NCBI GenBank assembly: GCA_017893485.1
Contig: CM030364.1
Span: 246,773,818-246,837,817, forward strand
DNA: 64,000 nucleotides
From: Hemerocallis citrina
Lineage: Eukaryota > Streptophyta > Magnoliopsida > Asparagales > Asphodelaceae
Direction: 5' to 3'
Shown: positions 1-64,000 of the stretch, piece after piece
Layout of the letters: each line of letters opens with the position of its first letter
How positions within the stretch are numbered: the first letter of the stretch is position 1
Program-made: the position numbers and the translations under genes
The notes under the pieces: generated by a model
Told to the model about the DNA's origin: nothing
Seen by the model: the letters and a program-made list of their open reading frames with translations, nothing else
The model's database searches: none

Positions 1-357
1 GCCAATAATAATACCTCCCATTGTCCGCTTCATCGACTGCCACCATACAGCTGCATCATTCTCGAACTGCAGTGTCGCCAACTTCACCTTGCTGCCTTCA
101 GGGGTCTCCAAGACTTCGAAGATAGTCTCTACCTGCCGGATCCAGTTGTCAGCCGCGTCAGGGTCTGACTTCCCTTCAAACACCGGTGGTTTCATCCGTT
201 TAAATAATTCCTCGAGTTTGATTGCTTCGGGTACCGGATTCGCAGGCACCCTTCCTTGGTTCTGATTCATGGCCACGGCATTGAGTGTCTGATAGACCCT
301 CGTGAGTTCCGTTTCCAAGTCCAGACCTTCACCGTTTCTTGCTCTTCGTCCAGCCAT
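1..357 (-). CDS. Ty3/gypsy gag polyprotein, N-terminal 119 residues (partial)
   Basis: The frame opens at the ATG complementary to 355-357 and stays open to base 1 without a stop. It begins MAGRRARNGEG, continues through a proline-rich linker with LEELFKRMKPPVFEG, then DAADNWIRQVETIFEVLE and FENDAAVWWQSMKR. The F-x-G...DP..A..W...(V/I)E..F and A..WW......-type spacing is that of the retrotransposon gag (capsid) domain, here at about residues 55-119. Gag forms the cytoplasmic virus-like particle of the element. The piece is intact as far as it goes, although the ORF before it is broken. The zinc knuckle and any pol frame are off the window. The assignment to Ty3/gypsy rests on this capsid motif plus the tRNA-Met primer site and LTR ends. 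Confidence 0.82.
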   Translation of the reverse strand, partial: MAGRRARNGEGLDLETELTRVYQTLNAVAMNQNQGRVPANPVPEAIKLEELFKRMKPPVFEGKSDPDAADNWIRQVETIFEVLETPEGSKVKLATLQFENDAAVWWQSMKRTMGGIIIG

Positions 358-487
358 ATTCTGATGTAAAAGATCCATTAAATTCGAAGTATGAAACATG
401 AACTTTAAATCAACTTTTCATTTCATATACATTCGAATTGAAAACATTTCTTGACATCAGAATGAAAGCAGTAGAAGCTACAACAGT

Positions 488-905
488 CTAACTCCTACGG
501 TTCCTCTTCGCTTCACGAAGCTCTCCCCGTAGTTCCTCCACTTCCTCCTTCAGTACATCGGTCATGTTTTTCCTCTTCTCGAGTTCCCATACACGATGAC
601 TGAGAACTGCAAAATCATCCTTGCGCTTCGCCAACTGAGCCTCTAATAGTCCAACTCTCTCTCGCAGTGTTTCAACCTGCCTCTGGAGAGACAACAAGAC
701 TATTCAGAACTGGGTCTTCCTCATCAGAAGAATCATCAGATGAGTCCGGAGGTGGAGTGATCTCTCGGGACTCAGGCCGTTCCTCTCCGTCAGAATCTGC
801 TTGCCCTGGGTAGTGCTCTTCCTCGGAATCTGCTTGTCCAGGATAATAATCTTCCTCTATGATATGCCAATTATCGTCTCCAGCAGGGTCGAAGTGATCA
901 GCCAT
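488..905 (-). pseudogene. Gypsy accessory ORF before gag (acidic, then coiled coil), frameshifted
   Basis: Starting from the ATG complementary to 903-905, the first frame (to 672) encodes an acidic protein beginning MADHFDPAGDDNW. It has two copies of a YYPGQADS/HYPGQADS-type repeat and an Asp/Ser/Glu-rich tail, and stops at 672. A second frame (697-488), offset by one base and overlapping the first, encodes a heptad-like Leu/Glu/Arg-rich coiled coil (LQRQVETLRERVGLLEAQL...). The simplest reading is one original ORF of about 138 codons broken by a single-base frameshift near 680-700. Its place between the primer site and gag suggests an extra protein of this gypsy lineage. I recognise no domain. 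Two separate overlapping small ORFs are the alternative. Confidence 0.5.
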
Positions 906-1046
906 CTTAGAAATAGAGAGGAAGAAGCATAAATCATAGAGCAACACAAATGTAAGTGACTTACATTTAAATCTCTAGACTTAACACACTCTAACGTCCA
1001 CTTCTAGGGTGTCGTTCCTTATAAATTTGTACTAGTGTGAAGCGTG

Positions 1047-1058
1047 GCTCTGATACCA
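1047..1058 (-). other. Primer-binding site (initiator tRNA-Met type)
   Basis: The minus strand reads TGGTATCAGAGC, the classic plant LTR-retrotransposon primer site complementary to the 3' end of initiator tRNA-Met. It lies three bases inside the LTR end at 1062, which fixes the element's orientation as minus. Confidence 0.85.
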
Positions 1059-1061
1059 CTC

Positions 1062-2132
1062 TGTAACACCCCGAATTTCAAAATACAACTGAATTCGAGA
1101 TTCCACAGGATCTTTACACTTCTTTCATACAATTTTACAAGGAAATTAAAAACTTTTCACTTTACATCAGAGTTACATGAAATCTTTACACTTTACATTT
1201 TACAGCGGAAGCAATTTACGACATTTATATAAAAGTACAATAATATTTGAATAATCTCTAAGCATTAGTTCTCCTTTAATCTTTATCAGGCCATTTACCC
1301 TGCATACAAAACTGTGGGTACGTTAGTTTATTCAACCTACGAAAATTATACACGGCCATCCTCTCTATGCCTGAAACAGTATAACGATTCTCATTTCTGA
1401 ACAAAATCACAAACTTGTTCATAAAACAAAGCTAAAGGGACTATCATATTGATGTCGTGTCGTGCTGTGCACTTAGTCCTTAATGCAGTTGTTATGTTAT
1501 ATGACACTAATGCGCACTTGTTTGGATTCTATGCATCCCATACTACATAGGTCCAAGGGCAAGCCCTTAATCGTACTTCATCTTATAGGGTTCAATCCCT
1601 CGCCATGACTTAAACTACTACGGTAACTACGGTAAGTATCCTAGATGTTCTATGATCTACGAGCCCATGTCCAGGCAGTTTGGAGGGAAATCCAACGGAC
1701 TGACATGACGCATCAAGCAGGCAGGCTATGGACAATTCAGCCTCCGCCATGGAACAATGGCACCACCCGTAGCCACCAAAACACCCCACAAGCATCGCCA
1801 CCGGGACGATAGTTCTGGAGTAGTGCTCACGCCATGTCATGACGCATCAAACAGGCAGTCTGTGAATCACTCTCACACCGCCAATCCGATGGCCCTCATA
1901 CTCGTGTTTTTCTCTTACTTTCATTACATCTTCACTATGTATCTAGTCCTTAGTTTATTAGAATCATGAACAAAAATCAATTCTCTAGAGTTAGCCTTTC
2001 CACTATACCGGTCTTAATTCTTTATTCAACATGACCCAAATCTTGGTCTCTTCATTTCAAATTTCATTTCAATTCATTTCTTTCCAATGCCGGTATGAGG
2101 CTTAGCTACACTCTAGTTATTGTATGCCGGTA
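1062..2132 (-). repeat. 5' LTR of the gypsy element (outer edge estimated)
   Basis: The inner edge is certain: TGTAACACCCCG at 1062 on the plus strand, followed on the coding strand by the primer site. The outer edge is inferred from the start of MULE-type coding sequence at about 2133. The LTR contains a short imperfect internal duplication (CATGACGCATCAA at about 1705 and 1838). No other gene-like content was seen. Confidence 0.6.
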
Positions 2133-3068
2133 TGACCCAAATCGTACTTCATCGTTATTGTATGCGTCATTTCGCTACAATAGTAAATTTGGTAGCAAGG
2201 TATTGCGAAAAAAGCCAAAATTATAGCATGTCAAAACCAACCAAAAAAGTTCAGGACCAAACTCGTTGAACTTGAAACCATCAATGTCGAGGCGGCTAAT
2301 TGGTTGAAAGAGAAATCGGTTGAGAAATGGGCACTTTATGCAGATGAAAGTCGAAGATACAGCATAATGACTACGAACCTATCAGAAGTGTTCAATTCAA
2401 TCTTGAAATGTGTCCGTAGTTTACCGGTAACTGCTATTGTAGAGATGATCTTTTATCGTCTAAACTCTCACTTTACTACTCGTCGACAGGTAGCCAGTAA
2501 ACTTTTATCAGAAGGAAAGATTTTTGCTCAAAGAGTACATGAATTGATCGATAGTCGCCGTGAGAGAGCAAACCGACATGAGGTTACAATGTTCCATCAT
2601 GAACCTGGAGTTTTTACCGTCAAAACGGGTCTACGCATGGTAAGTGGAGAAAGGAAGGGTGGTAACTTGCACACTGTTAACTTGGGTACTAAAACATGTA
2701 TGTGTATGAAATTTCAACTATATCATATTCCATGTTCTCATGTATTGGTAGCTTGTGCATATCGTGCAATCGATCACAAGCCTTTTGTTGATAAATTTTA
2801 CCTTGTAACATCATTAGCACAAACATGGGCTCCCCTCTTTCATCCAACTATAGATCCAGCTTATTGTCCTACTATTGATGGACCACGACTCGTACCTGAT
2901 GCAAGTTTGCGACATTCAAGGAAAGGCCAGCCTAGATCTATGTGAATTCGCAACGACATGGATGTAAGAGATAGGTCTAGTAGGGGTACAAGAATGAAAT
3001 GTTCGAAATGTCGGTTGCATGGACACAATAAGCGGTGATGTACTAATAGAGGATCTCAAAACATTTAA
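2133..3068 (+). pseudogene. MULE (MuDR-type) transposase, C-terminal fragment, broken
   Basis: The fragment starts with HRYCMRH (about 2150), the conserved plant MULE transposase block before the SWIM domain. It then changes frame at about 2240-2260 and continues uninterrupted to TGA at 2943-2945. That second frame holds A-NWLKEK-WALY, NLSEVFNSILK and a SWIM zinc finger with CMCMKFQ and IPCSH (C-x-C...C-x-H), followed by L..YF-like end sequence. After the TGA the same frame goes on through a CCHC zinc knuckle (C-S-K-C, then H, then C) in which a second TGA at 3036-3038 falls between the His and the last Cys, to TAA at 3066-3068. The lesions are therefore one frameshift and two nonsense codons. 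The catalytic DDE part is missing, apparently cut by the gypsy LTR. It lies 140 bp from element A and is convergent with its PMD gene, so it may be that element's own transposase. Confidence 0.87.
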
Positions 3069-3208
3069 TCTATAGGAAAATTCGAATGTGTTTATGTTCG
3101 TAATTGTACTATGTAATTTGAACTTTGTACTAATTTGTATGAGTTTAATTATGGAAAAGCGTTTAATTGTAGTGAAAATGATTAATTGAATAGTTGATAA
3201 TTGGTTGA

Positions 3209-3876
3209 GAGTTTTTTATATGGGGCAACTGCATTTGTAAATTGAAGTTGTATTTTATTAGGCCTAGACTCGCTTTTTCAGAAACCGAGTTTAGTCTTCA
3301 GCTCATCGCTTTCTGAGAAAGCGAGTGTTGAGCCTGTATGTATTTTACAAGCAGACCCAAGACTCGTTTTCTGAGAAAGCGAGTCTAGTAGAAAACTCAT
3401 CGCTTTTTCGGAAAGCGACTGTGGAGAACAATGTTTTTCAGAGATCAAGCTGATCTCTGGAAAACACTCTACTCCACAATCGCTTTTCAACCGATGTAGT
3501 TTTAACTACACTCGCTTTCTCAGAAAGCGAGTGTTGAGTCTGTATGTTTTTAACAAGCAGACGCACAACTCGCTTTCTGAGAAAGCGAGTGCAGTTAAAA
3601 CTACATCGGTTTTTCGAAAAGCGATTGTTGAGTAGAGTGTTTTCTAGACATCAGCTTGATCTCTGGAAAACACTCTACTCCACAGTCTCTTTCCTAAAAA
3701 GCGAGGAGTTTTCTACAAGACTCGCTTTCTCTGCTTGTAAAATACTACAGGCTCAACACTCGCTTTCTCAGAAAGCGATGAGCTGAAGACTAAACTCGGT
3801 TTTTGAAAAAGTGAGTCTAGGCCTAATAAATACTTTCACAAGTTGCAAATTTAGTTGCCCTTTATACAAAACATGT
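3209..3876. repeat. Large foldback (inverted repeat) built from CTCGC..GCGAG hairpins
   Basis: The left arm from 3209 (GAGTTTTTTATATGGGGCAA...) pairs with the right arm ending near 3876 over about 300 bp per side, with the centre near 3542. Examples are TATTAGGCCTAGACTCGC at 3258 against its complement ending near 3830, and CTGTATGTATTTTACAAGCAG against the matching bases around 3735-3760. Within the arms the smaller hairpin CTCGCTTTCT / AGAAAGCGAG around one central base recurs (for example 3511-3531 and 3569-3589), with variants around 3306, 3363, 3400, 3720 and 3760. It lies just past the 3' end of the element A PMD gene. Any transcript across it would fold into long double-stranded RNA. 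Confidence 0.88.
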
Positions 3877-4200
3877 ACCAATTTTCAACTTCACCAATTC
3901 ACTTCACCAATTCACTACACCAATTCACCTCACCAATTCACACACCCCATACGAAATAAGCTTCACACAAACATTCACTACACCAATTCACTACACCAAT
4001 TCACCAATTCACTCGCAACACTCTCAATCACACAAACATTCAGAACTTTGAAAAAAAGAAACAATCACACACTCACACACCTCATACGAAATTGCATTAC
4101 TTCATACATGTAACATCACAAAACATTAGAAAACAAGTTCACAACATTGAAAGAAACTTTCTTCCTACGAACTAATACAAACATTACATAATTAATACAA
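3877..4200. repeat. Low-complexity CACCAATTCAC-type repeat
   Basis: Short imperfect repeats of CACCAATTCA and CTACACCAATTCA fill most of 3890-4010, followed by AT/CA-rich sequence. It lies between the PMD 3' end and the foldback of element A. No gene is visible. Confidence 0.6.
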
Positions 4201-4323
4201 AATAGGCTTCACGGATCGGGTGTGAAGAAGGTGGAAGGTCTCCTTTGCCTTTTACCCCGTTGTGGAGTGGCTTGTGTCACACGGAACATCAGAATCGGAT
4301 CCTCTTCTTGTTGTTGTGTCCCC

Positions 4324-6367
4324 TCAACTTGTATCTAGACTTTTCATCTTCTTCTTCGGAATCGTTTCTAGGACGATGTGGGGGTTTGTGCGTGTACTTG
4401 TTCGATGAGCGGGAGTGGTTAGAATAGCATCTAAGGTTGCTCCCCCGCCCACAGTAACAGCTTGTGCATGACATGATGCCAACATCTCGCGTGCAAAGTT
4501 CTTCACCGGATCCACGACGTTGCTCCTCAACACAGCAGCACATTTTTTAGCCATAGTCCAAGTCTGGCTCATCTACAAAATATGAGAAGTTGTAATATTA
4601 AATACTGTGAATGTATATGTATACGAAAACACTAGCAAAACTTTAAAAAATACAACAAAACTTAAAAACTTACAATTGTACGAAGAGCCGATGCCTTTGG
4701 TTGGAACATAGGTAAATTCATCGAATGTTGATCTGCTGGTTCGGTTGCTGGTCGACGAATCGAGACTACCACACCTGCAGGAGTCTGCACTGTCGGAGAT
4801 ATATAGCGTCTCGTCATCCTCTCGTACCAGGCCATGTAATTCGCATGCACCGATCGATCAATCAAATGGAGGAATGTCACCAATGATTTCGTCTAACCGG
4901 TGCTTATTCCATCTCTCAACATATGTAGAAAAGCTTGCGGCCCAATTATGTCCGGATAGTCGACCCATTCCTGTAATAGAATGCATATCAGCATTGAACA
5001 GTTCGGCAACATGAATCATTTGAAGGAGACCAAACTGACGTAGCACTCTCTTTACATAGTAGAATTCAACTGTGCCAAAGTTGATTAGTGGTGCTTTAGT
5101 TAACCACAGATCGTGCATGTACAAGCAAATAGGCGGCAGTCGAGCAACAAGCGCCTCCGTGTAGGGCATCCACACGACGCAATCATCTACCAACCCATCC
5201 AACTCATCATGGAAGTACGTCAGGCATCTGTTGAGGTTGGCCGTCCATGTGAGATTGCCGGACCAGTACACACCGAGTGGAGGTAACATGTGCTAGTACT
5301 CGGGGAGATGGATCCAATTGGGTGATTGCCTCCGCACTACGGGTCGACCCACATGAATACGCTCCCAACTCCAGACTTGTAGTAAGATCATTGGTCCATT
5401 CATTTGCATTGAACCAAGACTGCACAAACACAAACTCTTGTACAGGGACAACAACGCGGCACTACCCCAACTGTACTGTCCTACTCTTCCTAGATCGGCA
5501 ATCAATGGGAGGTACATCAAGGAGACTGAATGACCAGTCGAATTTGGAAACATCATGCCATCGAATAGTGTAAGGATGTAGGCCCTACAGTAGCACTGAA
5601 CCTCCTCCTCAGTGGAACCTTCATTCAATCGATTCTTGAATGTGTCCTTCAACCGAATAAATTTTTCATTTAATGCTCCGGTTTCCACTTCGACACCAAG
5701 GTACTGTTCCACTAGATATACCGGCTCGAAGTCCATTGTGTCAGTCACTGCATGCCCATCAACTGGACGACCGGTGAGTACAGAGACGTCCTGCAGTGTC
5801 ACGGTCATCTCCTAGCTGGCAGGTGAAAGGTGTGTGTTTCAGGCCGCCATCTCTCAAGCAGTGCGGTAGGAAGAGGTCGATCACATTTGATGGAGCTCAT
5901 CAGTGCAATACCATATAATACACAGTCCCGTGGGATCTCGTGAATCCATGGGTGCATAGGCAGTGGATGACCCCCCCTAAATGTACATTCCTTGGATTCA
6001 CCTTCCCACACATCCTTCGAACGGTGATGCAACTGGAGAGTAAGGAGTGTAGGGTCGAGGGGACCTGGACCTCTGGGAGGAATATAAGATGATGAAGGGG
6101 CTAAAGAAGAAAGATTTGCCTCATTTGGATTAGTTGGGACCTATACAACAATAACATTTACATTAAAAGACCGATATTATATTTTATTGTATGATAATCA
6201 AACTAATCAAATATAAACAATTATTCACTTATATTAGTACGCTCGGTACCACCATGACGACCACCACGTCCACCGCGAGGAGGTGGGCCAAAAGAAGTAC
6301 GTGGTCCATCGCAGCGAGGAGGTCTACTACTCGATCCTTCCTCCACATTCCCCATCGTGTGTGCCAT
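4324..6367 (-). pseudogene. Plant mobile domain (PMD, aminotransferase-like/MAIN-like) protein of element A, decayed
   Basis: PMD proteins (PF10536 family; MAIN/MAIL in Arabidopsis) are nuclear proteins found as host genes and inside transposons. Exon 1 starts at the ATG complementary to 6365-6367 and is Gly/Arg-rich (RGGRGGRHGG). An acceptor before 6140 begins exon 2, which carries ERWRPETHTFHLP, GEMTVTLQDVSVLTG, CRAYILTLFDG, YLPLIADLGRVGQYSWGSAAL, WSWERIHVGRP, LPPLGVYW, INFGTVEFYY and YMAWYERMTRRYISP, in that order as in other PMDs. A last exon (about 4572-4324) begins TWTMAKKCAAVL and matches exon 3 of the copy at 61129-61521. Lesions are a frameshift at about 5805-5816, TAG at 5293-5295 (in HLPEY*HMLPP, where Trp is expected), and a frameshift at about 4860-4880. 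The gene is surely PMD and surely broken. The exon 1 donor is uncertain. Confidence 0.88.
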
Positions 6368-7082
6368 TTATAATACAAGAGAGTATACTACAACTAAAAA
6401 CAATTATTATTAACTATACCAAAATATATAACCTACATATATCTACATATATCCAATTTTCTATTAGAGCAAATCTACATATATAACCGATCTACATATA
6501 TAACTTATAGTTGTTTTTTTTTGAAACTCAATTCCTATTTTCCGTATCAAAATATATACTCCAAACTACATACCTAAATATATACTCCAAACTATATTCC
6601 GTATCAAAATATATACTCAAAACTACATACCTACAAAAATTTTGCTTGTTGTTTATTAAAAAATCAACAAGTTTGGGTGATTAACACAACATTAAAAAAG
6701 GAAGAGTGATAAATATACCGTAAGCTTTACCCCTAAATTCGAAGCACTCCACCTCCTTCAACCGCAAGCTTTACCCCCAAATTCGAAGCACTCCACCTCC
6801 TTTAACCGCAAGCTTTACCCCCAAAATTCGAAAATCAACACAATCTTGGATATTGGGGTATATGGTTTTTGGAGTTAAATGAGGATGAGAGAAGTGGAAA
6901 ATCGAAAGAAGATGAGAAATGCGAGGATTTTATGAGTGAATCGACGTATTTTGGTGGGTTAATGGCCGAAATGAGAGCAAATCTAGGATGGGTTAGGGTT
7001 TCGTTAGAAGAGGAGGAGGAAGATAGAGAGTAAAAGAGTAAGTGAGATCTGATTGAGAGCATGGGGGTTAAACAGTCCCAAT

Positions 7083-7197
7083 CGACACTTGCTTTCTGAA
7101 AAAGCGAGTTTGGGTTAAACCCCATCGCTTTTTCAGAAAACGAGTCTAGGCTATTGAAAACCAAAGCCTCACACTCGCTTTCTGAAAAAGCGATGGA
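7083..7197. repeat. 5' hairpin array of element A (continues at 11065-11095)
   Basis: Three imperfect hairpins of the CTTGCTTTCTG/AAAAAGCGAG type lie at about 7085-7107, 7120-7143 and 7172-7195. A fourth half (CTCGTTTATTCGGAAAGCG) lies beyond the hAT at about 11068-11088. They use the same stem as the foldback at 3209-3876. They sit directly upstream of the pyrimidine-rich 5' UTR-like stretch of the PMD gene, so they are in promoter position. The hAT insertion at 7205/7206 splits the array. Confidence 0.75.
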
Positions 7198-7439
7198 GTT
7201 TTACCTAGGGTTGGCATTCGGGTCGTCCGGGCCGGGTCGGGTCGGACCCGCCCGGTTGGAGGTTTACTTGGGTGGGTTCAGGTCGGGTTGGAGGCTTAAC
7301 CGGGCCGGGTCGAAAAGTTGAAATGGCGACCCGCCCAACCCGTGAACACTTTCGGGTCCAACCCGGGTCGGGTCGCGAGTTGGCCCGTTTAGATAGGTTT
7401 TTTTTAAAAAATACTTTAAAATAATAATAATAATAATAA

Positions 7440-7476
<37 letters not shown>

Positions 7477-7763
7477 GATTGAAAGAGTGAAATTGCCAAA
7501 AAAATATTGAAATATTATTCATATGATTTCAATTTATACAAGTTTCACAATTTCTAATAAGAAATAAAGATTTTACAAATTTGTTTTATACAATAGCATA
7601 TTTCTTATATACAATTTCAATTTACTTCATTTTTTTAAATTTGAAATAACAAGCAAAGATTTAATATAATTTTTTATCTATTTACAATTGTCTTCAATTT
7701 GATGGCCTTCAATTTGTTGTTGTTGACTTGTTGTTGTTGGTCTTGAATTGTTGATTATGGTTG

Positions 7764-9887
7764 CTATTGTTGTTGTTCTTCCGGCGAGTTGCTCCCACTT
7801 GTGGACGTAGATAATATTTTTCCTTGTATCCTATCTTTAGCCTTCAGCCAGTCTTCAGTGCAAACGAGCATCTCTAACGAATCGGGCTTCAAGCGATTCC
7901 TGTAATCAGTTAGAACCCTGCCACTTGTAGAAAATGCACTTTCAGAAGCAACTGCAGAGACATGAGGAGTTAGTAGATCTTTAGCCATATATTTAAGAAT
8001 ACTATATGTGTGTTCATGGTCTTTCCACCATTGTAAAATATCTAGTGAAGAAGTAGAAGACTCAGAATCTTGTTGGTTATACCAATTTAATTCATTTGGT
8101 TGATTAGTCCTAGGTTTTTTGGATTGAATTTGTGCAAGTAAATTAAATATTCTATCATCAAATTTACTCTTATCCTTACCTTTAGACGTATCAGAAGAAG
8201 AACCAACTACAGAAGTTGTACTATTAGAAGCAAAACATCTATCATAATAATCATACAAGTTATTTAATGTAGATTCAAATTTAACTAAAAAACAAGCGCA
8301 ATCAATTTCTTTTTCTACATCTTCCCCAAGTAATGCAAAAAATATTTCAATCAAACTCTTCGTACCTTCTAATTTGATACGAGGATCCATAACAGTAGCA
8401 ACACAATACAACATAGGAGGAGGATTAAAATACTTCAAAAATTTTGCGTATGCAGGTTTGACAATTTCACCAACAAAAGCATCATTTACTATTTCGTTAA
8501 AAGTTTGCATCATAGTAACTATTGAAATAAAAATGCTACTAGAAGTAGATTCATATGATTTTGAAAATTTGAAAGTTGCGGTTTTAAAAGGTTCTAAAAA
8601 TTTTAACAAAGATTCGGCATAATACCAATTGGGGGGAGTCATTTGAAAATTTGGCATATTTTTTGCGATACAAAAATCATTTATGCATGCTTTATATTCA
8701 GTAACAACCTGTAGTAAATCAAAAGTAGAGTTCCATCGGTGTTTAACATCCTTTGGAAATTTTCTAAAAGGTACATTTGAAATCCTACACCAATTTTTCC
8801 ATTCTTAAAATACGGTGCCACTTAATACAATAAAATGTACACAATTTCTAATTTTAAGTATATATGGATCGACTATTTGTAATGCATCTTGAACACATAA
8901 ATTTAAAATATGACATGCACATCTAACATGAAAAATATTGTCAGATGGAGGGTTCAATTCTTTTTTAAAAAATACTAATTGATGCATTGTTGTTAGATGC
9001 ATTATCAAAACTAATATACATAATTTTATCGCGAATATAAAAAACATCACAAATTTCTAAAATACGGTTTGCTATTTCAATGCCACTATGGGGATAGGGC
9101 AACACGGCAAGTGATATGATTATTTTTTGAAGAATCCAATCATTGTCGATCCTATTCCCATCATTGGAATATTGTTGCAACCCGTTCAACAATCCGAAGT
9201 TAAACTAACTCTACAAGTTAAACTCCATAAAATTGCAATCAAAGCGTCCTTCATTTCATTGTACATTTTAAAACAATCCGATTTGCAAGTATTTTTCGGG
9301 ATTCTTCTAAAATGAGGGTTTAAGGCCGTTTGATTAAAATTTTTCAAATTCTTACTTTCGGGATAGGAAAATGGTAACTCTTCCTTTATTACTAATCGGG
9401 CCATTTCCCGATGAACAAGATCGGGATCATAAGGGTGGCTATCAACTAGACCGGTCCTAGGGTCGATTTTTTGTTGGCCGGGTAGGTCAACAAGAAGTTT
9501 TTTATGGACATTTAGGATGTATCGCTTAATTGTACCCGTGCCATCACCCCTCTTGAATTTGTATTGCTTAGAACATGTTTTACAAATTTTCAAACTTATA
9601 CCCGGAGTTTCTTCGTTCGGGATAAAATCGTAAAATTTATGCCAATCACTACTTTCCCCTCTACTTTTCCTACCACTAGGGGGTTGTGTTATTTCGGTTG
9701 GTTGTTGTTGTTGTTCTTCTTTTAATTGTATGTCTCCTACAAACTCATCGTGTGTACCCTATTGTTGGGTAGGAGGATCATGGTACTCTTCGGCGGGCTC
9801 ACTATGTGGGACAATTGGTGGCCTACGGGAAGTGCCGGTGGAATCTTGCCCACTTTGGCTACGACCGTTACCACGTGATCTAGACAT
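7764..9887 (-). pseudogene. hAT transposase (zf-BED ... hATC), broken
   Basis: The start is the ATG complementary to 9885-9887 (MSRSRGNGRSQSG). A BED-type zinc finger follows (CKTCSKQYKF...GT-IKRYILNVH). The first expected His is Tyr here, so metal binding is probably lost. Downstream are the hAT blocks VSLTSDC, SFDNASNNN, CACHILNLCVQD, a KHRWNSTFDLL stretch, and the C-terminal dimerisation domain (LLTPHVSAVASESAFSTSGR, then VCTEDWLKAKDR), ending at the stop at 7764. Lesions read directly are an in-frame TAG after ...DPPTQQ near 9768, TGG-to-TGA in SDC*TG near 9188 with a one-base deletion just after it, a frameshift near 8965-8990, and another near 8805. It is homologous to Ac/Tam3-like plant transposases. 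It is inactive as it stands. Confidence 0.92.
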
Positions 9888-10468
9888 GTTTATATGTAGT
9901 AGTGTATGTAAAAAAAACTACACAATGTAGGGGCGATAAATTACAAAAAATAATCTAGAAAACAAGAGGGTTGTGAGAGAGAAGATCAAAAAACCAACAA
10001 ACAAACAAGATACCAAAAATTATAACTACAAAAATAATAAAAATTGAAGAAGAGGGATATGAAATTTTGATACCGTTCACCGTGGATACATGTATATAAA
10101 AAAACCCGTGAAAATAAGAATATAAGTAGAAGTAGAAATTCGGAATTGAAGACTCGAGGAGAGCTTGGAGGAGAGTAGAAGACTTGATCACTTGGAGTTG
10201 GAGGAGAGTTGAAGAGTTGAAGACGTTGTTGAATTTTGACTTCGATACGATTGGAATTTGATCGTGTATATGACTTGCTAGCTTGTTTGTTCAATTGTTC
10301 ACAAATTAAAATAAATTGAGTAATAATAGTAGAGAGAGTAAGACAGTAAGGTGTGAATTTTTTGTTTGAGTTTTGGAGGTATTTATAGGGTAAAAAAAAA
10401 ACACAAAAAACGGCTAAAAGAACCATTCAACGGTTCTGTTGAACAGTAACTAGCCATTGGCCCGCGGG

Positions 10469-10751
10469 TAGGGCTGCAATCGAGCCGAGCCGAGCCGAAT
10501 ACCTTCAGGCTCGAGCTCGGCTCATTTACGAAACGAGCTCAGTTTTGAGTTCGAGCTCAGTTCGAGCCGAGCTTTGATCGAGCTTTCGAGCCGAATAGCC
10601 CGTGAGCTTAGCCTAAAAAAAAAACCCAAGCTCGAGCTCGGCTCGTTTACGAAACGAGCTTAGTTTTGAGCTCGAGAGCTCGGTTCAAGCCGAGCTTTGA
10701 CCGAGCTCGAGCTGAATAGCTCGCGAATAGCTCGATTCGTTTGCAGCCCTA
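10469..10751. mobile_element. hAT-type MITE nested in the hAT
   Basis: This is a 283-bp element with terminal inverted repeats TAGGGCTGCAA...TTGCAGCCCTA. It is flanked by identical 8-bp TSDs CCCGCGGG at 10461-10468 and 10752-10759. The interior is two similar halves rich in CGAGCTCGGCTC and TTTACGAAACGAGCT motifs. It has no coding capacity. The target is one of the host hAT's own CCCGCGGG subterminal repeats. Confidence 0.88.
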
Positions 10752-11172
10752 CCCGCGGGTCAACGATCGACCCGGAGCGGGTCCAACAATCGACCCGGAG
10801 AGGGTCCAACGATCGACCCATACGGGTCTAACGGTTCGCAACCCACGGGTCGACCCGCGGGTTGGCGAGCGGGTTGGGCCTTTTTCGCGAGTTACTAGGC
10901 CGGGCTGAGCTAGTTCGCTTTGTTATTTTAACGACCCGGATCGACCCGTTAACGTTAACGGGTTCGACCCGAAACCGGACCGTGGTTTCACGGGCTGGGT
11001 TAACCGAGCGGGTCGCTGGCGGTTCACGGGTCGATCCGGCCCATTTGCCATCCCCAGTTTTACCTAAACTCGTTTATTCGGAAAGCGGCTTGGGTGTTTT
11101 GAAATTTTTTTTTAAAAAGCAGGGCAGTTTGGAAAAAACTTTCAAAAAGTGGGACAGTTTGGGAAAAAATTC

Positions 11173-11300
11173 GTTAACCTTTTGACCCATCCGCTCCTTC
11201 CTCAATTCTCAGCCTCTTCTTCCTCCTCCTCCTTCCTTCCTTGCCCTAATTCATTTCGCCCAAAAGCCCCCCCCACACCCCCCAAAATAAAAAATAAAAA
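11173..11300 (+). promoter_or_regulatory. Remaining 5' leader/proximal promoter of the 14-3-3 gene
   Basis: Only 128 bp separate the end of element A (11172) from the 14-3-3 ATG (11301). The stretch is CT-rich (TTCCTCCTCCTCCTTCCTTCC), as in many plant 5' UTRs, then C-rich, then A-rich just before the ATG. No clear TATA box is visible inside it. The native promoter therefore either was pushed more than 8 kb upstream by element A, or transcription now starts from element A/hAT sequence. Confidence 0.45.
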
Positions 11301-11429
11301 ATGTCACGTGACGAAAACGTGTACCTGGCCAAGCTCGCCGAGCAAGCCGAGCGCTACGAGGAGATGGTCGAGTTCATGGAGAAGGTCGCCACGTCATCCG
11401 ACTCGGCGGCGGAGCTCACCGTCGAGGAG

Positions 11430-11461
<32 letters not shown>

Positions 11462-14400
11462 GATCGGCGCCCGGCGCGCATCTTGGCGCATCATATCCTC
11501 CATCGAGCAGAAGGAGGAGAGCCGCGGCAACGAGGACCACGTGGCGCTCATCAAGGAGTACAGATCCAAGATCGAGGCCGAGCTCAGCAAGATCTGCGAG
11601 GGGATCTTGAAGATCCTCGACTCGCATCTTGTTCCCTCCGCGGCGGCGGCGGAGTCCAAGGTGTTTTATTTGAAGATGAAGGGGGATTATCATAGGTGAG
11701 TGAGTGAGTGAGTGAGATTTGTTGGATAATGATCAAGAAAAGTAGGATGTTAAATGTTTTTTGTTTATTTTTTCGAGGTATCTCGCTGAGTTTAAGACAG
11801 GGGATGAGAGGAAGGAGGCGGCGGAGAGTACGCTGTCGGCATACAAGGCTGCTCAGGTTGAATAATTGATGTGCTTTTTGTTTAGTTATAATGCTAGTCA
11901 TGAAAAGCACTTTCGATGAGTTTTGTTGTTACTATTATGTGAACAGTTAGGATAGCTATGAATGATTTAAGTGGAGGTAGAATTTCTCTATCTAGACTAA
12001 GAAGATAACTATAATTAATAATTTTGTTTTTCTTTCCAAAAAAAGTTTCCAAACAAACCAGAGGTAGGATGATGGAGGTATCTTAGATATCTACCTTCAC
12101 ATAGTTGCGGTTACTTCTTTGAAACAGGATCAGCCTTGTTATAGTTTTAATTGACATAAAAAAGTGCATGTGCAATATGTTTGAGAGGCCTTACAATTGC
12201 ATGATAACAGAACTACATCCCCAAATTTGTAGTTAAAATAGTAGTAAGGATGTAATGAATATAATGAAATATACTATATAATTTAGCAGAAAAATGATTA
12301 ATAAGGATGTGATGAATAAAATGAATTTTATTGTATAATTTTGCTGAAAAATGCTTTTGTTTTTAATTTTTTTCCCCTCAATGTTACATTTGGTTTACTT
12401 TAACTGATGATTGTACCCTTAAAGTGGCTTTCAGTACAAGAGTAGAGGAAATTTAATAACACCATGATTTTTGGACGGGTTTGGTAACTCCTATCTACTT
12501 TGCAGTAAAGAGAATTAGCTAACTCCTTAAAAGAAATGTAGATACACTCTTACAAAAGGATTTTTTATTTTTTATTTTTAATAAAGATGGAGATGTGAGT
12601 GTGGTTATGGGGAGGGAGTTAACCCTTAACTTCTCTTCTAATCTACTTTAAATTTGCTGTGTTCCCATGGACTTTATGTCAGTTAGGTTTATGGCAATGC
12701 CTAACCATGATTCCATGGTTCACAATTTGACAATTTGGATTTTGACAATCTTCACCCATGTTCCTAATTTCCGGGCCTTAAATTCGGCAATAAATAGTAG
12801 TACTATATATTACTAAATACTACTTGTACTATTTATTCTTTGCTGCCGTGGAGTTTTGGCTACACTGTCTATCCCATTTTGATGGGAAAAAGTTTGGATG
12901 ATGACGATCATACATTGTTCTGGATTGCGTTGTCGCTTTACTGATTTAATTTTACATTCTTTGACTGAACTTGGTTTGTTTTTCGGAGTATACCTAGACT
13001 TACAGCCTCACTTTTCTGTATGTATAGGACATTGCACTGGCTGAGCTAGCTTCAACTCATCCAATAAGGCTAGGGCTGGCCCTAAACTTTTCAGTGTTTT
13101 ATTACGAGATTCTGAACTCACCTGATCGTGCCTGTAATCTTGCAAAGCAGGTTAGCTTTTATATGTGCTTCAGGTTACATGTATTACCATTTATTTGTAT
13201 ATTAACTTTAAGCAATCTTTTTTTAAATTGTTAGACTTGCTTATGATCAGTTGGAAAGAGTCCTAAATTCTTACACTTCAAACACAAAATTTGTGGTTGT
13301 ACCGACTTGTGTAAAATCTAGGATCCTAAATTGTTGAATTCGTATAGGATAAGTTGAAGATTTTGCAGAAAAAATGTGAATATTGCATCAATAGTTGGCT
13401 ATATTTATATGCTCAACTATTTTGCATTCTTAGTTAGATGATCGTTGTGATTTCGAGAAAGCAATCTTGTACTGTCTCGTTTGTTTTTGTTGTGAGGAAG
13501 ATATCTCAATACCTAATCGTGTATTACGGAAATCTTCTAGAACTACTCCTTTTGTTTCAGTCTTGTTTGTTTTGAGGAATGCTTCGTATAACAATTACAA
13601 AATCAAGAACCTGATTGATTGATTAGCTTGTAAATGGATAATAGGATATATCTCCAACTTTGACATTCCATTTTTCTTATCTTTGACCTCCAATCCACTA
13701 AAATATCAAAACAAACCTTTTCAAGCAAGTAAACTCCCATAATAGTCCTGTAGCTTACCCATTCAAAATTTATTTGGTACACATTACTTGTGTGGTTACT
13801 GATTGTAACCCTCTAACAAAAAATGATCATGCAGAGCCTAAAATATGCATTGATAAGTCACCCACACAACGCAAGCCTAAGATATGTATTTAGAAGACAA
13901 AAGTTTGAGATGTGCAACCAATTTATTCCATAAATTTATATTGCCTCATAATGATTTTTCTGACATCTATATAATAAAACACAAAGAAAGCTATCAAGTG
14001 GCTCTCCTTCAATCCCCCAAAATCAACGGCCCAAATCTCCTCACAAAACACATTTTTCCCTCAAAAGTTTTCCCCCAAAACTCAAATTCAAATTCCCCCC
14101 CCCCTCTCCAAAACAACTCATTTATTTATTTAATTATTTCTCTCTCTCTCTCATATATATATATGGAAACATGGACTTTTATACCCCAATTTATAATTAT
14201 TTTTCACCATATACTAATGGAAACATAGATTTTTATTTACAACTAATTATTGTCATACTATTCAAACTTCATCTACATAATTGTTGATTACTGTTTGCAA
14301 GACTTTTCACATGCTGTATCGTTTAGAAGACGTGCCGTAGGCACGTAGCCACGGGCAAATCTAGTGGTACAATATATCAAAACTTGTTAGTCATTTTGAA

Positions 14401-17400
14401 ACTCAGACTGAAAAAAAGAAAAAATTGAATGAAAATTCAGAAAAGATGTTTGGAAACAATAACAACAAAAATAAAATTGTTTGTACTTTTAATGTTGGTG
14501 CATCCAAAAGTGTATGTAGTTATGAATGCATCCAGACTTGATATCTTGATAACTGTTTAGATTTTGTATGTAGACCTTGCAATGTTTGTTAAAAAATTCA
14601 TGGACACTGGATACTTCAAAATCATAACTGAATATACTAGCATGGATCCTAGACTTGATTCACTTTCCTCTTTGATCTAGATTATTGCTTCTTGAGCAAT
14701 CATACCTGACAAAATGATAACCTATAAGTTTGTTTAATTTTCACTATTTGATAAAATGATAACCATAATATACGTGATAAAATGAGAGGGTAATACTAGT
14801 TGTACTACTTATCTAGTACTGCCGAGTACCACAAGAAACACATGCAGAGCTCGCAATCAACCATACTATACTTGATAAAATGAGAGGGTAATACTAGTTG
14901 TACTACATATCTAGTCGTACACCACAAGAAACACATATGTAGAGCTCACAATCAACCATACTATACTTGATAAAATGAGAGGGCAACAATCAATTAACGA
15001 TACTTGATAAAATGGGAGGGTAATACTAGTTGTACTGCTTATCTAGCCCTACCCAACACCACAAGAATCAAATATGTAGAGGCCCCACAATCAATTAATG
15101 ACTGTGACGACGTCTACGACGTCGTGGACCGACATGCGTGAATCTTATAGACTTACATTACCAAATTAGTACGATGTACTAATATTATCCAAAATACCAT
15201 AATGTTAAAATGATAGTAATATGTATACAAGTTAAAAAGAAACCACAATCTAAAAAGTAATCAATATTTGGACATTATTTACTCATATATTAAGCATGTC
15301 CTATTTTCATAAAGCAAGCCACACTATTTACTTGCTAATTACTATTTGTTTTTTAACAAAGTTGATACATTCTAAAGCATATTTGGATTTGGTAATTCAA
15401 AACCTGAATCCACTGTAGATAAACAAGATCAAAGTAATAACCTGGGTTTCTTAGAGCCAGGTTTAGAACTATATATTTACAGTGGTCATGGATCTTATAA
15501 GACTTGATCTACAATCAATTCAACACAATTCCTCGGCCCAATCTGAAGGATATTTATTACAAAACAATGAATCATACAAGTTTCCTCTATTTCTTTAAAA
15601 CTGCAAACATATTACGGAGTAAACTAACCACATTGGTTTCCTAAGTACCTCATTTTCAATATGCTATCTCATTGTTATTTTATTTCTCTTCTCCCTACCA
15701 TGGGTATAACAAGCATGATTTCCTTTCCATCGTACAATTATTGAAAAGTTGATATTTAATATATTATTAAATGTACTATTGTTGTTAATTAATAGTTTTA
15801 AATTGATCTTCAATAAATTACAACATATCACTTTTTGGATATTTGTAGAAAAAATGGGTTGTAAGCAGTTAGTCATTTAAGTGCAACAATGAATATTAAC
15901 TTGCACAAATAAGACTCATGCTACATGTCGAGACTTACCATTAGTGTTTCCCTATTCATAAAAACTCCGTAAAAGAGCATTAACTTATGTTGACATGAGT
16001 TCCCCCGTACACTTGAAACCCTTTCTTTTTGAAGTTCCTTCTCTACCACAAAAAAAATTGTGTTCGCGAAGCAATTAGTACAAGTAACTAGGGGTGGACA
16101 ACTATTATCCGAACCGACCAATCCGAACCAATCCAATCCGAACCAACCGGTTTTTAACCGAACTAATTAAAGGTTTGGGTTGGTCCGGTTCTTGATCTTG
16201 CAAAACCAACTGGACCGGTTCGGTTGTTGGATGAGGCTTTCAAATAACCGATGAAACCGAACCGACCATACCTTTATGCACATGTCCATAAAAATATAGT
16301 TCTCCTTTAATTTCTTGAATATACAAATACTCATTTCTCATTTTCTTGGAGATACAAATGGTATTCTTTAATTTTTTAATACAAACCGAGCAGTTGTTCT
16401 ACCTGTGTTTTGATTGTCCATAATCTTGTGTGTTATTTTGTTGAGAACGGCTTGATTTACAGTGTGACCCAGCTTAATAGAATCATAAAGATGTAACATT
16501 TAGTAGTTACTTTAATCAAGTCAAGCAGAAATTGTATTCTAAATTTTTTTTATTGTAGCTGAAATTCAATTAGCTATGGTTATTGATATTTCTTTTATGA
16601 TAATAAACTAAGATTACAGAAGTATGCAAGTGAAAAAGCAGTTTATCTCACCCATTTAAACATCATCATCTCAAACAATTAATGCAAAATTCATTAACAA
16701 CTTATGGTTTTATGAATCTTCATTTTAAATTCATTTCTGAATAACAAATAGCAGGTTGTTTCTTAAGTTTGATTGAAGTTGATCTTTTAAATTTCAATAA
16801 TATTATGAATGATGTTGAAGGTGAAAAGTAACATGCCAAACCGACCATTCAATCCAATCCAAACCGAGCTTAATCGGCTTGGATGTAAACCGATCCAATT
16901 AAGGTTCGGATTGGTTGCGGATGAAAAAATAAAAAACCGATTTGTTTGGATCGGTGATGGATGGTCCATATTAGGTCGGATACCGACTGATGTCCACCCC
17001 TACAAGTAACTAATAATGACTCTGTATATTGATTACGTTTCCCATTTCTTCTTGAAAAACAAGTGGGTTATTTCTTTGCGAAATTGTGCTCAATTTCATG
17101 TGGCAATTCTTAACATAGTTAATTAGTTAAGAATTTCTAGGTAAGTGATAACTGGTCTTCCATATCAAATCTCTCTATCCTGCCTCTTCTAACCTCGACA
17201 ATCAACCTCCTTTCAAATGCTCCAGATTCAAATTTTAGAAAATGCCTTTGTCTTCAGTTTCTTTGTAGATGTTATAATTATGTGAACAAAATGAAAGCAG
17301 GGAGTTGAGAAACAAGCCCGTCTAATTGGTTGGTTAATTGTCTACCAGACCACAATGATAGTTTTTGACGTTGTGGTGAAGGAGAATTTTATGGAAAAAC

Positions 17401-20400
17401 CAATTGTGACTACTTATTAGGAGGTTACTTAATAAACTGTTGTTTTGTACTCCCTTCGTTTCAAAATATAAGTCATGCTAGCATTTTTTTGTTTCATAAT
17501 GTCACTTTAGGTTTTCGAGAACATGTCGCGTCATTCTTAAATGTTTATGAATTAATTTTCTATGTGATTTTCAATTTTACCCTTGTCCTTTTTTGTAAGA
17601 GAAGTAATAAAAAATTATAGAGGGTAAATAGGCTATTGTACAATTGATGGTTCATTTATGGGCTTCAAAAATCAAAGAACATGGAGTACTTTTACTCAAT
17701 CCTAGGTTGTTTTTTAATAATTCTGTAGAAACCTAGAATGACTTATATTTTGAAACGGAGGGAGAATTGAATAAGCTCCTCTAGGAACAAGATAAAATAA
17801 TTATCCAAACATGAAAATTATAACAAACTTGTTTTATCCATAAAAAATAATACTCTCCAATTAATATCTGATGTTTTCTTCCCTTTGGATTTAGTAATTA
17901 AGTTATGTAGGATTTTCCACATATCTTTCTTCTTTAGGACTTCTTATTTTCTATTTAGTTTTTTCCTCTTATAACACTTAAATATATCTAATTTGAAGTT
18001 GGATTTTCCTTTTATCAAGAAAAAAGGTTGGATTTTTTGAAGCGCTTTATCTGTCCTTAGCCAATTTTCTTATCGCTCAGCGGCTGTCATGCATTGTCAT
18101 GTGTTTGTTGTGTGGACAACAACCAATTTTCATACAAGATCAAGGTTCTTTCTATAGGCTGTTTGTTCCGGAAGAAACATGGTAGAAACCTTTCGTGCCC
18201 AACTTGGTTTTCTTTTCTATTAGAAGAGCTTTTTTGTGTTTGTTTAAAAAAAATATAACATGACACATCAGATTTGAAAGAAAATTATTTCCTTTTAATA
18301 TGAGAAGAAAACAGAAGAAATTGGTAAAATGAATCTTTCAAAAGATTATGTATTCCACTTATTCTAACCGAAGCCCAAGTATTTTAAGAACATTTTTCTA
18401 TCTGCCTTCTCACCGAACAAGGAAAAAGTAATTATAGAAACCATTTAGAAAACATATATATTATGGAGGATCCATACCTAAAAACTTGGGTTGGATTTGG
18501 ATCAGCTTATCGGTTTATTGGATATTTTTGCCACCTTTATCCATCACTTTTAGGCCTAAAGATAGAACTATATTTATCTTTTGATTTACCCAATAAGTTC
18601 CATAAATATTACAAAATTGAACACACAGAGCTAATTATTTTGGACTTGTTTTGAAGTGTATATTATCAATTATTGAAATGTTTTTATATAATTCCTATCT
18701 TACCAGTTTCTCAAACTATAAAACAGTTTCTATTTGTAAATTAAAAGTCCTAATTTTTTGTAGTAAAACGATGCAAACCCAACAAATATTTTTTTTTACA
18801 TATAATCATATATAAAGGTCTAAATAGAAAAAATCCAACAATGGATAATTGAGATTATGGAATACATGATTTTACAGAAAGAGTTGTAAAAGTCTTGTGT
18901 GTTTGTGTGTGGGTATGTCAATCAATTATTGATTAACAATCCCCCCCTCCCCCCCCCCCACCACCACCACCACAAAAAAAATAAAAAAATTCCCTTTTTT
19001 GTCAATCATTTCATTGAAGCTTGCATAAGTAGCTCATTATCCGACCTATCCCGTTCTTGTTCAATTTAAATTTAATTCTTTTCCACCTTCCCTTCTTCCT
19101 TTTTCTCCTTAGTGAAATGATGGCAAGTCATTCCAAATGCAACTATATTTGCAACTCTCTAACATGATTGGTCAATGCAAAATTTTTGAAAAAATAAATA
19201 AAAGTATAGTTAGTTAGGACCACTTACTTTATGTAAGTGAATTTGTTATTGATAGTTGCAAATGGAGCTGCACATTTAAAGTGACATGCTATTGGTTCAA
19301 TTTATCCTTATTGCAGCATTCCATGCCCTCCAACTTCACTTTCTTTGTGCTCTCTAATTGCCACTTTTTTCATTCTCTTTCACATTTTCTAAACCTTCAT
19401 TCCGCTGCTAATTCTTTGTACTCCCCACTTCACAACTTTGAACAAATCCTGCATTGCTCTCTCCTCATACATTCCATTCTTAATCAAAACTTCACTCACC
19501 TCTCTCGTGGTCATCTTTTCCTCGTCAACCTCCACCAACTCCATCTACACTTTATGAACCTTCTCCTCTTCCTCCCTTTTCTCCACCGCATTTTTGTGTC
19601 AAAATCATCAAAACCGAGCAAGTGCTCATGAAGATATATATGCAAGTCCATCATGCTCGACCTCGAGAATACCAGCTCCAATTTCTCCATACGGTTTATT
19701 GTAATAATTTTTTTTCCATTTATGCAATTGAACCACAACACTTACATAAGGTTCAACAAACCCCAAAGAATTCAATTATTGACTAGTCAAATTTATGCAC
19801 CTCCATGAGAATTTGTTACATTCTCCAAATCACAGAAATCTTGTACATGATATGATTGAGATACGTTCAAGGATTCCGGCTCATCTCCTTCATGTATTTC
19901 TGTAACTACAAAAGGAGTTTTCTGGTGAGAGATTGAACATGGAGTTACATATCCAACCCTTTTCGAGAAATACTAGGTTGTACACGAACTTCAAAATGTT
20001 CGAGGGTTATGCTTATTCATTGCTCACAACAAAAGATTACATTTTAGTTTAAGGCATTTCCACAAGTACTTGTCAGTCATAGCAAACTGTCACTGAATGA
20101 AAAATCCAAAAAAAATAGTAAAATCATGAATCACTAACTTATCACTCCCTAAAGATATAATTTTCTAACTGAATCTACAAAATAAATTCAATAAAAGGTT
20201 CATCATCTAGGATTTGCTTCCTTTTGCCACAAAATCCTAAACAGGACTATTAAAAGAGTAGATTGCAATTACATATTCCTCAAAGTGTTATTTTGGAAAG
20301 TACCAAAATCTTATCTTGGCTTGCTTTCGTGCCCCATAAAAAAACCTTAATATTTAAATGAAAATTGGTTGTTGTCCACACAACAAACACATGGCAACTT

Positions 20401-23400
20401 AGTAGTTGTAATAGTCTATGAAGCACAGATATGGGTACTGGTGCGGGTACGGCTCAACACGACACAGATACATGGCTATGTGATTTAGCACAGATATGGG
20501 TACTGGTGCGGGTACGGCTCAACACGACACAGATACATGGCTATGTGATTTTACAAATTAGTAGGATTCGGGTGGATTGATGGGTGCATTAAATATAATA
20601 TATTTTGTATTATACCTATAAATAAAAAATGTTTATCTTGTTAAAAATGCAAATATTTGAACAATTTCATAGAACTATAAGAATATATTATAATTATGAT
20701 CAAAACTATTGGTATACTTGTTTTGTGCTTGGGAATAACTTGAAACAAGAAGTTTTTATTAATTACACTATGGCCCAAACATTTATCTAAATATAATGAT
20801 CACCAAAAGTTGTAAAACTATATTAAAAAATTGGGTACTCTTTGGGCACGCAGCCGAGAGTACCCAATGAGTTTCGGCACCTTATACGCACCTGACATGG
20901 GTACGTTGGTCATTTGGAAGTACTCGTGCTTCCTAGGTAACAGGAGAATGATAAACGAATGAGAGCTAACCTCCCTTTTGCAACTCCTCGTCCTCTTCAA
21001 ACCGCGATATTTGGATCTTGCGATCCGATTTAAGGTGGGTTCTTGATCCGGATATCTTAAACCTAGGGGTGGTATACCGTACCGTACAAAAATTACTATA
21101 CCGTCTATCGTACCGGAATACTTGGTACACAAATTTCTCTACCATTACCGTGCCAAAATTTTGGTACTACCGAGTTCGGTAATACCGAAATATTGGTATG
21201 GTAATGGTAGTACCTTGGTAGTACCGGACATCAAGAAATATGGATGTACCAATTTCAAACTTTGTTTCTCATGACCGACTGGCACAATAAACAGATATAT
21301 GCTTTATATATGTCCAACAATATACTCAGATATCAATAAAAAAACATGTTTCCTTAAATATAAAGTTAATCATTCACCTTGCCCACAGAGGAATGTATTT
21401 CCTTCTACGCCTAATCTCATCATCTCCATCTTCATTGTCAGAGTTTCTGTATGGAGACATTCCATAAGATTACACATCACAACTCTCCTTAACAATAGAT
21501 GCTCGTCTCAAGCGATCCCGATTGATAACCACCTTAAACAACAAGCAACAAATAAAGCATTGTCAACCGTGATGGTAAAGACCGCCTGTATTAATATAAA
21601 AGAGTGAAGGTCGTATATGCTAATGGTCTATATATACACATGTCGATCAGCTGTAGCACACCAAACAGTGGCAAGCTGCATTAGTGCAGCATGCTAAGCA
21701 AAGCTTGTATAAATTTAAAAGAGTCAAGCTCATATATGCTAATGATCGATATATATACACGTCTTTTCTGAATAAATAAATTAATATACTGAAGACAAGA
21801 GACTAACAAGCTTTCAACTAATGTAACAATAGATAATTGATAATAGAGTTGTCGTATTTTTCAACTTTGTCTAAGAATTTAAATATATACTAGCAATATT
21901 ATGGGAAACATCTTACCTTAGTTTGTTAAATTCCAAACATGATAGTGTCGTACCACTGTGCTATTTGAATATATTCAGTTCAGTTATTTGTTACAAACAA
22001 AAGCTGTTATTTGCTCTGTTAGTTATGCTTGTTAGTAGGAGGTGAGGAAAGAGGACGGAAAGAGAAGAGGGAAGAGGACTCAAGAGACGGCTACGACGAC
22101 TAGGGTAGAAAATCAAAAAAATGAAAAGAAAGAATGGGCCTGGGCCTGGGTTTTAAAATATAAAAATTAAATTAAATATATATTAAATATATTCGGTACG
22201 GTACGGTATACCAACGGTATAAAAATTTTGTACCAGTACCATACCATCAAAAATCGGTATAGTACAATACCGAAAATTTGGTACGGTACTACCAAGTTCT
22301 GGTATTTTTTGGTATGGTAATGGTATGGTACGGTAATATGGTATTTGGTATGGTACGGTAATATGGTATTTTTTGACACCCCTACTTAAACCAGTGATTC
22401 ACATATGACGTTTTCCATATATTTAAAATGAATATCTTTATTCATTAACTCATCATTTTCTTGTCAAACTCTTCTCAATTCGTTATGGAGCTTGTTTTAA
22501 TTTTTCTTTTGCGTATAGCAATCTCTGTAACTTGTAATTATAATTTAATTTTCTAGCTCTATCTTCATCTCTACATACACATGTATTTTACTCAGATGAG
22601 TTCCCAACTCATTCTATCCCTGTCGTACCACATATTGCTTAAGGTAGCGTATTGCGATCCCGTACCTGTGCCAAGAACCGAAGTGTACTGCAATCCTGGT
22701 AACACTGGCTAAGGATAGGTCAAGTTATTGCGAAAAATTTCAAGATGTACTGGTTAGTGGTTAGAGGGCAACTTCATTTAAATTTATTATGTCCATTATA
22801 GCAGTTGGTCTAGGCATGCTTCTAGTTTTAGAGGCGTAACATGTGGTAGGAGGTGACTTTTCAATGCTTGAGAGGTGCCGAGAAGTTATTCCCCTGAATA
22901 TGGAGGAAGTAGAGCGACCTTTGCTTTTTAGAACATTAGTTGAGTGCAATAAGCCAACTCTTAGAATGCAATGGGTGTGAGGATAAGTTGTAGTCAGCGG
23001 GGAGTATTCAAGTTACTCTTGTCAACATATAGTCGAAGTGAGGTTTAAAGCTGGAATATCATTGATGTGAATTATGCAGGTCAAAATAAGATCCCAGAGC
23101 ATTTGTGTGGAACACGTTGGTAATGACTAATGAAAAATAATCTCTACGGAATGTCGGTGGGTCAGGATGTTCTTCTGAGCAAGGTTGACTGATTGTATCT
23201 TTGTTTTGGGCAATTTATTTTTGTGAAATTGTGTGCAATTAATGTAATCAGTATTATTGTTGACCTTGAACGGTCCAACAGTATAATTTTTCAGATCATT
23301 ACTTTGCAGTTTGCACCACAGAAACTGGCTTTTTAAAAATAAATAAATATTTGTCTATTTTTTAAACTATTTGCAGAAAGAGGACAGTTACCAAATTAAT

Positions 23401-25004
23401 TGCGCTCGGGGACTCAACAACTAAACTTACCGTTTCCAACAGCGAGCTTAATTATTTCGTGCTCGCCGTATGGAACAAGGGGCCTAGTTTTATTTTTTGG
23501 AGAAACTTGCCGTTCCCAACTGCGAGTGTAGTTCAAAATTATCAAACAAGACTCGTCGTTCCCAATAGTGAGGTTCTTTATACTAGACTTGCTGTTGGGA
23601 ACGACGAGGTTCACAAAGAGTGAAACTCTATGTTGGACTTAGTAAATTTTTCGAAAACAAACTTTATAGAATAGCTCGTTGTTGGGAACAACGAGTCTTG
23701 TTTAAAAATTTTGAACTAAACTTGCTGTTTCCAACAACGAGTCCAGTATAACCCCCATCGCCGTTGGAAACGGCGAGTATTGTCTGAAAATTTTGAACTA
23801 AACTCGCCGTTGGGGATGACTAGTTCTCAACAAAAAAAATTACACTCACCAGTTCCCAACGGCGAGCTTAGAGCACGAAATAACTGAGCTCGCCGTTGGG
23901 AACGGCGAGTGGTAGTTGTTGAGTTCCCGAGCGCAATTAATTTGACACCTGTCATCTTTTTGCAAATAGTTTCGAAAAACACCGTAGTTTTAAAAAAAAT
24001 TCCAGAAACTGAATGTTAGCCTTATTGACTCTTACAAGCCATTTTCAACTTGAATGCTTGATTGCAAGTTTGCAACACGTTGAATCTGAACCATATTCAC
24101 GAAAATGCCTTCTATTGAACAGTTCACTCTTTGTTTCTTTTCGGAAAAGGGAACATAACCTGCTTGCCTGAGGGCATAATCGTCAGTGATTTACCCTTGC
24201 CAAGTTACATCTTTGCGTGCTGAATAATTTTTACAATCTCCCCGCTCGCTTGCTCTCTCCGGCTCCACCTGCCGCACCCCATGCTTGTGCATGGGCACAC
24301 ACATGTTGGTAATATATTGTTTCTTTTCCCTCTGCAACGGCCCACTCATTTAGCAATTTTGGCCTTGTATGGTTGGCTCATATCTCCAGTTAGAACCTGC
24401 CATGGAGGGGTAATGATTGTTCATTAGTACCAATTAGACACAATCAAAGAATTAAGCCTATTGTACATTTAAAAAAAAAGATTGGTTTATTTGCATGTTA
24501 CTCATCTCTCGTAAAACTGTTTATCTTCACAGGCTTTTGATGAAGCTATCTCAGAGCTGGACTCTTTGGGTGAAGAATCTTACAAGGATAGCACTCTGAT
24601 CATGCAGCTTCTTCGAGACAATTTGACTCTGTGGACCTCTGACATCACGGTCGGTTTCTCTCTCTCCCACTCACACACGCACACAAACAGGCGCACACAC
24701 ATGCACATGTTTTTCCTTGACAACAGCCATCAAGTCACATTTGCCACCTCATTGCATGATAATCATCATCATTTTTCAAAGTTTGCTTTTCTAATGCTAG
24801 CCACTACAAGCATCTTTTTCTCCCTCGATAGATAATTGATCTTCATTGATGTAGAAGCGCACCTGCAGTACACATCACATACACATATCTACCCATCTAC
24901 ATTCCTGACTCCAATTATTTTATTAAAAGTGGTTTGTTGGTTTGCAGGAGGATGCTGCAGATGAGATTAAGGAGGCCCCAAAGGAGTCTGGTCAGGGGCA
25001 GTGA
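11301..25004 (+). CDS. 14-3-3 protein (non-epsilon-like), 257 aa, five coding exons
   Basis: 14-3-3 dimers bind phosphoserine/threonine motifs on many client proteins in cytosol and nucleus. Coding exons are 11301-11695, 11778-11856, 13028-13150, 24533-24649 and 24948-25004. All introns are GT..AG and phases are consistent, giving 257 residues, normal for the family. Visible signatures are [15 protein letters not shown] near the N terminus, [20 protein letters not shown] (box 1), [34 protein letters not shown] and the C-terminal box [21 protein letters not shown]. The ligand-groove Lys, Arg, Arg and Tyr of these blocks are present. The variable tail ends [11 protein letters not shown]. Exon 1 is GC-rich compared with its TE surroundings. 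Intron 3 is 11,382 bp, swollen by insertions. No lesion was seen; it is likely functional. The isoform cannot be fixed. Confidence 0.97.
11857..13027 (+). other. 14-3-3 intron 2
   Basis: This is a 1171-bp AT-rich intron between GT at 11857 and AG at 13026-13027. I see no element with clear ends or TSD and no coding potential. Confidence 0.85.
13966..14364 (+). mobile_element. Non-autonomous Helitron
   Basis: The element starts TCTATATAATAAAAC, ends CTAG, and sits between A (13965) and T (14365), the Helitron insertion rule. A perfect hairpin (ACGTGCC-GTA-GGCACGT, 14330-14346) stands 14 bases before the CTAG end. At 399 bp it is too short for a Rep/helicase gene. Confidence 0.75.
14760..15110. 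repeat. Imperfect tandem repeat, unit about 100 bp
   Basis: The block GATAAAATGAGAGGGTAATA followed by CTAGTTGTACT...TATCTAG and CACAAGAAACACAT...CAATCAACCATA recurs three to four times (starts near 14775, 14875, 14968 and 15005). Unit length varies and the third copy is truncated. It is intronic and non-coding. Confidence 0.65.
16089..17002. mobile_element. Non-autonomous hAT element
   Basis: This is a 914-bp element with terminal repeats TAGGGGTGGACA at the left and its complement at the right. It is flanked by 8-bp TSDs CAAGTAAC at 16081-16088 and 17003-17010. Subterminal regions are rich in CCGAACCGACC/CCAATCC motifs, in opposite orientation at the two ends. There is no transposase; the interior is AT-rich. 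Confidence 0.85.
17450..17764. mobile_element. Stowaway-like (Tc1/mariner) MITE
   Basis: This is a 315-bp element with 26-bp terminal inverted repeats CTCCCTTCGTTTC.../CTCCCTCCGTTTC..., followed by AAAATATAAGTCA, with one mismatch between the arms. The left flank is TA (17448-17449) but the right flank is AA, so the expected TA duplication is imperfect. Confidence 0.75.
18096..20396. repeat. Long-range inverted repeat pair (about 38 bp arms)
   Basis: CATGTGTTTGTTGTGTGGAC and the following AACAACCAATTTTCAT at about 18098-18133 recur as the reverse complement at 20358-20393. They bracket 2.2 kb that includes a C-rich run (18943-18964) and short inverted blocks around 19135-19300. This could be an old TIR element, but no TSD was found and no transposase is visible inside. 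Confidence 0.4.
20422..20551. repeat. Tandem duplication, 65 bp x 2
   Basis: Positions 20422-20486 and 20487-20551 read the same, starting AGCACAGATATGGGTACTGG and ending GGCTATGTGATTT. No difference was noticed, so the duplication is recent. Confidence 0.88.
21064..22384. mobile_element. Non-autonomous hAT element
   Basis: This is a 1321-bp element with ends TAGGGGTGGTATACC and, on the other strand, TAGGGGTGTCAAAAAATACC. It is flanked by 8-bp TSDs CTTAAACC at 21056-21063 and 22385-22392. Subterminal regions carry many GGTACGGTA/TACCGTACC motifs in mirrored orientation. No transposase frame was found. Confidence 0.87.
23328..24002. mobile_element. Mutator-type foldback MITE with CTCGCCG hairpins, 9-bp TSD
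   Basis: This is a 675-bp foldback. The outer arms are AT-rich (right arm GAATTTTTTTTAAAACTA, then GAAACTATTTGCAAAAA), followed by AATTAATTGCGCTCGGG in both arms. Flanks are identical 9-bp copies CAGAAACTG at 23319-23327 and 24003-24011, the Mutator signature. The inside is a chain of hairpins with stem CTCGCCGTT/AACGGCGAG around GGG or GGA (for example 23889-23909 and about 23757-23777) and degenerate copies. The terminal motif is shared with element A and with 27443-27940. It has no coding capacity and lies in 14-3-3 intron 3. Confidence 0.9.
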
Positions 25005-25610
25005 TTTGGTTACTAATCCTAAAAGTTGGCCCGTTTCAAGCATATGGATATATGCTGATTTGATTGCGCTCTAGGTTTTATTCTAATTAGAGATGGGAGT
25101 CGAATTTGTCATGTTTCAGGATTGATTGCTCTGAACTGCTTTGGGCATGTAGTTGTATCACCATAGTTTCAACCGAAAGTTGTGAGTTGTTGAATTATTG
25201 TTGAAGAATGTTATAACCATTGTTCTGCACTATGATATGGATTCAGTTTCTTTGCCTAGTCCCTTTGCCAATACATATCATATTTCTAGATCCTAATCAA
25301 TTCGGTCTATTCTTTGTCTGCATTGCGTCCTTTATGACGACTGACTTTACTGTCGTCATACGCTTGGGCTGAGGAGATTAAAATAATCGAAGCTTGTGTT
25401 TCTTTTTCATAGGTTTATAATTTTATATAGAGATAAACATTCAACACCCATATTTCGTTGATGGAGAGGTCTCTGTCTTACCTCATGATGTTTCTAAACA
25501 TATTCTTTGAGATGTGTTTATTGTTCTACATTTAAAGGTCATTACCTTGTGTTCAGAAAGTATCTCAGCCTCAAAATGATTGCACTCAACTAAATTATCT
25601 GAAGGGCTAA
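25005..25610 (+). other. 14-3-3 3' UTR and downstream spacer
   Basis: The first 200-250 bp after the stop are probably 3' UTR (T-rich, no repeat). The rest is unique-looking AT-rich sequence. No gene or element ends were seen. Confidence 0.5.
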
Positions 25611-25627
25611 TAGCAGAGAGCCCTATT

Positions 25628-27440
25628 TATTTTATTTTATTTTATTTTTTTTGAGGGAAAAGATGGAATAAGGCCACCCTGTTTCATTTATAAGAAATTA
25701 ACAAAATAATCCCAACATACTGGGGCAAGTTACAATCTACAGACAGAAAAAAAACATGAAGCGACATGACCAGTACATATAATCAGCTCTCACTCTAAAC
25801 TACGAGAACCAACTAATTGTATGTCCGTCAAGCAAGCTTCGAGCACCCACCTCCACGGCACGCGCCCACCTACCTGAAGCGAATCATGTGGGATTTGAAA
25901 ATTTGCCGCTCCCATCCTTCTACCTCACCAACACAACTTCACACATTGCCCAATCGGAGTCGCACCCAAAAGGAGAGCCGTAGAGAGGGTACTCACATCT
26001 GTCACGCTATAGCTCTCATCAGCAATTTCTCACCAAACAAAACACTCGGTAACCCTAACCACTAACACCGACAAGGAGAGAGCCGTAAAGAGGATACCTT
26101 CGCCTCTCACACGCATCTACTCTCTTTAGTGATTTCTCACAAACACTAACAGACACCAACACAGAATCAAGAGAAGCAAATCATTACTCTCTCACTCTCT
26201 TACTCTCTCTCTCACGCAAAATCCGAAACAACCACAACTAACTGAAGCATCACCTTTCCCTCTCGTCCCTACGGGCGGTGGACGTTGTAGATTGCAGGTT
26301 TATTGATGAGGGCGTAGTGGCGGCGCTGTTGCGAATCCTGTGGCCTTTGATTAACGGGTGTCGAATTCAGGGTGCGACTACCCCACTACCGAACAAAAAC
26401 ACATACATCTCCACCTCAACAATTTCTACAGGACACCTCATGGGGGGACCCCGTCTGCAGGCCCAAGCCCCACATAGTGCTGTAAAGGTGCGCACCTATA
26501 GGGGGACCCCATCTTCGGGCCCTAGCCTCGTAACCGTGCAATACCGATCCCAAGCACCTCCTCCACTCCCCCCACACAAACAATAACCAGATCAAACCGC
26601 TACCATCTCTAACTCCGGTATTACCATCACACGTACTCTTTCTTCTTCGCATACACAACCAGCAACTCAACATCCAAATCGCAGCTGCAGATCAGCACGG
26701 TTGGCGTTGAGTGCGCAAACATGGTGGCGGTAGCAATGGCGCCGCAACCAGCGCCGAAGAAGGGGACAACAATAAGACACAGTGGGGATGAGCAAACTCC
26801 TCAATCTTCCGACACAGAGGCAGGTCCCCATCACACCAGCAGCGATGGCTACTCCAAAAGCACAGATCTCGCCGCCAGTGTTCGAGATTTCAGATCTGGA
26901 AGGGGGAAGGGGACGCCGGTGGTACAAGGGGGAAAGGGACAGAGGTGAGTGGGCTGTCTGGGGGGCGCGATGGTGGCCGTCGTCGATCTGGGACGACGCG
27001 CGGCTTCGACGAACAGCCGCCGTCCAACTCGCAGCTCTGGGATGACGCACAGCTTCGAGATCTCAGATCTGGAAGGGAGAACCGGGACGGTGCGCGGCTA
27101 CGACCAACCACCGCCGTCCAACTTGCGCGGCTTCGACGAACCGCCACGCAACAAAAATCGCGACTGGAGACTGGAGTGGTTCACCTCGTGGAGCGTGCTC
27201 GCCGCTTGGATGGAGGAGGAGTAAGGAGGGACGATGGGGGGGGGGGAGGAGCGTTGAGGGTAGCCGCCGCCGCCCTAGGGCTTGTAGATTTAGGGTTTTT
27301 GTAGATCGGGTTGGTTTTGAAAGGCAAGGAGGAGACTTGGAGAAGAAGAAGTTTACCTAACAACTCTAGATTTCTGACCCCTATTGCTGTTACTTTTCAC
27401 ATCAGTAGCCAACATTTTCAAAACTGTGATGGATAATTAG
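25628..27440 (-). mobile_element. LINE-like retroposon with 17-bp TSD (minus strand)
   Basis: A 17-bp repeat TAGCAGAGAGCCCTATT at 25611-25627 and 27945-27961 brackets this segment. The left edge begins with an interrupted T-run (TATTTTATTTTATTTTATTTT...), i.e. a poly(A) tail on the minus strand. The next 150 bp resemble the 3' end of the LINE at 30822-46673 (similar TTTATTAATAAGAAGTTAACAAAA block). The right part (26240-27360) is GC-rich, with repeats around GATCTCAGATCTGGAAGGG at about 26885 and 27058 and several spurious open frames. No reverse transcriptase is present, so this is an internally deleted or non-autonomous copy, or another kind of retroposed transcript. The foldback MITE at 27443 hit its 5' border. 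Confidence 0.55.
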
Positions 27441-27442
27441 CA

Positions 27443-27940
27443 AAATTTTTTGCAGTACTAGGCTACTTTTTGAAACTTTTTGCGATTTTAGGCCACATCC
27501 CAAATTATTAGCAATTTTGGCTAGCAAGTGCCACGCCAGCAGTGACCGCTATTGGGAATAGCGGCCTCTTCATAGCGACCACCACATTGGACTCCCACAC
27601 TTGGCAGATTTGTATAATTGCAAACCACTTGGAGTAACTGGGGTCGCTATTGGGTGGGCCTAAAAGCGATTCGGTCAACCTGTGGTCGCTATTGGGAATA
27701 GCGACCTTAGTTATACAAGGTCGCTTTTGACAATAGCGACCTCAGTTACTCCAAGTAGTTTGCAATTATACAAATCTGCCAAGTATGGAAATCCGATGTA
27801 TTGGTCGCTATGAAGAGGCCGCTATTTTCAATAGCGGCCGCTGCTGACGTGACACTTGCTAGTCAAAAGTGCTAATAGTTTGTCAACTGGCCTAAAATCG
27901 CAAAAAGTTTCAAAAAGTAGCCTAGTAATGCAAAAAATTC
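27443..27940. mobile_element. Mutator-type foldback MITE with GGTCGCTATT hairpins, 9-bp TSD
   Basis: This is a 498-bp foldback with 9-bp TSDs TAATTAGCA at 27434-27442 and 27941-27949. The arms begin (A/G)AATTTTTTGCA.TACTAGG, then CTACTTTTTGAAACTTTTTG, then GATTTTAGGCCA. The same order and sequence opens element C at 46748. Internal hairpins have stem GGTCGCTATT/AATAGCGACC around GGG (27684-27706) and a CCGCTATT variant (about 27546-27566 and 27820-27840). A longer inner pair (TTGCAATTATACAAATCTGCC and its complement) brings the halves together. No gene is present. Confidence 0.92.
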
Positions 27941-27961
27941 TAATTAGCAGAGAGCCCTATT

Positions 27962-28662
27962 ACACAAGGGATGGTTGCGAGTTGTGACAGTCTGCCTGCC
28001 TGTACCAGAAGATTTTGCAGATGCTACTTGGGATTTTATTTGGAAGTGACAGTGCGAGGGTGGGGGAGAGCGGAGTGGTAATTGCAATCTTGTTTCTAAC
28101 ATACAACTTATTGTTTCAGTGCGCAAGTTATTGTAAGTTACCAAACGAACTTGCCAAACGACCACTAAGATAAATATACATGACTTGGCGAATAAAAAAC
28201 AAACCGCATGGATACAATAAACCGATAAACAGACCTCCTTGAAGTATAACTTATCAGAGAACCGATGGGCGATGGCTACAAGAAATTTGAATTCTAAAGA
28301 TAATCGACCATTAATGTAAAATGCTTACACGATGGATAAGTGAACTAGCAGAAAACACTAGTTTTTGCGTTGGTACAGCAGTTGCTTACTTCTATGTCAA
28401 AAGAAATGTTTGCATGTCTATAATTACAAAAAAAAATAAAAATAAATAAATAAATAAACTACCACAAGAATCTTCTTTTTAAGTTTGTTGATGTTTCTAA
28501 ATGCTTCCAACATTCACTGATGGACACAATTTTGCTGGGATATAAACTGCACATAATTCCTTAACTAGAACAAGCATGTAAAACATTTGAAACAGATTTC
28601 TTGATTCGACGAAATGCTTGCTTCAGAGCTAGTGACTAGTTTTTATCTCATAAAAAATTGAT
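27962..28662. other. Intergenic spacer and ACD11-like 3' UTR side
   Basis: AT-rich sequence with an AAATA/AATAAATA run near 28430-28460. No gene or bounded element is seen. The part next to 28663 is probably the 3' UTR of the minus-strand gene. Confidence 0.5.
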
Positions 28663-29866
28663 CTACCAGTCAAGGGCGATGCCTCTCGAAGTGTAAAGAT
28701 TGTCAATGAACATTAGAACAGGACATGATGCCGCAATGTATCTTCTCATCTCTTTTTCTACTGATACATCTGCAACAAAAATGAGAGTTTATGAGATCTG
28801 TTAAACTATAAGTCCACAAAGTTAGTTAGAAATAGAACAAATTGGTAAGCATCGGGTACAAACCTACCGTTTTCATTTAGCCTCACTATAAGTTGTTCCC
28901 TGGTTGGAAGAGCGTACATTCCTGCACCGACTGCTTTTCTAACAGTCCATGTGTGATATGGTGCACATACTTGTGCGTAAGCAGTTGACGCAGAATCTCT
29001 CAACGAGCTATCACTGTAAATGTCTTGACACTTTCAGATTATAAATACTGATTACATGTATACCAGAACAATTTGGATTCAAGAAGCAACTAAAGAAAAT
29101 GATATCAGAAAACTACAGATTTCATTTAGAATTTGTATTTTAGAAAACAGAAATTTGTGATAAATGCTGCCGTCGATGAAGGGAAGGGAAGGGAAGGGAA
29201 GACACGTACCTAGATGATAGAAATTGTTCGAATAAAACTTTGATTAGATCAAGCCCTTGCCGAACTCTCCGCAAATGACGAGAAAGGCTTCCTGCCTTCT
29301 TAACCGTATCATTTGCAACATCTTGGTCTATTATACTACCTAAAGTATCAAATCTGTTTGATGCTTCCAATAGGTCATTTACCTGACAAAAAAAAATCCA
29401 TTGCAATATTAAAGAGTTGAATTTGGACAATATAGCACATATAAATGAGTGAAGACTAAAGAAGAATATTCAAGTTTGTTTTATAATGAAACTTGTGTTT
29501 TTCTTTAGCCCAAGGCTCCTGACTAGTGCTAACTAAGAGGCTTTACCGCTGTGCTACAACAACACTTACTAGGTAATAAATTGCAAAGCCAAAAAGAAAA
29601 TTAAACGAGAACGAATGTAAAATGTTATATGTATAGACCTTGGAGACGTACTCGTACTCAGCAAACTTGAAGGCGATCCCTAGGGAATTAAACAGAACGG
29701 AGACGAGGGCGCAGGCATCACAGAAGGTAGAGAGACGAAGCTCCTCCTTGTCACGAACAAGGCCAGCCAACTCCTCTAATGCATCGGCCACTGCACAGAG
29801 GGGAGTTGACAACGATTCGTTCTCCTTAAACGACGAGTCGGATGACGAAGAATCTTCCTCCGCCAT
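28663..29866 (-). CDS. Glycolipid transfer protein family, ACD11-like, 217 aa
   Basis: Coding exons on the minus strand are 29866-29639, 29382-29210, 29013-28868 and 28769-28663. Splice sites are GT..AG and phases fit, giving 217 residues ending ...RGIALDW. The GLTP fold covers residues 20-217: TPLCAVADALEELAGL, FCDACALVSVLFNSLGIAFK, VNDLLEASNRF, AGSLSRHLRRVRQGLDLIKV, AQVCAPYHTW and AGMYALPTREQL. In Arabidopsis ACD11, which carries ceramide-1-phosphate between membranes and restrains cell death, head-group contacts are an Asp, two Arg four apart and a His. The likely counterparts here are D79, R111/R115 and H154. The N-terminal 18 residues are Ser/Asp/Glu-rich and probably disordered. The protein is soluble, with no signal peptide. 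No lesion was seen, and it is convergent with the 14-3-3 gene. ACD11 orthology is likely but not proven. Confidence 0.94.
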
Positions 29867-30247
29867 CAATGTTATTTATGTTCTTGTTGTGTTACTCTTT
29901 TAACTGCACAAGTTGGAGAATCATTAACTTTTCTTTGATTGCTTGTTTATTTGTTTTTATGATTGTGGTTGTTTTTTTGGGTGGAGGGGAGATGAAGTGG
30001 AAGGGAGACCGTGAGTTTTGTGCGCCTTTGTAGCGGGAGAGAGATTGATCTTGCAAGTTTTGGATCAAGAGAAATTTGGTTTATATAATGATAACATGAG
30101 TAACAATGTGAATGTGCATATGATATTATTTCTCCTTTTAATGTGAATTAAATGTGTGATCTTCACAAGTATATTTATATTTTTCTTTAATCATAATGAT
30201 TTTGATTAACTCTTTAGTAATAATGATAAGGAATAATGTCTAATTTG
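29867..30247 (-). promoter_or_regulatory. Upstream region of the ACD11-like gene
   Basis: This is about 380 bp between the ATG and a MITE at 30248. On the minus strand a TATA-like TTATATAA lies at 30081-30088, about 215 bp before the ATG. If it is used, the 5' UTR would be about 180 bp. No other site is claimed. Confidence 0.4.
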
Positions 30248-30644
30248 GGTAAATTTCATTGAACCCCCTTAGTTTTCATGCTTTGGCAAGTTAACTTTTC
30301 TATTTTTAAAGGACATGTTCTAGCTTCTTGAGTAATACTTTGTTGGAAAAAAACATATTTCTGTCACTTTTATTGTGAAATTCTATTATTTCTAGGGTGA
30401 AATTTGTTATTTTGTAGTTTAAATTAACTGAAAGGGGATTAGTGTCAGGCTCAGTCGAAATAGACTTTTTTTCTTCTTCTAACAGACAAAAAAAAGTTAT
30501 TTCAACCAAAAAGTAACACTGTTTAATTAGAAAATTGAATGAAAAAAGGGCAGTTGCAAGAAACCAATCCACATGGGGTGGAACAGTTGCTTCTGAAAGT
30601 TGGGGTGCAAAGTATGAAAATTCAGGGGGTTCAGTGAAATTACC
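30248..30644. mobile_element. MITE-like inverted-repeat element in the ACD11-like promoter region
   Basis: Ends GGTAAATTTCATTGAACCCC and, on the other strand, GGTAATTTCACTGAACCCCC form TIRs of about 35 bp. The TIRs continue as TTAGTTTTCATGCTTTGG/TGAATTTTCATACTTTGC. The element is 397 bp long with no coding capacity. No clear TSD was found, so the superfamily is undecided. Confidence 0.68.
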
Positions 30645-33600
30645 ATATCTATTTTTAAATTAACCCCTTAATTAAAATTTAGTAAAAAATTGTCTATATT
30701 TTTCTAATTGTTTACATACATATGCACATATTCGGTTGGGAATATAAAGTTTATTGTTGATTCATGCTATAACCAAACACATATTTATAAACTTGTTTCA
30801 TCACTCCACAAAGTAAAACTTTTTTTTCTTTTTATGGAAGATATGAAGTATAGACACCATGTTTTATTAATATGAAGTTAACAAAACAAACACAAAGTAG
30901 TGGGCAATGTACAAAGTGAAGGAAAGCTACAAAACATGAAATAAAACCTAACTCCTCCAACTAAAATGAAAGGGTCGGACCAATAAAAAACATAAACAAC
31001 ATAATGAGTACAGACATAACACAAGAGACCCCTCCAACAAAGCCCTGGAGGGTGAAACCCTGTTCAATGACGCTATCCTCAGTTAAGAATTGGTCCAATC
31101 TCTATCTCCTCATCGGCGCACTCCTTGATCTGAACGGTTCTGGCGATACTCCCTCTCGTTCCTGTCGCTGCTGCTGTAGCCTAAAAGGAGATAAGTGTAA
31201 CCCCTGTTTTCATTAATACGTATTTTTAAAAGTATTTTTCCGTATTTAAATCCTCAGTATCTTATGATTATTTTTCCTTAATTGATTTTATTATTTTAAC
31301 TATTTTTATGAACCCAAATAGTTTGACTATTTATTAAAAGCCCAAGTTTGTATTTTGATTTTACTATTTAATTAATATGAGCCCAGGTTGTATTTTGATT
31401 TTATTATTGGTTAATATAAAACCCAATTGTTTATTCTAAAGCCCAAATTTGTACTTGATTTTGTTAAATTAAATCTGAGCCCAATTGTTTAGCCCAATAC
31501 CCTAGTTATTATTTTATTTTGTTATAAGCCCATTTATTGAAGCCCAATTTCATATTTAATTTTTATTAAATTAAATCTGAGCCCAGAAATTTAGCCCAAC
31601 AAGCCAAATATTTTATTTAAACATTTTGAAACCATTTTAAAGCCCAAGCCCAAATCCATTAACCCAGAACCCATTTAATTATACAGATTAACCCTACATC
31701 TACCTGTATACAATTTCTTCCTACTTTCCCCACTCTTGATTCCCGTACTCTAACTTCTCCCCCCCACCTTACCTGCACATTTCCCCACTCCTCGTAACTC
31801 CCCCACTCTCTCCCCCACGTTCTTCTACTCTATTTCTCCCTTGTTTAAAACAGAGTACTTTCACCCATTATTTTATTCTCTTATATTAAAACCCCTCTCC
31901 CCGTTTATACTCTCTCACAATCTCTCCTTCTCTGACTCTCAACTAAAACAGAGCACACCCAAACTCATTCTTCCTCCCCTCCTTCCTCCATCTCCCGCTC
32001 TCACTCCATCCCCAACTTCCGCGAAGCCCGTCATTGCCATCGCCTTCTCCGCTCGCCGCCCTCCATCGCCAGCACCGCTCAGCCCCACACCGCGCCACCT
32101 CCATCAGTCACCGTAGAGCCACTACCGTCTCCTTCCCCGTTCGAGCTCGCCTCCGCCGAGAACTCTCGTCACCCCCGCCATTGCACCTTCAACGTCTGTC
32201 GCCGTTCCCCATCGTCGAACCCATCACCGCTGCTCCACTTCGCCGCTCGACTCCGCTGCACACTCTCGACGACTCGACCGCCTGTGCCGTCCCTCTCGAC
32301 CACTCCCAGTCGTCTTCAACCTCGACTCCTCGCCGTGCCGTGCCGCTCTCCTCCGTGCCGCATCGTCTTCAACATCCCTCGCTCAACCAGCGCCGCCCCA
32401 TCTCATCGACACCATTGTCGAGGCTCCGTCTTCCACGTCGAGCCGCTCCACCAGCTCCGTCCACGTCGCCATTCCCCTCCAGTTGAAGCTTCCCTCAGTC
32501 GAACTCCTCGCCCTCGTCGACTCGTCGCCGTCTCCGCCATTGCCGAAGCACCTCGACCAACCACCCCGAAGCTTCGCCTCGCATCTTCCCATTCCTCTTC
32601 CTCCCGCCGTCGCTCACTTCTCCCTGAGCACGTCACCGTCGCAACCCCGCACCTCCTGCTTGTCTCCTTCGCGCGCTCTCTCCTGCCGTTCTCTCTCTCT
32701 TTCCCTCTCTCTGTCTGTGTTGAAGTGAAGAAGAAGAAGGAGGAGGAGTTTTGGAATTGTTGCTGGATAATTGCTGTTTTGATGTTGTGGAAATTTGTTT
32801 TGTTGTATTGGTGATTTATTGTATTGGAGTTTGGGGATTATTATTGGAGTTGGTGTTTGTGAAGAGAAGTTGGGGTTATTAGTTTACTGTCTGGTGTTGT
32901 GAAGTAGAAGATTGGATTGGAGTTATTAGTTGTTGTTGGGAGGTTATTATTTGGAGTGTTGCTGCCTTGTAGTTGTTGAAAGGAGTTGACTATTATTTTG
33001 GGAGTTTGCTTTGTGGAGTTGCAGTTGCTGACTTGGCGTGGCTGCCACAAACATCTTGCACGTGTTCTACTGCCCGGGATACTGATCCCGTTATTCAGTC
33101 TTTAATTTTATTGTCAACAACTAACAGGCAAGTATTCTCTTGTACAATCTGTTTGTTCTAGTACAAGCTCTTTTGTAAAATACCGCAAGTATATTATTTG
33201 ACTCTATCGTATTATACATAATCCGTATCTCGTATTCGTACAAGCTCACGAATACTTTGTTTCCATATCCGTTGCATGAACACGATACACATATATACTA
33301 TTATACATGATATTGTGCATGAATTGCTTGTTATTAGGTTGCATGTTGTTATAATATATTTTATTCTTGATTAAGTGTTATGCATGTCATTAGTTGCATC
33401 ACATGTTTTATAAGCCCTGAAATATGTTTCCTGCCTCGTATAAGTCTTGATACTTGATCTTGTCATGTTACCCTTACCATGTTATCCATCCTTGTTGTTG
33501 CATGTAGTTATTGTTCATGTTTAATTGTAATTAAAAAGATAACAAGCCAGGGTATAAAGGGAAAAGATTTAGTAGTGGGCAATATAGAAGAGCGTACTCG

Positions 33601-33757
33601 GACGGGGGCTCGTGGTTCCTCGCTGCAAATTTGTAAGTTACAAGTTACAAGTTTGCTAAATTACAGGTTTACTTGACATATTTCACGCTACAAGTTACAC
33701 TACATGTTTCACATTGCACGTATCTCGAATCAGATACAATTTTCCCGAGTATGTGAC

Positions 33758-34417
33758 TGATATGGCTAAAAATAGGATTAAATCGGGACCGTTCACATCG
33801 GACTCGAATCTTAAAGCTCAGGGGTAAAACGGTAATTTCACGTGCAAATGGGTCCGAAGCGGGTACTGGGTCTCCTTCTCACAGACCCAATAACCCGTGA
33901 ACGGATCCACCACAACTGGGTACGGGTCCCAACCCGAAACACACCCAGTCCAGAAAAGATAGCATTAGGGTTTCTGATTAATCCTAATCAACGGCTCTGA
34001 TTCACATCTATCTTTTCACTGGGGATTAGGGATTAAATTCCTTAACTGATTATAGGGAATATACCTTATCAGATTGCATGCCTTATCTGATTACGAGGAA
34101 TATTCCTTATCTAATCACGGGGATTACATTCCTAAAACCAGTCCCTAAGACGCCTATAAATACCCCTCACCCATCTCCATTAAGAGGTAATCAATCTTTC
34201 TCTAGTTAAACGCTCTTTCATAATCATTTCTGGTTACTGACTTGAGCGTCGGAGGGTGCGTCGCCGGGATCAACCCCGGTGTCTCGCACTTCCTTGCAGG
34301 TGAACGGTGGGAGTCAACGGTCAAGCTCCGGCGGAACAGGTTAGGTGTTTGCTATTCAGGTTTTCTACGAACTCACAAATTCATCTGTTTGCCCCCACAC
34401 CGAATTTAGCGGCAACA
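33758..34417 (+). repeat. 5' LTR of the TR-GAG element
   Basis: 660 bp from TGATATGGC to GCGGCAACA. A TATA-like CCTATAAATA lies at about 34152-34161, probably the promoter for the gag RNA. The only difference noticed from the right LTR is GATAGCATTA here against GATAGAATTA. Confidence 0.93.
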
Positions 34418-34418
34418 G

Positions 34419-34437
34419 ATTGGCGCCGTCTGTGGGA
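34419..34437 (+). other. Primer-binding site of the TR-GAG element
   Basis: ATTGGCGCCGTCTGTGGGA directly follows the LTR. This TTGGCGCCGTCTGTGGGA-type site is the one commonly seen in plant Tat-lineage gypsy elements. Confidence 0.8.
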
Positions 34438-34491
34438 AAAACATACGAATTGCAGTCCCTCCTCTTTCCGTCGACTAGATCTTCTCCAGCC

Positions 34492-36228
34492 ATGCCTCCG
34501 AGAAAAGCCAAATCTAGGGGGTCCAACCGTGGGCCCAATCCCGCCGATCAGCAGGAGCCAGTCCCTGACCAACCCGTTCTGCAGCAGGAACGACCTCCCC
34601 TTCAGCAAGATCAGCCCCTTCAGAATCAGCAACCCCCCAAGGGTCCGACCGGACCTCAGAATGCTGGTGCGGGGGGCTCCCGCGGAAAGCAACCTCTCCA
34701 CCAAGACCGCATCTCCATACACAATGCCTCTACGGATTCCATGGCATCACACAATCCTCAGAGTCGGCAGAAGAAGGACGTGGATCTTCGTCACCGTCTG
34801 GACGAAAAACGGGCCCGAGAGGGAACCTCCCGCCACTATCGTCCGGGTGAACGATCTCCCCGTCACCGGGATTACAGAAGGTCTCCTAACCGTAGGGGGC
34901 GAAGGGAATCCCCCGAGCATCGCAGAAGAAGGCCACGCTCCCCCGTGGGTCGGCAGCAGCCTAAGAACGAGGAGGCACCAATCACCCGTGCCGAGTTCCA
35001 GCAGTTCCAAGCGACCATCCTACAAGCTCTCACCAACGCACCCAAGGCTCCATCCCCTCCCCCGGTCCGAAGCCCTCGCCGACGGTTCCCCTCTCCTCGT
35101 CCTGCTCCTACTAACTCCCGGCGTACCCCAAGTCCTCGTCGCTCCCGAAGCTACCATCGCCGCAGCCCTCGTTCTCCTTCGTATGAAGATGAGTCTCGAG
35201 GCTCGGCAGATCACCGACGGAGGGATGACGCCATGTACCGCCGTCTTCATGAAGTAGAAAGGTGCCTGGGTCGGATAAACCGAGAAGAGGAGCTTAGGGG
35301 GAGGACCTTACGTCCTAGCCAACCCCCTTTCCCCCGAACCATAGTGGATGCACCTGTCCCGTTCGGCTTCAAACCTCCCCAATTTGAGACTTACACCGGG
35401 GAGACCGATCCAGTTGATCACGTCGAAAGCTTTAAGACTTTGATGCTCCTCCATCAAGCTTCTGATGCCCTCCTCTGCAAAACCTTCCCCGCGACACTGA
35501 AGGGCCCAGCTCGAGAGTGGTACTCCCGCCTCGCACCGTCTTCCATATTCTCCTTCGAGCAGTTCGAGACACTCTTCATCACCCACTTCGTGAGTAGCAG
35601 GCACACGGAGAAGACCAGCATTTCACTCCTCCAGCTTAGGCAAGAGAAAGGTGAGAAGTTAAGAGACTATGTGAAGAGGTTCACAGCTGAAGCCAGGACT
35701 ATAGCCTCCCTCGACCAATCCGTCGCAACAGCCGCCTTCCAATCCAACGTCTTCAATTCCAGCCTCCGCTCCTCTCTTGCTAAGAAGCCTCCACGGAACT
35801 TTGCCGACCTCCTTCTCAGGTGTGACAAGTACATTCGTGCCGAAGAGGCCGCCTACCCTCCAAGCTTCGGAGGGTCTGCCTCAGGGACGAAACGAAAGCT
35901 GACCGAAGAAGAGGAGGGCTCCCAAAAATCCCAGAAGGACAGCAATGGACAGCGTCGCCCGACTCCTCGGTTTGAGAAGTTCACCCCCCTCATTGCCAAC
36001 ATATCAGAAGTCCTTATGGAGGTGGACAACGAAGGGCTACTCCGCGCTCCCCCGAGAATGAATACACCTGGCAAGAAGAGGAATAAGGATAAGTGGTGCC
36101 GCTTTCACAGGGACCACGGCCACGACACGGATGATTGTCGGGCTCTCAAGGAGGAGATCGAAGAACTCATACAACGGGGGCACCTGATCCAGTTCGTCCA
36201 AAAAGAGGGGGCCGAGCTCCTCACCTGA
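34492..36228 (+). CDS. Gag polyprotein of the TR-GAG element, 578 aa, intact
   Basis: I chose the ATG at 34492 (MPPRKAKSRG), 75 bp after the LTR. The frame is open upstream, but only primer-site sequence lies there. Residues 1-110 are Gln/Pro-rich. Residues 130-270 are Arg/Ser/Pro-rich, RNA-binding-like, with RRRSRSYHRRSPRSPS-type stretches. The capsid domain (about 285-455) has PVPFGFKPPQFETYTG, DPVDHVESFKTLM, LKGPAREWYSRL and LRDYVKRFTAEAR. The tail holds a variant zinc knuckle C-x2-H-x4-H-x4-C (WCRFHRDHGHDTDDC, about 535-549), then LKEEIEELIQRGHL, a usual Tat-type ending. There is no stop or frameshift over 578 codons. No pol follows, so this protein would package the element's own RNA while enzymes come from elsewhere. 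Confidence 0.93.
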   Translation: MPPRKAKSRGSNRGPNPADQQEPVPDQPVLQQERPPLQQDQPLQNQQPPKGPTGPQNAGAGGSRGKQPLHQDRISIHNASTDSMASHNPQSRQKKDVDLRHRLDEKRAREGTSRHYRPGERSPRHRDYRRSPNRRGRRESPEHRRRRPRSPVGRQQPKNEEAPITRAEFQQFQATILQALTNAPKAPSPPPVRSPRRRFPSPRPAPTNSRRTPSPRRSRSYHRRSPRSPSYEDESRGSADHRRRDDAMYRRLHEVERCLGRINREEELRGRTLRPSQPPFPRTIVDAPVPFGFKPPQFETYTGETDPVDHVESFKTLMLLHQASDALLCKTFPATLKGPAREWYSRLAPSSIFSFEQFETLFITHFVSSRHTEKTSISLLQLRQEKGEKLRDYVKRFTAEARTIASLDQSVATAAFQSNVFNSSLRSSLAKKPPRNFADLLLRCDKYIRAEEAAYPPSFGGSASGTKRKLTEEEEGSQKSQKDSNGQRRPTPRFEKFTPLIANISEVLMEVDNEGLLRAPPRMNTPGKKRNKDKWCRFHRDHGHDTDDCRALKEEIEELIQRGHLIQFVQKEGAELLT

Positions 36229-36539
36229 TCACCACCTCTTCCAAACGAACAGAAAGGCCCGCCGAGCTTCAAGACTCAGCTCCTCCCAAGAGGTCCTCAC
36301 CTTATTGTAGAAGTAGGATTTTGATTTTCAATAAGGCCGATGCTTGTAACCCGGCCAACAACATGTAATAACGGCACGCTCTATTGAAGCAGCCACTTAG
36401 CTTATTTCAATAAAACCTTACGTTTTTCATTGGAAATTGTTGCTCTCGTTTCATCTCTATCTCTCCGAGTCACGACTCGCTAAAAGGTGAGTTCGGAGCC
36501 CAGCTTCTTCTACATGGCTGCTCCCACAACTTGCTAAGC

Positions 36540-37190
36540 ACTTCACAATGGTTCGGAGTCCAGCACTCGGTTTGACTCTTCTTCCTCGGCTCGCCCACAG
36601 ACGAGCCGGAAGTAGATCGCCGTTCGAAATTGCTCCTACAGCCGTTGAATGGATCGGAGTCCAACACTTGGCTCGATTCTACTTCGCAAGTTCGCTCCTA
36701 AGCGGACTAGAAGTAGCTCGCCATTCGAAACTGCTCCTGCATCCCTTAAACTAACCTCACAATGGTTCGGAGTCCAGCACTCGGTTCGACTCTTCCTCCT
36801 CGGCTCGTCTTCAGACGGGCCGGGGGTAGATCGCCGTTCGAAATTGCTCCTGCAGCCGTTGAATGGATCGGAGTCCAACACTTGGCTCGATTTTGCTTCG
36901 CAAGTCCGCTCCTAAGCGGACTAGAAGTAGCTCGCCATTCGAAACTGCTCCTGCATCTCTTAAACTAATCACACAATGGTTCGGAGTCCAGCACTCGGCT
37001 CGACTCTTCCTCCTCGGCTCGTCTTCAGACGGGCCGGGGGTAGATCGCCGTTCGAAATTGCTCCTGCAGCCGTTGAATGGATCGGAGTCCAACACTTGGC
37101 TCGATTTTGCTTCGCAAGTCCGCTCCTAAGCGGACTAGAAGTAGCTCGCCATTCGAAACTGCTCCTGCATCCCTCAAACTAACCTCACGA
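36540..37190. repeat. Tandem repeats of 214 bp in the TR-GAG interior
   Basis: A 214-bp unit beginning near GAATGGATCGGAGTCCAACA (36649, 36863 and 37077) repeats about three times. Each unit contains two related half-units with GGTTCGGAGTCCAGCACTCG and CGTTCGAAATTGCTCCTGCA. The open frames across it are repeat-generated. Confidence 0.9.
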
Positions 37191-38079
37191 TGGTCGGGGT
37201 CCTATGGCTCGACTTTACTTCACCGGCTCGCCCTTAAACGGGCCGGAGGAAGATAGCCATTCCGAACTGCCCCCACGACCATCCGAGCTGAGTTACCCAT
37301 CTACCGAGAAGCAAAGTTGCGGAAAATGTGCCCCCAAATCCGTGCTCGGATCTGCCGAACAAGATGCATCTACCGAGCAGCTAAGCAGATGAAGAGCAAG
37401 AAGAAAAAGAGGCTAACGGGTCAGGGTCGGATCCAATACCCTCGGTCCGACCCATACCCTTCTTAGCTCCTTCATTTTTCTCCTTCTTCAGTCTTCCCGC
37501 CAAAGGTACCCAACACTTCTGCTCTTCTTCACTGTGCGAAAGAACGAGGCAGGGGAGAGAACCCGAATGCCTCTCCTCCCCTTCCTCTTTCTTCTCAAGG
37601 CCAAGCTCTTCACTCCGCTCGCCTCCAAAGCGGAGCTCTTCCCAACGAGTTCGGAGCTCACAACCCTCCCCTGGAGTTGCTCCTTGCACTCACTTCAGAG
37701 AATGGGTCTTCCCAGCACCTCTTCTCCTAGGAGTGGAGCTCCTCTTCAAAAATCTCCAAAACCAAACAGAATAGAGTCAACTTCAGAGCTCCTCACCTCT
37801 CCCATATGCTGACCCATCCTCCCGAGCCGAGGAGCAGAGCTTCACCGACCTATCCCCTTCATCAACTCAATAAGCTTCTCCTCACGCTCGAGCCATCCGA
37901 ACAGCCGAGCTACCGAACAGCTTAACCGAGTCTTCAAGGAACACTTCCTTCAAAACAGACAACTCAGCACCTCGGCCAACGGTACTGACCCTCCGAGCCG
38001 AGGTGCCCGGGTACCGACCCTCGTATATGGCAAAAAATCGTCCCGAGGCGGTCTCACCGTTAGATCATCTCCAAATTCG

Positions 38080-39730
38080 CACTCAAGCGTGATGGACGGA
38101 TCAGATCGCGCCATGTCACCACAAAACGACAAGATAACGTTTTCTCGAAACTCGTGCCTCTTGTCTCGTGATTCGCGCTACGATCGTGATCAACCGTCCA
38201 GATCGAGCTGCGTAGCCGGGATCTGCCAATCTACCAACCTGCGGAGCGGCGAAAATGTGCCTCAAAATCCGTGCTCGGAATCGCCGAACAAAGCAAGCAG
38301 ATGAAGAGGAAGAAAGAAAAAGAGGCTAACGGTCGGGGTCGGATCCGATACCCACGGTCCGACCCATACCCATCTTAGCTCCTTCATTCTTCTCCTTCTT
38401 CCCCAACACATCTCCTCTTCTCCACCGTGCGGAAGGACAAGGCAAAGGAGAGAACCCAACTGCCTCTCCTCCCCGTCCTCTGCTCCTCTTCTTCACCGTG
38501 CGGAAGAACAAGGCAGAGGAGAGAACCCAATTGCCTCTTCTCCCCTTCCTCTTCTCCTCTTCTCCACCGTGCGGAAGAACAAGGCAGAGGAGAGAACCCA
38601 AATACCTCTCCTCCCCTTCCTCTTTCTCCTCAGAAGTGCTGCCGATCCGAAGTGCTGCCGTACCGACCCTCGTTTATGGAGAAAAATTCGGCCGACCCCA
38701 TCTAACCGTTGGATCATCTCAGAATTCACACTCAAGCGTGATGGACGGATCAGATCGCACCACGTCACCGCAAAACGACAAGATAACGTTTTCTCGAAAC
38801 TCGTGCCTCTTGTCTCGTGATTCGCGCCACGATCGTGATCAACCGTCCAGATTGAGCCACGTAGCTCGGATCTCAAATCCGAGCTACCGAACTACCGAAC
38901 CGCAAAGTGGAGAAAAATGCTCCTCAAAATCCGTGCTCGGATTGGCCGAACAAGAAGCAGATCCGAGGAGCTCAGATTTTCCGAACAAGAAGCAGAGGAG
39001 AAAGAATTAAAAAAAAAAAAAAGAGCACGTGGGGCCGGGTTCGACCCGTTAGGGGATCCGAACCCATCAACCCACGACCTGAACTCCACTCCTCTTCTTC
39101 CCCATGTTCCCGCCGAAAACAAAACCAACAGAGAAGGGAAGACCCAAACTCCTCTTCTTCACGTACGAGCTCCGCCATGGCCAGCACCTCCTCCTTCCTC
39201 GCCTAGAAAGGAGAGGCGAAAAAGAAACGAAGAAGAAGGAGGGCGTGGGGCGAGTTCGGTGGAGAAAGAAACGAGGAGGGAGAGAGAGAGTCGAAGGAGA
39301 AGCGAAGAAAAAGAAGAAGACAGGAGAAAGAAGCAGCAAAGCCACGTGGCATGCCACGTGGCATCTTTGGAGGTACAGCCGAGCCGAGGTGCCTTCGCCG
39401 AAGCGCCGAACCGAGGTGCTGAATTGCCGACGCTGTATATGGAGAAAAATTCGACCGAACCCATCTCATCGTCGGATCGTCTCAAAATTCGTGCTAAAAT
39501 ATGATGAACGGCTCAGATATCGCCACGTCTCCACAAAACGACAAGATAACGTTTTCTCGAAACTCGTGCCTCTTGTCTCGTGATTCGCGCCACGATCGTG
39601 ATCGACCGTCCAGATTGAGCCACGTAGCTCGGATCTCAAATCCGAGCTACCGACCTACCGAACAGCAAAGTGGGAAAAAATTCTCCTCGAAATCCGTGCT
39701 CGGATCTGCCGAACCAGATGCAATTGCCGA
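38080..39730. repeat. Dispersed direct repeats in the TR-GAG interior
   Basis: A block of about 200-230 bp containing CAAAACGACAAGATAACG, TTTTCTCGAAACTCGTGCCT and CGTGATTCGCGC...ACGATCGTGATC occurs near 38105, 38765 and 39530. A shorter tandem array (about 71-bp unit, CACCGTGCGGAAGAACAAGG and so on) lies at 38424-38620. The interior seems to have grown by repeated segmental duplication. Confidence 0.88.
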
Positions 39731-39739
39731 GCAACAAGG

Positions 39740-41424
39740 AAGAAGGAAGAAGGAGGAGAGAGAAAAAAAAAAAAAAAAAAAAAAAAAAAGCTCACGGGGC
39801 CGGGTTCGGACCCATCAAGGGGATCCGACCCGAACCCCAATCCAGCTCCTTCTCCAATCTCCCGCCAAAACCAAACAAAGAACATCTTCAAGCTCCGAGC
39901 ATCACCTCCATGGCCGAGCTCCACCTCCGACACCTCGCCATCACCCCATGCTGCTAACGTCGAGCCCTTCCATCGACACCGAAACATCATCTTCTTCAAA
40001 GCCTCGCTGCCGAACTCCAAAGCATTGAGCTCCCCCTCGAGCGAGGCTCCGAACCCAAACCGCTCGCCAACCATTGTCTCCCCGTAGTGCAGCTCATTTG
40101 CCGAGCTCGACCTCGTCTTTGCTCGCCGCGCTCGACCTCACCCTCGTTCGACGAGCTCACCGTCTTCAACTGCCGAGCTCTCACCTCCAAGCTCCAACTC
40201 CAAGTGCCGAGCTCTCCGCCGCTCCGAGCTCCATCACCGAAGCCACAACTCCGCGGCAAACGAGCTCCTCTTCATCAAAAGTTCGCTGCCGAACTCACCT
40301 CCGTCGAAGCGCCTCCCCACTTCGCCGAGCTCCTCTACCATGCCGAGCTCACCATCGGAGCTCCCCACGACAGCCGAAGTCCCCTTCGTCGAGCCCACTC
40401 GCGGTCGCCATCAACCTCCTCTCGTCGAACCCATCGTCGAGCTCCGCTCATTGAGCTCTTCTCCTCGTCGAAGCTCGAGCTCCTCCTCGACTGCGAAGCG
40501 CACCGACGTCGAGCCCTTCAATGAGCGCCGACGTCGAGCTTCCCTCCACGAGCTCCGCGAGCTTTACTCTTCACAGACATCGAAGAAGAAGAAGGGGCGA
40601 GAGCACGCGAAGGAGAAGAAAGAAGAGAAGCAGCGGAGAAAGAAAGAGAAAAAAAAAAAAATTTTGCCACGTGGCGGTCCACGTGGCGACATCTCACCGA
40701 GCCGGGGTGACTTCGCCGAAGCGCCGAAGTGCCGAACTCGTAATTGGAGAAAAAAAGAGGCCAGGCCACACGATCCGTCCGATCGTTCCAAAATTCGCGT
40801 CGCGACACGATCGACGCTCAGGAACGCGCCACGTGTCCCGATCGTGATCTGCATCACGATGCGCGCAGATCTGATCGTGATGAACGGCCAGAAATGTGCC
40901 ACGTGTCAAGATCGCGATCTGCCTCACGATGCGTGCTCATCTGGCCATGATGGACGGCCAGAAATCTGCCACGTGTCCAGGTAATATTTAAATTATTTAT
41001 TTATTTATTTAATTGTTTTTTTTATTTAAAAAATCCGAAAAAAATATTTAAAAATCGAAAAAATTAATTAAAAATTCTAAAAATAATTATTAATTCAGAA
41101 AAAATTATTTTTAAATTCTGAAAAAATAATTATTAAATTAGAATAATTAATTAATATTTTAGATAATTAATTATTTAATTCGGAAAATGAATAAAAAATT
41201 CAAAAAAATGAGAAAAAATTCAGAAAAATCTGGAAAAATCACCAAAAATCCAGAAAATTCTAAGAATATTTTTGGGCATTTTACAAGCCCATAATAACAC
41301 TGTTACACCCCGAGCAAGATTCCAAACTCCCTTGAGAACACCGATAAAATCCCGTACGCCATTGAAACAGTGAAACTACTCCTCAAAGGCTGATCACACT
41401 CAGTCTTTAGGAGTGGGGGGCTCG
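39740..41424. other. TR-GAG interior, 3' part: CT-rich, ACGTG-rich, then AT-rich, no gene
   Basis: An A-run of about 24 lies near 39766-39790, followed by CT/GAGCTC-rich sequence with spurious open frames. Six CCACGTGG/CCACGTGTC motifs lie between about 39340 and 40980. An AT-rich stretch (40985-41280) follows. No pol domain is seen in any frame. Confidence 0.7.
41408..41424 (+). other. Polypurine tract of the TR-GAG element
   Basis: TAGGAGTGGGGGGCTCG immediately precedes the 3' LTR start TGATATGG at 41425. Confidence 0.75.
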
Positions 41425-42084
41425 TGATATGGCTAAAAATAGGATTAAATCGGGACCGTTCACATCGGACTCGAATCTTAAAGCTCAGGGGTAAAACGGT
41501 AATTTCACGTGCAAATGGGTCCGAAGCGGGTACTGGGTCTCCTTCTCACAGACCCAATAACCCGTGAACGGATCCACCACAACTGGGTACGGGTCCCAAC
41601 CCGAAACACACCCAGTCCAGAAAAGATAGAATTAGGGTTTCTGATTAATCCTAATCAACGGCTCTGATTCACATCTATCTTTTCACTGGGGATTAGGGAT
41701 TAAATTCCTTAACTGATTATAGGGAATATACCTTATCAGATTGCATGCCTTATCTGATTACGAGGAATATTCCTTATCTAATCACGGGGATTACATTCCT
41801 AAAACCAGTCCCTAAGACGCCTATAAATACCCCTCACCCATCTCCATTAAGAGGTAATCAATCTTTCTCTAGTTAAACGCTCTTTCATAATCATTTCTGG
41901 TTACTGACTTGAGCGTCGGAGGGTGCGTCGCCGGGATCAACCCCGGTGTCTCGCACTTCCTTGCAGGTGAACGGTGGGAGTCAACGGTCAAGCTCCGGCG
42001 GAACAGGTTAGGTGTTTGCTATTCAGGTTTTCTACGAACTCACAAATTCATCTGTTTGCCCCCACACCGAATTTAGCGGCAACA
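41425..42084 (+). repeat. 3' LTR of the TR-GAG element
   Basis: 660 bp, the same length as the 5' LTR and identical to it by eye except at one base. The end GCGGCAACA is followed by TSD GTGAC. Confidence 0.93.
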
Positions 42085-42899
42085 GTGACCTATAGAATCC
42101 ACCACTGATCTAAACGTTCACTTGATTGCGAGTAGCAACCATGTGGTATGGGACGCATGAAGTGCTACCTAGTTAGGTTAATAAAAGACATGACAGGACA
42201 CGTACACTTGCATGATCCGTTTACATGTTACATGGTTATGATGACTTGTTTACTTGTTTACATGTTACTAGTTCATGTTGACACGTTTACTTGCTTACTC
42301 GTTTACATGTTACATGTTCCTATGGATGATTTACTTGTTTATATGCATGCTATTTGTTCCATGGAGTCTTGTTCTTGATTCTGTCATATGTTGTATTTGT
42401 TCTATTATATGATTCTTGATTCTCTGTTTTTTCCTGCTTTTGTTTCATTCTATTATTGTCCTGTTAGCTTGTCCACTTGTGGCTCGTGACTTGCATTAAC
42501 GGGTACCTCTTTGTCTTTTCATTTGTAATAATATACTTGCAGGCCCAGATGGAGAACTACCTGAAGGTGTTGCTGAACAGAGATTCTAGTCTTGTTTAAT
42601 TTCATGTTATTTTAATTCTTGTTTTATTCATGTAATCCTTGTTGTAATCCGGGCGTATTTGACCCGTAACTATGTTTCTTTCCAGTTGTTGGTTATGTTC
42701 ATGTAATATGTCATGTACTTTGTTATCCTGTTGTGATTATATATGCTTTCGTGGTTGAAATTGTTATCTTGTTGTTGAGTTAAATTTACAGCTTATGAAT
42801 AATGTATCTGCATCGTTCGCTGGACCTCAGTTACGTGCCTGTGTTCCTGTATTCTGGGAAGCGGGGCGTGACAATAAGATGCATAATATGAGTTAAATT

Positions 42900-45800
42900 T
42901 TCAGAAAATTACTAGTCCTATGACGGTAAATGTTATTTCTATCGAGCCAAAAAACTCAGGTCATTGCGGCAATGACGATTTACCAAACTTCTCTCAACTG
43001 ACATATCTCATTGGTGAACTTGGGGACTATCTACAAGTTTTTGTAGGTTAGGGGATACATATTTGTGCCGAGGGCCCTTAAGATCTCAACTAGGACTGCT
43101 TTACTTCCATGACACTTGATAAATAAATGATATGTAGTTTCCATAGTCGCGTTGCAAAAACCACACGTGGTCGCAATGTTTGGTTGTTGTTTGACCAGAT
43201 TCTCCCTTGTCAAGATCACATCGTTGAGTACTATCCAGATAAAAATCTTTACTTTTAGGGATTCTTTGGTCTTCCAGATTACTGCTGACCATTTCGGTCT
43301 GCAACCTTTAAAATGTATGCAGTTGTAGAGTGGCCGTACCGTAAATGTCCCATTTTTTCTAGCCCCCAAGCTTTTCGAACTGGGCTATGCGAGCATTTCA
43401 CCCCCGATTGGGCTATGCTTGGAGAGAGCATTTCTAAGTTGGGATTCCTGGCTTCGGCGATGTTTGAAAGTAGGCCTCCACGACTATCTTTTCCATGTCT
43501 GTGTCTTTATCGCTTGTTCATGAAGGTTAGGGAACAATTCTTTGAGGATGTGCATTCCACACCATTTATCCCACCACAATTTTGTCAAACGACTATTGCC
43601 AATGAACGAAGTCATACAACTATTAAACGGATAGTAAGTTTTGGAAACTCCTTTCCAGAACCATGATACTCTAGGCCCAACTCTGAAACCCAAGCTTCAC
43701 GCCCCTTCCCTTGCAGATAGGACTAATGAAGTCCTACCACCCTTCACTGTTGGGATGGAACACTTTCCACCGCCATTTTTCAAGGAGGGCCGAGCTTATG
43801 TCTCCCAGACCAATAATCCTTGGACATCAGTGTATTTTCTTCCTACAGGCTTTTTCCCATTTGATAAGGTGGTAGTTTCCTTTATCAGTATCAGCCCCCC
43901 TCCACATGAATCGCATCCGGATCCGATCTATCCTATGGATAATCCATCTTTGCATTTCAAAGGAGGACAAGTAATATGTTGGTAGATTAGAAAGTACCAA
44001 ATCGATTAAGGTCCCCCCCAATAGGGATGTACCTTTCCACCCAGTTAACCTAGTTTCTACACGGTCAATGATTGGGAACCAGTCTGATTTCTCCAATTTT
44101 CTTGGTCTAATTGGTAGCACTAGGTACTTGATAGGAAACCTATCGACTTTACAATTTAGAATGAGCGCATGTTCTGCTGCCTCTTATGCAGACATAACAA
44201 TATTTATTAGTACACTCTTGTGGAAGTTGATCATAATTCCGGACCAAGATTCAAAACTATATAGCATGCCTTTAAATGCGATAGTTTTCCTGGGATCTCT
44301 ATTATCGAAAAATAAGGTATCATCCACATACTGTAAGATAGTACATCCGAGGCAGTTTCTTCCACTGGCTACCAGGGTAATCCATCCCAATTGTTTACAA
44401 TTATCCGTCATTGACTTAAAGTACATCCAAAAAAATAGTAAATAGGGGGGGGGGGGGGGGCACTGGGTACTAGGGCTAAATGAACAGGACAGTCCGTCAT
44501 CCCTTCGAGTCCGGCTCGAGAAATGGCCCGACTGTGGACCGTCCGAATTGTTATATGAACCGAACTTGAACAAATTATTAGGTTCGATGTTTTACCGAGC
44601 TTGACCCGGACATAAGTCCATCCGAGTATTATTGCGGTCCGATGCATTACCGAACCGAGTCCAGACTATAAAAATTTTGTCCGACTTGGACCGAGCCAGA
44701 CATAAGCCCGTCTGAGTAGAATTTCGGTCCAAGCTTAAACATATGGTTGTCTGGTCCCATCCAGTCCGATTTACATCCCTACTGGGTACCCTTTCCTTGA
44801 CCCTCTTTGCACGAAAATGGTTGCCCCGCTGCTCCATTTACCACGATCGTCATCCAACTAGTAGTAAGATAGTGGCAGATCCACCTGTTGCCAAAGCCAC
44901 GGCGTTTGTGCACATCTAATAAGCAGTCTCATTAAATTGAATATCCAATTTGAGCAAATAGCTCTTGTCATTTAAGATGTGACACTGAAAAATGGTTTCT
45001 TCCGCTGTAGAAACATAGTCCAAAATACACTGACCGTTGATGAAGCATGTCTGCTCCCGGCTGATCAATCTGTCCATCATCCTTCCTAATCTATTAGAGA
45101 TGATCTTGGTAATTATCTTTGACCGAACAGTTAAAGAGACTAATGAGGCAAAAGTCTCTTCTCGATATGCCTCTTCTTTTGGGGATAAGGATCGCTTCTG
45201 CATAGTTCAGTCTGCCCAGTTTGAGTCTGTGACCATAAGATTCCTCCAGGGCAGCCAGAACATCGTCTTTGATTTCCTCCCAAAAGATGTGGTAAAATAG
45301 AATCAGAAACCCATCCGGCCCTGGCGCTTTCTCCCTACCCATGTGGGAGATTACATCCTTGACCTCCTCCTTCGTTAACGGTGCTTCGACTGACCGCAAT
45401 ACCGGCACCCGATCTTCAGAATTATCCTACTAAAAATTTGTTTTGAGAGGCGATCTAAAGTATGTTTTATGCCAAAATAGGTTTTTGTAATAAGTCTGTA
45501 AAATCAGTTTTACTTGATCTTCATCTTGTATCTTTCATTTCAATTAGGAATCTCCGTTGCCATTTAATTTCTTCTAATTTGTACAACTGGACTATGCCCT
45601 CCCTTAGCTTTAGCATCTATTTTATTCACCTTGAGAGAGGTCTCTGGTCTCTGTTTTTCTAGTTCGTCAATTCCCTCCAGGTGCGACTCTTTAGCCCTCC
45701 ATATTGCCTCAAATCTAGTCTGATTCTATTTCTTATGTCTGGAGCATATTATGCAGACTTTTTTGCACCAAACCACTGCCGCTTCTGTTCCCCACATTGG

Positions 45801-46545
45801 TAGAGCCCAATTTTTCATAACCATGTGGTGGAAACCCTGGATTTCCAACCAAACCTTTTCGAACTTGAATTTCGTCAATTTCCTACTGTTCAGTTCACCC
45901 GTTAAGAGAACTATGGGTACATGATTCGATGTTGGTCTAGGAAGGGATTTGGCATATGCTAGCGGGAATTTAGCTTCCCACTCAAGCGAGACTAGGACTA
46001 TCTAGTTTCGCCATTATGGGGATCGCTTGCATATAAGGCCACGTGAAGAGCTTGTCTGGCATCGGTATGTCAACCAGTTCCAAATATATGATTACCCGGT
46101 TGAATCACTAGACCCTTTGCCATGGTGTTCGAATGTAAATCTTGCGATATTAAAGTTTCATCCACAATCCAAGGGTTCTACCAACATGATTGGATGGATT
46201 GGAGTTCTCTCCAGAATGCCATTCAGGAAGAAGAGTTGTTATGGCCGTACATAACTGTAGCAGTTTGGTGTCCAACTTTCAGTCTGGCACTGGAACAAGA
46301 CTGTTAATGAGAATTCCGTAAGGAATTCAACTAAAAAAATTAAGTATATTGGAATTGAAGCCAATAATGATACCTCCCGATGCCCCGATGGATAGGTGGA
46401 TTTTCCAATCCTTAATCCTATTCCCACCCAGCCTCCTAAGTTTGGAATCGTGTATGAGCTTGGTTTCTTGAAGGCCCACTATATCAACCTTGGATGTCAT
46501 GATTACATCCCCCCTGACCTTTAACATTCCAAAGAAGTACACTCA
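42900..46545 (-). pseudogene. LINE ORF2 (endonuclease-reverse transcriptase), decayed
   Basis: Pieces in minus-strand order are: an AP-like endonuclease start with SVLLWNVKG and VDIVGLQETKL (46545-46240); a linker with SLPRPTSNHVPIVLL and FKFEKVWLEIQGF (about 45960-45700); RT blocks APGPDGFLILFYHIFW (about 45330), LNYAEAILIPKRR (about 45200), SNRLGRMMDRLIS and QTCFINGQCILD (about 45100-45020); the catalytic block LQYVDDTLFF with YVDD at 44320-44331; LSNLPTYYLSSFEM and a KWEKAC block (about 44000-43850); and a zf-RVT end with KVKIFIWIVLNDVILTRENL and C.FC......H..H-like residues (about 43270-43100). Many stops and frameshifts separate them, and a MITE (44471-44781) splits the part just before YVDD. 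The catalytic YVDD aspartates survive, but the protein cannot be made. Confidence 0.88.
44471..44781. mobile_element. hAT-type MITE inside the LINE
   Basis: This is a 311-bp element with ends TAGGGCTAAATGAAC and, on the other strand, TAGGGATGTAAATCGGAC. It is flanked by 8-bp TSDs CTGGGTAC at 44463-44470 and 44782-44789. The interior carries GGACCG/CCGAACC-type motifs. Removing it rejoins the LINE frame ...FSCKEGQGKGYP with the following ...PYLLFFW. A G-run (about 44447-44460) lies just outside. Confidence 0.83.
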
Positions 46546-46849
46546 TTAAGAATTGGGGTTACATAACAAGTTTGGTTCTAAGTTCACACCTAGATGTAAT
46601 CTATCCAATTCCCAATCTCTAATCTTATTACGGAGAAAAGCTTTTCAATCTTTATTGCCGACCGCAAGGCTATAAAGTAAAACTTGAGGTTGACTAAATC
46701 CATAATTTTTACAAGTCAACCACTTTCTTTGAATACCAAGGGCAAGATAATTTTTTTGCCGTACTAAGCCACTTTTTGAAACTATTTGCAAAAGTAGGCC
46801 ACTTCCTAAACTACTGGCGGTTTGAGCTAGTCGCTGCCATGTCAACAGT

Positions 46850-47160
46850 GGCCGATATTTCCATTAGTGACATTTTCCTTTCGAAGAACGCTAATGGGAA
46901 TAGCGGGCGCTCGTATAATTTTATTGAAAATTTTGTTGGTTGTCGTTATTCCCATTAGCGACCACAACATATGTGTAGTCGCTATAAACGACCTTATTAG
47001 AAAAATATTGAGATACTTAGAGACTTCCAGAGAGCTATGCTCTCTAGAAAAAAGAACCAAACAAAACTTGTGAACTAAGGTTGCTAGTAGGAATAACTCT
47101 ATTCCCACTAGCGACCACAAGTGGGACCCGACCGCTAAAAAAGGTCGGGCTCCCACACAC
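46850..47160. repeat. 5' hairpin region of element C (GTCGCTAATGGGAATAGCG type)
   Basis: Hairpins with CGCTAATGGGAATAGCG (about 46888-46905), GTCGTTATTCCCATTAGCGAC (about 46942-46962) and GTTGCTAGTAGGAATA/TATTCCCACTAGCGAC (about 47080-47116) stand just before the 5' UTR-like sequence. The stem is close to that of the MITE at 27443-27940. The first block is longer and degenerate. Confidence 0.75.
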
Positions 47161-47932
47161 ACTCTCTGTCTCCACTTCATTTTATTTCTTCTTCTTATTC
47201 TTCCCCAATTCCAACTCCAAAACCCCCAAAAGCCTAACCCATGAATCCTCCAAAATCTCCACTCATTTTCACTGATTCAATCCCTAATAAGGACTCCTCT
47301 CACTTCATCTCTTCCAGATCTCTCTCCTCCAACTTCGAATCCCACATTCTCTAGCTCTCGAAAGCTCCAAATCCATCTTCCAAATCCAAAACCCTATGAA
47401 TAATATTTACTATTTCTAATATTTGATTGATGTTGATGGTTATAGTTATTTTACTTGCTGTTGAAAATATGCTTAAATTTTGAAAATTGATTCTCATTTA
47501 CTGTTGAATATTTCTTAGGCACGTAGATGTACGAATGTGGTGAGTTAGCATATAAATGAGAAGTATTTATTACTTATAATGTTAGTGAATAGTTAATGAC
47601 CCGCTTATTTATCCCTTTATGAAGTGATATAGATCACTAAACTCCTGTTTGGTTATATTGTTAGTGATTAGAGAATAATTAAAGAAACCAACTCATTTGT
47701 GTTAGTCACTTCGGCACGGAGGATTATTTGCAATAAGGCGATGATTGTGATGATTTTTTATGTAATGTCGCATCCGAATAAATCAAATTTGAGGTTGTGT
47801 TTTGTTCGTTGATATTTGAAAACTTAGAAGTCTAAGTTGTTGTGTTCGTTGTATGTCATAAACTGTCTTATTTGTTTATTCGTTAATCAACTAATATTTT
47901 CAATCATACTTTGCAAGGTAATCATCGCAAAT
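47161..47932 (+). other. Element C 5' UTR/leader-like region
   Basis: A CT-rich stretch (CTTCTTCTTATTCTTCCCC) followed by AACCC-rich, then AT-rich, intron-like sequence ends at the PMD ATG at 47933. The layout matches the leaders of elements A and B. No gene is seen. Confidence 0.5.
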
Positions 47933-50900
47933 ATGGTACAGACGATGGTAGCGGGATCGACCAGTGCTAGGCCCCGAGTAAGTAGTATTCTTTTGTTCAT
48001 TTAAATAATTTTTTTGTTCCTATGTAATGTTGACTAAACATTACTGTATTTATGTATGACGCTGCTGACGAAGGACCTAGTACTAGTGGTCAAGGACATG
48101 GACGACCATTGCGGGGTAGCCGAGGAGAGGGATGTTCTTCGTTTGTCGATGCCGGACATGCATTTTGGTCTACTTTTGCACCTGGAGGACCAGGTTCTCA
48201 TGACTCGAACTTGTTGACATTGTAACATACACATAGATCCCAATGGGTGTGGGACTGTACATCCAGGGAGTGCAGTTACTGTACGCACTCTCTGTTACCA
48301 ATGCACTCAATGACACGATCTCCTAGTCGAGGCTGGTTTCTACGTACTAGGATTGATAGGGAAGATGAAGCTCGATCGTCATCTACTCAAAGCTCTTCTC
48401 GAATGATGGAGGCCGAACACTCATTTGTTCCCTCTCCCTGTAACTCCCTGTTCTATTTGTACATATTTCATTACATAAATTTTTGTATTTCAATTATCAA
48501 TCGAATCTCTTTCTCAGGCATTATTTCATTCTTATTTGAACTCAAATATTTTCGGATCCATTCTAAATATTTGTGAATTTTCATTTGAGTTTAAATTTAA
48601 ACTCTGTACCTGATTAACCATAATCTTAATCCCTAACCCTAATTCATCCTGTAACCCAACCCCATTTAATTCTACCTCCCTTTACAATGATGTCTACTCC
48701 CTATATTTACTATACCCTTACCATAACCGCTTCTCTTTCTCACTCCACAGAAAATCCCACTCCTACTCTACTGCCTCCACCTCCTCCTACTACCCCTTCT
48801 CTTTCTCACTCATCAGCCAACTTCTATTCTCTACTCCCTATATATATTATATACTCGTGTACCCTTGTGCAATATTGCACAAACTTATATAATATAATAT
48901 CTAGTATAACCCGTGCAATATTGCACATAATTTTTTAAAAAATAAGTTTTTTTTTTGGAAACTTCATCTAATAAAATCTATATAATAATGCACGATTTTT
49001 AAAGTTTAATTAAGGAATATGATTCTAATCCAAAATTTGGATGAAGAAGGGGGATGGTTGCCTCCTACTTTTGCTCTCGTTTTTTAATTTTAAAAAGAAA
49101 AAATGAGAAAAATTCTTGAACTAAAAGTGGTTTAGCATAATATATTGTATATATATGTACACTAGACTCACCACACTCCACCTCATCTCTCTCCTATCTC
49201 CTTCATCTCGAGCTCCACAAACCCACAGCCCCACACCACTCCAACCTGAGCTCCTCCTTCCTCCTCCTCAAGAACAACCATGACCATCATCTTCCTCACC
49301 ATCAACACCACCTTCTCCCAAACCCGACAACCACTACCACCAAACTCGCAAGCCAACACTTCATCCCCTACCATTCTCCAACTCAAAGCACGTCTAATCT
49401 CCACCCTCAAACTCCTCCCACAAACCAAACTCGAAGCCCCGACAACCTCACTCCCCCTCTCCACTCACCTTGCTGTCGTACGTTCTCCATCTCACCCGAG
49501 CACCTAACACCCCACTGCCTCCTTCCGACCATCCCCCAACACCTACACCCGCACCTCCACCTCTTTGGTGCTCCACCATCCGCACACAACTAGCACCATC
49601 AAAACTCCCCCAATCAGCCATTGCCTACACCCGAACTCCTCAAACAGCTGCACACCATCTCCTCATTCATCCCGAAACCCTTTAAACTCCAAACAACAAC
49701 TCCTCGCTGCCCCTCAACCAATTTCGACACCATGACACCTCATTTTCTTGCTCATCCCTGCCGTAGTTCCCGCCGTTGGTCGCTGGCTTGCTGTTGTTGC
49801 TGCCCTTATTCACTGTTGCTGCCATTCTTGCTGCCGACGTCGCTTCTTCTTCTTCCCGTGGTTCTCACCACGTTAATAATCATCAAATAAAGGCAAGCAT
49901 TTTTATTGAACTCTTAGCAAGTACCCTAATTATCATCATGTTTTCTTGTCAAATTCAGTTCAAGTTGTTCCATGCTATTGATTCAAAATTCGAATCGTTA
50001 GCACACTTCGTATCGTGTTATTGAATATTCACATTTCTGTCCTGTCATTTTTCCTATTTTGTACTAGGAATTCGACCTAGTTCTCGATACTAACTCCAAG
50101 AACTTTATATATATGAATTGTAGCCCTTTGAGTCTAGAATCTAGAACATCTTACGTTTCTTAATCCGATTAGTAGATTGCAAGTTATTAGCATTTTAGTA
50201 CTTTAAAGTCGGAGTATTCAGATTGTATGTTTTTAAAATGCATCGTCTAGTAAACTAGTTAATAATGCAACCTACTGTTATTATTATGACCTGATAAAAT
50301 CATGCTTACTAATAGACACACATGAGAATGAGATTGTTATTTTGTAGAATTTAATAAGGATTTTATAGTAGAGTTATAAGTCCAAGAACTTGACCGTACA
50401 TTATTGCTTGAACAAGAAACATGTAAAGAATAGAGTGATTGACGTATCTACTATCCTTAGAATGTATTGTATGAATAGCCGTTGGAACCAGCAGAAAGTC
50501 TACTTTCTAGAATCTCTGACGAAACTAGATTCACATTCCCATAGAAGCGGAAAAAGGAGTTTTAATACATACATGTACTGTTGTCCGAATTATAGTTAGT
50601 ATAATTTAACTATATATATTGTTGTTCTTGTAATAATAACTTGTACCGATATAATAGGTCGATAGATTTTCTCATATCATGCATTTTTATACCACTCGAT
50701 AATTCCATGATTACTACCCTTGATACATGTACCTGTTTCACCTCTCGACATACCCATGATTACCGCCTTTGATATTTCCCTGATTCTTGATTAACTATCT
50801 TAATACCACCGTTTCCACTAGTCGTACCGACTGTATGTTCATAATTAATTATTGTAAAAGAATAATAAGTCAGGGTTATAGGGGTACGGCTTAGTAGGGG

Positions 50901-52643
50901 ACAATATATGGAAGTATACTTGGAAGGGGGCCCGTGTTACTTGGAATAGTAATTCCTGCTTGATTACATGTCTTGTTTATTGATACTATCACTCGAATAC
51001 CCGAGTACATAATTCACCACTTATGTCTAAACGTTTACTTGATTGTATGCACCCTAACTTGTGGTATGAGACACATGATTGTGTGCATTAGATAAGATAA
51101 TAAAAAAATGATATACATAATATTAAAACCCGCTTACAATTTACATGATCGCGTTTACAAGTTTACATGTTTTCATTTGCAAGTTTACATGTTCTCTCTT
51201 ACAAGTTTTCATGTTTGTCGTTTACAAGTTTATATGTAACCCGATTACATGATTCTTGATCACATGACACTTGGTTACCGACTACCGTTTATAGACTACA
51301 GCATTATTGGTTATTGACTATTGCATATCGATTGAATATACCATGAAGTTCTGTTTACCGGTTTCCAGTTTTTCGTTACAAGTTTATACTTGTTACTTGT
51401 ATCGTTTCTTGTTGCATGTTCCCGTTACATGCTTACAGTTGTTCGTTTAATGTGTCTATGCTTGTACTATTTGCTATTCAAAGCTTGCTATAACGAACAT
51501 TTTATTCATCTTTTTAGTTAATGTTTATACAAGTATAAATAATGAGATACAGAAGAAACTTGGCGAATAGACTCTCTAGACCGTCATGATGGAATTGCTA
51601 GCTAGTGCTATTTCTCTACCATTATAGTCGCTACTGTATCTATCTAGTCATACCAAACTGTTTATTACATTGTATTTCTTTCAGTACATTATATTCCCAT
51701 GCGTTTTAACCCGAAATTCTTATATCTTAGATATTGGTTATTGTATTCTATTCTTATTCATGTAATTGTTACATGTATTGTTGAGCTTATTGGTATTGTA
51801 TAGCTTATGAATGATGTATATCATTCACTGGGCCTCAGTCACATGCCTGTACTTTCATATAGTGGGAAGTAGGGTGTGACATTCCCCATAGGAGAGATGA
51901 TCATGACACTTTGAACATCATGGTCATCTCAGGACTTCCGATTGATGTGTTGACCATCACAGGAACCATGTGGTTTGATAAGGAGGTGCTCGTGGTAGAC
52001 TTCCTTGGTGTTCCTCTAAATGAGCATACATTTGATGGAGTGTCTATCTGACTGAGTTGGCTGAAGAGTACTTTCAAGAATTTCTTAAACAACGATTCGT
52101 CAGAGTATCAGGTCCTGTGCTACACTCGGGCCTACCGGGTGACACTATTTGGATGTGTCATCTTCCCCAACTCCACAAGAGATGTCGTGCCGCTCATTTA
52201 CCTGCCGTTGATCACAGACCTAAGTCGAGCTAGTCAGTACAGCAGGGGCAGTGCCGCATTAGCTTCCTTGTAAGTAATGGAGCATTGAATGCGAAGGAGA
52301 TGACAAGTCCGAAGTTATTCTATGAGTTTGGTGTTGGGAACACTTACATCTCGGACGATCCCATATAAGTAGGCGGTCATAGGGTGGGTTACAGATGCAA
52401 TGCATGCTGCGATGCAGGCTCCCATTGGGGTGTAAGGGGGGGGGGACATGTGGAGAGATAACCCACTTAGAGTGGTGACTTACCATAGAGACGAGCTTGA
52501 TATGTTTCTAGAGGAGTTCGTCATAGGGGAGCCGTATACACCCGAGAGATTGGAGAGGCTACCACCCGTATGAATGACACATAAGGAGCTATGGTTGACG
52601 ATAACCCACTCGTCAATTTCAGTTTCGTAGAGATGTAATACCC
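47933..52643 (+). pseudogene. PMD protein of element C, decayed and interrupted
   Basis: Exon 1 (47933-47977, MVQTMVAGSTSARPR) is followed by a good donor GTAAGT. Exon 2 resumes near 48060 with GPSTSGQGHGRPLRGSRG and HDSNLLTL, then TAA (48223-48225, Gln expected). It goes on through AGFYVLGLIGKMKLDRHLLK and ALLE*WRPNTHLFP with TGA (48404-48406, Arg expected). Here the solo LTR 48439-51881 is inserted. Without it the frame reads PLPIGEM across the junction, the conserved PMD block. The part after it shows VISGLPIDV, YTRAYRVTLFGCVIFPNST, VPLIYLPLITDLSRASQYSRGSAAL and PLVNFSFVEM, with several frame changes. It ends at 52643 in an LTR. The exon 2 acceptor appears lost. The gene is certain as a PMD and certainly dead. 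Confidence 0.85.
48439..51881. mobile_element. Solo LTR (3.4 kb) inserted in the element C PMD gene
   Basis: It starts TGTAACTCCCTG and ends AGGGTGTGACA. Flanks are CTCCC (48434-48438) and TTCCC (51882-51886), a 5-bp TSD with one mismatch. Removing one copy restores CTC-CCC-ATA-GGA-GAG, i.e. the PMD LPIGE codons. The end and an inner block resemble the solo LTR at 31196-42872, so both belong to one long-LTR gypsy family. It is older, judging by divergence and the mutated TSD. No gag or pol. The block 49160-49870 is CT-rich with spurious frames. Confidence 0.8.
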
Positions 52644-55600
52644 TGTAACACCCCGTAAAATAAAATGATTTATTTTGTATTATTAAATAATATTATATTG
52701 GAAAAGTTGACTATTTTGACTATTTTCTTGAAATTGTAATTTTGCACGTGCAAAGTTAGAAAATTTTAAATTCTTAAAATTGTATGGTAAATGATTGATT
52801 TTCCTCATTTATTTATGATATTTTAATTTTTCATATTTATTTAAATTAATTTGACTATTTTATGACTTTGTCAATTTTACATGTGCAAAATACGTGCAAA
52901 TATTTTTTGGGTGCAAATCTCCACTTTTAAATTTCCGGATAAATTCTCCTATTTATAATTGAGTATATACTAAATTTTGAGATTTTTCTGAATAAAGAAA
53001 CTATTTTTATAAATACTTTGAAAGAGAGGGGTTTTTATGTAAAAAGATGATGGGATCTCAAACAAATAATAAAAATTTGTTTTTGCTGCTTTTTAGGCTG
53101 GGCAAGATTATTATTAAAGATTAGATTTATTTAAAGTTTATTTAGATTTGATTTGGTAAAAATTTAAATAAATATGGTATTTTGCAAATTTGAAATTTAG
53201 GTTGGATCTTGTGCAAATATTTTTCTTGGAAAGGAAAAGTCAAGAATTTTATTTGGAAAACCTAATATTTATTAGTAGGTATTATTTGTGAATTTTCTGA
53301 ATTTTTATGAATATTTTATGACATATTTGCAAATATTACGAAGAGAGGAGCTTTTGTGCAAAATTACCACTTTGAGTACAAATCCGAAATTTATTAATTT
53401 CTGGGCTATACTTGATGGCTGGATAACTTAGTAGTAAAGGGATTTGATTTGATTTTAATTTATTTAACTTATTTAACTATTTTATTAAAGAAAGGTCTAT
53501 ATATGTAAATGAATAATTTATAAGGGATGTTTCCATAAACTTGTAAAACCCTAAAAACTGTAGATTTTAGCCTATAGAAGAGCCACTGCAGCCGTCCCCT
53601 CCTCTGCAAAAAAAAAAAAAATGTTTTTACTATTAATTTCTTGGAGTTTCGAAGGAATGAATTGGATTTTTTGCAAAAGAAGGACATTTCTTATTTTTTA
53701 TTAATTCGGTTGATTCTTCAATGAGGTGAGTGACATATGTTTGTTTTCCTGTTATTCTATGTATGTGGTATGTGATGATTTGTCTATTAGAAAGCATGTT
53801 ATAGGATCATATGATGATATATTGAATATTTTGATGGATGGATAATTAAAAGTGGATTTTTTATGAAAGTTATGAATAGAAACCCTAATAAAATTTTGAT
53901 GGATGGATAATTAAAAGTGGATTTTTTTAATGAAAGTTATGAATAGAAACCCTAACGAAAGTTATGAATAGAAACTTGAGATTATTAAGAACCTAATAAA
54001 ATTCATGGATAGGTTGTTTCCTTCATAACCTTGTTGTTTATATTACACCTACTGAGTTGTATGTTTAGTATTGCATATAGTGGATAATCGAGTTCTTTAC
54101 TGTGAATGCATACTCATTAACTGTTTCAATGCTTTCGGATGAGTAAAAACTTTATGAATGATTGTTATAATTGTACGTATTCATAGGTAAACTATTGTAA
54201 GTAGTTGTATGTGTGTTTAATGAATTGAAAGAAGGGTTTTTGAATAAAAATGAACACGTTTTGAAAGGGAAAAAAGGGGGTCGATATTTCGGGTCTGATG
54301 TAGGCAGACCGAAAATTGATTTTGGTGCTTTGTGAAGTTTTTCGATTGGGTTTTGATTCTATATGATATTGAGATTAAATTTGGTCAACATAACATTCAT
54401 ATACCCTGATTCTTGTTGAGTCTACTGATCTATATAAATAAATACACGTATATTCCTATGTTTTGTCTAAAGAATTGCCGAAATTGATTTTTGATGTTCT
54501 TTATGAAATTTCGATTGAATCTTGAGTTTCTTTTATACTGAGATCGATTAGAATAATATACCACTTATACACAGTAATTTTGATGCTTCTAATTGATGCA
54601 AATACACCCATATACATGTTTTACTGTTTTTGAAGAAACTAGATGAAAATTTGATGTTTTATGAATTTGATGAGATTTTGATTTGTTTTATAAACTCCAG
54701 TATATTAGACAAGTTGTATTTGATCATTTCAGGGTTTTAGAATTTTATATTTGAGCTTTTAAAATTTATAATCATGTATCAGTCGAAAAAGTGCACAATT
54801 TTGAAACTAGTCGAGTAGCAGCTAACGGTCGACCGGTCCCATTTTGAACTAAAATGTGCGGTCGACCGACGTTTGAAAGATTGGATTTTCTGGGCTTGTG
54901 CAGTCGACCATTATCTTTTTGAACTGTTTTCGACAGTCGACTGTCACCTGATGTTTAGATGAATTGTTGAGTTTTCTTGTTGATTTCTTGAACGATTATT
55001 TCTTCGATATTATGAATTATTAATCTACTGTTTTAGATGGTGTTTTTACTACAGATTACAGTATTTTATAGAGGGTTGTATTTTTATTATAACCGAATTT
55101 AAATTGTATTCTTACGGCTTTATTAAATGAACTATATACAGTTTTCGAAGGAATTGATGTTTTGTGATATTCTATGACTTCAAAATATGATTTTCAGTTA
55201 TTTAATAGATTTAATACTTTATTTCAGTTCTGGAATTTGTGAGTGTATTTAAATGAATTTGGATTCGTTGATTTTAAGAAATTTTCTTAATATGAGAGTA
55301 TTGATAATGGAATTGAGAGTTTTATGAAAGATTTTGTGTTGATGGTTGAGTTGTGAGTCTCTAGAGGGTGTGTGGGGCGCTAGTACTCCGTCAGTTGAGA
55401 TTTTGTGGTTTGGCCAGTTGTGATTTTGTTGTTAATCAGTTGAGTTAAGTCCGGTAGGGTACACCAACTCTAAGAGTATAATTCCCCAAATTTTTAAATA
55501 ATATTTTTAAGATTAATAAATGAATTAAAATAATTTTTTGGCTATTTAATAAACATTTTTCTAAAATTTACCTTTTTACACGTGCAAACACGTGCAAATG

Positions 55601-56823
55601 TTTTCTTGGAAAGTTCCAAAGTCAAAAATTATTTTTGGGAAACCCATTAATTATTATTAGATATTGTTTGTGAATTTTTTAGATTTTTCTGATAATTATT
55701 TGACATATTTGCAAATATTACAAAAAGAGGGACTTTTGTGCAAAATTACCACTTGGAGTGAAAACTCCAGATTTTCGGATTTTTGGGCTTGGCATGATGC
55801 CTAGTCAACTCAGAGGTAAAGAGTTTACCTTTTGTTTTAATAAATTTGGTTTATTTTGTAAATTTTGGTAAAGAAGGGTCTTTTTGCAAAATTGCCACTT
55901 AGAGGGGCAAAAGTGCAATTTCGTTTTCTGGGTTTTCAAAACAGTGCTGGCTAATAATAGAGAGATTATTATTGGTTTTGAATCTCAATTAAGTGGGTTT
56001 TATTTAACTTCCAAGTATAAGGATTTATATATATAAAGATATATTTAAAAGAGGTATTTTGCAAATCTATTCAAAACCCTAGATACCCTAAATCCCGGCC
56101 TATATAAAGTGGGGTACAGCCGTCTCTTTGCTGCACAACACAAAGGGATTTCTTATTATTATTTTCTTGGAGTTCAAGCGAGGATCTTGGTTTTCTTGCG
56201 AAATGAAGGATTTTCTTATTCTCTTTATTTCTCTTCGATTGATTCTTCAATAAGGTGAGCGACAAATATTTATTTTCTTTTGTTCTATGCATGTTGTATT
56301 TGATGATTTGTCTGTTAGAAAATATATTAGGGATTGGATGAAGATATAATGAATTGTTGATAAGTGGATGAATAAAAATTGAATCTTTTTCATGAAACTA
56401 TATTATTAATGATTGAAACCTTAATTTGATGACTTGAGATTGTTAAAGAACCTAATAGGAATCATGAGTAGGATGTTTTCAATCATATTATTATTGATTT
56501 GAATGTATATATTGAGTTGTATGATGATATTGCATAAAAGAGAATAAAGTTGAGTTCTTTAGTGATAATATGCTTACACATGTATTGTTATGATGTTTGA
56601 TGAAGTAAACTTGATTGTAATAGCATGTATTCATGAGTAAACTATGGTGAGTGTTTGTGCATAAGTTTAATAAGTTGCAAGATGGGTTATTGAATGAAAA
56701 GATTGATTTTTAAGTAAAAGAGGGGTTTTGAGTTTTCCGGGTCTGATTTTGTACAGACCAACAGTTGGGGTTTTTGATGTTTTGATGGTTTCGACTAGAT
56801 TTGAGTTGGTTTGGAACTTTATA

Positions 56824-56824
<1 letters not shown>
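52644..56824. mobile_element. LTR-derived block: two diverged copies of one LTR family
   Basis: The first copy starts TGTAACACCCCG at 52644 and runs to about 55480. A second, diverged copy starts near 55484 (TATAATTCCCC) and runs to about 56820. Shared landmarks are GCAAAATTACCACTT (about 53355 and 55740), GTTGATTCTTCAATGAGGTGAG/GATTGATTCTTCAATAAGGTGAG (about 53710 and 56235) and GGGTCTGAT...GCAGACC/CAGACC (about 54290 and 56740). A TATA-like CCTATATAAAG at 56099-56109 suggests a plus-strand promoter in the second copy. Four GTCGAC-type motifs cluster at 54826-54950. No gag or pol was recognised. Confidence 0.55.

Positions 56825-56878
<54 letters not shown>
56825..56878. repeat. (CA)27 microsatellite
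   Basis: 27 uninterrupted CA dinucleotides, followed by a short (TA)n run to about 56890. It lies at the junction between the LTR-derived block and element B. Confidence 0.97.
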
Positions 56879-56889
<11 letters not shown>

Positions 56890-56959
56890 GAGGCTTCTTC
56901 GGTTGCAAACGGGACTGTGTGCACAGACCCGTGCGAACTTTAATCTGGACCGTTGGACA

Positions 56960-57070
56960 GATATTTTTTTATAATATTTTGCCTTAACCTGCCGTTTCCA
57001 ACGACAGGTTAAGGCAAAAGTTTATAAAAAAATATTTCCTTAACCCGTCGTTGACAAGGATGGGTTAAGG
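56960..57070. repeat. 5' hairpins of element B (TTAACC(C/T)G(C/T)CG type)
   Basis: A hairpin at 56986-57012 (TTAACCTGCCGTTTCC/AACGACAGGTTAA) is flanked by TATTTTTTTATAA and its complement. A second lies at about 57041-57068 (TTAACCCGTCGTTGAC/GGATGGGTTAA). They stand just before the leader, as in elements A and C. Confidence 0.8.
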
Positions 57071-57530
57071 CAAAGATATAATCTCATAACTGTATACAGT
57101 TCGTCTTCTTCGTCGATCTCCCCCTCCCCCTTTTCACTGTTTTTTTGGCCAAAACCAAACCCAAGAACCCTAAAAAAATTCCAAACTCCTCCGTGAGCTC
57201 CTACTCCTCCGTTTGCTCCTCCTCCTCCTCCTCTTCCACTCTCATACAATCTCTCTCTCCAAATATCTACATCGAAAGCAAATCAAATCCCTAGTTCGGC
57301 AAGAAATCGATCTATTCGCAACATTCGTAGTTATTTTGTAAGGTATTGACTAATTCTTTGCCTTATTAGATTTAATTATGTTGATTTGTAAATATTTATA
57401 TAGTAAATTATTTAGAAAGTCCGAAAAAGTTATTTGCCCAAAATTATTTAGAAATGTAGAAATGTTTGGCCTATTAATTTAGTTTTATTTGTGTTGATTT
57501 TTAATGTTCAATTTATACGGAAATAATGAG
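57070..57530 (+). other. Element B leader-like region
   Basis: A CT-rich stretch (CTCCTCCTCCTCCTCCTCTTCC near 57215) followed by AT-rich sequence. It is probably the 5' UTR and the start of a leader intron of the PMD transcript. No gene is seen. Confidence 0.45.
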
Positions 57531-59220
57531 TTAGAATTTTTTAGTGCAGTTAGAGTAGAAAACCTTGCAAACGGCCTTCAAAAAATACAAAACTTTGCGA
57601 GTAGATTGATCTCACGCAGCACAAGCTATCCCAACTTGTAGAAGTGGGTTTCGATTCACGTTTCGAGATATAAGGCCATATAACTTTATTTGGTTAAAAA
57701 AAACCTAATAAAGCGGTATACGGACGTATCTCGTAAACTGTGAGTCGAAACTCACTTGTACAAGTTTGGATGGCTTACGCTACGTGAATTCGACCAAGTT
57801 GAAATCATTTATAAATTTTGGATGCCGTTTGTACGGTTTTGTCACATTCCTCGCATTATAAGTAGATGACTTAGAATTTTTTTAGTGCGGTTAGAGTTAA
57901 AAAGCTTGCAAACGGCCTCTAAAAAATACGAAACTTTGCGAGTAGGTTGATCTCACGCAGCAGAAGCTACCCCAACTTGTAGAAGTGGGTTTCGATTCAC
58001 GGTTCGAGATATACGGCCGTATAACTTTATTTGGTTAAAAAAACCTAATAAAGCGGTATACAGACGTATCTCGCAAACCATGAGTCGAAACTCACTTCTA
58101 GAAGTTTGAGTGGCTTGCTCTACGTGAATTTGACCAAGTTGCAAAGTTTTATAAATTTTGGATGCCGTTTGTGCGGTTTTGTCACGTTCCTCGCATTAGA
58201 AGTTAATGACTTAGAATTTTTTTAGTGCGGTTGGAGTTGAAAACCTTGCAAACGGCCTCCAAAAAATAAGAAACTTTGCGAGTAGGTTGATCTCACGTAG
58301 CAGAAGCCACCCCAATTTGTAGAAGTGGGTTTCGATTCACGGTTCGAGATATACGGCCGTGTATCGCTATTGGTTAAAAAACCTAATAAAGCGGTATATG
58401 GACGTATCTCGCAAACCGTGAGTCGAAACTCACTTGTACAAGTTTGGGTGGCTTGCGCTACTTGAATTTTACCAAGTTGCAAAGTTTTATAGATTTTAGA
58501 TGCCGTTTGTGCCGTTTGTCACGTTCCTCGCATTAGAAGTTAATGACTTAGAATTTTTTTAGTGCGGTTAGAGTTGAAAATCTTGCAAACGGCCTCCAAA
58601 AAATACAAAACTTTGCGAGTAGATTGATCTCACGCAGCACAAGCCACCCTAACTTGTAGAAGTGGGTTTCGATTCACAGTTCGAGATATACGGCCGTGTA
58701 TCGCTTTTGGTTTAAAAAAACCTAATAAAGTGGTATACGGTCGTATCTCGCAGACCGTGATTCAGAACTTACTTCTACAAGTTTGGGTGGCTTGCGCTAC
58801 ATGAATTTCACCAAGTTTCAAAGTTTTATAAATTTTGGATGCCATTTATGTGGTTTTCCCAAGTTCCTCGCATTACAAGTTAATCACTTATAAAGCATTT
58901 AGTGCGGTTAGATTAGAAAACCCTTCAAACCACTTCCAATAAATATGAAACTATGCGAGTAGGATGGTCTCACATAGCATAAGCAACCCGAACTTGTAGA
59001 AGTGATTTTTCATTCACGGTTCGAGTGATACGGTAGTGTATCGGTTTATTTGGGTTTTTTGACAACCAAAAGCGGTACACGCTCGTATCTCTCCAACCGA
59101 GAGTTGAAACTCACTTCCACAAGTTGGGGTGACTTGTGCTACGTGAATCCCACCAAGTTGCCTTTTACTGCTTTTTTTGTTGTCATTTGTGCGTTTTTCC
59201 TCACAATCTCGGTATATTTA
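57531..59220. repeat. Five tandem 340-bp units, each a near-complete palindrome
   Basis: Units start at TTAGAATTTT near 57531, 57871, 58211 and 58548 and a diverged fifth near 58888, giving periods of 340, 340, 337 and 340. In each unit the left half (CAAACGGCCT...AAACTTTGCGAGTAG, GCAGAAGCCACCCCAACTTG, TAGAAGTGGGTTTCGATTCA, CGGTTCGAGATATACGG) pairs with the right half (CGTATCTCGCAAACCGTGAG, TCGAAACTCACTTCTACAAG, TTTGGGTGGCTTGCGCTAC, CAAGTTGCAAAGTTTTATA, GCCGTTTGTG). The centre is TTTGGTTAAAAAAACCTAA. Arms are about 140 bp with mismatches. The array lies between the leader and the PMD start codon, so a transcript of element B would carry it. Confidence 0.92.
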
Positions 59221-59283
59221 CTGATGATACATAAATGCATGTAACGCGTACCAACTACATTTAAATTTTTTTGTACATAGATA

Positions 59284-61521
59284 ATGGCTAGAATAAGGCA
59301 AATGAGAAGCCTGTCCAGTACCACTAGTGGTGCACCAACTACAGAGGTAAGATTGATTATTATTATTGTTTTTAAATACGAATATGTAATATTATCTCAA
59401 TAATAATATTTGTTATCTTTGTTTGTGTAGGTTGGTGGCCATCAATCTACATCTGCTGAGACAGGTCCATCGTCCTCAGTTTCTGTTACACCACCTGGAC
59501 CCATGGACACAAACTTACTCACGTTGCAATCCAAACACCGATATGAAGCCATGTGGAATGGGTCCAGTAAGAAATGTAACTTCCGAAAGCACGCGGTTCT
59601 TCCTTTTGACCCCCGTATCACGCTGTACTTAGTTGAGGCCAGTTTCTACGGAGCTAAATTCATGGGGGAGTGAAGCTAGATCGGCCGCTACTTACAGATT
59701 TTGTCGAGCAATGGAGGTCGGAGACCCACACATTCCACATACCAGTGGGTGAGATGACTGTGACCCTCCAAGATGTAGCAATGATAACTGGGCTACCAAT
59801 AGATGGGGACGCCGCAACGGAGAACATGGACTTCGATCGAGTTGAAGTTGTTCGTGATTTGCTCGGTATCGACCTCTAGTTGATAGTTCTCCAAAGAAGT
59901 GAGGCCGTTGAAAAAGAAATCTTTGAAATGTTCCCGCAGATCATGATCAAGATTTATTGTATGAACAAATAGAAGTTGCGAAAGATAAAGCGGGAGCTGA
60001 AGTTTTGGATGAAACTTTCGATGGTAAATCACTGTACATTAGTTGGTTGAAATTTCAGTTCGAGGAGGATTATTTGACTCCCTATTCGGACGAGGAAACC
60101 CTAACCTAGTATGCTCGTGCATACATTTTTAGTATAATCGGAGAGTGATCTTCCCGAACTCATCCGGATCGACCGTGCCGCTAATATACCTATAGTTGTT
60201 GGAAAATTTCCATTATACAGGCTGTTTCAGTTAGGGAAGTGCGGCATTGGCGCTAATGTATATGAATTTGTGCACATGTTCATTAGGTGCCGTACAAATG
60301 GGTGGTCCGATGGTACTACTGCAAATCTGGAGTTGGGAATGCATCCACATCGGACGTCCCCATATTATTGAACCAATACAAGATTGGTTGGCCGACCCGA
60401 GGGTGCCAGAGTTGTTACCTCCTCTAGGAGTATATTGGGTAGGGCGGCACACGTGGGTCGATAACCCACACCATTTAAGCTGCTACACAGATGAGTTAGA
60501 TAACCTGCGGGACGAGTTCGTCAATTGGGAACCGTACTCGACCGCCAGGTTGCAAAGGGTTCCACCGGTCTGTTTAGACAGTGCGCTTTGGTTGACAGCT
60601 GCACCACTTGTGAATTTTGGCGTTGTTGAGTTCCAGTATCCGGATAGAGTGATGAGGCAATTTGGATATCAACAAAAGATTCCCGATGTCCGGTGTTATG
60701 ATAAAAAGTTGCACGAGGTGAGGGAAACGGGACGAGTGCCCAACTTCGATTGGGCTGATTACCATCGTTACCATGTGGCCAACTGGAACACCATGCGGCA
60801 TCAAATGACACCGAATATGATGTTCTTTGCAATACCGTATGATGGCTCCCTCCAACAGGCATACATGATGTGGTACAAGCGGGTAACATGGTTGTATGTT
60901 TCTCCAAAGGCCGCTGTACTAGCCGGTGTGCAGATTTCGATTCGCCCAACCCAGGCAGAACCACCTCCGGCATATTCCTCCTCCCAGCCGGATTACCAAC
61001 CAAAGGCTGCGACATATCGAAAAATGGTTAGTCAAATTTCATATACTTAGTATGCATGTATTGTTATTTGAGGTGGGTGATATGTTAAGTATGCATGTTG
61101 TTTAAATGAAAATTTCAACCTAATTTAGATTGAAAGCACATGGAAAAACGTTCGGACAGCTACTCGCGTCTTGAAGAGTAAGGTACCCGAGAGCTTTAAG
61201 GAGATAATGCGGGAGATGCTAAAGGCGTGCCGTTGTACTCTTGAGGACGCGGGTGAAGGTCCGCAACTTGAGGCGTATTTGAAAGCCAACGTGCCAGCAA
61301 CGGGTTCTAGGCGAAAGAGCGTGACAAGGCAGGGAATTCACATCGCAGAGCCACAACAAGTGCAACAACAGCAAAATCCTGAAGAAGTTGAAATGGAGCA
61401 GTGGTCGGATGACCCTGAATCCCCAGGGACACAAGGTAGATGGCAAAATCCTCAAAGGAAGCGGAACCTGCCCAAGCAATTCACATCAAGCGGTCGCAAG
61501 CCGCGTGGCTGTAAAAGGTAG
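59284..61521 (+). pseudogene. PMD protein of element B, three exons, several lesions
   Basis: Exon 1 is 59284-59346 (MARIRQMRSLSSTTSGAPTTE), exon 2 59431-61026 and exon 3 61129-61521, all GT..AG. Exon 2 contains TNLLTLQSKHRYEAMWNG, DPRITLYLVEASFYGAKF, VKLDRPLLTDFVEQWRSETH, GEMTVTLQDVAMITGLPIDG, YARAYIFSIIG, WSWECIHIGRPH, LPPLGVYWVGRHTW, LVNFGVVEFQYPDRVMRQFG and MMWYKRVTWLYVSP. Exon 3 starts IESTWKNVRTATRVLKSK and ends in a Gln/Glu- then Arg/Lys-rich tail. Lesions are a one-base loss in the G-run near 59663-59668, TAG at 59877-59879, a further frame change by 60060, TAG at 60107-60109, and a one-base loss near 60141-60147. From 60247 to 61026 the frame is clean. It is best-preserved toward the C terminus. 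It is the guide copy for reading elements A and C. Confidence 0.92.
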
Positions 61522-61917
61522 TATCTCATAGTCGGTTCGTTATTAGTAGTTTAGCATTTGGTTGCTGATTTTGTTATTCTAATAACTAATGTATAGTTTG
61601 TTTCTATGATGATAAATTGTTGTAGGTAAATACCGGGCATGCGTGGAAGCCAACGTGAAGAACACCTTGATAATTTTTTTTATAATTTGGACATGTGTCG
61701 GGTTGTATAATTATTGTGAAAATTTTTGATAACTGTATTGATTTGAATTAGTTGTGTATATTGGTTGACATTTTCAATTTGTATGCATTAAAATTGTTGT
61801 GAAGTTATCTATTGTATTATATACATTGATGTGACGTGAATTTGTGAACAAATTTGGTAAAGTTGTATTTGTATCAACCAAAGCATATAGAGCCAAACAC
61901 AGACGAAAGTTCTGTAC
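61522..61917. other. Element B 3' UTR-like spacer
   Basis: AT-rich sequence after the PMD stop, with TTGTGAA/TTGTATT-rich stretches. No gene or repeat was recognised. Confidence 0.4.
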
Positions 61918-62400
61918 AAATCTCTCTACTTAACCCGTTATTGACGATGATGGGTTAAATGAGTAACCCGTCATTGGTGATGGCGGGTTAAATAGAGAGA
62001 TATTGGAAGTCCTTTATCCCCTACAGACCAAGTCTTAATAAAGTACTGCCAATATCTCTCTACTTAACCTGTTATTGGGAATAACGGGTTAAGATCACTT
62101 AACCCGTTATTCACAAAAACGGGTTAAGTAGAGAGATATTGGCAGTACTTTATCCCTTACATATCAAGTTATCATAATGTACTGCCAATATCTCTCCACG
62201 ATAACGGGTTAAGATCGCTTAACCCGTTATCCTCAACAACGGGTTAAGTAGAGAGATATTGGCCATACATACCAAGTTTTCATAATATACTGCCAATATC
62301 TATCTACTTAACCCGTTATTGATGATAACGGGTTAAGTGATCTTAACCCGTTATTCCCAATCACGTGTTAAGTAGAAAGGTATTTTTATACTTTCTACAA
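61918..62400. repeat. 3' hairpin array of element B (AACCCGTTAT/ATAACGGGTT)
   Basis: Four to five units of about 110-120 bp. Each opens with ATATCTCTCTACTTAACCCG and closes with its complement GGGTTAAGTAGAGAGATATT, separated by GGCAGTACTTTATCCC-like spacers. Inside, stems AACCCGTTAT and ATAACGGGTT surround GGGA, GATG, TCCTC or similar tips. A clean example is AACCTGTTATTGGG/AATAACGGGTT near 62066-62090. It lies beyond the PMD 3' end, like the foldback of element A. Confidence 0.88.
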
Positions 62401-62578
62401 CTTTCTCTTCACTATTTGCGAACATTATCTCCTGAACTCTACAAAGTGACATTTATATGCTTGTAAATCGTTTATATTTTTTTATTAATTTCCATTTATT
62501 GCCAAGTAACTAACCAATATAAAATCGTTAACATTAAATGTGGTCAAAAAGTTCAAAAAATAAAATTTGATAACTTGC

Positions 62579-62660
62579 TTAGGGTTAGGGTTAGGGTAAG
62601 CTAGGGTTAAGGGTTAGTGTAGGGTTATGTGTTGGGGTTAGGGTAAGGGTTAATATTTGT
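62579..62660. repeat. Telomere-like TTAGGG/GTTAGG short repeats
   Basis: About 70 bp of irregular TTAGGG, TAGGGTTA and TTAAGGG units. A reverse-complement counterpart CCTAACCCTAACAATAACCC lies near 63884-63905, so the two bracket 1.2 kb. The units are irregular and not the usual plant TTTAGGG, so this is not a telomere. Confidence 0.6.
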
Positions 62661-62699
62661 AGTAAGTGGTTGTTTTTGGTTTTGATTAATTAGGTTAAT

Positions 62700-63860
62700 A
62701 TTTGTAGCTCTCCGATCTAAAACGCACTGAATCTTTTCCATTATTGGGTTCTACATGTGGGGTTCTACATGTGGTGTTCCACATGTAACGGAGTATAATC
62801 CGATGTGATTTTCACAATTTCATTCAAATCCCCCAAATCTGGTAGTTTTGAACAAAATCATCCAAACCCTAGAATATCTCTTCAATCGTCAATGGAGTTC
62901 TGTTACCGCTCCAGCGAAGAGAGACCGGCACCAACACACTGAATCTTTTCCATTATTGGATTCTACATGTGGCGTTGTACATGTGGTGCCAACTTTGTAG
63001 AGTGAAATGTAATAGTAGGCAAGCTATGGACTTGTATTTTTTTTCCCACAATTGGATCTGATGACTCTCCGATCTAAAACGCATTGAATCTTTTTCAATA
63101 TTGGGTTCTACATGTGGGGTTCTACATGTGGTGCCCACTATGCAGAGTGAAATGTAATAGTAGACAAGTTATGAACAAGTTGTTTTTCCCCAACATTTGA
63201 CCTGATGACTCTTCGATCTAAAGCGCACTGAATCTTTTCCATTATTGGGTTGTACATGTGGTGCCCAATTTGTAGAGTGAAATGTAATAGTATCCAAGTT
63301 ATGTACTTTAGGTTTTTCCAATTTGGCACTATATGTAGGGATATACATGTAGTGCAAGTTATCAAAGAGCATTATTTCAAGGATCTTGTGAATGAGATTG
63401 GATTGGAGTTTTGTCAACTCATGGATTCCATAACTTGCCTACTTTTACATATCACTGTGGGTGTGTGGGCAGCACATCTAGATCCCCACAAGTAGAATCC
63501 AACATAGCATCCTCGGTCCTTGCTCTTTTTCTCTTCATAGTTTCCCCTTCACTCAGATAGATTTTGCTAAGTCTATGTCGAGGAATGGAGTGTTCATTTT
63601 TGTTTAGGATAACTTTGCCTACTATTATTGGAGACTCGACAAAAGTGGGCACCACATGTAGATCCCCACATGTAGAACAAGTCCATAACGGGCCTATTAT
63701 TACATTTCACTATACAACATAGGTACCACATCTACAACAAGGCCATAACTTGCCTACTATTATTGGAGACTTCCTCCCCGTACATGTAGTACAAGTCCTT
63801 AACTTGATTTTACAATCGAAGAACAGAATTGGCAAAGCTGCGGGGACTGAGAGGAAGTGG
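62700..63860. repeat. Direct then inverted repeats with CTACATGTGG core
   Basis: A unit with CTCCGATCTAAAACGCACTG, AATCTTTTCCATTATTGGGT, TCTACATGTGG, TGTAGAGTGAAATGTAATAG and AAGTTATG recurs near 62706, 62935, 63066 and 63211. The same motifs recur in reverse complement at 63630-63800 (CCACATGTAGA, TATTACATTTCACT, CATAACTTGCC). The whole is thus a large, degenerate foldback inside element B. No gene is seen. Confidence 0.7.
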
Positions 63861-63954
63861 AAGAAAGAGTTTTAAGATTTAATCCTAACCCTAACAATAA
63901 CCCTAACACAATTTGTTTGTATTGTATATTATTATTTGTTTTATGAACTTCTGC

Positions 63955-64000
63955 AAATATCTCTCTACTGAACCCGTTTTTGGAGATGACGGATTAAGTA
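63955..64000. repeat. Half hairpin of the element B type at the window end
   Basis: ATATCTCTCTACTGAACCCG followed by GGATTAAGTA repeats the pattern of 61918-62400, showing that element B continues beyond the window. Confidence 0.7.

Follow-up and report, generated by a model that had tools for sequence, protein, structure and literature searches.

The 64,000-nucleotide window from Hemerocallis citrina contains arrays of 21-bp palindromes, each consisting of a 9-bp arm, a 3-bp spacer and a second 9-bp arm, in three PMD-carrying elements (A, B and C) and in two MITEs (M1 and M2). The carriers of these arrays are MULE DNA transposons, with 9-bp TSDs, long TIRs and a transposase gene convergent with the PMD gene. 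The arrays look most like the VANC target arrays of Arabidopsis VANDALs. The best explanation of the whole, to which we assign a probability of roughly 0.5, is that the palindromes are duplex sites read by a protein of the element itself, most likely PMD, for self-marking.

Coding sequence and termini both place the elements among the MULEs. The 898-aa ORF of the related genomic locus L029 matches MULE (E 4.6e-16), DBD_Tnp_Mut (3.7e-8) and SWIM (4e-7). Long TIRs with a 9-bp TSD were found in M1, M2, L030 (TSD TGAGAACCC) and L031 (TSD TAACACCCC), the four elements on which this assignment by termini rests; A, B and C are present in the window without both ends. Eight MULE PMD ORFs match PF10536 with 268-287 bits (cut-off 34.9). 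PMD is under purifying selection, with dN/dS of 0.15-0.30 in seven pairs.

Element A is represented in the window by the following features:

2149-3059, plus strand: MURA-type transposase gene with a SWIM zinc finger, truncated upstream so that its 3' part remains
3254-3830, unstranded: intergenic array of type CTCGCTTTC, TSA, GAAAGCGAG; 10 sites at 3269-3815, with many 36-bp pairs
4665-6167, minus strand: PMD relic with a broken frame, convergent to the A transposase
7088-7194, unstranded: array 5' of PMD; 3 sites, the 7088/7124 pair being 36 bp apart

The transposase fragment has SWIM as its sole matched domain (E 5.5e-6) and shares 75.7% identity with the L029 transposase ORF across 288 aa (nucleotide match 2149-3058). 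The PMD relic matches PF10536 on 5296-5811 (E 2.6e-34, 119 bits against a cut-off of 34.9). The intergenic array, which as a whole forms a long inverted repeat, was aligned with the arrays of L029, L031, L035 and L036, and the upstream array region (6911-7193) aligns to L029 6826-7094.

The two MITEs share MULE termini with the PMD elements, and along 129 bp the TIR of M2 shares 83% identity with the PMD element L030 at its terminus. Both were read directly from the sequence:

23319-24011, unstranded: MITE M1 (23328-24002) with its TSDs
27434-27949, unstranded: MITE M2 (27443-27940) with its TSDs

Each has TIRs and a 9-bp TSD, CAGAAACTG at 23319-23327 and 24003-24011 for M1 and TAATTAGCA at 27434-27442 and 27941-27949 for M2. 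M1 carries 11 palindromes of CTCGCCGTT type, some of them decayed, and M2 carries four, of GTCGCTATT/GCCGCTATT types.

Elements C and B comprise:

46748-46859, plus strand: MULE terminus of C, homologous to M2 (75.7% identity over 111 bp)
46851-47115, unstranded: decayed array of C, GTCGCTATT type; 4 sites, the 46851/46887 pair being 36 bp apart
48169-52600, plus strand: PMD relic of C in two pieces (48169-48442 and 51914-52600), located by tblastn with the L030 and L029 PMDs
56988-57064, unstranded: decayed palindromes upstream of the B PMD; two sites, at 56988 and 57044
59446-61038, plus strand: PMD relic of B, from a PF10536 profile match and additional pieces
61934-62367, unstranded: array 3' of the B PMD, CCCGTTATT; 7 sites, with pairs at 33, 35 and 35 bp
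63973-63993, unstranded: further decayed palindrome of B at the window edge, from the palindrome search

The C PMD clusters with the PMDs of GTCGCTATT elements (support 100/99) on a long end branch, and the B PMD matches PF10536 on 60235-61047 (E 3.4e-32, 112 bits against 34.9). No transposase of B or C was found within the window.

The palindrome search recovered the arrays where the initial annotation had placed them, in A, B, C and the two MITEs. Under a strict rule (9-bp arms, 3-bp centre, at most one mismatch and at least three G/C per arm), the window holds 33 palindromes, whereas 20 dinucleotide shuffles gave 1-12 (mean 5.75). Of the 33, 17 have stem types of A, B, C, M1 or M2. The site counts given for individual elements (A, M1, M2, C and B) follow a looser rule than this window-wide count. 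Exact copies of CGCTATTGGGAATAGCG number 4,927 in the host genome, against none for the reversed control.

Paired change of the two arms, also claimed in the initial annotation, was borne out by one-arm seeding. Among 126 distinct sites from 23 arrays in the window and the fetched loci, each compared with the half-site of its family, the worse arm lay within three mismatches of that half-site in 104. The same non-majority letter appears on both sides in 23-49 sites each at positions -9, -8, -5, -3 and -1, in only 4 and 5 sites at -4 and -2, and in none at -7 and -6, the position of a CG. The GGG tip proposed as the conserved part did not hold up, and was dropped as the common feature: A has TGA/TCA, a tip used by one clade, tips vary among families, and the centre letters vary in most of them. 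A CCC/GGG tip occurs in 84 of 179 sites at 20 loci that had been fetched by the GGG-tipped C motif. What unites the families instead is the CG found in both arms, together with pairs of palindromes 33-36 bp apart. The CG is retained in 255 of 274 half-sites, under a site definition that itself favours CG, and spacings of 33-36 bp rank first in all seven stem families, sharing that rank with 46 bp in M1. Perfect dyads account for 46 of 137 sites (21 arrays), and many arms have one-sided mismatches.

The association of arrays with PMD was examined in this single genome. PMD candidates number 19,736, of which 117 were scored and listed; 11 of the 117 were fetched, hand-picked by score, ORF length and spread while their DNA was still unseen. 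Ten of them, with ORFs of 406-549 aa, were taken as TE-like, and termini, transposase or mutual DNA similarity connect them with MULEs; the eleventh, L038, with 717 aa, is a presumed host gene. Arrays with a 33-36 bp pair are present at all ten TE-type loci. Array positions include the 5' side of PMD, the 3' side of PMD in the interval separating the convergent genes and, for L031, also the vicinity of the opposite element end. No array with this spacing was found at L038, the sole presumed host PMD gene examined. None of 200 shuffled loci had any array, and among 47 real background pieces (80 less the 33 with a site near a known stem) five hold some palindrome array, none with 33-36 bp spacing. 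In a separate set of 20 loci, picked by the C-type motif, neither the A nor the B PMD found a match.

Stem type differs among elements (CTCGCTTTC in L029, CTCGGTCTT in L036, GTCGCTATT in L030 and GCCGTTATT in L032). The agreement between PMD tree and stem type that the initial annotation expected was found in this sample: all 12 elements (nine fetched loci and A, B and C of the window) fit their PMD clade, with five stem types explained by four changes, which is the minimum and was equalled in none of 200 shuffles. L039, a thirteenth element that is absent from the tree, fits the pattern too. When each stem type is represented by a single element, distances between PMDs show no correlation with distances between stems (r=0.26, a value reached in 25 of 120 permutations). 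The proposed co-evolution of stem and protein stands in so far as stem type follows the clade, but vertical inheritance of whole elements yields the same, since co-inheritance alone would produce this concordance. The stem shared by separate arrays of one element and the conservation of palindromes over spacers are stronger than the tree. Of eight elements with arrays on both sides of PMD, five have identical consensus sequences in the two arrays and L029 and L039 differ at -1 only; in the eighth, B, the upstream array is a single decayed site. The 3' arrays of L032, L037 and B contain no perfect dyad. Among arrays of one stem type, identity is 82-94% in the palindromes and falls to 49-70% in the intervening spacers.

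The palindromes may be described as arrays of putative dyad-symmetric binding sites in duplex DNA, occupying non-coding parts of a large set of PMD-carrying MULEs and their MITEs, each putative site comprising two 9-bp half-sites that flank three mostly free bases. The pairing of sites at 33-36 bp suggests that each pair is probably occupied by an oligomer, a dimer of dimers. The reader would be a protein encoded by the element, most likely PMD, marking the copies of its own family, and the family-specific stems would hold each protein to that family. Marking would probably lift host silencing and turn on promoters, as VANC does for VANDALs. We infer all three steps, protein binding, PMD as the binder and the anti-silencing effect, from sequence features. 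The earlier proposal of a hairpin read by the element's PMD or transposase is retained in that the sites are element-linked and family-specific, but reading in hairpin form is unlikely, because the recurrent spacing, the fixed CG and the unconstrained letters of the spacer fit a protein dimer bound to double-stranded DNA. PMD and transposase are inseparable as readers here, since they are co-inherited in full elements.

The arrays may instead bind the MURA-like MULE transposase, with PMD in some other role, which we consider rather unlikely. Subterminal repeats of Spm bound by TnpA provide a parallel. Both MURA and TnpA are moreover encoded by the very elements whose hypomethylation they cause (PMC10398659), and this precedent favours the transposase. 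Arrays do lie near termini and are retained in MITEs that consist of little beyond TIRs and arrays, and at L010, a 10-kb locus in which PMD gave no match, a transposase fragment adjoins C-type sites. The transposase is also inherited together with PMD, and between A and L029 PMD has not changed faster (PMD pieces 73-84% identical piecewise, transposase 76%). Against this, intergenic arrays lie at least 1.1 kb (L031) or at least about 3 kb (L029) from the nearer end, and L030 keeps arrays with a PMD ORF and gave no transposase match. PMD is also less conserved than transposase in three comparisons with L029: 72% versus 89% for L031 (over 181 aa of transposase only), 54% versus 68% for L033 and 51% versus 52-55% for L032. 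Such a difference would be in keeping with a PMD that tracks its sites, though it does not amount to a test.

Neutral concerted evolution with no reader is improbable. Template switching is able to copy one palindrome arm onto the other, and together with tandem duplication and gene conversion could homogenise arms and copies; tandem and inverted duplications are indeed present within the arrays, and symmetric variants such as GTCGCGATT repeat in units spaced 103 bp. These processes leave unexplained why palindromes are conserved above spacers, why the CG is identical in all families and why the same spacing recurs in each of them. Action of the palindromes as hairpins or cruciforms, in single strands or RNA, for instance as an siRNA source or foldback structure, is very improbable. 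The palindromes can fold and entire arrays form long inverted repeats, but folding needs neither a fixed CG nor a recurrent inter-site spacing, and the common one-sided mismatches, the minority of perfect dyads and the variable centre letters do not favour it.

VANDALs belong to the MULEs. As in VANDALs, an accessory protein stands beside the transposase and varies more than it, and a short motif, which recurs between genes, at termini and within introns, differs among related families (YAGTATTAY in VANDAL21, AGTTGTCC/AGTTGTAC in VANDAL6; PMC5735166). The present elements likewise have a family-specific motif, repeated in non-coding DNA and diverging among related elements. The VANDAL motifs, however, are 9-mers in one orientation, in contrast to the 21-bp palindromes with fixed CG, often in 33-36 bp pairs, seen here, and the accessory protein is VANC rather than PMD, the link between them being weak matches, below threshold, to DUF1985, a domain of VANC. 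Such matches were obtained at E<1 for seven of eight MULE PMDs in a Pfam scan covering the TE-type loci other than L034 and L039; the best (E 0.0018) scored 18.7 bits against a cut-off of 35.1, so all seven are below threshold, and the PMDs of L032, window element B and the host gave no match. AlphaFold on three window PMD fragments gave pLDDT 31.6 and pTM 0.20, and a sequence search of solved structures returned one match, at a not meaningful E of 1.6. It is possible, though somewhat doubtful, that these are non-VANDAL plant MULEs with VANC-like self-recognition and anti-silencing, in which PMD would be the reader and a remote homologue of DUF1985/VANC, the dozens of palindromes in an element would switch together whenever the protein altered its specificity, and MAIN/MAIL1 would be relatives of this DNA reader acting for the host.

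Other systems resemble parts of this arrangement. The TnpA protein of Spm/En switches on the element that encodes it and removes methylation from it (PMC10398659), but Spm/En belongs to the CACTA superfamily. MuDR (mudrB) and Abermu (ORFR) pair a transposase with a second gene on the opposite strand; MURB and ORFR lack mutual sequence similarity, and palindrome arrays are unmentioned in the available portions of their descriptions. PMD inside MULEs is already known from captured PMD-C genes, which are reported as transposase fusions in several grasses and Amborella rather than separate convergent genes, and for which the available text mentions no cis arrays (PMC5418596). Galileo, a Drosophila P-superfamily element, has repeated THAP sites for its own protein in long TIRs, the reader there being the transposase (PMC3688188).

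In 2021 PMD was described as a domain of unknown function, and counter-silencing by TE-encoded PMDs had been put forward in review only as a suggestion (PMC8616336). Open PMD frames that can be matched with their candidate targets offer a direct test of the function of PMD, and hence of MAIN/MAIL1. If the preferred reading by PMD is true, sequence-specific self-recognition with changing targets extends beyond VANDALs, and the coexistence of several stem families within a single genome provides a natural series from which to work out the recognition code between protein and DNA. MITE copies could also be matched to autonomous partners with the help of palindrome type.

On the host side, MAIN/MAIL1 promote silencing, opposite to the anti-silencing proposed here (PMC7156037, PMC5418596). 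The promoter motif to which the initial annotation alluded, known as DOWN, has the sequence CATGCAGTTT in the promoter of MORC1 (PMC9899485). As a shared site it was rejected: it bears no resemblance to the stems and shows no enrichment in the window, its seven matches (at most one mismatch) comparing with 5.2 expected. The presumed host gene L038 has a palindrome array of a different type, GACGGAACA-like.

The window (64 kb of the 3.78-Gb genome) contains three PMD transposon relics (A, B and C) and two MITEs (M1 and M2), and palindromes are present in all five, as the initial annotation had claimed, every one with arrays of them. The repeat unit is a 21-bp dyad of two 9-bp arms around a 3-bp centre. 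The half-sites, aligned from the centre, are:

Element A: CTCGCTTTC
MITE M1: CTCGCCGTT
Element C and MITE M2: GTCGCTATT
Element B: CCCGTTATT

A CG at half-site positions -7/-6 is common to these half-sites. Symmetric alternatives are many at positions -9, -8, -5, -3 and -1, few at -4 and -2, and none at -7 and -6. The annotated paired change on both sides of the stem was borne out by a search seeded on a single arm, in which the worse arm had at most three mismatches in 104 of 126 distinct sites; the reportedly kept tip was not, the centre being mostly free. Within a range extending to 130 bp, each of the seven stem families examined has 33–36 bp (slightly more than three helix turns) as its commonest spacing, although in M1 46 bp is equally frequent. 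The exact C-type motif has 4,927 genome copies (reversed control, 0). No arrays were found in 200 dinucleotide-shuffled loci. Real background was represented by 47 pieces of 2.5 kb without known stems (80 minus 33 dropped because they had a site resembling a known stem); a palindrome array of some kind was present in five, and 33–36 bp spacing in none.

M1 (23328–24002) and M2 (27443–27940) are each bounded by a perfect 9-bp target duplication and carry long TIRs, and a terminus of the M2 type lies at the start of element C. In element A, the PMD is convergent with a MURA-type transposase fragment. The duplications, the long TIRs and the transposase convergent with PMD identify the elements as MULEs, an established superfamily whose capture of PMD is already reported in PMC5418596. 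Both ends were seen in two related elements elsewhere in the host genome (coordinates locus-internal):

L031, 2877–8659: perfect 9-bp duplication TAACACCCC
L030, 3533–8443: perfect 9-bp duplication TGAGAACCC

The L030 element contains a PMD ORF and no transposase match. A third locus, L029, whose left end is outside the fetched stretch, has open frames for an 898-aa transposase and, on the opposite strand, a 517-aa PMD, with one array between the two genes and another beyond the PMD.

A whole-genome PMD profile search gave 19,736 candidates, of which the best 117 were scored and 11 of these were fetched by score, ORF length and spread only (10 TE-like and one presumed host gene). Arrays of at least three sites with 33–36 bp spacing are present in all 10 TE-like loci; the single presumed host-gene locus lacks a 33–36 bp-spaced array and contains a palindrome array of a different type. 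On a tree of 12 PMDs, including those of A, B and C (long branches for B and C) and rooted with a host PMD, the five stem types require four changes, the minimum possible, equalled in 0 of 200 shuffles. Stem type and PMD tree, whose comparison the initial annotation had proposed, are thus in agreement, and a later addition, L039 (PMD 89% identical to L029, same stem), fits. Near-copies drive the Mantel correlation (r = 0.69, p about 5e-5) obtained across 13 elements; with a single element per stem type, r is 0.26 and 25 of 120 permutations are as high. Therefore, stem type is clade-specific, and the amount of change between clades does not track.

Within a stem type of the A clade, aligned arrays are 82–94% identical in palindromes versus 49–70% in spacers. 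Between the CTCGCTTTC and CTCGGTCTT types, the values are 66–68% and 43–55%, with the pair register largely retained and new letters on both palindrome arms. Among 21 arrays from 13 elements, no CTCGGTCTT-type site was found in CTCGCTTTC arrays, or vice versa, within three mismatches; types GTCGCTATT, GCCGTTATT and CCCGTTATT overlap each other at this threshold. The arrays flanking the PMD have identical consensus on both sides in five of eight elements; in L029 and L039 the two sides have different letters at position -1 (upstream T, downstream C), and the B upstream array is one decayed site. Purifying selection acts on the PMD frames, with dN/dS of 0.15–0.30 in seven pairs (the eighth is saturated). 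Since palindromes outconserve spacers, register is largely kept through the letter switch, arms mostly change together, 33–36 bp spacing recurs and PMDs are under purifying selection, more than inheritance is indicated.

The palindromes are most likely duplex-DNA sites for a protein that reads them as an oligomer, given their fixed core, mostly free centre, recurring pair spacing and conservation above the surroundings. As stem type goes with element type, an element-encoded protein is the candidate reader. Thus, of the annotated possible hairpin read by an element protein, the protein is retained as a candidate and the hairpin probably gives way to a duplex site. PMD and transposase co-occur in full elements, and therefore either could be the reader. 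The L030 element, with a PMD ORF but no transposase match, leans towards PMD; L010, where C-type sites lie beside a transposase with no PMD match within 10 kb, leans towards the transposase. Relative to L029, PMD and transposase identities are 72% and 89% in L031, 54% and 68% in L033, 51% and 52–55% in L032 (PMD slightly lower), and 73–84% and 76% in element A, where PMD is not less conserved.

Among known systems, VANC of VANDAL transposons comes closest: this protein recognises short motifs that are specific to a family and recur in its terminal, intergenic and intron sequence, and it takes silencing marks away (PMC5735166). Seven of the eight MULE-locus PMDs scanned weakly match DUF1985, which is a domain of VANC (best E 0.0018, 18.7 bits, below the cut-off of 35.1); element A gave E 0.012 and element B no match. 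This likeness is a lead rather than membership. The PMD ORFs of L029, L031, L035 and L036 also match DUF7745, a domain of unknown function, below cut-off (best E 0.0069). Counter-silencing by TE-made PMDs is suggested in a review (PMC8616336). Because host MAIN and MAIL1 promote silencing (PMC7156037, PMC5418596), an anti-silencing PMD would oppose these relatives as a rival. Searches of open-licence PubMed Central papers, within the passages they returned, gave no account of PMD elements with palindrome arrays.

Arrays met by chance (L018, 1503–2196; L014, 3072–3744 and 8248–8986) are of types CTCGCTAAC|TCA and GCCGTTATT. They too show 36-bp spacings, which suggests further stem types in the host genome. 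Another array type, GACGGTACA|ACA / GACGGAACA|ACA (L018, 5721–6163; L038, 104–511), is spaced mainly at 52–61 bp, also 40 and >250, with no PMD MULE in the fetched stretches. At L026 (734–1323), a CACGTG-like palindrome (TACACGTGC, centre A-N-C) occurs six times at spacings of 64–179 bp. Other features of the window are:

7767–8804 (-): hAT transposase fragment (Dimer_Tnp_hAT 5.7e-24, hAT-like RNase-H 2.6e-9), right of element A, past a stretch near 7215 that is rich in GGGTCGGGTCGG
34345–36225 (+): 627-aa open ORF, Retrotrans_gag 1.2e-14, in a GC-rich stretch, with tandem repeats of 214 bp and 71 bp nearby
57524–59161: 340-bp tandem repeat, 4.8 copies, between the B upstream palindromes and the B PMD
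62746–63300: repeats with ACATGT, a palindromic word, as their basis (GGGTTCTACATGTG and a unit of 145 bp), past the B array
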